Of a DNA stretch of 64,000 nucleotides, positions 1 to 64,000 are shown piece after piece (the first letter of the stretch is position 1; each line of letters opens with the position of its first letter). Position numbers and translations under genes: made by a program. Where the stretch lies: positions 93,725,740-93,789,739 of the forward strand of contig JAOWCC010000577.1 of the NCBI GenBank assembly GCA_030867875.1, read 5' to 3'. The notes below the pieces were generated by a model. That model saw nothing but the letters and a program-made list of their open reading frames with translations. It ran no database searches and was not told the origin of the DNA. The stretch is from Actinernus sp. WN-2022. Taxonomy: Eukaryota; Cnidaria; Anthozoa; Actiniaria; Actinernidae.

Positions 1-1376
1 GGTTACTTGCTTTGAGGGTTCCAGTAATGCTAAGTTTAAAGAGCAAGGCCCTGAGATTCCCACACAGCAAAATGTATAGACATGATCCTACTGAAATGCA
101 TTTGGCATATTAAAAATGAATAATTTCATCTAAATCCTCCTTTCTTTGCATAACTTAACTACAGTTTACATTATTTCATTTCAGAAAGAGACTAAAATGA
201 CGCTTACAGAAAAAAATTGTTATCCTCAAATTCTAAATCTTCTTACAAAAATGCATGTTTCACATCAAATATAGGCTTTAAAGTTTACACTAACCTCACT
301 TTCTGTTCCTGAACACTTAAAATTGCCCAGCACCAAGCCATTCTCTCCGTTAGCACTTCACCGCAAGCTAAATTCAACCACTCTAACCGCAAAGCATGCC
401 GGGAAATCCAACCAAATAGCGACAGGACCCTCCCCCCGTCTTCATTCTTCAAAATATATAAGTCTAAAGCGATTTCGACCTCATGCCTTCATATTCGAAT
501 TAATGGCAAGTAAATGTTGTCCAATATTCCAAAAAAGCTATGATAGGTGGCTCCAGACATCCATTTATAAAGCCCACGGCAAGATGACTGAAGAAATCAT
601 GGCCCATAATTTGCCACGAGCAAGAAACGAGGTAGCCTGAAATTCAGCCTCCTCCTTAGCTCGTTCCAAGGTCCACGAGCTGAGGCGGCGGCTGAATTTC
701 AGGCTAGAAACGAGGCTCCATCTCAGTCAAACTGACACCAGGCACAGAATCAGCTGTTCTTCGAGACTGAAGTGCTGATTGAAACTCTCATCAGACTTAA
801 AGGGGCTGTGTCACGGTAAGACTTTAAATTCGTTTTTCCGGGCCGGAAAGAGCTATTTCTACTGATTTTGATATGAACTAACGAACCTCTCGGCCATGTG
901 GGATGCTTAAAATGAAAGCAAATATGCAAAAATGACTAACAAACAGTGTATATAAACAGTCTCCAGGGAAAATATTGAAAATCCTTTCAATCAAGCATTG
1001 AGGGAGGGAAGTTTAACTGTTTGTATCCAATTAACAGCCACTAAACGAGCGTTTACTCGATACATGCGCAGTACCATGACATAGCCCCTTTAATGATGAC
1101 CTCCAGCACTCTATAAATGGTGAAAAAGGCTTTAAAAAGCCTTAAATTCTCTGTATTCCCCAAACAAACTTCCCGCCAGCTCCGCAGTATTCAAAACGAC
1201 AATGCATTTAAAATGGCCGACTGAATACTTTGAGCCCCCAGTATTATAGGTCAGTTGAAAATTCCATGGTAACAGTTTTCTTAGGGGGGAGGGTTCTTTT
1301 CGGTCTAGAAATAGCTAAAAATCAGTTCAAAGGCCTTGGGGCTTAAAGGGTTAACACACGTTATAGAAGTACATAC
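1..1376. other. Intron sequence, no exon seen
   Basis: Part of the intron after exon 14. Apart from the 73-bp hairpin at 633-705 nothing was recognised; short open frames here show no family match. Confidence 0.5.
633..705. mobile_element. Mutator-like mini-element with 9-bp target duplication
   Basis: 73-bp hairpin with ends TAGCCTGAAATTCAGCC and its reverse complement, flanked by the direct repeat GAAACGAGG at 624-632 and 706-714. A 9-bp duplication is typical of Mutator-like elements. Confidence 0.7.
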
Positions 1377-1447
1377 CTTCATGTCTTTTGAGGTTCCAAA
1401 GCCGCTGATTTTGACGACTTGCTTTTCGTCCAGCAGAATGTTCCTCC
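1377..1447 (-). CDS. Exon 14, kinase metal-binding loop (GFG for DFG)
   Basis: Residues 802-825 (RNILLDEKQVVKISGFGTSK). The codon for the usual DFG Asp is GGC (Gly817), while Asn804 of the catalytic loop is kept. KIS-FGTSK is otherwise typical of MAP3Ks. Acceptor GTCAAAAG, donor AAG|GTATGT, phase 1 in, 0 out. The activation segment and C-lobe must lie below base 1. Confidence 0.85.
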
Positions 1448-4400
1448 CTTTTGACAACCGACAAAGAGGACATAAGTTATCCAATTATCAACAATGATTG
1501 CTATAAAAATAGTTACTTTATACGGACACTTCTATTATTTATTGTGTTTATAAAATACCGTAAAAAATCGAATGAGCGCCCTTATTTTCTGTTTCTAATG
1601 CGAAGAGAGGCAGTATATAAGGAGAACATACATACATACACACTTTATTTAAACACTGTAAAATCATCAGTAAGTACAAGTTAAAACAAATTAAAATGCG
1701 TTTAAAACTGGTTTACATGATTGCCGTGTGGGAATCCGTTGCCACATAAGAACGTTTGATTTCCCTTTTGAATTTCCCAAGTGACTCAATTGTTCGGTTG
1801 TTCCACAAAACAGCCCCATTATAACTGAGGCTTCGTTTTAAATAATCGGTACGGGGCTTGAGTACATTTAATTTGTCGTTACTGTTTCGTAGGTCAAAAT
1901 TTATGCTGCTGGGAGTAAACATGTTTTGCAAGTACACTGGAGCGAGGCCATGTATTATTTTAAACATTAAGATAGCTTTGTGCTTTTTTCGGCGTAAGGA
2001 TAGACTATCTCAGTGTAGCTTATCGAGAAGTAAAGTTGCACTAGTGTCGTAATTCGATTGAAGGATAACCCTAGCAGCTCGATTTTGAAGCTTTTCACTT
2101 AATTGTTGGTTTAATCCATCCCAAACAGAGCTGCAGTAGTCAAAATGGGGCTGGATTAGTGCCTGATACATTCTGAGAGCAACGCTCGTAGGAATAAAAG
2201 ATCTTATGCGCTTAAGGGCTCCTATAGCAGAGGAGATTTTCTTTGATTTTTGTTCGACATGCTTTGACCATGAGAGTCGATCATCAATTATCACGCCATA
2301 GAACACTGTAGAGAAGACTTAACAGTTGTTTTAGGGAGAGCAATGTCGAGGTTAAGTTGCAGACTTCACCATTTGCAACCTGAAATGTGATTGGTTACCC
2401 AAACAATAGCCCCTAAAACAATACAAACCCTAACCGTAAAACAATGGGATTCTTTATCAGTGAAGTCCAATAGGATACGACCAACAGAACAGTGAATTCT
2501 AACCGGTTAAGTGACGAGACCAGTTTATGTTTGGTGTGGGAAATAAAACATAACAAACTGCAGCTGTTGTATATATAACAACAAATACGTTTTCAGGGGT
2601 CTTTATTGGAATACGACCATGGGGGCTTGTTGTCCTGGGCGCGTATTGGACATGGCGCTAATTCGAATTTTACGGTAAATGAATCCCACCTCGAAATATT
2701 GCGAACATATTAATCAAAGGTAACCATTGGGTGACTCACGGATGACAATGTTGAATCCTGTCAATCAAATTTATTGCAAAACTTTCTTTCATTTCTCCAA
2801 ACTATTTTAGTGAAATGAAACCCATGCAAACCCTTATAACGCAATCAAGCAGTAACCAAACTTGGGCTGCCTGTGCTTCTTCACGAACCCACCACTGGTC
2901 CACACGGCGGCAAAACGTTGTACTCCGCTGGCCGAAAGAACGAAGGCTCTGGTTTCAAATACAAGTTTCCGAGTGCCTATAAGCCCCATTTTTTTATCAT
3001 TAAATCGATTCTATATCAAGTAAATATATACATTGTAAGAGATTTCTTCATTTGAGTGTTACGTCTGAGTTATAGAGGTATGCTAATTTTTTGATGTCCA
3101 GGAGGCACACAAAAGGTCCTTTCTTACTCCTTGTGAAAGAAACAATTTCTGATTCATACAAAATATTTGGTAAAATCACTGATATAAGGCCCAAATATAT
3201 GTGAAAAAAACTTCATATGTCCTACATTGTTGTCACAGCGTTTTTACAAGTTAGGCTATTTTTAGATTATTTTCCCCGCCAATAGGAGATATTGTAGTTG
3301 AGTCTACGAATAGCAGTTTCAGCGGTATTGACCCGAACGCCTCACTTCAATGTAATGAAGCGCCATTGAAACCATCATTCTTACACGACACCAACACCCT
3401 CCTAAACAAGCACGACTAATTTAGATACACAGTTTGAATGGCGCTTCATTACATTGAAGTGAGGCGTTCGGGTCAATACCGCTGAAACTGCTATTCGTAG
3501 ACTCAACTACAATATCTCCTATTAATGGTTGCACCGTGGCGGAACAAAAGATGCCTCATTAGCTACTTTTGTTATACCAACAACATGTCTGCTACGCTTT
3601 TGTGATTTGATTCCCTTAGGAATAATTGCAACTGAACAATAGCGGGAAACCATTCTAAAAATAACCTTGTGAAAACGCTGTGACATAGGCCTAGTATGCG
3701 GGATGGACGCTGTGACATAGGCCTAGTATGCGGGATGGACGCTGTGACATAGGCCTAGTATGCGGGATGGACGCCCCTAGTTATGGGCTCCTGACGTGTG
3801 TGACATCACAAATTAACATACTAGAAATAGAAACCTCTATAACTCAGACGGAACACTAAAATCAATAAATATTTTACTATTCCCCTATTTACCAGAAGTC
3901 CATATCCATACACAAACCACAGAAAATCCAAATTTATATAAGAGAGCCTGCTTTGGGCTTCCTGTGTATACAAATTCAAAATGGCGGTCAGGAAAGAAAA
4001 CAGAATTCTAACGGGACAGGACTTTCCTGTGGCTAAACCACAGATCAAATTGGAAGGAAAGTAATTAATTTTACCTGGGAATATTGTTAACTTTCAATTA
4101 TTAAGCAATCACTATAGTAAAAAGCTATTGCATGCTTGGTATGGTGCTCGCTGGCTCGCACAAAGTTAGGCATTCCCCGGGGGCATTCCCAATATTCTAA
4201 GGGTCTGAGCTTTTCAGAGTCGATCGCCCTGATGCATTTTCCAGTCTGCAGTCTGCATTTTCCAGTCTGCAGTCTGCATTTTCCAGTCTGCATTTTGTAC
4301 TGCATACAATACTGTGTGGTTTGATGACAAAAAGTTGTTAATTACCATTCTGAAAAACGTTACTCATGGCTAAATAAATTTAGTTCGGTTCCTCGGTAAT

Positions 4401-7400
4401 AATTCACTCTTTTCGCCTGGTGGCCATCTTGGATTCAAAGCGATGCGATCCTTTGTTTTTGCTAGGTTAGCCACGCACTGAGGGATATCAGAACGAGTTT
4501 ACCTAGCAAAAAAGAAAAAAAATATTGCCTCGCTATGAATCCAAAATGGCCACCATGGAAAAGAATGAATAGTATCACAAAGTGATACCATGACATTTCG
4601 GATATTAGTTATTACATTTTTCCAAGAGCCTCCGGAGGATTTGAAAAATATTCTCCGCCTGCGGCGTCGAGACTTCCACAAATCCTCATTCAGCTCTTGG
4701 GGAAATTTAATCACTAATTTTCCTTGTAATCGTACATCTTATACCCCTGCATTCACACCAACTAAACCTGTTTAATTAAACTGAGTTTATGTAGCCCCCA
4801 TATTGCATGTGTTTAGTTGCATAGAGTTAAAACTATATCGTTTAGTTAAGGTCAATTTTGCGAATGCGAATTAAACAGCTTTTAGACATAACTGTTTAAG
4901 CTTTGGTGTACTAACCAATAAAACCCAGCTCACGAAAGATTCAGTGGTCTTTACATGGAATTACAACTATTGATTTTCAATCTAATGCTCGTCTTTTTTA
5001 AGCTGTTCAGTTATATATCATTCAGTCCGCTCTCTTTACTTCCTTTATTATATCAATATTTATGTGTATGTATATGCGTGTACATGTATGTGTATATAAA
5101 TATATGATGCAGATTATATTTGTTTATTTGAATTACACAAGCCCTCTCGATGAGCTATAGCTCTTGGAGCAAATGTAAAGAAAATATATTGTTCAAATAA
5201 ATAATAATAAAAACTCCCCGCGCTTTTCAGTACGCCTATACGTTTTTAGTACGCCGTATACGTTTTTAGTACGCCGTATACGTTTTTAGTACGCCGTATA
5301 CGTTTTTAGTACGCCGTATACGTCCTCTATACTGCTTCTAACCTTTGATATCTCCGTGAATGATTCCATTTTCGTGTAGGTACGCCAAACCAGTGATTAT
5401 CTGCCGGGTGAAACTTCTGGTGTTCAGTTCATCAAATGGACCATTCGTAACAATTTTCTGGTAAACAGATCCCTAAGTCAAACAAAGAAATACCAAAACT
5501 CAGCAAAAATGTTAGGAATATTACTAGGTATAGCGTTTGTGAAGCCAAAGTGGAATGCAAAAATAACTAATTTCGTGGAAAAAGATGGGCGGGGATTCAG
5601 GTTTCTTGATGGAAACCACTGACTCTTCTGATGTGCCTCTTTTTTGCCTAATAGGCAATTTTGACCTCTAAAAGGGACAACAAATAGGAAAAGTAAACTC
5701 GAAGGCCAAAAAACTACTAGAAAAAAAATGTTGGTTGGTCATATATTTGTTACAAGCAAAAAAGGGCAAACATTCCTACCTGAATTTGTTTTCCCCTCAC
5801 AACTGAAGCAACCCTAAATCTAAAGCTACCTTTGAAAATCAGACAATTAGATACAAAGACTGAGGGTTATTAACTTCACTGATTCCTACCCCTGGTATGT
5901 ATTCCATGAGCATGGCCAGGGTGGTGACAGTTTCCCTTGCAGAATAGTATCGCACTATGTGCAGATGCTTAATAGTCTTTAGAATGTTGATCTCTTTCCT
6001 CAATGCCGCCACGTGCTGCAATCAAATGATTCCCCATCTAAGTACCTCTTAAAGCACGTTATAGTACCCATCAAACACTACTTAATAATTCATGAGGTAA
6101 GTAGCCAACCAGAGGTCTTGATTTGTACCCATGTAAAAATGAAAGGCGGGATCCCGCCTATCCCACCTGGGATCCCACCTTCTTTACAGCTGGGATCCCA
6201 GGCGGGATCTTGTGAGATCCCGGCCGGGATTATTAGACATCCCGCCTCAGACAATCCCACCTGGGATCCCGCCTTCCCACCCGGAATCCCGCCCGGGATC
6301 CCGCCATCCCGCCCGGGATCCCGCCATCCCGCCCGGGATCCCACCATCCCACCCGGGATCCCACCATCCCACCCGGGATCCCACCATCCCGCCCGGGATT
6401 ATTAGACATATCCCACCTGGGATTCTGCCATCCCATGCAAATGCTGGATCCCACCTGGGATTGGCGGGATCCCAGCTATCCCGCCTGGGATGTAACAAAT
6501 CCCACCCGGGATCCCACCTCTATAAAGCCAGCATAATTATTCCATGAAATGTTTTGTTTACATACTATGAATTCTTTTCATTGTACTGGTATGTAAACTT
6601 TAATTTATAGAAAAAAATTACATACCGGTATATCGTATTGAGATAGCAGATACTTAACATGATTGGCAGGTAAAAAAATAATTATATAGTGAATGACATA
6701 GGACCTTCTATAGCTTAATGTATACTTGGGTTGCTGGGTCCTATAAAAAAAAAGCTTAATAGGAAAGCTTTTACGGTAGCCATGCAGTGTTTCAATCAAT
6801 TTAATAAAGAGATGAGGGCTTAGAAAAGCTGAAATGGCTGTTATGCCTATACCATAAAATCCTGTTTGTATTCTCTTCTGGTATGATTAAACCCCTGGCT
6901 ATAGACTGGTAACATAAAATCTAATAAAAGACCTCTTCCAAAAAACATGGCAGAATTTTAATTGCAAACGACCAAACTTGCTGTTATAAATTATTTAATG
7001 TCCATTATATTTCATGGTCTTATACTGCACTGGCTCACTAAAATTTAATCCACACAATTTCTAGCTCATGTACTTGATCCGATCTGCAAATCGATAGACC
7101 TCTCCTTGTTCAAGCACTTGCAAGAGATCAAGTGACAAAGTGCTGTGCCGAATCCGCTGTGCCTATGATGGAAGAAAGTAGTGTGTTAAAAGTTATTGAA
7201 TACGAGAGATGCACGTAGCAAGAGTTATTTTCCAAAATTGTAGTACAGTGTTCTATTTATGCACATACTGTTAAAAAATATGTATTTCCCCTAGGCCTAT
7301 AGCTATAAAGTGAAATTTCACATGCACAATGTCCACTAATTTACAGAAGAACTTAAAGTATTGACTGAATTGAATTTGTTTGAATTGCAATTCCGTATAA

Positions 7401-10400
7401 ACACGTGCAAATTATTTCACTTCCAAAAAGCAATATTACCTTTTGTTGTAACTCAGTGACACTGCCTTAAATTAAAAGTGAGACATTTCACTCTCTTCGA
7501 ACAGTAGTACTCCATGACTACAAGATTTCGATCAATCCTTTAACTAAAAGATTCACTTTACATAAACTTGGTAAACTTTTTGTATGGATTTCGTCATTGA
7601 AAATGGATAAGATACAACTACAAGCAGACCACGTGCACGAGACCGTTCAAACAACAGCTGAACTAAAAGTATGATAACCAAGCGCTATATTCCCTTTTCT
7701 TGTTACAATCCACAACAATTGAATGATCACATCTTACCTTTATAGTTTTCTTATCTCCCATGTATTTTGAAAACCCTTTGCTCAGTTTGGAAGCCATATT
7801 ATACAAGAAATCGCATGTCGTGCCTAAGTTGTTAGTTTTGAAAATGGCGCTATGTGCCCGCACAATTCAGGTCAGTGGTCTTTAGATAAGCAATGCATCC
7901 TGGGATCAGTTCACATCCGCCATCTTTGTTTGTTGTTGAGAACTTTACTAAAGCTGAGCTGGCGGGAAGTGCTTCATCTGAGGATTAATTTGCGAAATGG
8001 TCTGGCTATATATTCAAGGAATCTAAACGCTAATGAACTGGTCAACTAACTCCTCATCTGTTTTGCTGTGTCTGCCTGGAAAGCATGTAAGTCGTAAGGC
8101 CATTTTAACACCCAAGGCTGCATGCTATAGCTGGGACTGAACTCAGGTTCTCACTTTTATATTAGTTTTACGCAAACATCAACCTATATATTTTCTTCTC
8201 CTTTTCTGGTTGCATGAAGCCTTGACCTATAGTACAACCAGCAATGAGTTGTATCAGGACTTTGCTGTTTCTAACGAAATTATTATACATGTATTAGTCG
8301 AGTCCACTCGATCGATTGCTGAGCATGTACCTCGTAGACATCAAGTTTAAATAAACTGCCAACTCATGCAACTTGTACTTCATTTCTGTATAAATCTTGT
8401 AATGTTTCAGCCAGTCATTAACGTTCCTATTTCTCGGAGAAAGTTATGAAATCTGCGCTTCTGTAAGTAACTTTAGATCCTTTGAAAGCCAATTTATTAT
8501 TGGTTGGAGTTCCAATTTGTTCTGTCAATAATTGTTTGGGCGTATGTTCGATCTGTCAGGTGGTAAGGTGCCAAACAAACGTTGCCTTGTGAAATCCACA
8601 ACAATATTTTTTTACCATGTGATGGTTAATATTAGGGTGTTCATGAATGTTCTAGCTGCATGCAAATTTGGAAGCAAGTGCTGCATATAACTTTCCATAT
8701 CCTATGAAAAGATTTAGTATTTACACTGTAACATACAGCTAGTTTTCATAGTATTTTCATAGTACCTTAATTTCATAGCCTCTTGTTATACTAATTTCTT
8801 AGTCTGATTTCATAGAATGTAAAATTCAAAGCCAAACAATTCATAGGGGACTATATTCATAGGATATAATTTCCCTTTATAAAATTTGAGTCTTTCATAG
8901 GTCTATGAAAAGAAACCTTCATAGTGCTATGAAAATATTTCATGGGATATTTCATAGGTTGGCCTAGTTTCATATAGCCTTTTCATGTGGTCTTAATAGG
9001 ATATTGCACTAGTAGTGTATACACTGGTATTTCATTGGAAATTATATATTAAAATATATGTACTGATTGCTGTAATTTACTTTCCAGGTGGGATTTTGTT
9101 GTCATATATATCCCAGACAGATAGCTGCATGGGAATGCCAGGATCCCATCAGCTATCCCGGCTTTAGAGGTGGGATCCCAGGTGGGATTTTATTTCATGC
9201 CAGGTGGGATAGTTGGGATCCCTCCATCCCACCTGGGATCCCGGCTTTAGAGTAAGGATCCCAGGTGGGATTTTTTTTCATGCCAGGCGGGATAGGTGGG
9301 ATCCCACCATCCCACCTGGGATCCCATATGTCCCACCTGGGATCCCGGCTTTAGAGGTGGGATCCCGGGTGGGATTTCTTACCATCCCAGGCGGGATAGC
9401 TGGGATCCCACCAGATGACATGGGATCCCGCCAATCCCACCTGGGATCCCAGCTGGGATTGGCGGGATCCCACCTCTGTCCCGCCTCTATTTTGACATGG
9501 GTACCACGTGACGTACTTTGAAACCCTTTTCAAAGTCCAAGGACTTTGAACTATGAATATTCATAGTTCAAAGTGCTTGGACTTAGAAAAGAATTTCAAA
9601 GTACTGTAGGCAAATACCTTGAACAAAGGGAGGTCTCACGATTGATCACAGACTTCCCCAAGCGGTAAAAAATGTCAAAGTACAATACCTGTCTTGATGT
9701 CCTCTTATTCATAAATTCCACCTAAAATGTATTATATATGTATTGTGCAAAATAGACTTGAACTTGATGCATACAGTGGAATCTGTGTTTTTTTTTGCAC
9801 ACTGCCCCGACACTGCGCATGTCCGTAACGCCGACTATAGTGCCAAACTATGTGTTCATCAAATTTCACGCCAGGTTGTAAACACTTACTCCCACGAGAA
9901 CAAGCGCATAATTGCTAACATTCCATCTTTTCTTTAACATGAACGATATGTAAATACGCAAGTACAACCTACAAGCCTGAAACATCGAAACTCTAAATGC
10001 ATGAAGTTTTAAAATCATTTTGTTGTTTATCCCATAACCACCAAGCAAGCATGAAATTATTAAGTAGTATTTGATGTCGTTTCAAGGCCTCCAATTCGGA
10101 CTGGACGGGGTTTCAAAGTCCTCGCAATTAGTTCCAGTACTCGGCGTAATTGCGCGGACTCATTGCGCGGTCCTCATTGTCGGCCTTGAAACATTACTTA
10201 ACCTTCACATGCAGTTAATGGGAATTTAAGGATATTCATAAGGAACCATATTATCACCCCGATATTGGGGGATAATTATAATTTGATGAAGTGTAAAACT
10301 ATATCTACAATTATCCTATAAATATTATATTTCAGCCAATCAGAGCTCAGCATTACTAAAATAATAATAATAATGTTATCTATTGTCTCCGAAGAGTTTT

Positions 10401-11139
10401 TCAATAGAGCCCTGCATAACATAAATAAGAAACAAAAATAAAAATACATTAATAATCTAGAGTTAAAAACTAGGCTAAAAATACATTTATAGAGTGACTA
10501 GAGCTAAAGTTCATGATAATTCAAAAACATGTCTTTTGACATTCTGTTTAAAACGTTTCCCGCAACGAATTATCTAAACTATTCCATTCACTAAAACCTT
10601 GGTATAATATATAAACGTTGTTTGCCATAATTAAGCTTGATTCTTGGAAGTCTAATCGAATTCTTTCTCCTTGTATTATACATGTGAATGTCACTGTTCT
10701 TTTTAAAGATATTAAAATCATAATCAATGAGTCCATTGACAAACTTATATTTTAAAATATTACGATGCACAAGACGACGTTTGGAAAGAGTAGGCCAATT
10801 GAGATTTGACAAGGATTGTGCTGAAGAACTATACCTAGGTAAGTTAAGAACTATCTTGGCCGCCTTATTTTGCAAAATCTGAAGATCGTCCATAAGGGTT
10901 GAGTTGTATTTGTCACCCGGCGCATCCTTAGACAGAGACGTATAAGCCGTTGGCCTTGTCTCCTTCCTCTTCTAGTAAAGTAAAGTCACCTTTATTTATA
11001 GAGGGTTTAAACACGTTAACCGGATAACAGTTATCTAACACGTGGCCCTCTCTTTACTTTAGTCCTACGGTTCTACATCCTTATCCGAGAAGACGAGAAG
11101 GTCTAACCGTTCACTGTTCAATTATGTAAAGGCAGCACC

Positions 11140-11178
<39 letters not shown>

Positions 11179-14100
11179 CCAGGGTTTGAACCCACGACCT
11201 CCCGCTCAACAGATCGGAGCTCAACCACTGAGCTAACGGGGACTGAGGCGGTTAGCTCTTCTAATCTATACAAGAACCAATTGTGCTGTTTCGTGAAAGA
11301 GTAGGGGATTGTCTTCCGACACAACAGCCTGGTATTCTGAGGTACTAACAATCACTCATGATTGTCAACTGCATGGCAGCTCATGGCAGCACATTGCGCC
11401 ACAATTATAGTAGCCCGTATCACAAAAATAACTTTGTGAAGTACTGCATTTGAATATACGCATACAGAATTTGCGCTATATAAATGAATACTTTTACCTT
11501 TTTTAAACGACAGAAACTAACCTCCTTAATATCAGGTGCGTCTTGTCCGAGGCCAACAACTTTAACAGCAAGATTTTCTCCTGAAACTTTGTCTCTGCAA
11601 AGGTACACCTAAAAACAAGTTCAACATAACTTCTTTAAAGTGCTTATGAGCCCTAGCCAGAAATTGTTTATTTGGGTGTAGTAAAATGTTTAAGACCTTG
11701 TTCAACCATTATTGGGTGATTTATTGTCGTAATATTGCTATAAAATGCGTTACAAATCCTTGAAATGACGTCATATAAGTCACATTATGCTAATGAGTTG
11801 AACATGAATTGAGTCACGCAACACTGAATGTCGTTATTTTTTCGTTTTGTTTTTCAGGCTTCAGATATTTGATCCTTGCTATCTTATTGAAATATATTGT
11901 AATAAGTGGAGTTGACATAAACATAGAGGAAAAGGAACTAAAATTGGTTTGAGACGTAAATGACGTCATTCAGTGATCGTTAATAACTGTCCTTGAGCCA
12001 TTTTGTCACATTCCTCGTAGCAAGTCAAAGACAAATCAATGACCTAATCTTTTTCCATAAGATTAAGAATAAGTTTCTCAGTATTAAAATTGAAATTTTC
12101 CAAATGAGTGTTTATGTACTTTCGACCTGGAAGTCTTCAACATTTATGTAATTTCCGTCACATCGGTGCAGGCGTTAATGCCTATAAACAATCATTTTTT
12201 ATTTGCCAGATGTATTTCATGTTGGAATCTCCTTCCAAGCGAGGCTGTAATCGCACAGTCAGTATTTTTTTTCGTTCCTTGGTTGTTGATATCCCGGGTG
12301 GCTACTGATTCTGACCTTTCCCGCATTCGATCGAACAATGGCACCAAGTTGAAATTCGGGGTAGAGAAAAATACAGTAAATGTATGAACATGTCTACTCC
12401 AATCTCAAATTGGTGCCATTGTTGGTGGACATTCGGGAGCGGAATGCGGTAAAGGTCTATTAGTTTTCGCAAGTTTATCGTAATAGCATGTAATAGCTGC
12501 GGTTACACTACCCCAGATAAAGTCGTCTACCCAATAAAACTAACCCCAATAAAATCCATCTGGGGTTTGAATTTACCTGGGTACAGCGGTTACACGAAGA
12601 CCGTTGAATATCACGCCCCAGTAACTTTGTGGCTTCGTTGATCTTCGCTTCGTTGATCAAAACAATCACGCCTCTCGAGAGCTGTCAGATCCTCGAAATT
12701 TCATTGGCTGGACTATCTGGGGTCGGCAGCGACCCCTAAGACTTATCTGGGGTGCTATCAAGGGAAAGTTCCATTGTTCTTTCTTTCGTAACTATGGAAA
12801 TATACCTAGGTACGTTTTCTCCTGGGCAAATCGGTTAGACACGGAAACACGAATTTACCCGGGTAAATTTCCAATATACCTAGTAAAACTGGTCTAGTGT
12901 AACCGCAGCTATTATTAGTGTCAGTTTTGTATTATATACATTTTGTAATGTAAATATGTAAGTACAAACCGGCGCTGACCGTGCCTGGATTAGTTTATGC
13001 TACAACTGGAACGAGTTCAAACCATTTTTGTATACATGTTTGGGAACCTCGACAGAAAAACAGTACGCGCGCTGTGTGATGGAAGACACCATTTTAAATA
13101 GCATTGCCGAGAACGAAATACTTTTTTTCTGAAGTAGTCTACTCTTTCGGAGAACTCATTTCTTTCAGAGCTTGCTTGTTTAATGTCATCTATAGATATA
13201 TTCCTGGTCATATTGCCAAAGGCTAAGAGCGAATCCGATTACAAAATAAATAGCACTTCGAACGTAACGTAGGAGATATACATCTCTCTCAAAAAGTATT
13301 ATCGACTAACCTTGGCATAGCCCCCTGACCCTATCATTCTGACCAACTCATAGTATTCTGGGTCTAGAAAGTTTCCCAATCGATTCAGCTGACGTTGATC
13401 CTTTTTCTTTGGCTTGGATAATTGGGGAATTGGGGAACCTCGGAAGCCAGGCCTTTTTTCCTGAAAAGTGAAGGTAATATGTGTCATCATGACCGACTGA
13501 AAACATTTTGGAACTATTTTATTACTTAACATATGGCACTACACAATATATAGTTCAAGTATGATCCTCTTGAGTCGCACGCTCTTTCGTTTGGTTTGAC
13601 TAGAAAATTCATTAAGCACCTTTTATGGTCGACACTCGCTGCACAAGTTATTTAGAGATTCGACGGCGATCGCGCGCGAATAGAGTGATTTCACTAAACC
13701 CGTGAAACAAAATCTACTAGTCTGTATCTAGTACATTGTCTTGAATAAAACAGAAGAAAACAATGGAATTACGTGTCTCCTACTGTGCATTAGTCTACTA
13801 ATTGTTTCACGGGTTTTCTGCAATCACTGCTGATATCCAAATAAGTAAATACGTCCAATCATATTCGAATGTGGAAACACTGAATATAAAGATATGAGTA
13901 AAACAAGAGTCGAAAGCCTTAATGCGTCAAGGTGTCACCAATGCGTTATCAGTTCAATGTCAAAGCATTACTCGAAATTGCTCCTTCAAGTTATTCAAGT
14001 AGTTATTAATTCAAATAATGAGTAGCATTATTGATTTTGCAGTGTTGATGTCAGTGGTTCAACCATAATCTATCTTTAATATATAATTATCGATGAAATA

Positions 14101-17100
14101 CCAGCGTATATCTCGTGTTGATCAAATATCTTACTCGTTCGCTGCGCTCACTCGTAAGATATATAGAATAATACATGGACGCTTGGAGATATGGAATTTA
14201 TCTTCGAGTGTTCAATTCGATAGTCTAGTAGTTCAACTCGATAGCCTAGTCATTCATTGAGATCGGCATCACAGAACTTACTTGTAGTACCACTGTCTCA
14301 CGAGTAAGCGCAGCGAACGAGTGAGATATCGAGCTGAACACGAGAAGATAAATTTTATATCTCCAAGCGTCCATGTATTATTCAATTTAATTTATAAACA
14401 ATACTTGGACCTGGGCCCGGTTGTTCGAAGGAATGGTAAGCGTGTGACGTGGAACTCGCTGATTGTCTGGGAGGCGATATCCACACATGTAAAATTATCG
14501 TGTTCAGATACGATATTTCTCAGTGCTGGAAATCCTTGTAAAACACTGTAGTTTATAGAATAAATTTCATTAACACTCGAAGATAAAATCCGTATCTCCG
14601 CGCGGCCATGTTAAATATCCTCTATATAATTAATGGTAAGAACGTAATTAGTATCGTAATTATTACGGTGCTTCGAAAACTAAACTAGTTTAATTTATTA
14701 ACAAATCTAGCAAAACCCAAATTATAGCGGTTTTTGACTGTTTCGTTTTGCGGTTGAGTGAAAAATGTTTTGTAATTATCAGCCAATCAAGTTCTAAACT
14801 AAAACCAAACATTGTTTTTGACCGTCACGCAATACATTTTCGTTTTAGAGAGAGTTATCCACGATTGGTTCAAGTAAAACGTCAGTTCGTGACTGGTTCA
14901 TTGTGTTTTTACTTGCTCGTGATTGGTTCATTGTGTTTTTACTTGCTCGTGACTGGTTCATTGTGTTTTTACTTGCTCGTGACTGGTTCATTGTGTTTTT
15001 ACTTGCTCGTGATTGGTTCATTGTGTTTTTACTTGCTCGTGACTGTTTCATTGTGTTTTTACTTGCTCGTGACTGTTTCATTGTGTTTTTACTTGCTCGT
15101 GACTGGTTCATTGTGTTTTTACTTGCTCGTGACTGGTTCATTGTGTTTTTACTTGCTCGTGACTGGTTCATTGTGTTTTACTTGCTCGTGACTGGTTCAT
15201 TGTGTTTTTACTTGCTCGTGACTGGTTCATTGTGTTTTTACTTGCTCGTGACTGGTTCATTGTGTTTTTACTTGCTCGTGATTGGTTCATTGTGTTTTTA
15301 CTTGCTCGTGATTGGTTCATTGTGTTTTTACTTGCTCGTGACTGTTTCATTGTGTTTTTACTTGCTCGTGACTGTTTCATTGTGTTTTTACTTGCTCGTG
15401 ACTGGTTCATTGTGTTTTTACTTGCTCGTGACTGGTTCATTGTGTTTTTACTTGCTCGTGACTGGTTCATTGTGTTTTACTTGCTCGTGACTGGTTCATT
15501 GTGTTTTTACTTGCTCGTGACTGGTTCATTGTGTTTTTACTTGCTCGTGACTGGTTCATTGTGTTTTTACTTGCTCGTGACTGGTTCATTGTGTTTTTAC
15601 TTGCTCGTGATTGGTTCATTGTGTTTTTACTTGCTCGTGACTGGTTCATTGTGTTTTTACTTGCTCGTGACTGGTTCATTGTGTTTTTACTTGCTCGTGA
15701 TTGGTTCATTGTGTTTTTACTTGCTCGTGACTGGTTCATTGTGTTTTTACTTGCTCGTGATTGGTTCATTGTGTTTTCACTTGCTCCCGTGATTAGCTCT
15801 GTAATTACTTTGGTTTTACGACACTCGAAAAGGCTTCGTAATCCACCATTGAGAAAAAATATGGTGGCTGTACATTAGACCCACAATCCTTTACGGCCTA
15901 ACGCAATCCAAATAACACAATTATATCAACTATTTTCTTGAATGACAGTGCCTGGGAAACAGCTTTTCATTTAAAGAAAATTAAATCTAACAAACAGAGC
16001 AAAACGTCGGATTGATTAACCATTAGTATTAGTATTTTATTATTATTATCTTTGTTCCTCGCTTTATAGCAGATTTAAAGTCTTTTCCCGCCTTTAGCTA
16101 CAATCTCATGCAAAATACCTTGAGACACTTATGTTTCTAGGTGAAAAAATCAATTGATTATTACTTACACCCCCCCCCCCCCCCCCCCCCCCCTCCAAAT
16201 CTCAATGTCGTTCGAGTTCAAGTTTATTTACTTACCCACGGAATTCCATCAGATACAAATATTTACAATAATGTTAACTGGTTTTTATAGAAGCCGTGCA
16301 AACACGTTAAAAGTAACTATAAGAATGATAATTATAAATTGTAAAAATTACATATAAACGATTAACCTTCTGATGATTAACCTGGATAACAGAAGGCAGG
16401 CCTCTCTCGACTTCCTTAAGAGAGATTTAAAAGAAGAGAGTGATTAAAGTTCTTTATTAATGTTGTCCCAAACAGGAGAACAATAGTCAATTAGGGAGCA
16501 GGTCAAAACACATGCCCTCTCGACGGACCCATTTTGGGGTAGGGGGGTGGGGGCTGCTGCCAGCCATCTCCTCTGGAGAGAAAACTCAATATTACAAATA
16601 ATTTGTTCTTAAATATCTTCAAAACTAAAAGGCATAATCTAGAAACAAATGCACTGTATGTTTTGTCTTACGTTATCATTTCAATTTCTGTGTTAAAATT
16701 ACCACTAGGCCCCCCAGGTCAAAAATGGGGGTGGTACCCTGCGCTGACAGCTGTGTCTGTTGAAATAAATGGGTCCCTATCTGTGGCATCTCTTTTGACC
16801 TGCTCCCTTAGTATGGTTGAATTATCGATTCATATATTCAAGTCAGGGCGTGTTTAGGAACAAAGGATTTTACTCTCCTAAGAGCACCAATTATGCCTGA
16901 TAAAATTTTCTTTGTTATACTTTGCACGTGGTCAACCCACGAAACGTTCTCGTCGATTATGACACCAAGTGATTTAGAGCTCTCCACTTTCTTAATTTTG
17001 CTATTAGCAATATTTATATTAATTTATCATTAACTGTGGCCAACCTCTGTCTAGACCCTACCAACATACTCTCTGTCACGTTCAGGCTCGATTTGTTCGC

Positions 17101-20100
17101 TGTAGCCATTCATGTATATTAATTAAATCACCATATATCATACTATTGATTTCATTATAATCATCTGACGACATGGTAAAGATTAGTATCGTTTGCATAC
17201 ATTCGGGGAGTTACGAATTATAGACAGTTAGGCAGGTCGTTTATATAAATTAGAAAGACAGGGCCTAAAATACACTCTATGGAACACCACAAGTTAGTGT
17301 GCGTGACTCAGATAAGACACCGTTTACTTAACATTGTTGAGAGCGATTGCATAGATAGGACCCAAACTACTTTAAAGCTGCACCATATTTCTGTATTTTT
17401 TCTAGTAAAATTTGGTGATTGACGGTAACAAATGCTTTGGCCAGGTAGATGTAAACAACCGCACTAATTAGGCCCTGGCCGTCCAATTACTAAGGTACCA
17501 TTCATTAGTTATCTCGAGCAAAGTACTCATAGTAGAGCGGAGAGATCGGAATCCTGATTGGCACTGACTGACTATGTTATTGTCTTCTAGATATTGAAAT
17601 ACCTGATCATATATAATTCTTTCACATGACTGGTATAACAGAAATTGGCCGAAAACTATTTACTTCTGATTTCTTTCCTTTCTTAAAGATAGGTGTAATT
17701 TTTGCAGATTTCCATTTGTCACGAAAGATGCCAGTTACAATTGATAAATGTATCGGTTTTGTTAAAGGCAATGATGTGATCAGTCAGCAGACGTTTTTTA
17801 ACAGCGAGGCCGAAATACCATCGATACCTGTTGCTTTAGAAATGTCTAGATTTTGAACCAGTTCTCAGTCGTACTCTTTTACTGGATACTTCATTTAATT
17901 CGAAAGAGCATTTAGGATCTTTGATAAAATCCAAGAAATTGGTAGATATACATGGTATAATGTTTGACAATGTTGTTCCTATCTGCGTAACGTGCGTGCT
18001 TATTAAACTCATCGGAGATCCTTTCAACCTCGGTAATCTTATTATCATCAATTTCAACTTCAAGAATAGCTGCAGTGTTAGATTTACGCGAGGTCAGTTC
18101 ATTTATAATACTCCAAGTTGAACGCAAGTCTCCTTTGTGCCATTGAGCACCCACTGGGGGGAGACACGGGGTATGTAGTAGACATCACCACCATTGAGAG
18201 GAAAGGAAGTTAGGGTCATGTCTTTTCAGATTTTTGTCTTCAAGAAATGCAAAACCCTCGAGACACTTCCAAAAATTGCAGATCACAGATCACGCGGCAA
18301 TCCCTTTATGTAGGACGACACAATTTTTTACCAAAAATACAATAGAATACAACACAATACAATTCAATACAACAATAGAACGCAAAACAATAAAATACAA
18401 CAGAATACAATTTGGTAGCAATTCGTGTCGTCCTACATGAAGGGATGGCCGATCACGCCATCTTCTGCCAGATGTAATCATGTCGGTGGCGGGAAACATT
18501 AGAACTGATCCCGCGCGAAATACAATGGATTTTGTTACATATCCATAAGTTTTCCAGATACAACGCATGCTCTCATTGGTTGAACCGGGATCACGTGGCA
18601 GTCGTCAAAATCCAATGTGCGCGGGATACACTTTGAATGTGTCACGCCACGTGATCACATCGTGACAAAAGAGGGTGTGATGTGTCAGTATTTTAATCTT
18701 TCTATAAACAACAAGCAACTTAAGAGGGGTCTCTGTATCAAATATCTTGGTATTTTAATTGATTCTAACCTTAGTTGGAAAAAACAAGTTGAATGCATTG
18801 CAAAAAAAATCAGAAGAAGTATTGGTATCCTCTCTAAACTTCGTTACTATATAAAACCAAACTTTCTCTTGAGTTTGTACTATGCCTTAATATATCCTTT
18901 TTTGATTTACGGAATAATTATATGGGGAAATACTTACAAGACCACTCTTCAGCCAATTTTTATTTTGCAAAAAAAGCAATGCGAATAATTACCTTCTCTA
19001 AGTTTGATCATCACTCCAGTCCCTTGTTTAAAGCTCTTGAGGTTATTAATTTTTTTGATCTTATAATCCTTCATATAGCAATCTTTATGTACAAATATCA
19101 CAATCTACTGCTACCATCTGTCTTCCTTTAATTCTTTCTTTATCAAAATAAATAAAATCCACAACTATAATATAAGACTTGCTGCAAAACAATCTTATTA
19201 TCTTCCAAAAGCAAGAACAAATTATAGAATATTTAATATACGATTTCAAGGCCCATCAATATGGAATTCCATTGACGAAGAGGTGAAATCCTCCACTTCA
19301 TTGCCTCTATTAAAAAAAACAAAAAAACATCACTTTACTGATTCAAGATTATTAGTCCTCTGTACATCGCTTCTCTTCAAATAATCCCTTCTTTTCGAAT
19401 AATTATGCTGTTTTGCAACACATATCTTTATTACTTTACATAAATATTATATTAGTCTACTGGTAGTTTAAATGTATTTTCTCCACCTTATAGTACGTGA
19501 ATGTGTGTATGTATGTGTGTCCCCGACCTTAACATGTAACATCTCTTCAGTAAACTGGCTGCCTGGCATTTTTAACTCTTAAGGTTATTTTGGGTAGCCA
19601 GTACCCCTAGCATTGTATTATTATTATTTTTTTGTAATATCATTGTAAGTTATTGGGGTAAATAAAGGATTGTTGTTGTTGTTGTTGTGTCGCGCGCGCA
19701 ACTGGCTAGCTAACTGGCGGGAAAAGAAAGAGGCCGCGCCAAGCGAAAAGGAACCTTATGACATACGACGCCATGTCGAGAAAAACGCACATTGAATTTA
19801 GTAGAGCAAGCGGATCACAGGCTACCAAAGAATCAGTAGAATCAAAATTAATTACTTCCACATATATTTTTGATTCGGATAAAAACGAAAGAAAAGTCGA
19901 AGAGTAATGTAATCATATTACTCCCATTCTGTAACGCCTTCACTGGTTGCCAATTAGAGCTATGATTCTTTTTAAGATTATTTTAATTACATATAAAATT
20001 AGCCCTTTATAATCAGGCACGTGAGTACACAAAGGAACTTCTAACTGTATATAAGCCTAGTCTTTTTTTTTAGATCGGCATCATAGAACTTACTTGTAGT

Positions 20101-23100
20101 ACCACTGTCAGACACTAAGAGCTATGGTGAGAGATCTTTCCAAATCACTGCCGCAAGATTATGGAACTCCATGCACGCGGCCTGATTACATACGATTTTC
20201 TGACTCATTAAGTATAGTTTCAAGGCTTCAGTAAAGACACATCTTTTTAGGTAACACCTTTCTTAGTTTGTGGTATTTTTTACTGTTATTATTATAATTA
20301 GCTTAGAATTAGGTTTTAGCCAACCACACACAATGTAATAGCATCGATACCCTGTGGGATGCTCCCAATATCTTATTATTATTATTGTTAGTAGCACATG
20401 CTTTCATTTATCGGAAAGACATTTTCTAAGAATGAAGAATAGACTTCGAACTGGCTTGTGAACGATGCAAGCGCTGGGTTGAGTGTCTGTCGCTGTTCAA
20501 CTTTTATCCTTGAATATTTCGTGAAACAACTGCAATGGAGGCCTTCTGTGTAGATGAGAGGAACGATCAGGAGATTGTTGGACTGACAAAGCATCTTGGT
20601 AAATATGTTTAAAGTAGTATTGCTATTTGTTTAATGCTGCAGACAATGAGTTTGAGAATTGAGGTGACGGTGAGTCTGCACTTTGAGTCGGATTGTGAGA
20701 GGAAGCCATGAGGAAGTTTTCGTGATCTAGAGTAGCTTTCCAAAACGCTTAATTCGAAAACAAAGTTTAAAAATTTCCTCTACACTAAATTTGCAAGCTA
20801 CACAAGTGCCACATGTGAGTTGAGTTTGTTTGTTGTGTTGTTCTCTCCCTTGCCACGAGGGTTTTCTCCGGGTTCTCCAGTTTCCTCCCTCCCACTGATG
20901 TGAGTTTGAGAGTAGTATGCATAAAAATATATGAATGTAGTGGGGAGTGGGTGTAATTGAAAGCAGGCCCCGACCAGCTATGCTGAAATACAAAGCCTGC
21001 TCTAACAACAACAACAAAAATGCACTCCTTTAACTCCTGTCGAGATAATATGGCGAGATCGCTACATCTAGCTCAAGGTTTCTCTTTTCAAGGGCGACTC
21101 AAATGTCAACAAAACGAGAACGGTCGCCTTCGAGAAGCAACTTTTGAACAGCGATTTTATCCACATTAGGAACTGAATTTTGGCCAATAATTATTTCCCT
21201 TATCTAAACCAGTTGTCCAAGTGTTCGAAACTGCCCTTACTTCAAAATCGGCAAAATTGCCATAAGCTGTTCTCTTTCCGCTTGACGCGACCAAAATATT
21301 TCTGTACCAAAACTCAGGGACAAGGAATTTTATAATTGTTGCTATATAACAAATCACTTTTAAGTCCTTAAAATGACTGGCCCCTTGAGAATCTGCGAGT
21401 TTTGTTTCTTCTCGATCTCTCCCTCGACTCCGTCTCGGGTAACATCGAGGATCTCGGGGAAACAAAACTCGCTGTTCCTCTGACTCGCGACCAGTCATTA
21501 AGTGTTTAATAAAGACAAAACTTACTGGTATTGTTTCCTGGGCTACCGTTATTTTGATTGGCAGTCTGCAAACAACGTCCTGGGCAGCACCATCCTTCAA
21601 AAAACTCAGCCGGCTGTCCACCACTTGGTCATGTACCTTTTCATGGTTGACAAGGATGTTGAGAGGTTTGATGCAAGGCTGTTGATCCACGCAAAACCTG
21701 CGAATATCATCCAAATGTGAACATGAAAATGAACAGAAGCAAAGAGAGGCTATAATAAAGTTAAGAAATCGCCGCCAGCCCTGGCTTTTAAGATAATCGA
21801 ATTAGTCATCCTTTGTTAAGTTGTCATTAAACGGTAACATTGGGTTTTTCAATCAAATACCATGCTTTTTTCTGGTGAAAGTGCAGTCCCTGGATTTGTG
21901 GTGATCACAGGAACCACGCGTCGGGTTTTACGACTTGAACATTCTTCTAGCAGTATCCTAAGTTTTTATTTCACTAAATCAAACTCCAGGTATTTGTCTT
22001 TCGTGTAAATAAGGGACACCCAGATGTAGCTGAGGGCAAATAAGACAAATGCTTTCAATGAAGACGAATTGATTGCAGTATTTTCTCTCATTCGCAACAT
22101 CATCTCCAATTGAACGTCTTTTAACGTGAACAAGCCGTAACCAAAGTTTATCCTGCCTGTGCATCTTCACAAACTAATGAGTCGCCCATCGAGAAAAGTA
22201 GCCCCGAAAATATCTTTATCCAACAAAAGCTAAGTAACCCCTACAATCATTAATCGCTTGATATCTAGCTGACAAGATTTGCACAATTTACGATCTCTCA
22301 AACGTTTTAATAAATGCTACGTAAATGCTAACATCATCATCATAATAATAATATAATATTAATAACAATTTATTTAATTAACAAGGATATACAGATAAAG
22401 CTTACACTTGTTTCCAATCTGGTCCTCCTAACTAATATATACTAAGATAGTAACATTATATAATTACATTATAAGATATAATAAACACTCTTTTTAAGAG
22501 AGGATCCATGTGAAAACCATGCAGACGAGTCTACAGTGCACCTCTCCGATTTCCTTTAAATTTGGCACACATTTATATCTTAACTAGCTAATGTCCCATG
22601 TGAAATAGTTTGGCTGAAATGTAAAAGGCCTTTGAGATATGACAATCAAACTGTTTGACCCCCTGAAATGCTCAAAATCAGAGCAAAATATACCTTATGT
22701 TGTAACATGTCGCAATCGCAAATAATTTTAAGTAGAAAGATAATATTTTTACTGGCTTTAGTACTAAGTCCCGTCAGCATATTAAAACCAAAATCAACAA
22801 ATTTTATTTATATTTTGTCGCTTCTGTCGAATTTTTATTTAACGCTACTTTAATAGGTATTTTTAAAACCCGATAAATGCTGTCTGGCAATGGCCGTTTG
22901 CAGAGTTGCGGCCTTCTTTTCTTTGAATTTAGAAACATTTCTAGATTGACTTACAATAGATCTTTGCATCTGGTAAAAAAAATCTCTGTAAAGTTAATGC
23001 TGGGTTAGAGAGTACGCACTCTCAAAATCCGCAATGTTCAGTTATTAAACAAACGACGATATGGTGACACGGCGATTTTTTTCCCGATTAAAATCGAAAA

Positions 23101-26100
23101 TACGGTGAACTTCACAGATTTTCTGCCAATAATTGCTTTAAGAATTCGAATGCACATTCATTTTCAATATTATTTTAGTTTTGAAGGGTGACCAAGTCCA
23201 TCACCCGATATGCAGATGTCTAAAGTGACTGAATTATTGTCGAGTTTGACGGAGTCAAAGCTGAAAAATAGGTACTCATAGCTTATGGCAGTATCTTCGT
23301 TTAAAATTGTTTGATTGGATCAAAGACAATGAATTTTCTTTGAATATGATATATAGAGGATTTCAAACTACGCTACGCTTTAAATACAGCTTCTAATCCG
23401 AGTCACTCTGAATTTTGCGAGCCTCTATAGCGGGGTGAATGAGTGACAAGTAGAAATGCACGTACAGTCGTATTTAGGTTCTTTAGCCGATTCTCTATTC
23501 AAGTTTTTAGTTTTTATTCTGTAAAGAAACGATGTTTTCTTTTCATAATAAAAAAAACCTAATGGTTTCGTTTTCTTGGAAGCCCTTTATTATATGCTCA
23601 TCGGATAGTTGTCCAAGTTAGAACCGTTTAGATTCAGCAACGGGAAGCCATTCTGATGTCGTTACTACCTTGCCGGTTACAGACTCAATTTGTTTCAATC
23701 TTGTGCATAATATTCTGTTCGTTCCGTTGAAATACCAAAATGTGTGTATAATCCATGAAATCAAATGTGGTATCACCGAAATAGATGAAATACCTGCAGT
23801 GATATAATGATATCTCAAGAATTGCGTGACAAGAACTGCGTGTAACGTCTGCACGTGTATTTCCCGCCCTATCCACGAGATGGATTTGGACTTGATCAAG
23901 TGCTCATTTTGTGTATATTCAACGAGGGAATGTGGCATATCTTCTCGGCGTTACCAGGGAAAAACAACTATATTACCGTTGAAGGCATGAAAGGCATTGA
24001 AGGCTTTCTTCACTTTTTTCCCGCTCTTCTAAATCAATGATTTGTTTTTGCTATACTAAGAATTGTATGAAATGCCTTGGCACTTCGCGGGGATGTTGTT
24101 GATGGCGCGTGTCAGGTAAATTTATCATAAAATCTATAAATATTTTCACCTGTACTGTACTGTCTAGACAGGGTATTTTATTCATTTTTGTGCACTAGTC
24201 AAAGAAACCCCTCCTCCCCCAACCCGGGACAGGGTGGGAGGGGGAGGGGGGTGGGGGTTTACTTAGACTAGTGCATAATGGCTCACTCTCTGATCAAAGC
24301 TGCCTGTGATACACTTGTATGCGATTTATTACTGTCGTCCTCGTATCTCTTTATAGCGGAGCTCGTTGCATAAAAAAAACAAAGAAAATCAATATGGAAA
24401 ACGAAAGATAAAAGAACAACCCACACAAGTGGAAAAAAAAATCACGCCGCGCGCCTCGCCCGCTCGCAGACGTAAAGGTCGGTACACACGAAGGGACAAG
24501 TCACGTGTCCTGATATCCTGTTCCCCGCGGACACCGGACATCCTACAGCTGAGAAACTACAAACCTAGTACACAAAGAATAACGTATTTCTTTACAGTTT
24601 TAAAGTAATAGACCAGTTCGCGGTTAATTCCGACATTTTGAAAGGGGTGTAAACATGGCGCGAAATACAGTGTTTGTATGGGAATCCGATGACAAATAAA
24701 ATCCGTAAAATCGAATTTCTGAAATATTCTTCAGATACAAACTTCAGATACCAAGTAAACGATTAACTGATCGAAATTTGAGGGATGTAGCTGTGCTGGG
24801 AAGCATGCAATCGTGGTTTTAGTTTTCCATACATTTGTCTGTAAAAACGAGTCTAAGGGCCCGTTTACAAGGAGATAGGGTTACCCTAGCACTAGGGTTA
24901 CCCTACCACTAGGGTTACCCTAGCGCTGGGTCATTTCCTCTTAATTTTAGCGATGTGTTTACAAGCAGGCGGGACAACTCAACTCGGCTGCCCGGGTTAC
25001 CCTAGCGCTAGGGTTACCCTGTCTGAGAGCTAGGGTGACCCTAGCACTAGGGCTATGTTTTGCCCTTGTAAACGGTTTGCTAGGGTAACCCGCCTACCCG
25101 GGTCAACTCTATTCTAGAGCCAAATTTCACATCGCAAGTTTCTGAAGTTCACTAGCAATTAGTAGGTAACATAACAACAACCTAGGATACTAGACAGCTG
25201 CAATAAAGGGCACCACAGAAAGAGGAATCGACGTTAATCCACCAAAACCCGCCAGAACTCTACTCGTCTCCGCTATGTTGTTTTCTATGCTTGAATGATT
25301 TTGGCGGCCGCGAGCCTAGCGGTTCACAGGCTACCAAAGAATCAGTAAAATCAAAATCACTTCCACAGATCTGTTTGAACCGGATAAAAATGAAAGAAAA
25401 GTGGAAGAGTAATATTAGTAGCACATGTTTTCATACATTAGTATGACATTTCATAAGAAACGGCTTCTCAAATGAATAATATATTTGAAAGAGACTTCAA
25501 CTGGCTTGTGTTGAGTTGGCCCGGGCAGTAGGGTAACCCTACCTAAATCATTTTGCTTGTAAACCCGGGCTATCTTTGACCCTAGTGCTAGGGTAACCCT
25601 AGTGCTAGGGTAACCCTATCTCCTTGTAAACGGGCCCTTAGTCCGCGGGAAAATTTGCGCAAAAAAAAACAATCTTCCAGGAAGGAAAACATTTTTCTGA
25701 AGCATTTCAAAGACATTTTTTTGTTTCGATGAGGCAAAATTTGCTTCCGCAACAATGTTTTCACGTTGGCTATGGAGGAAAACAATGTTTACTAGGCTCC
25801 AGTGACACACAGTATATGTGTTTCTTAGCAACACCGGCAAGACAATTTGGCACAGTGCGCATTCGTTAGTTTTTTTTTGCAACAACGTTTCCTCGTTTAT
25901 CCACCCGTGCAGCAAAACATTTGTATGCTTCCTGCTCGTTCAATTAGCCACCCAGGCAACATTAAGAGAAACAGAGAAGCGCAGTGTTCGCGCCTACGCC
26001 TTTTCGATCCCTCGTGCCTCGATCGGATGATCACGTAAAATGGCGGTCCCCAACCTCGTTCCCAGGGGTCTTTACGCGCCTAACCAAAGATGGCGTCGAA

Positions 26101-29100
26101 AGTACCCCTGGTACAGGCTGGTGGGATTCAGCCACTGATTGGCTAGATGTTTCGCGCGCGCTGATTGGAGAATTTCGAATAGCGCGTGCATTTTTGAATT
26201 GAAAAATAAACTGGTGATGTCGTCTTTCGCATTGCGCGTTCAAAATTCGTTGAAAAGAACTACAAATTCATCAGAACTTAGCATTTTTGCCTTTTTTAAT
26301 ATTCACTTTGCAACTGGGTACAAGTAGAACAATGTGCGGTTGGAATTCATTGGGATCACACTTCAACCTCTAACCGTTCTTCAGCGATGATGAATCCAAG
26401 ATGGCGGATGCTCCTCAAAATATGCCCATATATTGGGCATATTTTTGAGTCACATCACCAGCCTGTACCAGGGGTACTTTCGACGCCATCTTTGATTAGG
26501 CGCGTAAAGACCCCTGGGAACGAGGTTGGGCGGTCCCGTCTCACGCAATCTCGTTCTCATAGCCCGCGATCTTTTGGCCAGTAACTTGGCGCTGGTCAAA
26601 AGATCGCCGGCTCTGGGAACGAGATTGCATCTCACGACGCTCGTATTCATCAGCAGCTGTGTATCACAGGACGCCAAGGAACCACTTTGGACGTTAAACA
26701 AATATCTGGCAGTGACCACCCTCAGTGCTTGTTGGTCAGCCGCATTAATGGGAAGATAACTAACATATTATAACTACTCATGCTTGTAAACTGCGTGGCT
26801 TACCGTGTGTACCTATAAACAGCAGTCTGAACAAGCGCCCCGCACATACATGTATATGTAAATCCAGCGTAATTCAGGTCTGGATAAAGTCTGTCACGAT
26901 CCACACAATATGTTTCATCGTTCACCCAGATGTTTTCTGAACCCTTTTCTAAGATAGTTTGTAGCAATAGCAACATACGTCAGACATTTTTGAACTTCGC
27001 TTTCCGGGATGGCACTGCGCTCCAGTACGGCACCGACACAGCTGATTAGGCCATCCCAATAAAATGCAAATACGTAGAGAGCTAGGAAAAGAGGTGTAGT
27101 TGAAAGTATGTTCTTCAATTTTTTTTTAAACTTTTCCCAAAAATTGGGTCGATGTCAAGCTTTGTATTTTTGTTAACTTTTCCAAAAAAAATTGGGTCGG
27201 TCTGGCGATTGGAAACGGAACATTTTATTGGGATGGCCTTATGTGGGTTGTGTGAATATACAGGATATATGCACGGGATGTTAGAAATCATTTATAATTC
27301 ATTGTTGTGACCTTGTGTATGAATGTATGCAAACATTTGACCCCATAACAGTTACATATATCAGGTGCATCATGGGTAATTTTAACCTATAATCAAATTT
27401 TGCAAACAAAATTATGTAGATGTATTAAGTAGTGCATTATGATTATTTTCAGTTCTGTTTCATGAGATTCATAAATGTTTCAATATAAATTACCCACACT
27501 GGTATATATGTTGGGCACCACAGACGAAATGATAAAACACCGGATCTCCTAGCGTGTAGGGATTTGATCAGCAATATATATATATATATATAAATAGACA
27601 AGAAAAGAAAGGCTGATTCAATTTTTCTTCCAATATTCTACATGGAATGTACATATCTGTGTTCGGGCTACCTGTGGTGCACAACAGCAGACTGGGTTCT
27701 AGTCCTAAATAAAATGGCGGATGCTACAAAGCCATCTGTATAAACTATAAATATAATGGTTAAATGTTCTTTCGGTGTAAAATCAACAAGAAGATAATTA
27801 TCGTAAGTTGTGGCTTCGAGACCATGACAGAGCTGGGGAGGAGAGCACAAATAAGGCTAGAATCAGGTATGCATTTATCGCTGATTCATCCTTCGTGATT
27901 ACTAATTTCTCTTAAGTCTTATAATTTTTGAAGTTGATTGTTAATTAGTTGATTGTTTATTGCAAAACCATAGGCATAAGTGACAAATAAATTTATCACC
28001 CAGTTATTTTAGGGCTATGTTTCTCATTCCTGTCCGTTATTTGTCCCGTTATTCTGCACACGATACAGCTTACCTCTGGCGTTGATTGTTTATTTACGTT
28101 GGACCCGGGCGTTGGGAGTATGTTACTTTGGCCTCACTGCTCCTAAGCTTAATAAACTTTACAAACTTTTTAGTCCCCAGTTGTATTTCCAAATGACTGA
28201 TCTACAAAATAATAACTCTCTCATCTTCTACAATTTCGCCGCATCGATAGTATTCGAATGTCATTTTACCCTAAAATTTGACTTTTTGAAAAATAATTTC
28301 GGAAGTCACTTGTACATGAAAGCCTTACTCCTTGAATACTGAATATTTGTTGGCACTTATATCATAATTAAATTGCAATTGGTTGTGTTTATGCTGTAGA
28401 AACGTTTTGTGTATATAGCTTATATGGTTTGTTCAAAAAAATTATGTAAACATGACTGAAAAAACATAGTGGAAATACCCCTCAAACCGAGGCAGTTCGT
28501 ACTGACCCCCATATCTCTTACAGTTTTTGGAATTTTTCCAAAATATTATACCAAGTCTAATGCCAGGCCAATAGTAATATATGTGCAAAATATGAACAAA
28601 ATCTGAGATGTACCATGTAGACTCATTTTTTCAGGGTGCATGGTTTTCACATGGATGCCCTCTTAAACACTAAAAAAACTAAGTAATATATATTATTGGA
28701 AACATAATAGAAAGATTCAAGAAAGTATAAACAACTATAGCTTTGAATTACACAATTAAAAATATAAGAATAAATATATATATATATATATTTAAGGTGG
28801 TTACAGGTATAAAAATCAATGTAGGAACGTGGGCTAAACATCATAGTCAGTAAAGCTTCCATGTCGTCCCGCGTATCCCGCCCAAAGTTTACATGTACAA
28901 GTGTATTAGCGATGAATCGTAGATACCAGTGACTCCCAGACCACACCGTGGCAAAACGTTATGCTCCGCTGGTCGAAAGAACGAAGGCTTTGGTTTCAAA
29001 TACAAATTACCGAGGGCTTAAACTTTTTCAGTAAATAATTTTATAACTTAGCAAACTCACAGTGAATTACAACTAATTAAGAAAACTTCAAATTGGTAAA

Positions 29101-32100
29101 GTCTTAGGCTTAGCTTTTAAGTAGTTTTCTTATTTTTCGCGAAACATTTCACATGGGGTGATTGCCTCTGTTTTCTTTTAGTTTCGGCGGGAAACTGGGC
29201 CTCTGAGCCTCCGTTCTTATAGACCAGCGGAGCATAAAGTTTTGCTGCGGTGTGGGAACCTCCTTAAGGTTGTGTAGAGGAAGGAATAAAATAATATCAT
29301 TTCTTGGTACATTACTTGAGATGGACACGTTCCTCCTGCGGATCCTCACACAGACCACCTTTGAACTGTGGATACGCCTTGTCCCCAGGTCTCATATCAT
29401 CGTCAGCCGTTGATTCACAAAGAAGAATATAGTCTTTCTCTTTGAAATAAATAAAATTGTATGTGTTGTCAGACTAGACTAGAAGAATGACAGCGCCGGT
29501 TTAAGCAAGCCTCATTTCGCACGCAGAACTCTACGATTATATGCATGAAACCACCTTCATTGTTCGGGTTATATGCATAGAGCCGGCATTTATACGAGAG
29601 GAAGCTAGCCGCGAAAACTCGTATAAATGGGCAATTCACTCTTTTCACATGGTGGCCATCTTGGATTCAAAATGAGGCAATCCTTTGTTTTTGCCAGGTT
29701 AGCCTCGTAGTGAGGGATAGTCAAAACGAGGCTAACCTGGCAAAAACAAAGGATTGCCTCGTTTTGAATCCAAGATTGCCTTCAGGTTAAAAGAGTGAAT
29801 TGAGCCATGGCCCAAATATAAGTGAAATTGCAGCCACATGAGTATTGTTTACTTTAGGTTTATTTATAGGAAACCTCCTCAATCATGGAATAAAGTCAAT
29901 TTTAATCCCCCTAACGGAAAAGAAATAAAGCAAGCGGAATACGTGACATTTTATGTTATTCTTATCTCGTAATAATTAACAATTATTCACCGAAGTGGAG
30001 GTGAATAGTGGTAGATATTTACCGAGCCGCTTTGTTTTAGTATATACCACACATTAGTGAATAGCCAGTAACAAATAGTTATTTTACTTTCTGTCAAATG
30101 GACAAAAACTCGCGCGAGGTGATCACTGCTTCGCTCGGAAATGAATATAAAGAGGTTATTACATGGAACGTTGTGTAATACGGTTTTGTATTTTTAAGAG
30201 TCGGTTTTATTTTTTCGAGCCTGAAAGGCGAGAAAAAATAAGTGACGAGTAAAAATTCCCAGCCGTATTACAGAACTTTTCGTCTAATATTTTTTTTATT
30301 ATACGACAGCTAACACCTTACTGCTCTGTTTGAAGAAAATCTTGAGGGAAGAAATCTCGAGAAGAAATCTCTCAGCCTCAGTTGAAGTCAAGAGACCATC
30401 ACTATGTTGAAGTCTGGTCTCTTGTTGAAGTCCAATATCGGGGGCGGGGGCGCAGTGAAAATAAAAAAAAATTCGCGCGCTAAAAGCTGATTGGCTGTTA
30501 CTCAAACAGCCCAATTTCGATTGGCTCGCGCGCTTACAAAACCTTATAAGTGTTGAATAAACCTGTGCAAACCAATAAACATGTGCAATACGGTCTCATA
30601 TTTGTACTTGTTTTAGCCCGTATTTGCACTTGAACACGCAAGTCGTATAATAAGAAATCATATTCACTGTTTGAGTAGCCAATCAGAGCGCGCGAAAAGT
30701 GATATTCACTGGTGTGGTATATACTAATTTAGATTTAGATTATTTAGATTAGTATATACCACACCAGTGAATATCACTTTTCGCGCGCTATGATTGGATA
30801 CTCAAACAGTGAATATGTTTTCATAGTCACCTCCGAGCAAAGCAGCGATCATCTCGCGCGAGTTTTTGTCCATTTGACAAAAAAAATAACTAACTATTTG
30901 GTGCTGCCTATTCACCTGGAGTGTGGTATATACTAAAACAATTATTCACCTGTGTTGGTGAATAGTGGTGGGTACCGAAGCGGCTCGGTAAATATCCACC
31001 ACTATTCACCTCCACTTCGGTGAATAAGTGTTAAGTATTCGGAGTCTCGAGGGTCTAATTAAATATTTCTGATGACATCAAAAAAACTTACTGACATTGG
31101 AATGCTCTATTTATACTTTACTTGTTTTTAAAATCAAAGTAAATTCTCTGATATAGGTATTGTACTTTTTGAGATGTAAATGCTACTCATTTTATATGTT
31201 TCAGAAGTCCATTATTGGGCTCCTGGAGCCAACACAATAAAACGTTTCCACGTGTATTTTCTGGCCATTGTTTTCCGGCGTTTAAAGGAGCTGTGTCTCG
31301 ATGAGGGACACGCCTTTATGTTCTGGGCCGGAACAAAATCATTTTCAGTAGTTTTCATATAAACGGACTATCGTAGCACATGTGTGGGATGGATGAAATC
31401 AAAGTAAATGTGTAAAAAGTTCTAACAAACTGTGCGTAGATCTAGTCTTCAAAGAAAATACTGCATATCCTTCCAATAAACCATTCCAATCGAACATTGA
31501 TTCCAGACATGCGCAAAACCATGACACAGCGCGTTTAAACATGGCCAGATTGTAAAATACACATGTATTTACCAGCCGGGAGGTCCATATGGAGAAAAAC
31601 TTTGTTTGAGGTCTTGCGGCCGTTTTCAAGACCGAGGGCAATACGGTCTGACCAAGGCCGGGGAAAAAGCGTTATTTTTTCCTTACAATTTCAGATATAT
31701 TTTATAGCCTTTAGTTTCCCCGCGGGCTCTCCATGCAGTTTTCACCTGCCTCGTGCGCAGTAGCCTGATTATCAGACGGTACGAGGTCGTCCGCTCACTT
31801 CCTCCCCCTCCCCGTCTGATGGACTTCATAGACTTTCATGTTCCTGACGTCATCAACCTTTGTTTTTACAATGAGCCAATACGAACACGCATAAGAATTG
31901 AAGCGTGAATGCAGTAGCGCCTTTTACTAGTTGGATCTATCAGCTCTCATGCACTGGAAAAAGCATTCTACAGCTGCAAACTTCTGTCGATTTCTCATAA
32001 TGGTATCCTGTTTGAGCTGCTGTGGTTCTTTGGAGAGCAGGAACTTTTTAAACGGAAGTTTTCGTTCAGTATTTGCACGACAGTGTATGAGAATGCATAC

Positions 32101-35100
32101 AAGAAATACCAGACTCGATTCCACGCCGTAAAGTTTAATTACTGTGATCTTAGAACTTTTACGCTTTTACTTTTATTTTTAAAAGTTTTGAGGCTTGATA
32201 TGTATGGCGATTAGTCACACAAGACCCTGAAGTTGTCCTATTGTAGTTTTTTTGGTACCAGAGATTGTTTTAACCGGACTTTTTGTGCAAAGTGTATATG
32301 CCATTGCCGTACATGAACTTACGTGTGTTCATAATTCTGAAAACAAAAATATTCACCAAAGTGCCATGAAACTTTTTCCATAACATACTCAGTATGTGTG
32401 TTCACTCCTGCAGAAAAATCATAATATTCCATGAAAGATTTGGTCTTCTAAAAGCCAAAAACCTAGGAGAATGTTTCAGATCTATAAATGCATGAGATCG
32501 GATTTATATAAGCAGAGGAAGATTAGTGATTTACCAAATCCCGTACGTAGATTCACAAACACATCGTTTCGACGAATGAACGATTCCAATGCTTTCTTCT
32601 GCTCTGTATATAGCTTCGAAATCCTGAAAACTTTACAACTTCGGTCAACACACTGCTCAAGTTCTTCTTCCCCAACGCCATTAGAAAAATATGCGGGCAC
32701 ATTCCTTAAATTCCAGACTTTGCCAAAAGTGTAAAGTTCGCTCTGATTGGTTGAACTTATGACGTCAGAAACATGAAAGTCTATGAAGTCCATCAGACGG
32801 GGAGGGGGAGGAAGTGAGCGGACGACCTCGTACCGTCTGATAATCAGGCTACGTGCGCAGGAGCTTTTGCTGAGATGAGGCGCAAGATAGCACGGGAAGG
32901 GCGAAGAAGAGAAAGCTTGGTCCACCCTTCCCTTGGTCTTTGCGCCCCTTCTTCGTCCTTCCCGTGCTCCCTTGCGCCCCATATTTCTTCTTTCCAACAA
33001 AAGCGCCTGGGTAAGAATCTTCGCATAATCAACGCACCTCGATCCATTGTGCTCGTGAGCAATAACAAGAAATGCCACGTATTCCGATGCCAAAGCGACT
33101 TTATGACGGTCGCCGACATCAAGATGAATTCAGTTGCAGTTTGCTTTCAAGTTCTTTCCTTCTCTGCAGTCTGAACTATCTATTGCCTCAAAAAGGGGAG
33201 CAGCACGGAACCTTTCGAGACCTGTATTCTGACTGCACTTTCTAAAGGTTAGAGTGTTTTCTATTGTTGGGTAGGCCAATACTGTCGCTCGTTTCGAGAA
33301 GTCCACCCGACACAAAAAGGGAGACTGAACCGCCTACTTAATTTGAATTACTGCGAAAAAATAGGTATTCGCCAAGGAAAATTGTCAGTAATCAAAATGC
33401 ATGAATGCTTTTTAATGCCTAGAATGTTTCTCTGATGTCAAAACGAGTCCATGGACTCTGCAGGGTCACACAGCGGCAAAAAGTTACACTGCATGCCGGT
33501 CGAAAACACGAAGGCGCTGGAGTTCAAATAAAAGTTTCCGAGTTCTTAAACTTTTTTAGTAAATAATTTTATAACTTACAGTGAATTACAAATTAAGAAA
33601 CCTTAAATCTGTGAAAGTCTTAGGCTTGGCTTTTATGTAGTTTTCTTGTTTTTCGCTTAACATTTCATGTAAATGTGCATACGTACTTAAAATTAGACAC
33701 AGGTAGGGGTTATTGCCTGTTTTCTTTTAGTTTCGGCGGGAAACTGGGGAGACGCGCATGCGCATACGCATTTTGCCGCGGTGTGCTGCAGTCCGCGGAT
33801 TCCGAGTTCAGTCCAGTCCAGTCCATATTAGTTTGAGTCCAGTCTCTGTTTTACAAAATGTCTGTGACTGGATCGGGATGACAAAAAGTCTGGGAAGCCA
33901 TTTCAGTGTTGCAGTGTGTTGTACGGTAACCGTGCTTCAGGACATTGCTGTAAGGGACCATTCATTATTTATGGCCGGGGGAGGGGATCGGATATATATT
34001 TGGGGGGGGGGGGGGTTCTCTCAATTTCAACCATGCAAAAGGTGAGATCATTCAAAGCAATGTACGTTAGAGGGGGTGTACAATTTATGAAGCAGTTGAT
34101 ATTTCGAAACCCTCAAAATGCCAGAGATAGCATTTATGAGGTTTCTAAAATTCAAACATTTCCGGTGGAGCATGTTCCCAGCTGGTAACGCACTTGCGGG
34201 CATCAAAAAAAGATGACGACGCTCAAAGTTAGGTGCTATGGTCTATAAATGTCTACACGGAAACGTACCTGAATACATATTCACTCCAACAAATCATATC
34301 CAACAAAACAATCTAAGGCGTTCAGACTCAAACCTTTCCATACCCAGACCAAATAGCGAGGCTCGGGAAAATAGTTTCTCATATTGGGGTACAGTGCTTT
34401 GGAACTCACTTCCATTGAACAGCCTATAAGATACTAACCACGCTGAACTTAGTATTAATTAGTGGAAATGTTAAATGAATTAGACATATCATCTTATCTT
34501 TAAAATTCTTAGCTAAAATTAGGTTATTGTAATTTTAAAAACTATATTTTATATACTTAGCACGGCTCTCTGGAAGAGCATGTTTATGAAGAGATACCGT
34601 GGTTAAATAACGGTTTATTACATATTACATTCTCTGTCCCACCAATAATTTCACCACAGCGCCGCCCCCTGTATTCTATTTGGTATCTCATGGTTTGAAA
34701 TAACATTGGTTTCATATCCAAATCTTCCGATCCCCCCGATCCCCCTCCCCCATACCATACATAATGAATGTTCCCTAACTTTTCCAGTAATAGCGATACT
34801 TCGTGTTGATAAACATTACAATTGTTATGCTAATGTGCCAATCATGATTTCAAAAGGCCGCTTTGTGTCGGGAACCAATGGATCTCTGGTTGGCACATTA
34901 ATGACAATGGATGACGTGGCAGTAAGTATCGCTATACACGTACCTCTCATTTTCTGTGTAACTTCATCTTGTTTATGCTGAACGACACATACAAGGGGCA
35001 TGACAAATGACTTCTTCACTTTTTGCTTCTTCATGTAGGCCGAAAAACTAACCGTCTGTGGTACAGAACTCAGTTTTTGATAAAGACATGAGGCAGTCAT

Positions 35101-38100
35101 AACTAGCGATGATGAAGCCCAGGTAATCCATGCCCATAAACTGTAGATTGAAAGAAATGTTTAAAATGCTTTAGTCGTTCCTTAATTGTGCTGCTTAACC
35201 GCGGCATGAGTTAATCTACTGCTTTATTTGCAAAATTTAATCAAAGCTGAAACATTTATCAAGCAAGTAATATTTATGTTGTTCTTAATATCAGGGCCGG
35301 CCGAGTTGTTTGAAGCAAGAGTAAGCGCTGCTACCTCGGGATTAAACTGTACAGATTACAATTACAGATTTAGCTGTTGAGCGATTTTCGATTGAGTGTC
35401 TAAAGCAACAAGTGATTGCTTTGGTTTTGCGTTTGCTTAGCTTTTCTATTGGCTGTGAGAAATGTTTTCCAGTTATCAGCGAATCAAGTTCTAAACTAAA
35501 ACCAAACGCAATCACTCAATCAGGTTTTGTTTTAGCGACAGTATTGACGACTGCGTTTACTTTGCCTCGTAATTGATCAAGTAAAACCAATCGTGAATTA
35601 CTTCTGTCAGTTCGTGATTGACTTATTGTGTTTTCACTTACTCCTGTGATTAGCTATGTAATTACTTTGGTTTTGGTTTTACTACACTCAACTGAAAACC
35701 CTTGCTTCGAACAACCGGGTCCAGGACTAGAAATTAACGCTCGCAAACTCACAACATGCTGGTAGATTGTTTTATTTGCGAGTGAAAAACCTTCCACTAG
35801 CAAATTTCTGCGAGTCGGTCTTTGCTTCACGTACCACCTGGAGTCTGAAAACTTCGAACAATCGTGGCATATTAACAAGAGTTTATAAGCCTAATTCTTA
35901 CCCGATTAAAAGCAAGTGGGCGTTAACCTATGATTTCCTGCGATCTGATTGGTTCCGGGAGCGGTTTTTTTTTTCTGACCACGGTAACCAGTGCGCATGC
36001 TCTCAGGTTTAGGGTCGGTCCGTATATAGAGAAAAACTTGCCCTCGGTCTTGAAAGTACTGACGTCTGCCTGTGACCTTCGTTAGTACATTTCAAGACCG
36101 CTGGCAAAGAATTTGTCCATACGGACCTCCAGGCCTGTAAATATGTATTAAATAAATAAATGTACTTCTAATGAAATAATGTGATACGTACTGTAAACGT
36201 AGAGAATATGAGTATGTAGCATTTCATTTGGCCAGTACCCTCCGGAATTTTGCTCTAGCTAGCCGACAATTTGCTTTTTATTTATTTATGTATTTATTTA
36301 TTTATTTATTAACTTTACAACTATAGTATTTAGCACATTATTACAATGACAAACAAACCGCACTACAAAAATATAGACAGAAAAACAATTTACAGTACAA
36401 GCTTGCCAACTAGTTGTCGGATAGAACAACGGGACAAGAGTCCCAGATAAAGTTCATCCTATAACATAATTACAAACACTAAGGAAAAATACAAGGACGA
36501 CTAAAACATTAAAACGAGCTTTGAATATGCCGATTATGAGCAGCAAGTTGTATTGCACTTAGAAGTTAAGTTCGAGCCTGAGGATTGACCATACTTATAC
36601 TCACGGAGAGAAATGTTCAACACTGAACACTACGAAGGATCCCTGCCGCTCGAGTAATACACTCTCAGTAATGTCTACCCATTTTGGATCATCGTGACTC
36701 TCTCCTTCCTCAAGCCGAAGCAGCCGTACTTCTTCTTTAGGATGTCTATCGCCATGACAAGGTACTTTGATAATGACGGGTTTAGAGAATACCTTTCCAT
36801 CAAAACCGTCAATCCACGCAATAGGGCAGGGAGAAGCGTCGAGATTCTCGCTGAATCTTTCTGGTATTCTTTGTACCTATATGAACAAATATATATATAT
36901 ATATGAGCGTAGTTATCACAAAAAGGCTACTACTACCCACCATACTTGGCTGGCATGCACGTAGTTTTTGGTCTCCCGGCTTTTCTCGTTTTCTCGGTCC
37001 TTAACCGGTTTTCTTATCAGAGGGGTGTTAGACGTGAGTCGTCCTTTTGTGTTAACATTGCTCATGATAGAACACTGTTGTCCATATTTCAGAATTTTCT
37101 CTCTTTATTAAAAGCCATATGCGCTCATGCATTTTCAGTCCTTACGATGTCAGTACTTCAGTATTTTCTCTCTTTATTAAAAGCCTATAGGCGCTCGCGA
37201 GTTTTATCGCTCTTTACGATGCATAAATAATGCTAAATCGTTTAGAAGTGCCAGCTCATGTAGTTATCCTACTTTGCATTTCAGTGTGCGTTCAGTCTGA
37301 AACGGCGATTGGTCCGATGATATCAGTGCAACGTTCTGCAGTGCACCCTGGTAATGCAGCCTGAACTATAGGTAAAACTGCCCACATTATGAGCGTAGTT
37401 AACACAAAAAGGCTACTACTACCCACCATACTTGGCTGGCATGCACGCAAGTTTTTGGTCTCTCGGTTTTTCTCGTTTTCTCGGTTTTTCTCGTTTTCTC
37501 AGTCCTTAACCGGTTTTCTTATCAGAGGGGTGTTAGACGTGAGTCCTCCTTTTGTGTTAACATTGCTCATATATATATTAACAATAACCTATTTGTGGCG
37601 TCGAAATGTGCCCTGATATTTCGTCCGTGGATATTTTATGTTCCGCTTCCAGGATCAGATATTGTCCAAGGACAAATATCAGGGCATATTTCGACGCCAC
37701 AATACAGGTTGTTTTGTTATCATCCTTCAAAAGGTTTCTTTGACGCGCGCTTACGCTTACGCCTATTCGATGATATTTTTCGTCTGGCAGAGAAAAATAT
37801 TGGGTCCACCAATCACGCGCGAGAAAACGAGTTATAAGAAAATGGTTGATATCATTGTTATATTCCATATTTGGTTATTTTGAAGTAGGCTTTTACTAAT
37901 ATGCTAGCAATTTTTTAGCATTTTGGTAAGGCAAAAGCATTAAAAATAACGCCTGCATTTTGTCAATGATTTTACCCAAAGTAATGATAATCCAGTCAAG
38001 GATAAAAATAAACATTTGTCACATTCCGAACGGCGGTAGACCCACTTAGTATAGTATAGTGGTCATGACGTCTGCACTACACGCAAACGGTAACTAGTTC

Positions 38101-41100
38101 GACTCCCAGTAGGACCGCTCAAAAAAATTCTCTCTAGTTTACTTCTCTTCTTGTTTACCTGTGAACTCTAGCCCGATGGTTAAGGTTCATTTTGTGGTTC
38201 GGGTGAATAATGATTATCATTACATTTAGTGTGAGAAAGCGTGGAAGAGACGGGCCCTGGCAACTAGTGGATGTCCAAGAGACATCAATAATTATGTTAA
38301 AGTACAACAGTAAATAACTGTCTCAGAACAGTCTGTCTGATGGGTTAATGGAACAAGAGTACAAAACCTTGCGACTTGAGACAATTTATACGATTTTGTT
38401 ACACCCCCGATCAGTTAAATGTTAGCATAAAGACAGGTATCCCATAACAATGTATGTATACATAAAAAGAGTTTGTTTTCACAACGAACATACATGACTT
38501 TCATAATGGCCGCCTCCAGCCGCCTCCTAATTTGCATAATTTGGAAGATAAATCTGAAGGGGGAAACCAATGCTACCACATGAAAGATCACATTAAAACT
38601 AGTAACTGTTTTGAGTTTTAGAGCAATGTGGAAAATTGCTGTTGAGCAAGGCTATAAAGGCCTCCGTTGTTTTTCTCATACAAATCTCTATAATTTCAAC
38701 TGGCTGTAACTTCATTGCTTTATAAGCTACAGCACTCAACTTTCACAAGTTCACTAATGTCGACATGCTCTTTCGCATGGCAATGTTCATATTTTCTATA
38801 CAAGTGGATAAACTACCGAAACGGGAAATCACATATGCAAATTAGGAGGCGGCCATTATGAAAGTCGTGTGTGATTCCAAGCATTTTGGGACCTTGTGCC
38901 GAGTAGTGTGAGCATTATTTTTGGTAGGCAATTTAAGTACTATGCATTATCATTTCAGTAAGGGAAAAATATGCAATAACCTATTTGCAAGCTGCTAAAA
39001 AGAAACATGATCTTGGTGAGTTGTAATAAAGAAAATGTACAATAATATTTAGCATGCATGTACATCCATACTTTTAATTCCCCGTTGCACGTCCTTTTAA
39101 CTGCTCCTCTGGGAAACTCCACCACTATATCTGGACAGACAGACGACTGAATGACAGCACCATTACCATCAACCTGGAATGTATCCGTGACAAGCCTGCT
39201 AACAACAGCGAGAGTGGTGAACTCCCACAACTCAACACGAACATAAGGAGCACGAGGAATGGGAACATCATCGATAGTATTCGCAATATCTGAGAAAGGA
39301 AAATAGCTCACGTAAAAACTCAATGAGTGCACGTTATTTCTAGAATTACAAGACGCTTTGACATAATTTAATTTCGAAATCCCCGAAGTGGAGGTGACTA
39401 GTAATGCATGTTTACTAGCCTGCTTGCCAGCTCATATTCTGTGTTTTTTTTAGACATTTTTTCTGGCTAGATACTTATCGAGTCGCAAAGCGGCGAGGTA
39501 AATATATTCACCGGTAGTCACCAACACTGAGGGGAATAATTATTTTAATATATACCACACATGTGAAATAGTCAGTCTCAAATTAGCTATTTTATTTTTC
39601 GTTAGAAAGTTCACGCGCGCCATTTTTTCCCCGAGGTGAATACCCAGGTGGGTGTCGGAAATTTTAGAAGGAAACCCTAAGAGGTACCATAATCTCGTTC
39701 TGTGGGTGTGGCTCAAATTTGCTTTCACCCGTAAAAGGTACCAATCCAATAATACGAAATTAACTGATATTTGATCCAAGTGCAATAGACTGAAAATACC
39801 AAGACGCGAAGCCAGGCCAAGAGACGATAATTTTATTTCTGGCAAGTAGTTCTTATCTTATTTTGAATACTCTAAGTGGTACCAAACTATGCATTTTAAC
39901 CCCTAAAAGGTACGACGAGCATCCCCGGCAGTATCATATAGTGAGACCACACGGGGGTGAATAGTAGCAAATGATTGTGCAAAAAGCATTATTCACTTGT
40001 GTGGTGTATACTAATTTCCAATATGAACTGCTTATAATTATTAATCTGCTAAAATCGCGGAGCGAAGCAAAGCACCTGGGACGAGCACGGAGCGTGAGGA
40101 ATCATGGGGAGGGAGCAGAGATGAAGAGAGAGGCATGGTCATGTTATGATCTTAGTTCAGTTATTCATCAAACACGCTATGAAAACAACAATGTTCCTGC
40201 AAACAAACCTTCCATTGAACTGGAAATCTCTACAATCGTTCTTGTTGACATTTTCCAATTATTTTCATCTCCATTGAATTCTTTCACCATCACTTCATAC
40301 CCAGGGTTTCTCAACGAAGCGGAGTGTAGAATGGTAACAACAACAGGTTCATGTAACACTGTGGAGACTGGTCCGAGTTCAATAATGTTACTGACGAGTG
40401 TTTCACCGTCACTGACTGGAGTCGGTATGGACTGACTTGAGTGTAATAAGCACGCGACATCAACATTTTGAGTGACAGCTCCAGGTGGGACTTTTAAATG
40501 GATACCATACTCAGGGAGGTAAAATAAGCCACCTTGTTGTTTTCTGCAAAGTTTCGAACAGTTTTTGTCTGAGTTATTTCTATTTTTATGATAATTTTGA
40601 TGATGTTTCCCAGCATTTGGCATCTAAAGGCTATTAGTAATAAAAATGGAGGAATTAAGTTTATGTTACGTCGAGATAGAGGAAGCCGTTACCGGATCTC
40701 CGAAGCCAGTGGGGTGTGTTTAACTATTCGACGAATACCTTTGAAATTTAGGTTGTTTTTTGTGGAGGGAGGAAAACTGGAGAATGCGGAGAAAAACCCT
40801 CGGAGGATACCAACAAACTCAACTCACATATGGCGCCACGATAGGGAATCGAATCCGGGCCATAGAGGTGGGAGATGAAGCACTTTCCACTGTCCCACCC
40901 CGGCTCTCCATAAAAATAAACGAAAGAAATGTTGAACTAAATTAAATGTTTAGAATGAGTAACATGATGAACATTACACATTGCATACGGTATGTGCTTA
41001 TGACTCAATACTTAGTGGGAAATAAAAGAAATGTGAAATGTGACTTATACTTGCATTTGTACACTTGTAGTTCTTAACTCTTCAAAACTTGTACACTCAG

Positions 41101-42908
41101 TTGCCTCTGTCGCAGATATTTGTAGATTTGCTTCTTCTACCTTTTCTGGCACCTTCTTATTCTCTCCCAAATCTTCGTAATCCTTCTTTTCCTCATCTTT
41201 CTTCGTTTCCGAGTTTACATCTGCATATTTCCATTCCTCTTTCTTCTCTTTTGACTTCGTCGCTGTTTCCTTTTCTAATTCCAATGGTGCGGGTAACATT
41301 TTACCTGTGTAAGCATGATTTGGAATAGTTATCATATTAAAGGACCCTCCATGATCTAGCCAGTTTGAGGGTTCTTGAACAAATGATATGACCTTCTAAA
41401 GATTGTTATAAATGAAATTAAACGGTTAATGCACATTGTAAGCTCGAAGTATTTCATGATTTTGGAAGGTGGTTCATTCTTTACACTATAAGTACCGGAT
41501 TACTTGCGAACCAGAAATTCGATTCAGCTACCAATTATTCTGCTATTGCCATAATTATAAAATAGTGTTTCTCTTTGGTGCTACGTTATTTTTGATATGC
41601 ATACCTACACAATATTAGTATATAAAAAAACGGTTTTCAAATACGAACCAACGACGACCAAGAGACTGATTCAGCTAGCTTGCCTCCGTTTGGTACCCCG
41701 GGGAGACAAAAACATTACTTCAGATCATCTGATTTTACCCTTGAGGCTTGAGTAATGATTTGTGTTTGTTTTTCTGTATCCCAAGCAGTAATGCAGGAAT
41801 TTCTTGAATTAAAAAACAAAGCACCGTCTGAACCTTTAGAGATAATTTGAAATGGGGCAACAAATTAAAGAGCCAAGCTGAATCGGTCCATTCGTCGAAA
41901 TACAATAATTGTTTCTTGTTGCTGCGCAGCGAGCGCGCCTGAAGCGAGCGAGCAAGCAGCAATATAAATCGGTGTAGTGTTGCCGATTTTCTCAATTTCT
42001 TCCTGCGCATTGCATTGTGATTATGAGCAAGGACAACCAAATTGAATGCGCACAAGGACCAAATTGCAACGCCAGCATGATGTAGGAACCATCATTTACT
42101 ACATTGATGTGAAAACACAAGGTTATATCAGCTCTACAGTAGGTATACCATTTACTACATTGATGTGAAAACACAAGGTTATATCAGCTCTACAGTAGGT
42201 ATACCATTTACTACATTGATGTGAAAACACAAGGTTATATCAGCTCTACAGTAGGTATACCATTTACTACATTGATGTGAAAACACAAGGTTATATCAGC
42301 TCTACAGTAGGTATACCATTTACTACATTGATGTGAAAACACAAGGTTATATCAGCTCTACAGTAGGTATACCATTTACTACATTGATGTGAAAACACAA
42401 GGTTATATCAGCTCTACAGTAGGTATACCATTTACTACATTGATGTGAAAACACAAGGTTATATCAGCTCTACAGTAGGTATACCATTTACTACATTGAT
42501 GTGAAAACACAAGGTTATATCAGCTTTACAGTAGACACCATTTACTACTACCAAGATAATGAATAATACAACAAACTCCTGGCGTATCTATGCTCCGAGT
42601 TATAGAATACACTCTGCTTTTGCTATGTTCTGTATGTCATTTTGATTGAAACCCCTATTGTTTTTGGCGTACATTATTTTATGTTTCGGAAGACTTGGGA
42701 TATATACCCCTCCCCCAAATGCAGCCATAATAATTACAGAATACAACTCACTATGTCGTTCACTTGCTTTTCTGTAAGGGAGAGGTTTCTTAACCGAAGA
42801 TCCCCTCGATGGAATGGCTGCCTGTGCTTGGGCTAGGTCTTTAGGGCTCACGGGTTCCGTCTGTGACCTCACGAGTTTCTTTTCAAGACGGCTATGCTTT
42901 GAACTCAT
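1377..42908 (-). CDS. ZU5-ZU5-UPA-protein kinase fusion gene (14 exons, 3' end outside window)
   Basis: Exons (high to low): 42752-42908, 41051-41304, 40209-40623, 39072-39289, 36605-36876, 34944-35140, 29359-29439, 26804-26948, 21526-21697, 13311-13460, 11522-11608, 5890-6015, 5343-5472, 1377-1447. All junctions are GT-AG and phase-compatible; together 2,475 nt = 825 codons without a stop. Residues about 1-165 are polar and charged; ZU5-1 about 166-310; ZU5-2 about 318-438; UPA about 445-636; basic linker 638-670; kinase from about 672. ZU5-ZU5-UPA is the core of ankyrins and PIDD, normally followed by a death domain. The kinase resembles MAP3K/STE11 enzymes (MEYIPGGSVY motif). No LRR or ankyrin repeats are seen before ZU5-1. 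Probably a cytosolic signalling protein (inference). Extra small exons, especially in the 8-kb intron before exon 10, cannot be excluded, nor a split into two genes there, although phase and strand fit one gene. Confidence 0.8.
1713..2310 (-). pseudogene. LINE reverse transcriptase C-terminal remnant
   Basis: Two overlapping minus-strand frames give the conserved end of CR1/L2-like LINE ORF2: IDDRLSWSKHVEQ, LIQPHFDYCSSVWDGL and, after a frame break, IMMFKIIHGLAPVYL and YNGAVLWNN. It is 5' truncated and frameshifted, so dead. Confidence 0.85.
2889..2990. repeat. Fragment of a TIR repeat family
   Basis: GGCAAAACGTTGTACTCCGC and following sequence match the left ends of the elements at 28,944 and 33,463. 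The right half is not present. Confidence 0.55.
3281..3524. repeat. Near-perfect foldback (about 92-bp arms)
   Basis: Arms 3281-3372 and about 3432-3524 are almost perfect reverse complements around a loop of about 60 bp. The copy at 43 kb lacks this segment, so the foldback inserted into the host element. Confidence 0.75.
3675..3770. repeat. 32-bp tandem repeat, 3 copies
   Basis: Three identical 32-bp units beginning ACGCTGTGACATAGGCC, made from the terminal part of the surrounding element. Confidence 0.9.
4234..4298. repeat. 21-bp tandem repeat, about 3 copies
   Basis: CATTTTCCAGTCTGC followed by AGTCTG is repeated about three times. Confidence 0.75.
4401..4570. repeat. Foldback element, copy 1
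   Basis: AATTCACTCTTTT...GGTGGCCATCTTGGATTC at the left pairs with GAATCCAAAATGGCCACC...AAGAATGAAT at the right. A sibling copy lies at 29,633-29,806. Confidence 0.7.
5229..5325. repeat. 20-bp tandem repeat, about 5 copies
   Basis: CGTTTTTAGTACGCCGTATA repeated four times exactly at 5241-5320 plus partial units, immediately 3' (in gene sense) of exon 13. Confidence 0.9.
5343..5472 (-). CDS. Exon 13, kinase helix E and catalytic loop
   Basis: Residues 759-801 (GSVYQKIVTNG ... TRQIITGLAYLHENGIIHGD). The catalytic loop reads HGDIKG: Asp799 is kept but the Arg of HRD is Gly798, making it a non-RD kinase. Acceptor TTGACTTAG, donor AAAG|GTTAGA, phase 0 in, 1 out. Confidence 0.88.
5890..6015 (-). 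CDS. Exon 12, kinase subdomains III-V
   Basis: Residues 717-758. LRKEINILK carries Glu724, the helix-C partner of Lys703; HLHIVRYYSARE and LMEYIPG follow, the latter being the hinge. The next exon completes MEYIPGGSVY, as in MEKK-type MAP3Ks. Acceptor TTTGATTGCAG, donor CCAGGG|GTAGGA, phase 0 both ends. It lies only about 130 bases from a GGGATCCC-rich array. Confidence 0.88.
6130..6525. repeat. GGGATCCC-rich array, copy A
   Basis: Dozens of the palindromic core GGGATCCC, with a regular 20-bp period (GCCCGGGATCCCGCCATCCC) at about 6289-6395. The left border GTACCCATGTAAAAAT corresponds in reverse to the border of copy B. Very GC-rich against an AT-rich background; open frames across it are by-products of the repeat. 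Confidence 0.85.
6540..8700. other. Intron sequence, nothing recognised
   Basis: AT-rich intron between exons 12 and 11. Short open frames (for example 7663-7863 minus) have no recognisable domain or splice context. Confidence 0.4.
8735..8990. repeat. Irregular TTCATAG-rich tract
   Basis: The heptamer TTCATAG and near variants recur more than a dozen times at irregular spacing. Not a fixed-period repeat. Confidence 0.6.
9087..9500. repeat. GGGATCCC-rich array, copy B (inverted)
   Basis: Same family as 6130-6525 in opposite orientation: repeated CCAGGTGGGAT / GGGATCCC blocks ending CCCGCCTCTATTTTGACATG GGTAC, the reverse complement of the copy A border. Confidence 0.85.
9525..9600. repeat. 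Palindrome
   Basis: AAGTCCAAGGACTTTGAACT then ATGAATATTCAT then AGTTCAAAGTGCTTGGACTT: a near-perfect inverted repeat with an almost loopless centre. Confidence 0.8.
10560..10893 (-). pseudogene. LINE reverse transcriptase C-terminal remnant
   Basis: Minus-strand frame with LQILQNKAAKIVLNLPRY, then LNWPTLSKRRLVHRN and MYNTRRKNSIRLPR, the typical end of a non-LTR retrotransposon RT. Truncated at both ends. Confidence 0.85.
10976..11245 (-). mobile_element. tRNA-derived SINE
   Basis: The minus strand carries an A box (TTAGCTCAGTGGTTGAG, 11220-11236) and a B box (GGGTTCAAACCC, 11182-11193) at tRNA spacing, followed by an unrelated 3' body. Not a functional tRNA: the acceptor stem does not close. 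Confidence 0.8.
11522..11608 (-). CDS. Exon 11, kinase subdomains I-II
   Basis: Residues 688-716 (VYLCRDKVSGENLAVKVVGL). Lys703 in AVKVV is the ATP-anchoring lysine of strand beta-3. Acceptor CTTGTTTTTAG, donor GGAG|GTTAGT, phase 0 both ends. Confidence 0.88.
12491..12914. mobile_element. Short TIR element
   Basis: Ends TAATAGCTGCGGTTACACT and AGTGTAACCGCAGCTATTA are reverse complements; the 424-bp interior has no coding sequence. Confidence 0.7.
13311..13460 (-). CDS. Exon 10, linker and kinase glycine-rich loop
   Basis: Residues 638-687. Basic Pro/Lys/Arg-rich linker (KPKKKDQRQLNRLGNF), then the kinase start (YYELVRMIGSGGYAK). The glycine loop reads IGSGGYAK plus V from the next exon: the first two glycines (681, 683) are present and the third is Ala. 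Acceptor TTCACTTTTCAG, donor AAG|GTTAGT, phase 0 at both ends. It joins exon 9 in phase 0. Confidence 0.85.
13683..13834. mobile_element. Short TIR element
   Basis: GTGATTTCACTAAACCCGTG...AAACAA at the left pairs with TTGTTTCACGGGTTT...GCAATCAC at the right. No coding sequence. Confidence 0.65.
14130..14384. repeat. Inverted-repeat (foldback) element
   Basis: Arms 14166-14224 and 14323-14382 share GAATAATACATGGACGCTTG and following sequence in opposite orientation; CGTTCGCTGCGCTCACTCG-type sequence occurs at both outer ends. Confidence 0.7.
14873..15790. repeat. 30-bp satellite array, about 30 units
   Basis: Unit ACTTGCTCGTGACTGGTTCA plus TTGTGTTTTT. Variant units (GATTGG, GACTGT) and two 29-bp units at about 15174 and 15473 recur with a 10-unit, 299-bp higher-order period. 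The long open frames through it (up to 196 codons) follow from the 30-bp period and are not genes. The flanks match the element at 35,288-35,726, which has a single unit. Confidence 0.95.
16169..16193. repeat. Poly-C tract
   Basis: Run of about 24 C; the length may be unreliable in sequencing. Confidence 0.9.
16440..18155 (-). pseudogene. Decayed LINE, reverse transcriptase region
   Basis: Minus-strand fragments in order: GDLRSTWSIINELTSRK (18,130), TPIFKKG-like and RPIS-like segments near 17,650, KAFVTVNHQILLEKIQKYG (17,440, the RT motif usually KAFDTVNH) and a CSPVWDN-like end near 16,480. Broken by many stops and frameshifts. Confidence 0.75.
18299..18448. repeat. Hairpin with A-rich loop
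   Basis: CCCTTTATGTAGGACGACAC pairs with GTGTCGTCCTACATGAAGGG; the loop is a degenerate AATACAACA repeat. Confidence 0.8.
18617..19690 (+). pseudogene. LINE 3' end (RT C-terminus, 3' UTR, TTG tail)
   Basis: Plus-strand frames read IKYLGILIDSNLSWKKQVE, YYALIYPFLIYGIIIWG and, after a frameshift, LQKKAMRII-type sequence. The element ends in a (TTG)n microsatellite at about 19,690. Truncated 5'. Confidence 0.85.
19800..20480. mobile_element. Internal part of a TIR element, split by a LINE
   Basis: 19,811-19,915 and 20,391-20,475 match consecutive parts (25,321-25,510) of the element at 24,857-25,636, starting CACAGGCTACCAAAGAATCA. The LINE fragment at 19,915-20,390 lies exactly between them. 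Confidence 0.75.
19915..20390 (+). pseudogene. LINE RT C-terminal remnant
   Basis: Reads RLHWLPIRAMILFKIILITYK, then a YGERSFQ...ARLWNSMH-like segment and a TTATTATT tail: the end of a CR1/L2-like LINE inserted into an older element. Confidence 0.75.
20800..20985 (+). mobile_element. SINE fragment without tRNA head
   Basis: CACATGTGAGTTGAGTTTGT...GGGTTTTCTCCGGGTTCTCC matches the body of the SINE at 40,735-40,910 on the other strand. Confidence 0.65.
21526..21697 (-). CDS. Exon 9, end of UPA domain
   Basis: Residues 580-637. The segment SRLSFLKDGAAQDVVCRLPI closely matches the end of ankyrin and PIDD UPA domains (a RLSF/VSF strand, then Ala/Val-Cys and LPIK or LNIT). Acceptor ATATTCGCAG, donor ATACCA|GTAAGT, phase 2 in, phase 0 out. 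This exon identified the UPA domain. Confidence 0.85.
21980..24180. other. Intron sequence, nothing recognised
   Basis: AT-rich intron between exons 9 and 8. Open frames such as 23618-23938 (minus) have no domain similarity or splice support. Confidence 0.4.
24191..24275. repeat. Hairpin with G/C-run arms
   Basis: TGCACTAGTC...CCCCTCCTCCCCC pairs with GGGGGAGGGG...GACTAGTGCA. Confidence 0.7.
24857..25636. mobile_element. TIR element with AGGGTTACCCT repeats
   Basis: Ends GGGCCCGTTTACAAGGAGAT and ATCTCCTTGTAAACGGGCCC are perfect reverse complements (TAA.../...TTA outside). Both ends carry CTAGGGTTACCCTAG-like subterminal repeats. A possible GTC target duplication flanks it. No coding capacity seen in about 780 bp. 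Confidence 0.8.
26051..26528. mobile_element. Mutator-like element with 9-bp target duplication
   Basis: TIRs of about 70 bp starting CAACCTCGTTCCCAGGGGTC, with a perfect direct repeat GGCGGTCCC at 26042-26050 and 26529-26537. Non-autonomous. Lies in the intron just upstream (gene sense) of exon 9. Confidence 0.85.
26546..26627. mobile_element. Mutator-like mini-hairpin
   Basis: 82 bp, ends CAATCTCGTTCTC / GGGAACGAGATTG, flanked by CGTCTCACG and CATCTCACG (8 of 9 identical). Confidence 0.65.
26804..26948 (-). CDS. Exon 8, UPA domain, middle part
   Basis: Residues 532-579 (KGSENIWVNDETYCVDRDRL, then an aromatic and Cys-rich strand). Acceptor TGCTACAAACTATCTTAG and donor ACACG|GTAAGC are both good. 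Phase 1 in and 2 out fit exons 7 and 9. The IWVNDETYC segment sits where ankyrin and PIDD UPA domains have their central conserved strand. Confidence 0.75.
27125..28640. other. Intron sequence; AT microsatellite only
   Basis: Between exons 8 and 7 of the large gene. Contains an (AT)n run at about 27,574-27,592 and another near 28,772-28,790; no exon or known repeat recognised. Confidence 0.4.
28944..29263. mobile_element. Short TIR element (copy 1 of family)
   Basis: CACACCGTGGCAAAACGTTA...CCGCTGGTC at the left pairs with GACCAGCGGAGCATAAAGTT...CGGTGTG at the right. Sibling at 33,463-33,790. Confidence 0.75.
29359..29439 (-). CDS. Exon 7, UPA domain, middle part
   Basis: Residues 505-531 (KDYILLCESTADDDMRPGD core), aligning with the UPA strand-helix segment that carries the acidic turn in ankyrins. 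Acceptor ATTTCAAAG. The donor is the weak TTCAAAG|GTGGTC; it is chosen because it alone gives phase 1 and joins exon 8 into a continuous UPA alignment. The frame stops if the intron is read through. Confidence 0.7.
29633..29806. repeat. Foldback element, copy 2
   Basis: CAATCCTTTGTTTTTGCCAG GTTAGCCTCG pairs with CGAGGCTAACCTGGCAAAAA CAAAGGATTG, extending to AATTCACTCTTTT ends. Same family as 4401-4570 but with longer arms. Confidence 0.8.
29977..31035. mobile_element. Large inverted-repeat element with internal hairpin
   Basis: AATTATTCACCGAAGTGGAG...GAGCCGCTT at the left pairs with AAGCGGCTC...CTCCACTTCGGTGAATAA at the right; ATATACCACAC-type sequence follows on both sides. A second hairpin, 30,659-30,815, is centred near 30,736. 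Related fragments lie at 39,370-40,020 and 45,381-45,485. Confidence 0.7.
30659..30815. repeat. Hairpin inside the large IR element
   Basis: GCGCGCGAAAAGTGATATTC AC...TAGTATATACCACACCAG TGAATATCACTTTTCGCGCG form arms of about 70 bp. Confidence 0.8.
31761..32851. mobile_element. Mutator-like element carrying a helicase fragment
   Basis: TIRs of about 95 bp beginning TAGCCTGATTATCAGACGGT, with a perfect 9-bp direct repeat CGTGCGCAG at 31752-31760 and 32852-32860. The interior includes a RecQ-like helicase fragment on the minus strand. No transposase seen, so non-autonomous. Confidence 0.85.
32482..32740 (-). pseudogene. RecQ-like helicase N-terminal fragment
   Basis: Minus strand reads KLYTEQKKALESFIRRNDVF then a Walker A-like TGFGKSLIF. 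This is the Q-motif/motif I region of RecQ-type DEAD/H helicases. The frame ends soon after, so only about 85 codons of a normally much longer protein are present; the frame also continues out through the TIR by chance. Confidence 0.7.
33463..33790. mobile_element. Short TIR element (copy 2 of family)
   Basis: Shares TTCTTTTAGTTTCGGCGGGA, the TAAATAATTTTATAACTTA tract and the ends with 28,944-29,263. Confidence 0.75.
34230..34640 (+). pseudogene. LINE RT C-terminal remnant and 3' UTR
   Basis: VYKCLHGNVPEYIFTPTNHI ... YWGTVLWNSLP is the standard LINE ORF2 end; the 3' part (GGCTCTCTGGAAGAGCATG...) is a typical LINE tail. Confidence 0.8.
34944..35140 (-). CDS. Exon 6, HFS-proximal linker and start of UPA domain
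   Basis: Residues 439-504. Strong acceptor TTTCAATCTACAG and donor GAGAG|GTACGT. The first residues complete the ZU5 end as HFS-P-LWAWITW, an aromatic stretch like that following the PIDD second cleavage site. The rest (FSAYMKKQKVKKSFVMPLVCVVQ) fits the first UPA strands. Phase 2 in (codon CC|T), phase 1 out. Confidence 0.8.
35288..35726. mobile_element. Short TIR element, parent of the 30-bp satellite
   Basis: Ends GGCCGGCCGAGTTGTTTGAA and TTCGAACAACCGGGTCC are inverted relatives. Internal GTCAGTTCGTGATTGACTTA TTGTGTTTTCACTTACTCC is homologous to the 14.9-kb satellite unit and its flanks, present here about once. Confidence 0.75.
36270..36312. repeat. TTTA microsatellite
   Basis: (TTTA)n with one variant unit. 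Confidence 0.9.
36605..36876 (-). CDS. Exon 5, second ZU5 domain with HFS motif
   Basis: Residues 349-438. Recognisable ZU5 core: SPCPIAWID, VFSKPVIIKVPC, then PKWVDITES and the terminal strand FVVFSVEHFS. The last residues, His436-Phe437-Ser438, match the HF|S autoproteolysis site known from PIDD and UNC5CL. Acceptor ATATAG|GTAC, donor TCTCC|GTGAGT, phase 0 in, phase 2 out. The reading frame is open throughout, although a plus-strand open frame overlaps it by chance. Confidence 0.88.
36903..37069. mobile_element. Short TIR element, copy 1
   Basis: ATGAGCGTAGTTATCACAAA...TTTTGTGTTAACATTGCTCAT; about 165 bp, with AT-rich flanks. Confidence 0.7.
37388..37573. mobile_element. Short TIR element, copy 2
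   Basis: Nearly identical to 36,903-37,069, same orientation, with an extra 16-bp TCGGTTTTTCTCGTTT duplication. Confidence 0.75.
37582..37716. mobile_element. Foldback element (GTGGCGTCGAAAT ends), copy 1
   Basis: AACCTATTTGTGGCGTCGAA ATGTGCCCTGATATTT pairs with AAATATCAGGGCATATTTCG ACGCCACAATACAGGTT. Relatives lie at 45,117-45,380 and 47,893-48,108. Confidence 0.75.
38047..38112 (+). mobile_element. tRNA-like SINE head
   Basis: A box TAGTATAGTGGT and B box AGTTCGACTCC at near-tRNA spacing; the A box resembles tRNA-Asp. The stems do not pair well, so a SINE head or tRNA pseudogene rather than a working tRNA. Confidence 0.5.
38490..38868. mobile_element. Short TIR element
   Basis: GACTTTCATAATGGCCGCCT CC...TAATTTGCAT pairs with ATGCAAATTAGGAGGCGGCC ATTATGAAAGTC. 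The left arm has a small internal duplication (CGCCTCCAGC). Confidence 0.75.
39072..39289 (-). CDS. Exon 4, end of ZU5-1 and start of ZU5-2
   Basis: Residues 276-348. It opens with the last strands of ZU5-1 (VELWEFTTLAVVSR) and runs directly into the start of ZU5-2 (GAVIQSS...VVEFPRGAV). This close tandem join is characteristic of the ankyrin/PIDD ZU5 pair. At the position of the HFS autocleavage motif, ZU5-1 has Glu-Phe-Thr (298-300). Acceptor TTTCTCAG, donor TTAAAA|GTATGG, phase 1 in, phase 0 out. Confidence 0.88.
40209..40623 (-). CDS. Exon 3, first ZU5 domain
   Basis: Residues 138-275. After a His/Asn/Lys-rich stretch, the ZU5 signature begins at about 167 (GGLFYLPEYGIHLKVPPGAV): an N-terminal Gly-Gly strand followed by the Pro-Pro-Gly-Ala turn typical of ZU5 in ankyrin, UNC5 and PIDD. 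It continues through SNIIELGP and HEPVVVTI, the core strands. Acceptor AGCCTTTAG precedes an in-frame ATG; a second possible acceptor at 40544 would change the phase, so the longer exon is preferred. Donor GAAG|GTTTGT, phase 1. Confidence 0.85.
40735..40910 (-). mobile_element. tRNA-derived SINE
   Basis: Minus strand: A-box-like GGGTGGGACAGTGGAAAG (40,882-40,899) and B box GGATTCGATTCCC (40,844-40,856), then the GGTTTTTCTCCGCATTCTCC body. Lies just upstream (gene sense) of exon 3. Confidence 0.75.
41051..41304 (-). CDS. Exon 2, Lys/Glu-rich linker
   Basis: Acceptor CTTACACAG and donor CAA|GTATAAG. Encodes residues 53-137, dominated by Lys and Glu (for example KEKKEEWKYADV), so probably disordered or coiled. 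Enters in phase 1 and leaves in phase 0, matching both neighbours. No domain recognised. Confidence 0.65.
42089..42545. repeat. 56-bp tandem repeat, about 8 copies
   Basis: Unit starts ACCATTTACTACATTGATGT; copies begin at 42147, 42203, 42259, 42315, 42371, 42427 and 42483 and are almost identical, with divergent edge copies. It lies in intron 1, about 200 bp from exon 1. The period is not a multiple of 3. Confidence 0.95.
42752..42908 (-). CDS. Exon 1, N-terminus of the ZU5/kinase protein
   Basis: Starts with ATG at 42908; an in-frame TAG lies 60 bases upstream with no ATG between, which favours this start. It encodes residues 1-52: basic, then Pro/Ser/Gln-rich, with no recognised domain. 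It ends CATA|GTGAGT in phase 1, and the split codon joins exon 2 as Ser-Lys-Met. The sequence just before the ATG (ATCACAG) could also be a splice acceptor, so an upstream leader exon is possible. Confidence 0.65.
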
Positions 42909-42953
42909 TGCTCCTGTGATTAGAGTAGACGATAAGTAAGAGAAGGAATCTCC

Positions 42954-43464
42954 AATAGAGGTAATAGGCTAACGCTGTTGCCACCCAATTCAGATCATGT
43001 GATGTAAACAGATGCTACTCTGGGGAATTATTCCTTTTTCATTCTAATAATAACCAGGAGCGTCCATCCCGCATACTAGGCCTATATATGTCACAGCGTT
43101 TTCACAAGTTAGGTTATTTTTAGAACGGTTTCCCGCTATTGTTGAGTCCCAATTATTCCTAAGGGAATAAAATCACAAAAGCGTAGAAACCATGTTGTTT
43201 CATATAACAATAGTAGCTAATGAGGCATCTTTTGTTCCGACACGGTGCAACCCAACAATTGGCGAGCAAAATAATCTAAAAAAATAGCCCAACTTGTAAA
43301 AACGCTGTGAAAACTGTATAGGAGACATGGACTCCTGTCATAATGCAGCCATGCCTATCTGAATAAAATTAATTTTCAAAGAGTCAATTCTCCAGAGTAA
43401 TGTGTGATTACATCACATAATCTGAATTGGATGGGAACAGAGTTAGCCGATTACGGTAACCTCT
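42954..43464. mobile_element. Nested inverted-repeat element
   Basis: Outer arms (GGCTAAC...CCAATTCAGAT, 42,968, and its inverse to about 43,455) surround an inner element, 43,066-43,310, with CACAGCGTTTT ends, homologous in inverse to 3,231-3,684. It starts within 50 bp of the putative start codon. Confidence 0.7.
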
Positions 43465-43469
43465 ATACG

Positions 43470-45100
43470 GGCGCATGTGCAAGGGTTATTGGCCTGAAAC
43501 AAGGAGACTATATCACATATCCCCGAGTTTCAGGCCAATAAAATGCTTTTTTTTTTTTACAATGGCTCAGTTTTCTCATTAACAAGTTCAATATACTGAT
43601 TCGAGAAAAAAAAACATGGACATTTTTTCAATAGTCTTAAGCAAATTCTCAACTATAAACAAAGGGTAATATAACAGAATTGCTCGGAATAGGAGTCATT
43701 CTAGATGAATTCGCACTGCTAGCGTCATTGAGCATGCGTAGATGTTTCTATTAGACCCACATGAACTACGGCGAATACCTTTTGATTCTGACTACACTAC
43801 CAAGAGACATTCGTATATAGAAATGGTTTATTTAGGATTGTGTCAGTCAGTCGTACTGCTGAATAATGTATGCTGGGCTCCTGACAATGTCTATGTGGTA
43901 TAATATGATACAGCATATTATCCTAACTCAAAATGTGCCACGCCAGATACGAAAAACCACTAAAAAAACACTCTTTGGATGTGGCCAAAAAATATGTGGA
44001 AACGTATTCCCCGACTAATGCAGTGGCACAGACCTCCGGGGACGAGGTAAACAGTCCTTAAAATGATATATCAAATTGAAACGGAAAGTAAAAAGTACAT
44101 AAATATTTGGAACCAATCATAAAATTTTAGCGCGACTGGGCTTGACGACTAACTGCACGTAGAATGATCAATATTCCCCACCAAGCACTTAAATAGTATG
44201 ACTATATCCTTAGAGGATAACCCAACCTCTCTATCGTGCCGTCAGAATATCAATTTCTGACTAATTCGTTCCTTCGACACTCAAGCGTCAGAAATTACAT
44301 TAAGTAAAATGGTGTTTCAGAGCGATATCAATGCAGGGGGCAGGATTAGTCCAGAAAATACCACTCTAATGCCATATAGCCCCATGTGTAGCTAATTAAA
44401 TATGCAGGGGAAATATATATTTTATATCCCCCAACATATTTAAGTATCACGATTCTCTGATCATTTTGTTTACTTTTGAGACGCCAATATAACATGGTAT
44501 TGGCGTCTCAGAATACCAGCCTCTGGTTGGCTCTTGCGTGAGCCCTTGCAGTTACATGGGTTCCAGGTCAAGTTCAAAAGTCGTTTGTTCAACAGCAAGA
44601 TTTCTACAATTGCACCTTCAAAACACTGTAAATTACAAGATAAGAATTATTCAATCCTTAAGGTAAGGTTGGCATTGTAGTTTCTGTCAGAAATCTAACA
44701 CAAGTACAATTTTCACAATTTTTGAAGAGATTTCAAAACACGTCGCGACAGTTTTCTCCACTCAAGCCGTGAAACCGTTGTCATAGATATACTAGGCGCC
44801 TTTTGAGAATTGAAATTACGATCAGCATAAGTTTGGTGCTTTTAACAATTCCCGACTTAACTGTTGACTCCGCCCAATACGAAATATATTTTCTCCCAAC
44901 TGGCCGGCAATATAATTCGGTATCGGCGTCTCAAAATCGCAATTAGTTTATATTAGTTAAATTAGGGGTTATGTGATATATTCCCCTGAAAGACCAATAG
45001 AACACTGAGCTAGGTGAAAATAAGCTACGATAATGTCAATTTGGAATGATATAAAATTCCGAGCTCGAAAGCGTAAAAACAATTGCTACATAATTATATT
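43470..45100. other. Intergenic, little recognised
   Basis: No exon seen. One palindrome, TGAGACGCCAATA...TATTGGCGTCTCA at 44,476-44,509, with a related half-copy near 44,905-44,935. Confidence 0.4.
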
Positions 45101-45116
45101 AGAGGTTATAACCCAT

Positions 45117-45380
45117 CAAACATTTTCTCGCGCGTGAATGGTTGAATGCGTCACGTGATAATTTCTCTCCGCGAGCGGGAAATATCAGCAAATACACCCC
45201 CTGTGAGCGTATAAGCGCGAGTCAAAGAAAATATTCGAAGGATGATAACAACAATAACCTACATTGTGGCGTCGAAACATATATAACCTATTTGTGACGT
45301 CGAAATCGCGGACATTATCTGATCCGAGAAGAGAACTGAGCTTCGAGGATCAGATAATGTCCAAGGACAAATACTTAACA
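45117..45380. mobile_element. Relatives of the GTGGCGTCGAAAT foldback family
   Basis: 45,117-45,275 matches 48,108-47,893 in reverse (GGTTGAATGCGTCACGTGA, CCGCGAGCGGGAAAT); 45,285-45,380 is a second partial copy. Confidence 0.65.
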
Positions 45381-45485
45381 ATTATTCACTTCAGTCTCAG
45401 TGACTATTGGCGAATATTTACCGAGACGAAGGTAAAATTAATATTCACCAATAGTCACTGAGACTGAAGTGAATAATTGTTTTAG
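45381..45485. repeat. Hairpin
   Basis: AACAATTATTCACTTCAGTC TCAGTGACTATTGG pairs with CCAATAGTCACTGAGACTGA AGTGAATAATTGTT. Confidence 0.85.
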
Positions 45486-45489
45486 TATA

Positions 45490-46830
45490 ATTTTATCAGT
45501 GAATATCAGAGAAATTAAAACTAGACAATAATAATAGTCTGACTTCCGACCCTTTTATAAGTTTTACTAGCGCGCGTGACAGGATAGTTTTGTGACAAAC
45601 ATTTGCATACTCACGTGTCATTACGGTTCATTGCACAGACCCACTCGACACGAGACTGGCAGAGATTACAAGACACAGAAAACTACCGGAAAAAAACACA
45701 GTCCAAACGCACACTAGAATTCAAGTTGAAGCAGCAGTCTTCACTTTTGAGACCTCGTATCGTGTTACAAAGAGAGGAAATGCAGCGAAAATGAGTGGAA
45801 ATGGGCAAAACTGAAAATCTGCCACGGCGAGTGAAAATTGATCGAAAGGAACCGTTTTCGTGAGTTCACTTCAAAGGACACATTTGCTGGAAACTACGAA
45901 CTAGTTTTGTAGATTATAGCCATCAGAGACAATGGTAAATCAAGAGACAAATGATTTCGGTATGAGATAAAGCTTGAAAACACACGGAGAGCGGCGAGAG
46001 AAGAGCAATTAACAGCAACCGGCTCCCTGAATGAAACTAGAACTTGTCGTTTTTCTATCAAGACCCACGAGGAAAATTATAACTCAAGTAAGTACAGTCG
46101 AACCGTTCCCAAATGTGTAGGAAAAGGTCTCGTTGTGTTATATATTTCTCTAAGTAGACGTTATTTCCTTGTGAAAGTTTGTGATTCATGAAGACATGCA
46201 TGAGGACCGAATTATCTCAACCCGAAACTCGTAAGTAAACTTTCATTGAAAAGGCTTATGGATTAAAAAAGGCGTCCAGTTTTAATAGCCGTACTTATTT
46301 AGTTGCTTTTTTGGTGGGTTTTTAAAAAGCTTTTTATTTCATATTATTAATTTCTTCGTGAGAAACAACGGTAAATATGCGAGCGGCCATTTTGGTGGAA
46401 TGGTTAGGAAACCCGGCAAACTTCAAAAGGGCTAACAAAGGCGCTGCGATTTAGGTTGGAAGGGTTAAGACAAAAGATTGTGCACGATCATAGTTCATTA
46501 GCGTTCCCTGAACGACTGAACTCACACGTTTCTATTGGCTGATTGATTAACATCTATTGTGTTTTGTGCACGGTGGTGGTTGAAAAAAGCTAACAAAGAC
46601 CTATAACAAAGAAGGTCCCTGAGTTTCCTAACCATTCCACTCTATTGCTGGTTTGCATGTGACGTCATAGCCGCCATGTTGGTGCCCTTAAACAATAGAT
46701 GCCGCCATGCCCTTTGTCATTTGAATCTCTGGGGATTGAGTGAAAACCAGCAATTAACTATGGTTATACCATGGTAGCCTCGGATTCTTTTGTTCTCCGA
46801 GGCACATTTAAACCACTAATTTTCCCCGAT
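45490..46830. other. Intergenic, nothing recognised
   Basis: Contains a 63-codon Lys/Arg/Gln-rich frame at 45603-45794 (plus) without recognisable similarity; coding status unknown. Confidence 0.35.
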
Positions 46831-46841
46831 GGCAGGGATAT

Positions 46842-46906
46842 TTAGCAATATGCATTGTTTCGAAATTTCCCGCCGGGAAATTTCGAGACAATGCATATTT
46901 CTAAAT
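46842..46906. repeat. Palindrome
   Basis: AATATGCATTGTTTCGAAAT TTCCCG|CCGGGAAATTTCGAGACAA TGCATATT: near-perfect, with no loop. Confidence 0.85.
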
Positions 46907-47892
46907 TTCCCCTGCATGCGTAATGAGGAAAAATTAGAAGAGAATACCTCCTGCTCCCCTCTGGCACAACTAGCCCTGCGATCCCGGATGAAAAATACTG
47001 AATCCAAACTGACCTGTCTTCATCATAACCTTCAATGTAATCCATGTGGGATGACCTATTTCAATCTGCATATTCTTCTCTTAATTTCTCAAATCCGCTT
47101 CTTCCATGTGGGATACTTAAAACCATAAACGTGACGTAATTAAAATCCATTCATGCTCTTTGAATATTTAGTCAACCGCATAATTACATTGTATTTTAGT
47201 CTTATTCTTCTCAAAAACAACACGCTTTTCCCCAGGGGAAGCCAGGGTCGTTTAATCAATGGCGCTCAGTCAATTAAGCATTAAACAAAACGTTTTCGAA
47301 AGCAACTCGACTGCGACGTCTTTAGTTTCGGTAGAGAAAACTAAACTTCTCAGAGATTTGTTCCGTTCCTCGGCGATCATGGTATAATACCCCTCATGCC
47401 ATGGTATAACTTATAATTATATTCACCTCCAGGCGCTCTGGAGGTGAATATAGCGACATATGACGTAATTCTCGACCAATCAGAGCACGGGGATCTCTAT
47501 ATTAAGAATGAAAAGTCCGAAGACTATACAGCAAAGCTGATATACAACGTAAAATTCTAAAACAAAGCACTACGGTTAGCTAGGCCTGACACGAAAAGTG
47601 CTCGAACTAGATTGCAGCCATAGACAGCTGTTTCGTTCTTATTAGAACTCGTCAGTATGGCATAGCAAACAGCACGCGGGCCTCGGCGCCACCGCGCCAC
47701 CGACCCGGACTGCGCTAAAAAGCATCTAGTAAGAGCTCACAGAAAGGCTTGGTTATCGGGTCACACGTCATTACGTGTGGCGAAAAGCCAAAAACCAAGC
47801 AAATCTGAACTAAACGTGTCAGTGCTTTGCAAGAAATATAGTGATGCTGGCCAGACCAGCTTTATAAAAATGATGACACTGATAAAATTATA

Positions 47893-48108
47893 CTAAGGCA
47901 TATTTTGACGCCACAATGTAGGTTATTGTTGTTATTATCATCCTACGCTCCGGCACAAGGGGTGTATTCTCTGACATTTCCCGCTCGCGGAGAGAACATA
48001 TCGGGTCACGTGACGCATTCAACCAATCACCTCCTTAGTCATTATCTGTTCTCTTCTCGTCCACGGAAGAAATATCAGGGTATATTTCGACGCCACAAAT
48101 AGGTTATC
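47893..48108. mobile_element. GTGGCGTCGAAAT foldback family, copy
   Basis: Begins ATTTTGACGCCACAATG and ends ATATTTCGACGCCACAAAT; about 215 bp with inverted ends. Confidence 0.65.
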
Positions 48109-48579
48109 GTATTTATATTAAACGGTGGTACGAAACTATAGAGATTATTACATGTTCAGAGCTTGATATCGTTTTTATTCACGAGTTTTTAATGCCATAT
48201 TGCGAATGAGCGAGTTTTCGAGCGCCTTCAATGCAATTGTAGGCGATTTAATAATCACAGGGCCAGGAAGTCTTAGTCATTAGTTGTAAAGCGTCTGCAG
48301 ACGCTATCGCTGTCCAGAAACTTTTACTACCAGAGGTTATTCTTTTGTAAGGATGAAAACTCGCGTCCCACTGATGGCTTGTGCCTCCACATAACCAGAT
48401 TTACCTTGGTGTGCGAAGGTATATAGCGGTTCTTGTTCGTAGTCAAAATCACGTGGAGAGGGAGTTGGGGCAGAAAAAGCACTTGAATATTGCTGAAAAA
48501 ACAACAAAAATAATGAACTGGGCCCAGTTCCTGAAAGCCCGATTAGCGCTAATCCAAAGTTAATTACCATGACAACTAA

Positions 48580-49226
48580 CAGTGCTCGACCTTAACTTTT
48601 TTAATCACTGGTCCTGGGACTAGTAGAGCTGAAAATTTACTAGTCCAGAGAAAATTCCTGGTAGTCCCGACTCCGGCATGACAATATTTGCTGATCTCTA
48701 ATGCGTAGTCCACACGAGCAAGTTTTCCTTGACAAGTTTTCCTTGACAAGTTGCCTTGTTCAATAACTGGCACGCCAGTTTTTCAACAAGGAGACTTGTC
48801 AAGGCAAAACTTGTCATTTTTCGTCGTCTACACGAGCAAATAAAACTTGTCAAGGGAAAACTTGTCAAGGAAAACTTGCTCGTGTGGACTACGCTTAAGC
48901 CTTTCATAATACACGCACAAGTGAACAAGTCAAAACAAAGATGGCGGCAATAGCGGCCTTCACGGGAGCTCCTGGGGCTGACTAGTGCCCAGTCCTCGCC
49001 TCAGCCTTGTTCAATCTTCTCGGCCGTTTCGCGATTGTTTTTGGAACGTTTGTGAAGAAACAACAATCACAGGACAACATATTTTTGTTTTTATCTTTTA
49101 TTAAACATTACAAATATTTATAGAATAGTTACTAGTCCTGTGACTTGTGGCTCTATTTTTTTTAATAGTCCAGAAGCATTTCTTACTAGTCCAGGACTAG
49201 TGGACTACCGCTAAGGTCGAGCACTG
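48580..49226. mobile_element. Middle element of the nest (hAT-like)
   Basis: CAGTGCTCGACCTTA and TAAGGTCGAGCACTG ends (one base differs inside), flanked by CAACTAA on both sides (48573-48579, 49227-49233). CAGTG ends and a 7-8 bp duplication suggest hAT. Confidence 0.7.
48703..48894. mobile_element. Innermost foldback of the nest
   Basis: GCGTAGTCCACACGAGCAAG pairs with CTTGCTCGTGTGGACTACGC; CTTGTCAAGG motifs are repeated inside both arms. Confidence 0.8.
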
Positions 49227-49385
49227 CAACTAATAATTATGTTTTGTTGAGAGTTAATGCAGGATTAGCGCTAATCGGGCTTTCAGGAACCGGGCCCTGT
49301 ATTACAGGTATTTCAACAAAATTATCACAGAGAGCGTACAAATGACCAACGACAAAGGTCTTAGGACAAACGACTTGCTGCAACT

Positions 49386-49530
49386 TATCTGATCCCTGGG
49401 ATTCGAACTCGTCTAACTTTAGCCGTGGCTTATCTAAGCCTAGAGATTTAAGCTCTACTAACTTAAGCTGCGACTTATCTAAGGCTAGGGATATGAGCTT
49501 GTCTAACTTAAGCCGTACTGCGCGTGCGTA
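49386..49530. repeat. Diverged 51-bp tandem repeat, about 3 units
   Basis: TCTAACTTAAGCCG...CTTATCTAAG blocks repeat every 51 bp; translated on the minus strand they give an LKLD..SL.LDK pattern, probably incidental. Confidence 0.7.
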
Positions 49531-49590
49531 CATTTCGTTCGTGGGGCTCTGGATATGAGAAACATTGTTACGTTTGACGCGAGCAGACGG

Positions 49591-50610
49591 TCGTATAAAT
49601 GGACCAGTTCATGGCTTAGGTTAGCCGTAGCTAACTTTCTCTCGTATAAATGGACCAGTTTATGGCTTAGGTTAGCCATAGCTAACTTCTTCTCATATAA
49701 ATGGACCAGTTTGTGGCTTAATAGGTTAGGCGTAGCTCGACCTCGTCCCCAGGGTCTTCTCGGTCAGATCCAAGATGGCGGCTACCCGACAGAAGACCCT
49801 GGTAAAGGCTGGATCACGTGATCAAATACTCCCAGATTTTGGGAGTATTTTGTCACGTGATTTGGCGATCTAAGATGGCGGCCAAGCTAAATATGGGAAT
49901 AGTTCATGACGTGTCCAAACCATAGGTATCCCAATCCGGAGTGAGCGAGAACGGATTAACGGTATTTCCACGCGGCGAACGATGCAGTGAAAACAGGTCT
50001 ACTAAATGGCTCGAAATGGAGTTTACTTGGATAAAGAACCAGTGGAAAGGTATCACAAAGCTACCAGGATGTATCTAAGCTAGAAGAGAATCCTAAAAAG
50101 CCGTTCAGTTTCCGTTAGCATTGAAGCGAAGCGATCGATAGCACATGTTCAGGTTTAACGGCTTCTCCTGGCTTTCCCACTGATGAACCTTACCTAAAAA
50201 CTACCCAGTAATGCACTTCATCTATTGCTCTATCTACACAACGTGTTTTAAGGTTATTTAAAATCGTTTTATTGATAAAATTTGAGCAATCTAAACTATA
50301 TACAAGTTCATCTCTCTGGACTCAGTACGTTTGGCCAATAAAAAGCATTTTTAGAACAACCCTTGCGTCGTAATCGAAGAGCCAATCAGAATACGTGACA
50401 GTTCAGCCTTTACCAGGGTCTTCTGTCGGGTAGCCGCCATCTTGGATCTGACCGAGAAGACCCTGGCCACGAGGTTGGGCGTAGCTAACTTCCTCTCGTA
50501 TAAATGGACCTGTTTGTGGCTTAGGTTAGCCGTAGCTAACTTTCTCTCGTATAAATGGACCAGTTCACGGCTTAGGTTGGCCGTAGCTAACTTTCTCTGG
50601 TATAAATGGC
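49591..50610. repeat. 51-bp tandem array split by an insertion
   Basis: Unit CTCGTATAAATGGACCAGTT...GCCGTAGCTAACTTTCT, three units at 49,591-49,737 and about three at 50,487-50,610, interrupted by the Mutator-like element. Confidence 0.85.
49738..50477. mobile_element. Mutator-like element with 9-bp target duplication
   Basis: TIRs of about 65 bp (CCAGGGTCTTCTCGGTCAGA TCCAAGATGGCGG...), direct repeat GGCGTAGCT at 49729-49737 and 50478-50486. Same end style (C-ACCTCGT..CCAGGG) as 26,051-26,528. Non-coding interior. Confidence 0.85.
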
Positions 50611-50825
50611 CCTAATATATAGTTAATATACTCAGACAGAAATAGTATATTTCGGCCGTTGTCTGAAAATCTACACAAAGTGAAAACTCAATGTTTTACT
50701 TACGAAAGTTAATGTATTTTCGATCGGCCTGAACGAAACTTATATCCTATTATTGTTAGAAAACCTGGGAAAGAAAATCAATAAAAGGCAAATAATAAAA
50801 TCAGGATTTGACGAGTCTCATCGTT

Positions 50826-51286
50826 ACAGTTAATTACCCCTCCCAATTTGTATGATTGACAGTTGATTACCCCTCCCATGTTGTATGATTGACAGTGAAT
50901 TACCCCTCCCATGTTGTATGATTGACAGTGAATTACCCCTCCCACTTTGTACGATTGACAGTTAATTACCCCTCTCACATTGTATGATTGACAGTTAATT
51001 ACCCCTCCCACTTTATACGATTGACAGTTAATTACCCCTCCCACATTGTATGATTGACAGTTAATTACCCCTCCCACGTTGTATGATTGACAGTTAATTA
51101 CCCTCCCACTTTGTATGATTGACAGTTAATTACCCCTCCCACTTCGTATGATTGACAGTTAATTACCCCTCTCACGTTGTATAATTGACAGTTAATTACC
51201 CCTCCCACTTTGTATGATTGACAGTTAATTGCCCCTCTCACTTTGTATGATTGACAGTTAATTACCCCTCCCACTTTGTATGATTT
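50826..51286. repeat. 33-bp tandem array, about 14 copies
   Basis: Unit ACAGTTAATTACCCCTCCCA plus CTTTGTATGATTG. The 100-codon minus-strand frame over it is a repeat artefact (33 is divisible by 3). Confidence 0.95.
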
Positions 51287-51289
51287 TGA

Positions 51290-52600
51290 CCAGAAATTTC
51301 GGCCAGTATTTTGTATTTATCGCGCTGAGTTACTGTTTTTGCTTGCCTTCACTAGTTCTGAAAATTCGTTAGAAAGCTTGAGACTACACAAATTCCGGAT
51401 ACATCGTTTAACACTAGAAAACTCTATCGGAACAACGATCCCGGATTCACGTTCCCACCCAATCCCGGCTTCGTTTTTATCCCGGATTCATCGAAAAGTA
51501 TTCGAACTCGCTGGGATAAGTACAAACAGGGTTACGAATCCGGGATAATGATACAGGATTCACGACGAACATTGGCGAATATACCGTCTCGCACACTTTC
51601 GCTTTTCAAATGGTCGTCTTCACTCAGAACAGGCTAAGTGCGAAGAACAGAGCGTTTGTAAAGTGAACATGAAAAACTCACAGAGCAGCGTAAAAAGCCC
51701 ATCACCAACAAATGTAGAAACGAATTGTAATAGATTTTCATTGATATAAGGTGCGCCTCTATGACCTGCACAGTAGGAGATGAGGTATGGGAAGATATAG
51801 TTTTGTGCAGGGCATAGAGGTGCAGACGCAAGTGGCCAACCGTCGCTGAGGGGGGGTGGGTGGGGAGAAATCACTTAACAGAGATCCGTTGGCACTGCAG
51901 CAATACGCGCTAGAGAGAAGGGATGGCAGCTAAACCCGGTCTTTTAATATCTAATCTTATTCCCCTGGGACCTAATGCTAACATGAGGCAACTGAGCCGC
52001 AAAATATAGCATCTGTGAAGTCATTTCGGCGCGCTAATTATGAATGAAAATAGTAATAGATTTCCGTTGATATAAGGTGTGCCTCGATGACCTGCACAGT
52101 AGGAGATGAGGTATGGGAAGATATATTTTTGTGCCTAACATCTGGGTACAGGGTTAAGGTCTTTCTATAAAAGATGGAAAAGGGGTATACCTATCTCCCA
52201 TACTCAGAAATTCCTTCCTTCAGAAATTATTTCTTAATCGTGAATCCCTAATGATACGATTTCCAAAGCATAAATGAATGAGAGATAATTAATTTCCAAA
52301 ACAATGAACCACGAATATCAAAGAAAAGACTGAACGCTTGTAGTCACTAGACAGAACTGAGATTGATACATATATATGAATATCCTATGGATAAACGTAG
52401 CTGCTACCGATCCATACATGGAATTAGGGTTAATACATAGGAAAGTAAGGATATATTGAAGAAGAAAATGTCTAATCAGTAAGTCCAGATAAAAAACTTA
52501 TAAGACTATAAGTGGAAGATCCGAAAAGCCCCCAAATCGCAATTGTAGGCGCCAGGACTGGAAGGCATGCATAGCGTGAGAATATGGGAACAGTAGGACA
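51290..52600. other. Intergenic; a diverged duplicated segment
   Basis: 51,729-51,795 and 52,058-52,125 share CCTGCACAGTAGGAGATGAG GTATGGGAAGATATA. The first copy is followed by an inverted CTCTATG..CTGCAC repeat. No gene recognised. Confidence 0.5.
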
Positions 52601-53230
52601 TGAAGGTTACCCTTAGAGCCCAGCTTGAAGGAGCTAGAAGGATAGGCTACCAAACCTTTCTGGGTTATAAATCAGGAACCACGATGGTGTAAGCACATTC
52701 CTGTGATGCAAGGAAGCGAATCAAGGGGCCGACGGGACTAAAAGGTGGGAACACGTAGGCATTATAATAATGTGGAATAACTTGAGCGAAGACATTGCCT
52801 CCCGCAGCTGCTAGGTAGGGGTAAAGAGCGAAGAAATGTAGATTCCGCTCCGAACAATCTTGCTGAACATAATAGAAGGGATGGCCATGAGCTCGATGGT
52901 GTGGGGTCCATAAGCTTGCTGAATGCGGTGCCATGCGCTAGGACTTAGCTTGTAGTCTAGATACGAAGGGGTCCGGGATGGGCTGTCAGCAGGGTTGTCT
53001 CGAGACGGAATATAGTACAGGCGAATAACCAAATTTCCCTTAAGGGCGAGGCGATATATAGTCTTGAGGACTTCGTTAATGGTCTCGTTCTTAGACCCAT
53101 CTTTCTACCAACAAGCGATAAAGGTCTGATTATTAGTAAAGCAGTCTACTCTAGAATTGGGAACCAAACAGGCGACTGACTGCAACACGTGCTGGTGGGC
53201 CAGAGCTTCCCTTACCAATAATGGGGAGCT
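52600..53230 (-). pseudogene. DIRS-like retrotransposon RNase H region
   Basis: Minus-strand fragments in several frames: RVDCFTNNQTFIACW, VIRLYYIPSRDNPADSPSR (the RNase H end), LSPSAWHRIQQAYGPHTIEL and AYVFPPFSPVGPLIRFL, then YTIVVPDL. This order follows RNase H in DIRS/tyrosine-recombinase retrotransposons. Stops and frameshifts make it dead. No recombinase recognised. Confidence 0.7.
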
Positions 53231-53799
53231 CTAGGTGATCGATTTCCCAAAGACGAGAAAACGTCTCCGAGGGACGAAAGGGGAGATGAAGAGTTCCTCC
53301 CACTCTGAATTGGAGGCATCGGAACAGATCTCTAAGCGAGAATGCTTTTCCTCCTTCCAACGCAGGCAACCCGTTCCAGAAGTCGAGGAAACGCCAACGT
53401 TGAATTTATATTCTGAGTTCCATAGATATATAAATACTCCTAGGTGACTAAGCGTCAGGCTCTAGAAATGGCCTTGTGAATGACCCTATAGAATACAATC
53501 TAGCGTGTAGGGAGTTATCTTCCCGGCAAGTTTTTGCAGTGATTTGAGGGAAACTGACTTATGACTGAGAATGTCTTTCTCTCAAGAGGGCGCCAATTTG
53601 TTCTTCTTATCCAGGGGTAGGAAGAAAACAGTCTTAGAAGAGTCAATGATAACCCGAGGGAAATAGGAGTTTGAGAAGGGAGCAGAGAAGACATCTTAAG
53701 TCATATGAAGTATCCTAAGTCGATAAGGGTGGAGCAAGTTATTAATACGGCTGCTTCTGCTAGAGCGAAATTGGGCCAGTCGCAAGGCTTGTGGGTGTT

Positions 53800-54390
53800 T
53801 GTAATATGAAGCTGCCCGAAGTGGCGATCATCGATATACTGAGCACAGGGGACCCCATATGAATGGATAAAACTCGTAGGTGCTAAACCAATAGAATGAT
53901 AAGGTAAACGCTACCTAGCCAAATGGAAGACTATTGTATATCAGTACGAAGTACCAATCATGCCACTAGAGATCAAAGAAAGTGGTACCCGATGGGGATA
54001 GGACGTGGTTGTAACCGCTTTTATCGTCACAGAACGAGGAAGATCAATGAGGAGATCTTTAGTCCATAGGTTGAGGAACCTCTCATCGTGACACATGCGG
54101 GGTTTAGATAACTCTACTGTAATTGGCATAACCAGATGAGGCGCCGCCGCCTCTCCAACAATCTCCCAAACGGCAAGGGATCCGTTCATCACACGCTCCA
54201 AGATAGTCTGAGAGATGAATTCATCGAAGCTGAAGGAAATCGTATCATTCGGGAGACAAATCTGGGGTGGAGTAGGGTTATTGTAGTATTTCCCCTGAAA
54301 AGAGCCCCTAAATGGAACGATAAACACGGAAACCTCGACGCCTCCTTCCAGGGACTCCGTCAAAGACAGAGTATCGGGATATGCTAAGAA
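53800..54390 (-). pseudogene. DIRS-like reverse transcriptase region
   Basis: Minus strand: FDEFISQTILERVMNGSLAV, then PHLVMPITVELSKPRMCHDE (RT motif region), IDLPR, and near 53,840 a different frame with YGVPCAQYIDDRH, the RT active-site YIDD. Several frame breaks. 5' to the RNase H fragments on the same strand. Confidence 0.75.
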
Positions 54391-54627
54391 AGCCCGTCCT
54401 GATTCGACGAGGTGGCCAAGGGAGAGAGAGATGAGTAAAACGCGAAAGCACGCACAAACTTAAAATAAAGTGATAATTTATTACAGGGTAGATAACCTAA
54501 GCACAACAACCACGTTGAAATGCCTATATGACTGGACAATACATATATATGTGCGAGTGTGTTACAATGTGACAAAACCGCTTATGAGAAAAACACCCAC
54601 GATCAGGAATATCGAGGCGATAAAGAG

Positions 54628-54936
54628 TTATTTGCGATGACAAAACCTGGCGATGTGTCCCATTTCATGGCAATTATAACACACAGGTGGCACCCGAGAT
54701 CGGCGATCTGGAAAGTAGGGGCGAGGACGCGTGCCCAAGAATCCTACTTGTGGAGGGTCCCTCTCTAACCAGAGGAATCCCGGTTCACATATAATAGAGG
54801 AACTCAACCTAAAAAAATCGACGTTGCATGCAGATACAGCAATAGAGACCAGGAAATAATAAATACCCGGTTCGAAAACAAACCGACAAACTGTTGAAAA
54901 GCAAAAAGGAATCCTAATAATGCCAAACAAATACAC
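54628..54936 (-). pseudogene. Gag-like CCHC zinc knuckle fragment
   Basis: Minus frame ends RVPPVCYNCHEMGHIARFC, a perfect CX2CX4HX4C knuckle preceded by an Arg/Pro-rich stretch. It could be the gag of the DIRS-like remnant or of another element. The upstream part of the frame is satellite-like. Confidence 0.6.
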
Positions 54937-55041
54937 GACTCGTTAAGCAAACCGGCAAACGGTGATGAGCAAAGAGGCAATTCTAAGATAACGCCCCAAC
55001 ACACGCGACTATAAAACAGACATATGGTAAAAATGCATTAA

Positions 55042-55580
55042 AGTGCACCTAACGTTTATTTTGTTATCATCATTATCGATGCTACATCCAGTTTTGAGTA
55101 CTTCTGTGAAGAAAGTTTTGGTTTACAGAGAATACTCTATGTTCTGCGTTCGTTTGAAATCGTGGAAATGTGACCTTTCCTGACCCATGACCGCGTGAGC
55201 AAAAGCCTGGGTCGATCCCTGGGTTGACGTCATCTCATTAATGCATTATTCTCCATGGCGTCTTTCTATGTCAACAACAGCGATTTATAGAGAATATACA
55301 CGGTTTGCGAGATGTTAGTAAAGAAAAAAATCATTTTAGTCAACATGTTAAGTATTTATTCAAATTATTGCAAAGTCGAATTAATTATATGACGTCTACC
55401 CAGGGATCGACCCAGGCTTTTACTTACGCGGTCGTGGGTCAGGAAAGGTCACATTTTCACGATTTCAAACAAGCGTAGAACATAGATTATTCTCTGTAAA
55501 CCAAAACTTTCTTCACAGTAGTACTCAAAACTTGATGTAAAATCGATATTGATGATAACAAAATAAACGTTAGGTGCACT
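55042..55580. mobile_element. Foldback element with TTAA duplication (piggyBac-like)
   Basis: Arms of about 190 bp (AGTGCACCTAACGTTTATTT... and its inverse) flanked by TTAA at 55038-55041 and 55581-55584. Non-coding. Confidence 0.8.
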
Positions 55581-55739
55581 TTAAGGGAATACAATAACGC
55601 AAAGCACGACTGAAGCATAGAAGCGATTAATGAAAATGAAGTAATCCTAACACTATGAAGAAACATCTCGCTAGCAAAAGAAACCACCAAACGGCAAATG
55701 ACGTAATCATGCAACTATGTTTAAATGCTTTGACAGTTC

Positions 55740-56190
55740 ATCAACACTTCCTCGACATTATAGAGATTATTTCAGGCTTGACAAGGAGATACTAGAAGTG
55801 CCAACGAAATTCACGTCAACAAGGTAAGAACGACAACCAGACAACTTATAGTAAAGCACAGTGGAACAACTTTCTGGAACTCTCTGGATGACTCTATTAC
55901 CCAATCCACATCATTAAGGGCTTTTCAGCCTAAACTCAATCACATCGTTTCAATTCAATGAAATTTTTTTTTTAATTAATATACAGTGCTTACAAGCTCC
56001 TTGGACTTTTTTACTGATCAACCATCCATATACCTTCAACTAAGCCTTTAACCTAATACATATTGCAAACTTCCCTTATCTATTGTCACTATTAATCATG
56101 TCATCTTTATTATTTATTTCATTATCTTGACAAGACAGCTGTATTGTAATCTTCTGTACTTATATGGTAAATAAACTGATTGATATGATG
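55740..56190 (+). pseudogene. LINE 3' tail inserted in satellite
   Basis: TGGAACAACTTTCTGGAACT C (W-NSL-like end of RT), ...AGGGCTTTTCAGCC and a TATGGTAAATAAACTGATTG tail resemble CR1/L2-like 3' ends. Boundaries approximate. Confidence 0.5.
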
Positions 56191-56778
56191 TGACACCGCA
56201 CTCACAAAACCAACGGTTAACGAAAATGCAGTAATCCTAAATAATACTATGAAGTAACACCCCGCTCGCAAAACAATCCGACGCATGGTAAAAATAATAA
56301 AATGAAGGAAATCTATGACTTGACACCCCGCTCGCAAAACAAGCCGCCAAACTGCTACTGACCAATGAAAGAATCCTAATACTATGAAGTGACACCTAGC
56401 CTGCAAAACAAGCTGCCCAACGGCTAATGACAAATGAAAGAATCCCAATACTATGAGGTGACACCTCGCCCGCAAAACAAGCCACCAAACGGCTAATGGG
56501 ACTAGCCGCCTAACGGCTAATGACAAATGAAAGGATCCTAATACTATGAAGTGACACCTAGTCTGCAAAACAAGCTGCCCAACGGCTAATGACAAATGAA
56601 AGAATCCCAATACTATGAGGTGACACCTCGCCCGCAAAACAAGCCACCAAACGGCTAATGGGACTAGCCGCCTAACGGCTAATGACAAATGAAAGGATCC
56701 TAATACTATGAAGTGACACCTAGTCTGCAAAACAAGCTGCCCAACGGCTAATGACAAATGAAAGAATCCTAATACTAT

Positions 56779-57039
56779 TGTCGGGAACGGGTTGCCTCCG
56801 TTTACTTAATATCACTCACTTGTTGTTTTTTCTTAGTTTTATTGAAGATTTCACTTGCCACGATCACCGCAGCCTTCACAATCACGTTTTTTCACAGTAT
56901 TCGAACTCTCTCTCTCACTTCATCTCTCGCTTCGCTATATATATCTACCGATTTTAGATCATATGACATGGCGCGTCGCCACAATTATTTAAATGTCAAT
57001 CAACGTAATAACAAACATGATAACTACCAATCTCCGACA
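56779..57039 (-). repeat. 3' LTR of the BEL/Pao element
   Basis: No difference from the 5' LTR found over 261 bp, which implies recent insertion (or gene conversion). Confidence 0.93.
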
Positions 57040-57058
57040 CTCTCCCCCATACAGCTCC
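57040..57058 (-). promoter_or_regulatory. Polypurine tract
   Basis: Minus strand GGGGAGCTGTATGGGGGAG directly before the 3' LTR. Confidence 0.65.
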
Positions 57059-57162
57059 CCTTGGAGGTGTATGATGTGTTTCACTTATCCTTGGAGACTG
57101 TACTGCTGGTAAGACAAATGAGATAAATGGATAAAATATGTGTACATATCGTATATAAGTGT

Positions 57163-58554
57163 TCAGGCAGTGTTCTCAGCAAGTTGCTGAATGCGCTGCG
57201 CTGCCGCGGCGGCTGCATCTCTCTTTGGTCTGTACACAAGTGCATTTGCGTTAAGGGCCTGAGGCTTCTGAACCTCCCTTGCGTCACATGCCAATTCCAT
57301 GGGATATAGGTGCTGTACCGGTCGTTCCAGGTAGCTTCTACCTGCACGGAGTCTCGCAGCCCTCACAATGCCATCTCGTCCTTCGTACAACTCCGTGATG
57401 ATCCCTAGAGGCCATTCACCTCTGTTCCGTTCGTCTGATTTGATTATGACCACCTCACCAACGGTTATGTTGAGTGGCATACCGTTGTGGCGAGTGTGCC
57501 TCTCTCGAAGGCCACGCACGTACTCGTTGGTCCATCGCCTCCAGACAACGTCTTTACATCGCTTCAGAAACTTGGCCCGTTTTCGCAGGTCCCTGTTTTC
57601 GATTCGATGAGGTGTCATCTCAGGGAGAGTAGTGGAGGACGTGAACATGAGCGCATTCGGAGTGAGGGTCGGGAGCTGCAGGTCTTCCTCGACGTAACTC
57701 AGGGGACGATTGTTGAGAGTCACTTCCACGTCCAAGAGGACTTCCTGCAGCTCATCCCAGGTCAAGCAGCCCTTGCCGATAGTCTTATACAAGGATGTTT
57801 TCACTAACCCTACCATACGCTCAAACTGGCCACCCCACCACGGGGCGCGGCTTAGGTTGAACTGCCACGTGATTTCGTTAGAGATCAGGAAGTCTTGTAT
57901 TTTCTCGTCCGCCATTACACTTCTAATCCATCGCGCTGCTCCCACAAATGTACGTCCATTATCCGAATAAATCTTACTCGGTCTTCCTCTCCGCGCTATG
58001 AACCGTTTGAGTGTTCCTAAGAACTCTTTGGTTTCCATGGTTGATGTCAGCTCCAAATGAAGTGCCCTCGTCAGACTGCATGTGTACAGGGCTATGTATG
58101 CCTTTGCTGCCCTGCCTCTCCTGGTGCGATAGGTTAATGGACCAGCATAGTCCACTCCGATCACCTGGAATGCATGGTCTCCCTCTGTTCTGTCTCGGGG
58201 TAGGTTTCCCGGAGGTGGTTGGGCTACAGCAACTGCCTGGAATCTGCGGCAGCCATAACACGATTTGATGACTCGCTTAGCCAAACGCCGCAACCTGGGA
58301 ACCCAGTATTTCTCCCGTACGCGTGCCATAGTCAGCCCGACTCCGCCATGGAGAGTACGCCAGTGTGCTTCTTGCACGACCTTCTCGGTGAACGGGTGCG
58401 CGTCTGGTAGGTACACTGGGTACTCACCCTGTATTCGGCCCCGGCACACAAGCACGTCATCATCATTCTCTTTAAGGTTGAGTTGTAGTCGATCCGTCTC
58501 ACTCTCATAGTTCCGTTGAACACGTTGGATCCACCACGCTCGGGCAGTGATCAC
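57163..58554 (-). CDS. BEL/Pao integrase
   Basis: 463 codons; the apparent GTG start is only where the frame opens. HHCC zinc site His64, His69, Cys99, Cys102; catalytic DDE at Asp135 (GVDYAG), Asp198 (SDNGRTF) and Glu245 (GGQFERM); C-terminal DUF5641-like part (LNNRPLSYV..., GEVVIIKSDERNRGEWPLG). All catalytic residues are present. Confidence 0.93.
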   Translation of the reverse strand: MITARAWWIQRVQRNYESETDRLQLNLKENDDDVLVCRGRIQGEYPVYLPDAHPFTEKVVQEAHWRTLHGGVGLTMARVREKYWVPRLRRLAKRVIKSCYGCRRFQAVAVAQPPPGNLPRDRTEGDHAFQVIGVDYAGPLTYRTRRGRAAKAYIALYTCSLTRALHLELTSTMETKEFLGTLKRFIARRGRPSKIYSDNGRTFVGAARWIRSVMADEKIQDFLISNEITWQFNLSRAPWWGGQFERMVGLVKTSLYKTIGKGCLTWDELQEVLLDVEVTLNNRPLSYVEEDLQLPTLTPNALMFTSSTTLPEMTPHRIENRDLRKRAKFLKRCKDVVWRRWTNEYVRGLRERHTRHNGMPLNITVGEVVIIKSDERNRGEWPLGIITELYEGRDGIVRAARLRAGRSYLERPVQHLYPMELACDAREVQKPQALNANALVYRPKRDAAAAAAQRIQQLAENTA

Positions 58555-60653
58555 CTATCCGTAGTAAGTAGCCCGTAGCGCCTATCCCGATTTCTACAGT
58601 TATGCGCGAACCTAGCAATCCACGCGGTGATGCGCAGGGTGCGGTGTAGGTCGTGTTTATCTAACACCCGATCAAAGGCGTCAGGTATGCTCTCGGTGTG
58701 TGCTGCGCATAGCACCTCTCGTATCACCTTTCCTTCTGCTTCCGATGCTGAGGAGGTCTGAGTCACAAGGTTTTCCGGCCATTGGTCAGGATACTGGAGC
58801 CACTCTGGTCCGTTCCACCACAGTGCTATCTCAGACACGGGTCCTCCACGGCTGGCCAAGTCAGCTGGGTTATCATGTGTTGGAACATGTCTCCATGTTA
58901 TTTCTGGATGCTGTTTAATCTTAGACACCCGGTTCGTTACAAACTGTTTGTATTGTCCATTTCCCTCGATCCAGTGCAGCGCGACTGTACTGTCCAGCCA
59001 ACCATAAATGGTTGGTTCAGGGACCCCCTGAAGAGCATTACGTACATTCGTCACCAGATTAGTTGCCATGTGAGCGGACACCAGCTCAAGGCGGGGAACT
59101 GTCAGACCTTGCTTCGCTAGTCGTCCTTTGGCTGCTATAAGGCGTTGAGTGGTCCCCCCTTGTTGTCGGACCACTGAGTAGACTGCAGCTCCCACTCCCT
59201 GTGTCGATGCGTCACCAAATGCATGTAGCTCTACGTCTATGACAGGTTCTCGGTATTGTACTATTGGGCGTGGCACGGTCTCCCCCGTGGGAAGTGCCTG
59301 CTCCCATTTCACCCAACGGCGTCTTAGTGGACCATTGATGTCTGCGTCCCATGGTGTCTTGGAATTGCACACGTCGCGAAAGATTAACTTCCCTTCTAGG
59401 GTCAGCGGTGAAACTAGCCCCAGGGGGTCGTATATCTTTGCTAGTTTGCTTAAGATCCCGCGTTTGGTCACTGGGCTGCTACCGTTGGGAAAGGGGATCG
59501 TTAGTGTATCTCCCCCCTTGTCCCATTTCAACCCCAGCAACTTCGTATCACTAGATTTCCCTCCAAATTGCTGCTTTGCATATGTTTGCTCCTCATGATC
59601 CCCAGATGGGTCACTGTTCGATTCCAACTCCTGTGCGTTGGAGTTCCACTTATGCAACTTGAATGCTGCGTCCTCGAATATCTCGATAGCCCTGTCCTTT
59701 CGCAGTTGTGCTTGTTGGACAGTCAGGCCTCCAGTGAGTAGATCATCCACGTAGAGACTTCTGCGTAGCTTCGTGACGGTGTCAGGATACTTTTCCTCCC
59801 ACATGTTCAAATGGCAGTCAATCACCCCCCCGAGAAGGAATGGTGAGGGAGCTAGTCCGAAGAGCACCCTCGTAAATCGCAATGTCTCCAACTCTGAATG
59901 TTCGCCATTTCGCCAATGGAACCGGAGAGCGTCGCGCTCATTCTCCTTTATTCTTATTTGAAGAAATGCTTTCTGAATATCCCCAGCTACCAGTACTGGA
60001 TACCCGCGTTGTTGAATCAGAACATCCCATAATTTGTTTTGAAGCGGCGGACCAGTGTACAGACAGTCGTTTAGCGAGGGGGCGTCAGGGGTTGCCCTCG
60101 CTGAGGCGTCGTACACGATTCGTATTTTTGTGCTCACTGCCGTTTCACGTATCACTGCCTTATGGGGAATATAAAATTCCACCCCTTTCGCTGGTCCGTC
60201 AGCTGCTTCTATCACCCCGCTCTCTCGTTGTTCTCGGATTATGGCGTCGTATTCGGCGTTGATACCATCTCGCTGTAATTTTCTTGTGAGCTTGTTTAGA
60301 CGACATATACTTCCTCGCTCGTTCGTGGGAATAGATGGGAGGTTTCCCTTCCAGGGTAAGCCTGTCTCGTACCAGCCCTCTGGATCTCTTCTCAGCTGCT
60401 CTTTGAACTCTTCATGAACCGCTCGCTGGTCGTGTTCGACCGAGTCTTCTAGTCCCAGTACGTCGAGACGACACAAATCTTCGTAGTCCGATTGACTAAC
60501 TTGAGTTAACATCATTGTATTTCTGTCGAACTCCTGCCCTGGGGACATAATAAACCACCCCAGTTTGGTTAGTTCTGCGATTGGTTCACAGTCCTTTCCA
60601 ATTCGTGGTGCAGTTTCCGTTTTTATCCTCGCATATTCTCCGCTTCCGAGCAC
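58551..60653 (-). CDS. BEL/Pao reverse transcriptase-RNase H
   Basis: 700 codons. RT palm: AGDIQKAF (Asp225) and YVDD (301-304). Pao-specific region 365-450 (KRGILSKLAKIYDPLGLVSP). RNase H starts at about 475 (HAFGDASTQGVGAAVYS, Asp481), with RLELVSAH after it, and ends with HNPADLASRG-like THDNPADLASRG. The frame ends at 58551, where the integrase frame takes over one phase away. Confidence 0.93.
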   Translation of the reverse strand: MLGSGEYARIKTETAPRIGKDCEPIAELTKLGWFIMSPGQEFDRNTMMLTQVSQSDYEDLCRLDVLGLEDSVEHDQRAVHEEFKEQLRRDPEGWYETGLPWKGNLPSIPTNERGSICRLNKLTRKLQRDGINAEYDAIIREQRESGVIEAADGPAKGVEFYIPHKAVIRETAVSTKIRIVYDASARATPDAPSLNDCLYTGPPLQNKLWDVLIQQRGYPVLVAGDIQKAFLQIRIKENERDALRFHWRNGEHSELETLRFTRVLFGLAPSPFLLGGVIDCHLNMWEEKYPDTVTKLRRSLYVDDLLTGGLTVQQAQLRKDRAIEIFEDAAFKLHKWNSNAQELESNSDPSGDHEEQTYAKQQFGGKSSDTKLLGLKWDKGGDTLTIPFPNGSSPVTKRGILSKLAKIYDPLGLVSPLTLEGKLIFRDVCNSKTPWDADINGPLRRRWVKWEQALPTGETVPRPIVQYREPVIDVELHAFGDASTQGVGAAVYSVVRQQGGTTQRLIAAKGRLAKQGLTVPRLELVSAHMATNLVTNVRNALQGVPEPTIYGWLDSTVALHWIEGNGQYKQFVTNRVSKIKQHPEITWRHVPTHDNPADLASRGGPVSEIALWWNGPEWLQYPDQWPENLVTQTSSASEAEGKVIREVLCAAHTESIPDAFDRVLDKHDLHRTLRITAWIARFAHNCRNRDRRYGLLTTDR

Positions 60654-60704
60654 TACATGAACTGGAAGTTGTGGTTTGACGTCACGATCTGTTATCGTGA
60701 CCCC

Positions 60705-61442
60705 TTACAAGTGAGAGTACTTTTCAATCAGTTCTTCATAACGAGGGTTGTCAAGAGACAACAGTTCTGGTTTGTTGACCTTAATCACGTTGGTCTGAAT
60801 TTCGTAGTCACGGTTTATTGACTCTATCTTTACATGATAAGATTCCATACGAACTTGTCTTGTGCTCATTAGCATGTCAATTCGCTTCGTCTGAACTCCA
60901 ACAGGTTTAACGTTGAGTGCATGGATCAATTTAGCCGACGCGTATGAACTTCCTGCGCCAGAATCTATTAGCGCTCTGCAGATAACCCCGTTGACCCGCA
61001 CAGATACCACAGGAAATACGCCTTCGCCGTTCGTGTTTGTAGTTAGAAGAACTTCACTATCAGACTTCGCTTTCTTTGCTTTCTCTGCTTTCTCTGCTTG
61101 TTCACAAATGGAAGAATGATGTCGACGATCGCAGTGTTGACAGCTCCTTTTACTCGGGCACTCAGCCGCTCGATGCTTATCTCCAGTACAATTAAAGCAC
61201 AAATGACGTGTACTTAAAATCTGTCTGCGATCAGAAATCGAAGTCACCTTGGGACATTCACCAGATTTGTGGCTAATATCTTCACAATATACACACCCAC
61301 GGGGGCGGTCATCTTGGCGCCTCGCGTGATACAATCTACCTGGGCGCTGATTTTTGCGAGGCGCAGGGTCAGGCTGATTGTCAATCGGGTTTCTTCTCGT
61401 CCAGCATCTCAGAGCTTCCACTATAACTTCACAAAATCCCAC
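60705..61442 (-). CDS. BEL/Pao zinc knuckles and aspartic protease
   Basis: No ATG is needed: it is the continuation of gag in another frame. Three Cys/His knuckles (C50-C63, C82-C95, both CX2CX4HX4C; C101-C113 with a shorter last gap), a Lys/Ala-rich spacer, then the protease active site ALIDSGAGSSYAS (Asp160-Ser-Gly, residues of this frame). Ends at an in-frame TAA (60705-60707), after which the RT reading frame continues in the same phase. Confidence 0.88.
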   Translation of the reverse strand: MGFCEVIVEALRCWTRRNPIDNQPDPAPRKNQRPGRLYHARRQDDRPRGCVYCEDISHKSGECPKVTSISDRRQILSTRHLCFNCTGDKHRAAECPSKRSCQHCDRRHHSSICEQAEKAEKAKKAKSDSEVLLTTNTNGEGVFPVVSVRVNGVICRALIDSGAGSSYASAKLIHALNVKPVGVQTKRIDMLMSTRQVRMESYHVKIESINRDYEIQTNVIKVNKPELLSLDNPRYEELIEKYSHL

Positions 61443-62365
61443 TTATCCCAGTCAGGATCAGTTCTCACCAGATCCCCTCTTATCCCAGACAACTTGTCTA
61501 AGGTCAGCGCTACGTATCCATTTACCTCTGTCAACTTTCCCATAGTTTGCAACGATTGCACATTGTGTAACAGCCTTTCGTGGAAGTCGTGAATTCTCCC
61601 AGTTTGCACGCCAGTAATTTGTGGAAGTTCAATGATATCCTTTATATACGATTTAATAATTTCACTTTCTTTACCGTATCTATCGGCGAGTATGCTTTTT
61701 GCTCTATTGTACCCTTCAGCATTGAAAGGCAATCCATCAATGAGCTTCCGGACCTTTAAGGTCACGAATTCCTTTAGAAAAGAAAACTTCGTTACTCCGG
61801 CCATGTTAGATTTGTCAACAGTCTCTCTAAACTGTTCCCAGAACCTCATCCAATCTTGATATGTTCCATCGAACTTTGTTATCACTAATTTTGGGAGTTT
61901 GGCTGTCGCTCCTTGGCTCTCTTGTTTACCATTTTCGCCCTCACTTCCCTGCATTCCGATCATAGTTGACTTTTGATGAGATTCCAACTCCTTTTGATAA
62001 TTCAATTTAACTTCATACAACTCCTTTTGAAAATCGAACTCCTTTTTCCTGATTCTTTCTTCACTTTCATCCCTTTTATCGATGATCCATTGACGCAAAC
62101 GCCCTAACTCCGTATCAGCCTTAGATATATTTTCCTCAACGTTTGCACACCACTCTCCTATTTCCAATAACTCCTCGTTGTTTTGAATTTTGTACTCTTC
62201 CACAACCCTCCTTGTGTTGTCGGCACTACTAACAAGCCCTTTCAAAGCCTCCATGTGACGCTCAATGCGCTCAGAAATCTCTGACTGTAAAACACTCCCT
62301 GTTTTCTCTCTTGTTATCCCAAGTTGAGTCAGCTTGGTTTCCAATGTTTTGGTTGCTGCCTCCAT
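61421..62365 (-). CDS. BEL/Pao gag
   Basis: 314 codons from ATG 62365, the first long frame after the primer-binding site. Residues about 80-135 are charged and heptad-like (coiled coil). LPKLVITKFDGTYQDW (about 157-172) starts the DUF1759 gag region typical of Pao elements, running to about 300. The frame stops at 61421 in ...DWDKWDFVKL, while the following frame continues the expected EALRCW sequence from about 61,435, so a frameshift or programmed recoding lies at about 61,430. Confidence 0.9.
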   Translation of the reverse strand: MEAATKTLETKLTQLGITREKTGSVLQSEISERIERHMEALKGLVSSADNTRRVVEEYKIQNNEELLEIGEWCANVEENISKADTELGRLRQWIIDKRDESEERIRKKEFDFQKELYEVKLNYQKELESHQKSTMIGMQGSEGENGKQESQGATAKLPKLVITKFDGTYQDWMRFWEQFRETVDKSNMAGVTKFSFLKEFVTLKVRKLIDGLPFNAEGYNRAKSILADRYGKESEIIKSYIKDIIELPQITGVQTGRIHDFHERLLHNVQSLQTMGKLTEVNGYVALTLDKLSGIRGDLVRTDPDWDKWDFVKL

Positions 62366-62430
62366 GTTTCAGTTGGTTTCGCTTTGTAATTAAGTAATTG
62401 AAATTCGCTGGTTCTTAGCTCCTTTGCAGT

Positions 62431-62448
62431 GTCCCGTCGGGGGTGCCA
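62431..62448 (-). promoter_or_regulatory. Primer-binding site
   Basis: TGGCACCCCCGACGGGAC two bases after the 5' LTR; begins TGG as expected for a tRNA 3' CCA. The tRNA was not identified. Confidence 0.75.
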
Positions 62449-62450
62449 GG

Positions 62451-62711
62451 TGTCGGGAACGGGTTGCCTCCGTTTACTTAATATCACTCACTTGTTGTTT
62501 TTTCTTAGTTTTATTGAAGATTTCACTTGCCACGATCACCGCAGCCTTCACAATCACGTTTTTTCACAGTATTCGAACTCTCTCTCTCACTTCATCTCTC
62601 GCTTCGCTATATATATCTACCGATTTTAGATCATATGACATGGCGCGTCGCCACAATTATTTAAATGTCAATCAACGTAATAACAAACATGATAACTACC
62701 AATCTCCGACA
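62451..62711 (-). repeat. 5' LTR of the BEL/Pao element
   Basis: Begins (minus) TGTCGGAGATTGG and ends GTTCCCGACA. Contains a TATA-like TATATATAG (about 62,607-62,615) and AATAAA at 62510-62515, so promoter and polyadenylation signals in the usual U3-R order. Confidence 0.93.
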
Positions 62712-64000
62712 CTATGAAGTGACACCTAGTCTGCAAAACAAGCTGCCCAACGGCTAATGACAAATGAAAGAATCCTAATACTATGAAGTGACACCTAGCT
62801 TGCAGAACAAGCTGCCCAATGGCTAATGACAAATGAAAGAATCCCAATACTATGAGGTGACACCTCGCCTGCAAAACAAGCCGCCTAACGACAAATGACT
62901 AATAAAAGAAACCTAATACTATGAAGTGACAACTAGTTTGCAAAACAGGCTGCCCAACAGCTAATGACAAATGAAAGAATCCTAACACCATGAAGTGACA
63001 CCTCGCCTGCAAAACAAGCTGCCCAACAATGACACATGAAAGAATCCGAGTACTACGAAGTGACACCTAACGAGTCCCAGAACGGTTAATGAAAATGACG
63101 TAATCCTAAAAATACTATGAAGTGACACCCCGCTCGCAAAACAATCCAACAAATGGCTAGTAAATGACAAGTGAAGGAATACAAATAGTGATGACCAAAC
63201 GGCTAATGGGACTAGCCAAACGGCTAATGGGACTAGCCGCCTAACGGCTAATGACAAATGAAAGGATCCTAATACTATGAAGTGACACCTAGTCTGCAAA
63301 ACAAGCTGCCCAACGGCTAATGACAAATGAAAGAATCCCAATACTATGAGGTGACACCTCGCCCGCAAAACAAGCCACCAAACGGCTAATGGGACTAGCC
63401 GCCTAACGGCTAATGACAAATGAAAGGATCCTAACACCATGAAGTGACACCTCGCCTGCAAAACAAGCTGCCCAACAATGACACATGAAAGAATCCGAGT
63501 ACTACGAAGTGACACCTAACGAGTGTCACTTCGAGTGTCACTTCGTTTTCTTAATATGGAATACTAAGAAAACAAATGGCTAGTAAATGACAAGTGAAGG
63601 AATACAAATAGTGATGACGTGACACACTGCTCGTAAACAAGCCGTAGAACGGCTAATGAACATGAAGTAATCCTAATACTATGAGGAAACACGGCACGCT
63701 CGTAAGACGAACGACAGACACACTATGAACCGACACACGGTTCTCAAACAAACTATCTCAAACAAGCTAACACACGGTTCTCAAAACAAGCCGACCAATG
63801 GCTAATGAAAGACAAAGAAAATCTAAGATTATGAACCGACACACGGTTCTCAAAACGAGCCGACGCACGGCCAATGGAATACTAAGAAAACCTAAGATTA
63901 TGAACCGATACACGGTTCTCAAAACGAGCCGACACACGGCCCATGCCAATGGAACAGTAAGATAACGACACATATGGTTCGCAAAACAAGCTGACATACA
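62712..64000. repeat. Divergent satellite, right block
   Basis: Continuation of the 54.8-56.8 kb satellite. Units vary from about 60 to 100 bp; toward the end they change to a form with GAACCGACACACGGTTCTCA. Minus-strand frames of 177 and 76 codons here, and 211 codons in the left block, arise because the unit is a multiple of 3 without stops. Confidence 0.85.

Follow-up and report, generated by a model that had tools for sequence, protein, structure and literature searches.

A putative self-cleaving ZU5-ZU5-UPA protein with a candidate MAP3K2-like kinase in place of the death domain in the actiniarian Actinernus sp. WN-2022

The release of an effector by self-cleavage within a ZU5-UPA module has been described for PIDD, NLRP1 and CARD8, proteins of cell death and of inflammasomes, in which the freed fragment recruits its partners via a death domain or a CARD (PMC3210808, PMC7794386, PMC8081665). 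Cleavage occurs at HF/S after each ZU5 domain in PIDD and at SF/S in CARD8 and NLRP1 (PMC3210808), and an upstream histidine has been reported for both of the latter, namely His-270 of CARD8, the proposed activator of Ser-297 and 27 residues before it (PMC3210808), and H942 of rat NLRP1, 27 residues before S969 of the F968-S969 cleavage site (PMC8081665). The ZU5 part of NLRP1 restrains the freed effector (PMC8081665), and UPA helps the freed effector to cluster in NLRP1 and CARD8 (PMC7794386). The original prediction for the locus analyzed here assumed that UPA is followed by a death domain in known families, which holds for PIDD and the ankyrins, whereas a CARD follows UPA in NLRP1 and CARD8 (PMC7794386). 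Fusions of ZU5-UPA to TRADD-N domains have also been published (PMC8195603). The prediction had further named no characterized protein with the order ZU5-ZU5-UPA-kinase; a published look-alike exists in amphioxus, XP_035662392.1 (LOC118406448), which is listed in table 3 of PMC9573974 with LRRs, ZU5 and a kinase (1250 residues; LRRs 55-315, ZU5 448-546, kinase 956-1222) and which the available part of that paper mentions solely as a domain combination. Self-cleaving ZU5-UPA proteins with varied effectors are already known, and a ZU5 protein ending in a kinase has already been tabulated; with this one published look-alike, the arrangement of ZU5-ZU5-UPA and kinase appears to be rare. Among the literature matches listed, no ZU5-UPA-kinase protein is named in titles or abstract openings, and the available parts of PMC8260672, PMC4224354, PMC12909245 and PMC3482391 deal with ZU5 in other settings only.

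The window, i.e., the whole stretch of 64,000 nucleotides that was analyzed (contig JAOWCC010000577.1 of assembly GCA_030867875.1), contains on its minus strand, from 42908 to 1377, 13 exons that join into an open product of 791 codons (Table 1). All 12 introns are GT-AG, phases agree between all 13 exons, and the joined frame is free of stops, with 38 and 55 stops in the other two frames. Joining of the exons bore out the strand, both ends and the phase compatibility that had been predicted, while the 14 exons and 825 residues proposed earlier had to be corrected to 13 and 791, as exon 6 continues straight into exon 7 in phase 1. Since the borders were placed by visual inspection so as to keep frames open and phases matched, agreement in frame and phase is no independent test; it makes the 13-exon model possible but does not establish its correctness, and homology is the independent test. 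No homology support was found for exons 1 and 2. Splice sites were scored with crude matrices and ranked against all AG or GT sites of the same strand; by this crude score, six of the 12 acceptors and eight of the 13 donors were in the top 5%, and the weak sites were the donor of exon 2 (top 25%, the lowest score among the 13), the donor of exon 5 (top 15%) and the acceptor of exon 11 (top 32%).

Table 1. Exons of the 13-exon model and the predicted cleavage motif, in window coordinates
Feature	Coordinates	Strand	Content and support
Exon 1	42752..42908	-	ATG start codon; no known domain; support limited to GT donor and phase
Exon 2	41051..41304	-	Lys/Glu-rich; no known domain; phase agrees
Exon 3	40209..40623	-	First ZU5, residues 166-251; Pfam ZU5 E 1.7e-17
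Exon 4	39072..39289	-	First ZU5 ends (EFT), second ZU5 begins; collinear with ankyrin-2 4d8o
Exon 5	36605..36876	-	Remainder of second ZU5, ending EHFSP with the P codon split; collinear with ankyrin-2
H-F-S codons, residues 436-438	36607..36615	-	Predicted self-cleavage Phe437/Ser438; sequence motif
Exon 6	34944..35140	-	UPA start; collinear with ankyrin-2
Exon 7	29316..29439	-	UPA middle; in phase with exon 6; inside the ankyrin-2 alignment
Exon 8	21526..21697	-	UPA end; ankyrin-2 alignment finishes at RLSFLKD; donor top 1.8% of GTs (crude score)
Exon 9	13311..13460	-	Linker and kinase start with glycine loop; Pfam Pkinase; acceptor top 0.9% of AGs (crude score)
Exon 10	11522..11608	-	Kinase strand bearing the AVK lysine; Pkinase and MAP3K2 alignment
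Exon 11	5890..6015	-	Kinase helix C and hinge; Pkinase and MAP3K2 alignment
Exon 12	5343..5472	-	Kinase catalytic loop, HGD for HRD; Pkinase and MAP3K2 alignment
Exon 13	1377..1447	-	GFG for DFG; donor follows, remaining kinase past the window; Pkinase to profile 148/263

The Pfam check suggested by the original prediction succeeded for the first ZU5, which was found as one stretch, and for the kinase, and failed for UPA and the second ZU5, which gave no match either within the 791-residue product or as separate pieces (0 families for three pieces), UPA remaining without a Pfam match with or without the extra exon considered below. The scaffold half was therefore judged against solved structures as a block of 440 residues (164-603, first ZU5 through exon 8), of which residues 175-581 form one continuous alignment with ZU5-ZU5-UPA of ankyrin-2 (4d8o, E 6e-21, 77.8 bits), with ankyrin-3 and ankyrin-1 chains as the next matches. 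Such a single collinear block indicates, at the level of sequence, a ZU5-ZU5-UPA supramodule. A query truncated after the second ZU5 scored 64.8 bits, a loss of 13 bits that measures the share of UPA, and about 10 of these bits are due to its initial stretch in exon 6. When the first ZU5 was removed instead, the remaining second ZU5 plus UPA matched ankyrin-3 (E 8.3e-10) and ankyrin-2 (E 8.9e-10), and UPA alone had no significant match among solved structures. UPA is accepted because it is collinear in the ankyrin-2 alignment and not by its own score. With the first ZU5 and the kinase placed by Pfam and the second ZU5 and UPA by collinearity, the domain order is ZU5, second ZU5, UPA and kinase, as had been proposed. 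Peptidase_S68, the Pfam profile named for the PIDD region between the ZU5 domains (PMC9573974), is absent from the Pfam matches of the product, which counts against a PIDD-type reading. A pattern scan for N-terminal LRRs on the minus strand beyond 42000 gave two isolated weak matches, by pattern only.

An extra exon between 34944 and 29439 seems unnecessary, the evidence against it being modest. The ankyrin-2 alignment runs across the phase 1 junction of exons 6 and 7. Exons able to follow exon 6 in phase were searched from 34950 to 29200, giving 3 and then 19 in-phase rows (2 of the 19 being parts of exon 7); the 825 residues of the earlier model correspond to 102 bases above the 13-exon model, and the candidates nearest in size have 105 bases (29659-29555, giving 826 residues) and 99 bases (31014-30916, giving 824 residues). 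The homology test covered the 105-base candidate only, in a version without the single junction residue, and this candidate was disfavored with an ankyrin score of 75.2 versus 77.8 bits, a small difference of 2.6 bits, and an alignment that halts at the start of the insert. Since simplicity and agreement with the ankyrin alignment both speak for it, the 13-exon model is favored.

The second ZU5 ends in H-F-S, a motif that was overlooked in the original prediction, whose reading as ZU5-ZU5-UPA otherwise stands. His409 is located 29 residues before Ser438, and this combination of F-S at the ZU5 end with an upstream histidine would correspond to a FIIND-type site, the likeness being one of motif, spacing and place rather than of aligned PIDD or FIIND sequences. 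Self-cutting is thus predicted between Phe437 and Ser438. PIDD carries HF/S after each ZU5; here HFS is confined to the second ZU5, and the first carries EFT, probably near the expected place of PIDD's first HFS.

The first residue of the kinase is 640, which leaves 36 residues between it and the end of exon 8, and exons 9-13 match Pfam Pkinase (E 4.1e-39) from profile position 1 to 148 of 263, where the window ends; its part inside the window comprises the N-lobe, the catalytic loop and the DFG position only. Among the best 60 of 2536 matches, MAP3K2 is the nearest kinase of solved structure (9p6a, E 5.1e-34), with MELK as the family that comes next (5.7e-27), which supports the predicted MAP3K-like class and suggests a MEKK2/3-type MAP3K by nearest sequence, an assignment made from the N-terminal part of the domain against solved chains and not from a tree. 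In NCBIfam, 17 families were matched, all kinase-like and all below their own cut-offs. The glycine loop, the AVK lysine, the helix C glutamate and the Asp and Asn of the catalytic loop, all elements with well-known functional roles, agree with MAP3K2. DFG and HRD, which are intact in the solved MAP3K2 chain, are altered: the aspartate of DFG, expected in an active kinase, is replaced (GFG, codon GGC at 1403), and that of HRD is retained in HGD; a single base change in either the GGC or the GGA codon would restore the usual residue. The kinase is best read, from these residues, as atypical or dead. A kinase that has lost the DFG aspartate is usually catalytically inactive, and CASK is another GFG kinase. 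MEKK2 bears a PB1 domain rather than ZU5-UPA, and the plant kinase ILK1 has, to our knowledge, no ZU5-UPA. Phosphotransfer activity is absent from most pseudokinases, CASK does not need a cofactor, and Mn2+ supports phosphorylation by ILK1, which is a Raf-like MAP3K carrying GFG and HCD (PMC9403797). ILK1 resembles the present kinase in being MAP3K-like, GFG and non-RD, yet is Mn2+-active, and differs in being a Raf-like plant protein. Because of GFG and HGD, direct signalling through phosphorylation by the fused kinase, as the original prediction had it, should not be taken for granted.

Whether the two halves belong together depends on the intron of 8,065 bases between exon 8 (UPA) and exon 9 (kinase), which a single gene is likely to span. 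The agreement in phase 0 at this join has an accidental chance of one in three, which counts against the fusion claim. Two adjacent genes on the same strand, one for ZU5-ZU5-UPA ending after exon 8 and one for a MAP3K-like kinase starting at exon 9 or before, are rather unlikely; seven minus-strand AATAAA words in the intron, an exon 8 frame that stays open for 119 more codons past the donor up to a stop, and in-frame ATGs just before exon 9 would suit them, whereas the donor at the end of exon 8 and the acceptor at the start of exon 9 are good, the extended exon 8 frame has no Pfam family match, and the spacing is like that of amphioxus XP_035662392.1 (PMC9573974). From the start of the first ZU5 to the start of the effector there are 474 residues here (166 to 640), compared with 508 in the amphioxus protein and 455 in human PIDD1 (323 to 778) (PMC9573974). 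By its table entry, the amphioxus protein is the strongest outside support for a one-gene fusion, having a ZU5, enough space thereafter to accommodate another ZU5 and a UPA, and a C-terminal kinase, with no death domain listed; it differs in its seven N-terminal LRRs and in the single ZU5 tabulated. As it was collected via a search with human RIP kinases and not with MAP3K2, its kinase may belong to another class, and the two fusions may be independent.

The proposal that a kinase replaces the death domain agrees with the position of the kinase, which begins about where the death domain of PIDD does and follows UPA within the window, but the window ends inside the kinase, before the region C-terminal to it. 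A death domain could lie in that region because the window ends first. Between UPA and kinase, none was found in 20 chosen open frames (stop-free, minus-strand, 41-211 residues, from 21801 to 13529; other frames, some over 40 residues, were omitted), five of which gave weak matches below the cut-off; a hidden death domain in this intron was accordingly rejected for these frames, while one split over small exons would still fit.

With about even confidence, the single gene may be considered to encode a PIDD/FIIND-type ZU5-ZU5-UPA module fused to a MAP3K2-like kinase, predicted to cleave itself and to free and cluster UPA-kinase, and the UPA fragment is best read as carrying an atypical or dead kinase in place of a death domain or CARD. 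PIDD1 shares with it ZU5-ZU5-UPA, HFS after the second ZU5 and an effector at a similar distance, and differs by LRRs in front, a terminal death domain and HFS after both ZU5 domains; NLRP1 and CARD8 (FIIND-CARD) share ZU5-UPA, F-S cleavage, the activating histidine and an effector after UPA, and differ by a single ZU5, SFS and a CARD. By analogy with release and clustering in NLRP1 and CARD8, UPA-kinase might here be released or exposed and then clustered. The protein would cut itself at Phe437/Ser438, the ZU5 part would remain bound and keep the UPA-kinase fragment inactive, loss of the N-terminal part would set this fragment free, and UPA-UPA contacts would gather it into clusters in which the kinases come close to one another; the kinase might then act as an atypical enzyme (GFG, non-RD, like plant ILK1) or as a scaffold recruiting active MAP kinase components. 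That this amounts to an inflammasome-like switch, in which self-cleavage releases UPA-kinase and a GFG-type MAP3K is clustered directly without death-domain or CARD adaptors, is suggested more tentatively.

Improbable, although compatible with a real fusion, is a protein without self-cleavage that forms a rigid scaffold like ankyrin or UNC5 and anchors the kinase to a site on the membrane or cytoskeleton; ankyrins are the top sequence match over the entire module and the first ZU5 has EFT instead of HFS, but HFS is present where the second ZU5 gives way to UPA, a place at which the aligned ankyrin-2 differs and has no HFS. Ankyrins further differ from the present protein by their ankyrin repeats and death domain. 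A decaying or mis-assembled locus, with GFG and HGD marking a gene that is losing function, is very unlikely, as the single-base changes that separate the GGC and GGA codons from the usual ones and the several tandem arrays in introns are set against zero stops in 791 codons (though borders were selected for open frames) and against the glycine loop, AVK lysine, helix C glutamate and catalytic-loop Asp/Asn matching MAP3K2.

If UPA can carry a kinase, ZU5-UPA would be a general release-and-cluster switch, and, if the self-cleaving UPA-kinase reading is true, MAP3K clustering induced by self-cleavage could be tested with a single protein. GFG raises the question of kinase signalling by phosphorylation versus scaffolding.

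Several repeats and retroelement-like frames were observed in and around the gene. Intron 1 contains a 56-base unit in 8.2 copies (42093-42548, 99% match), the intron between UPA and kinase a 30-base unit in about 30 copies (14887-15786) that is open in several frames and thereby gives long ORFs, and the kinase introns tandem arrays rich in GGGATCCCA (6286-6399 and 9155-9454). Three frames (10594-10971 and 2013-2318 on the minus strand, 18584-18985 on the plus strand), each with 0 Pfam families, presumably resemble the ends of retroelement reverse transcriptases. A minus-strand frame of 215 codons that lies between UPA exons 6 and 7 (32485-33129) has a weak, sub-threshold match to DEAD/DEAH helicases (E 0.0011). 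At 57166-62368 on the minus strand, BEL/Pao-type retroelement frames, which were searched separately, contain DUF1759, aspartyl protease, Pao peptidase, a sub-cut-off RVT_1, integrase and DUF5641.
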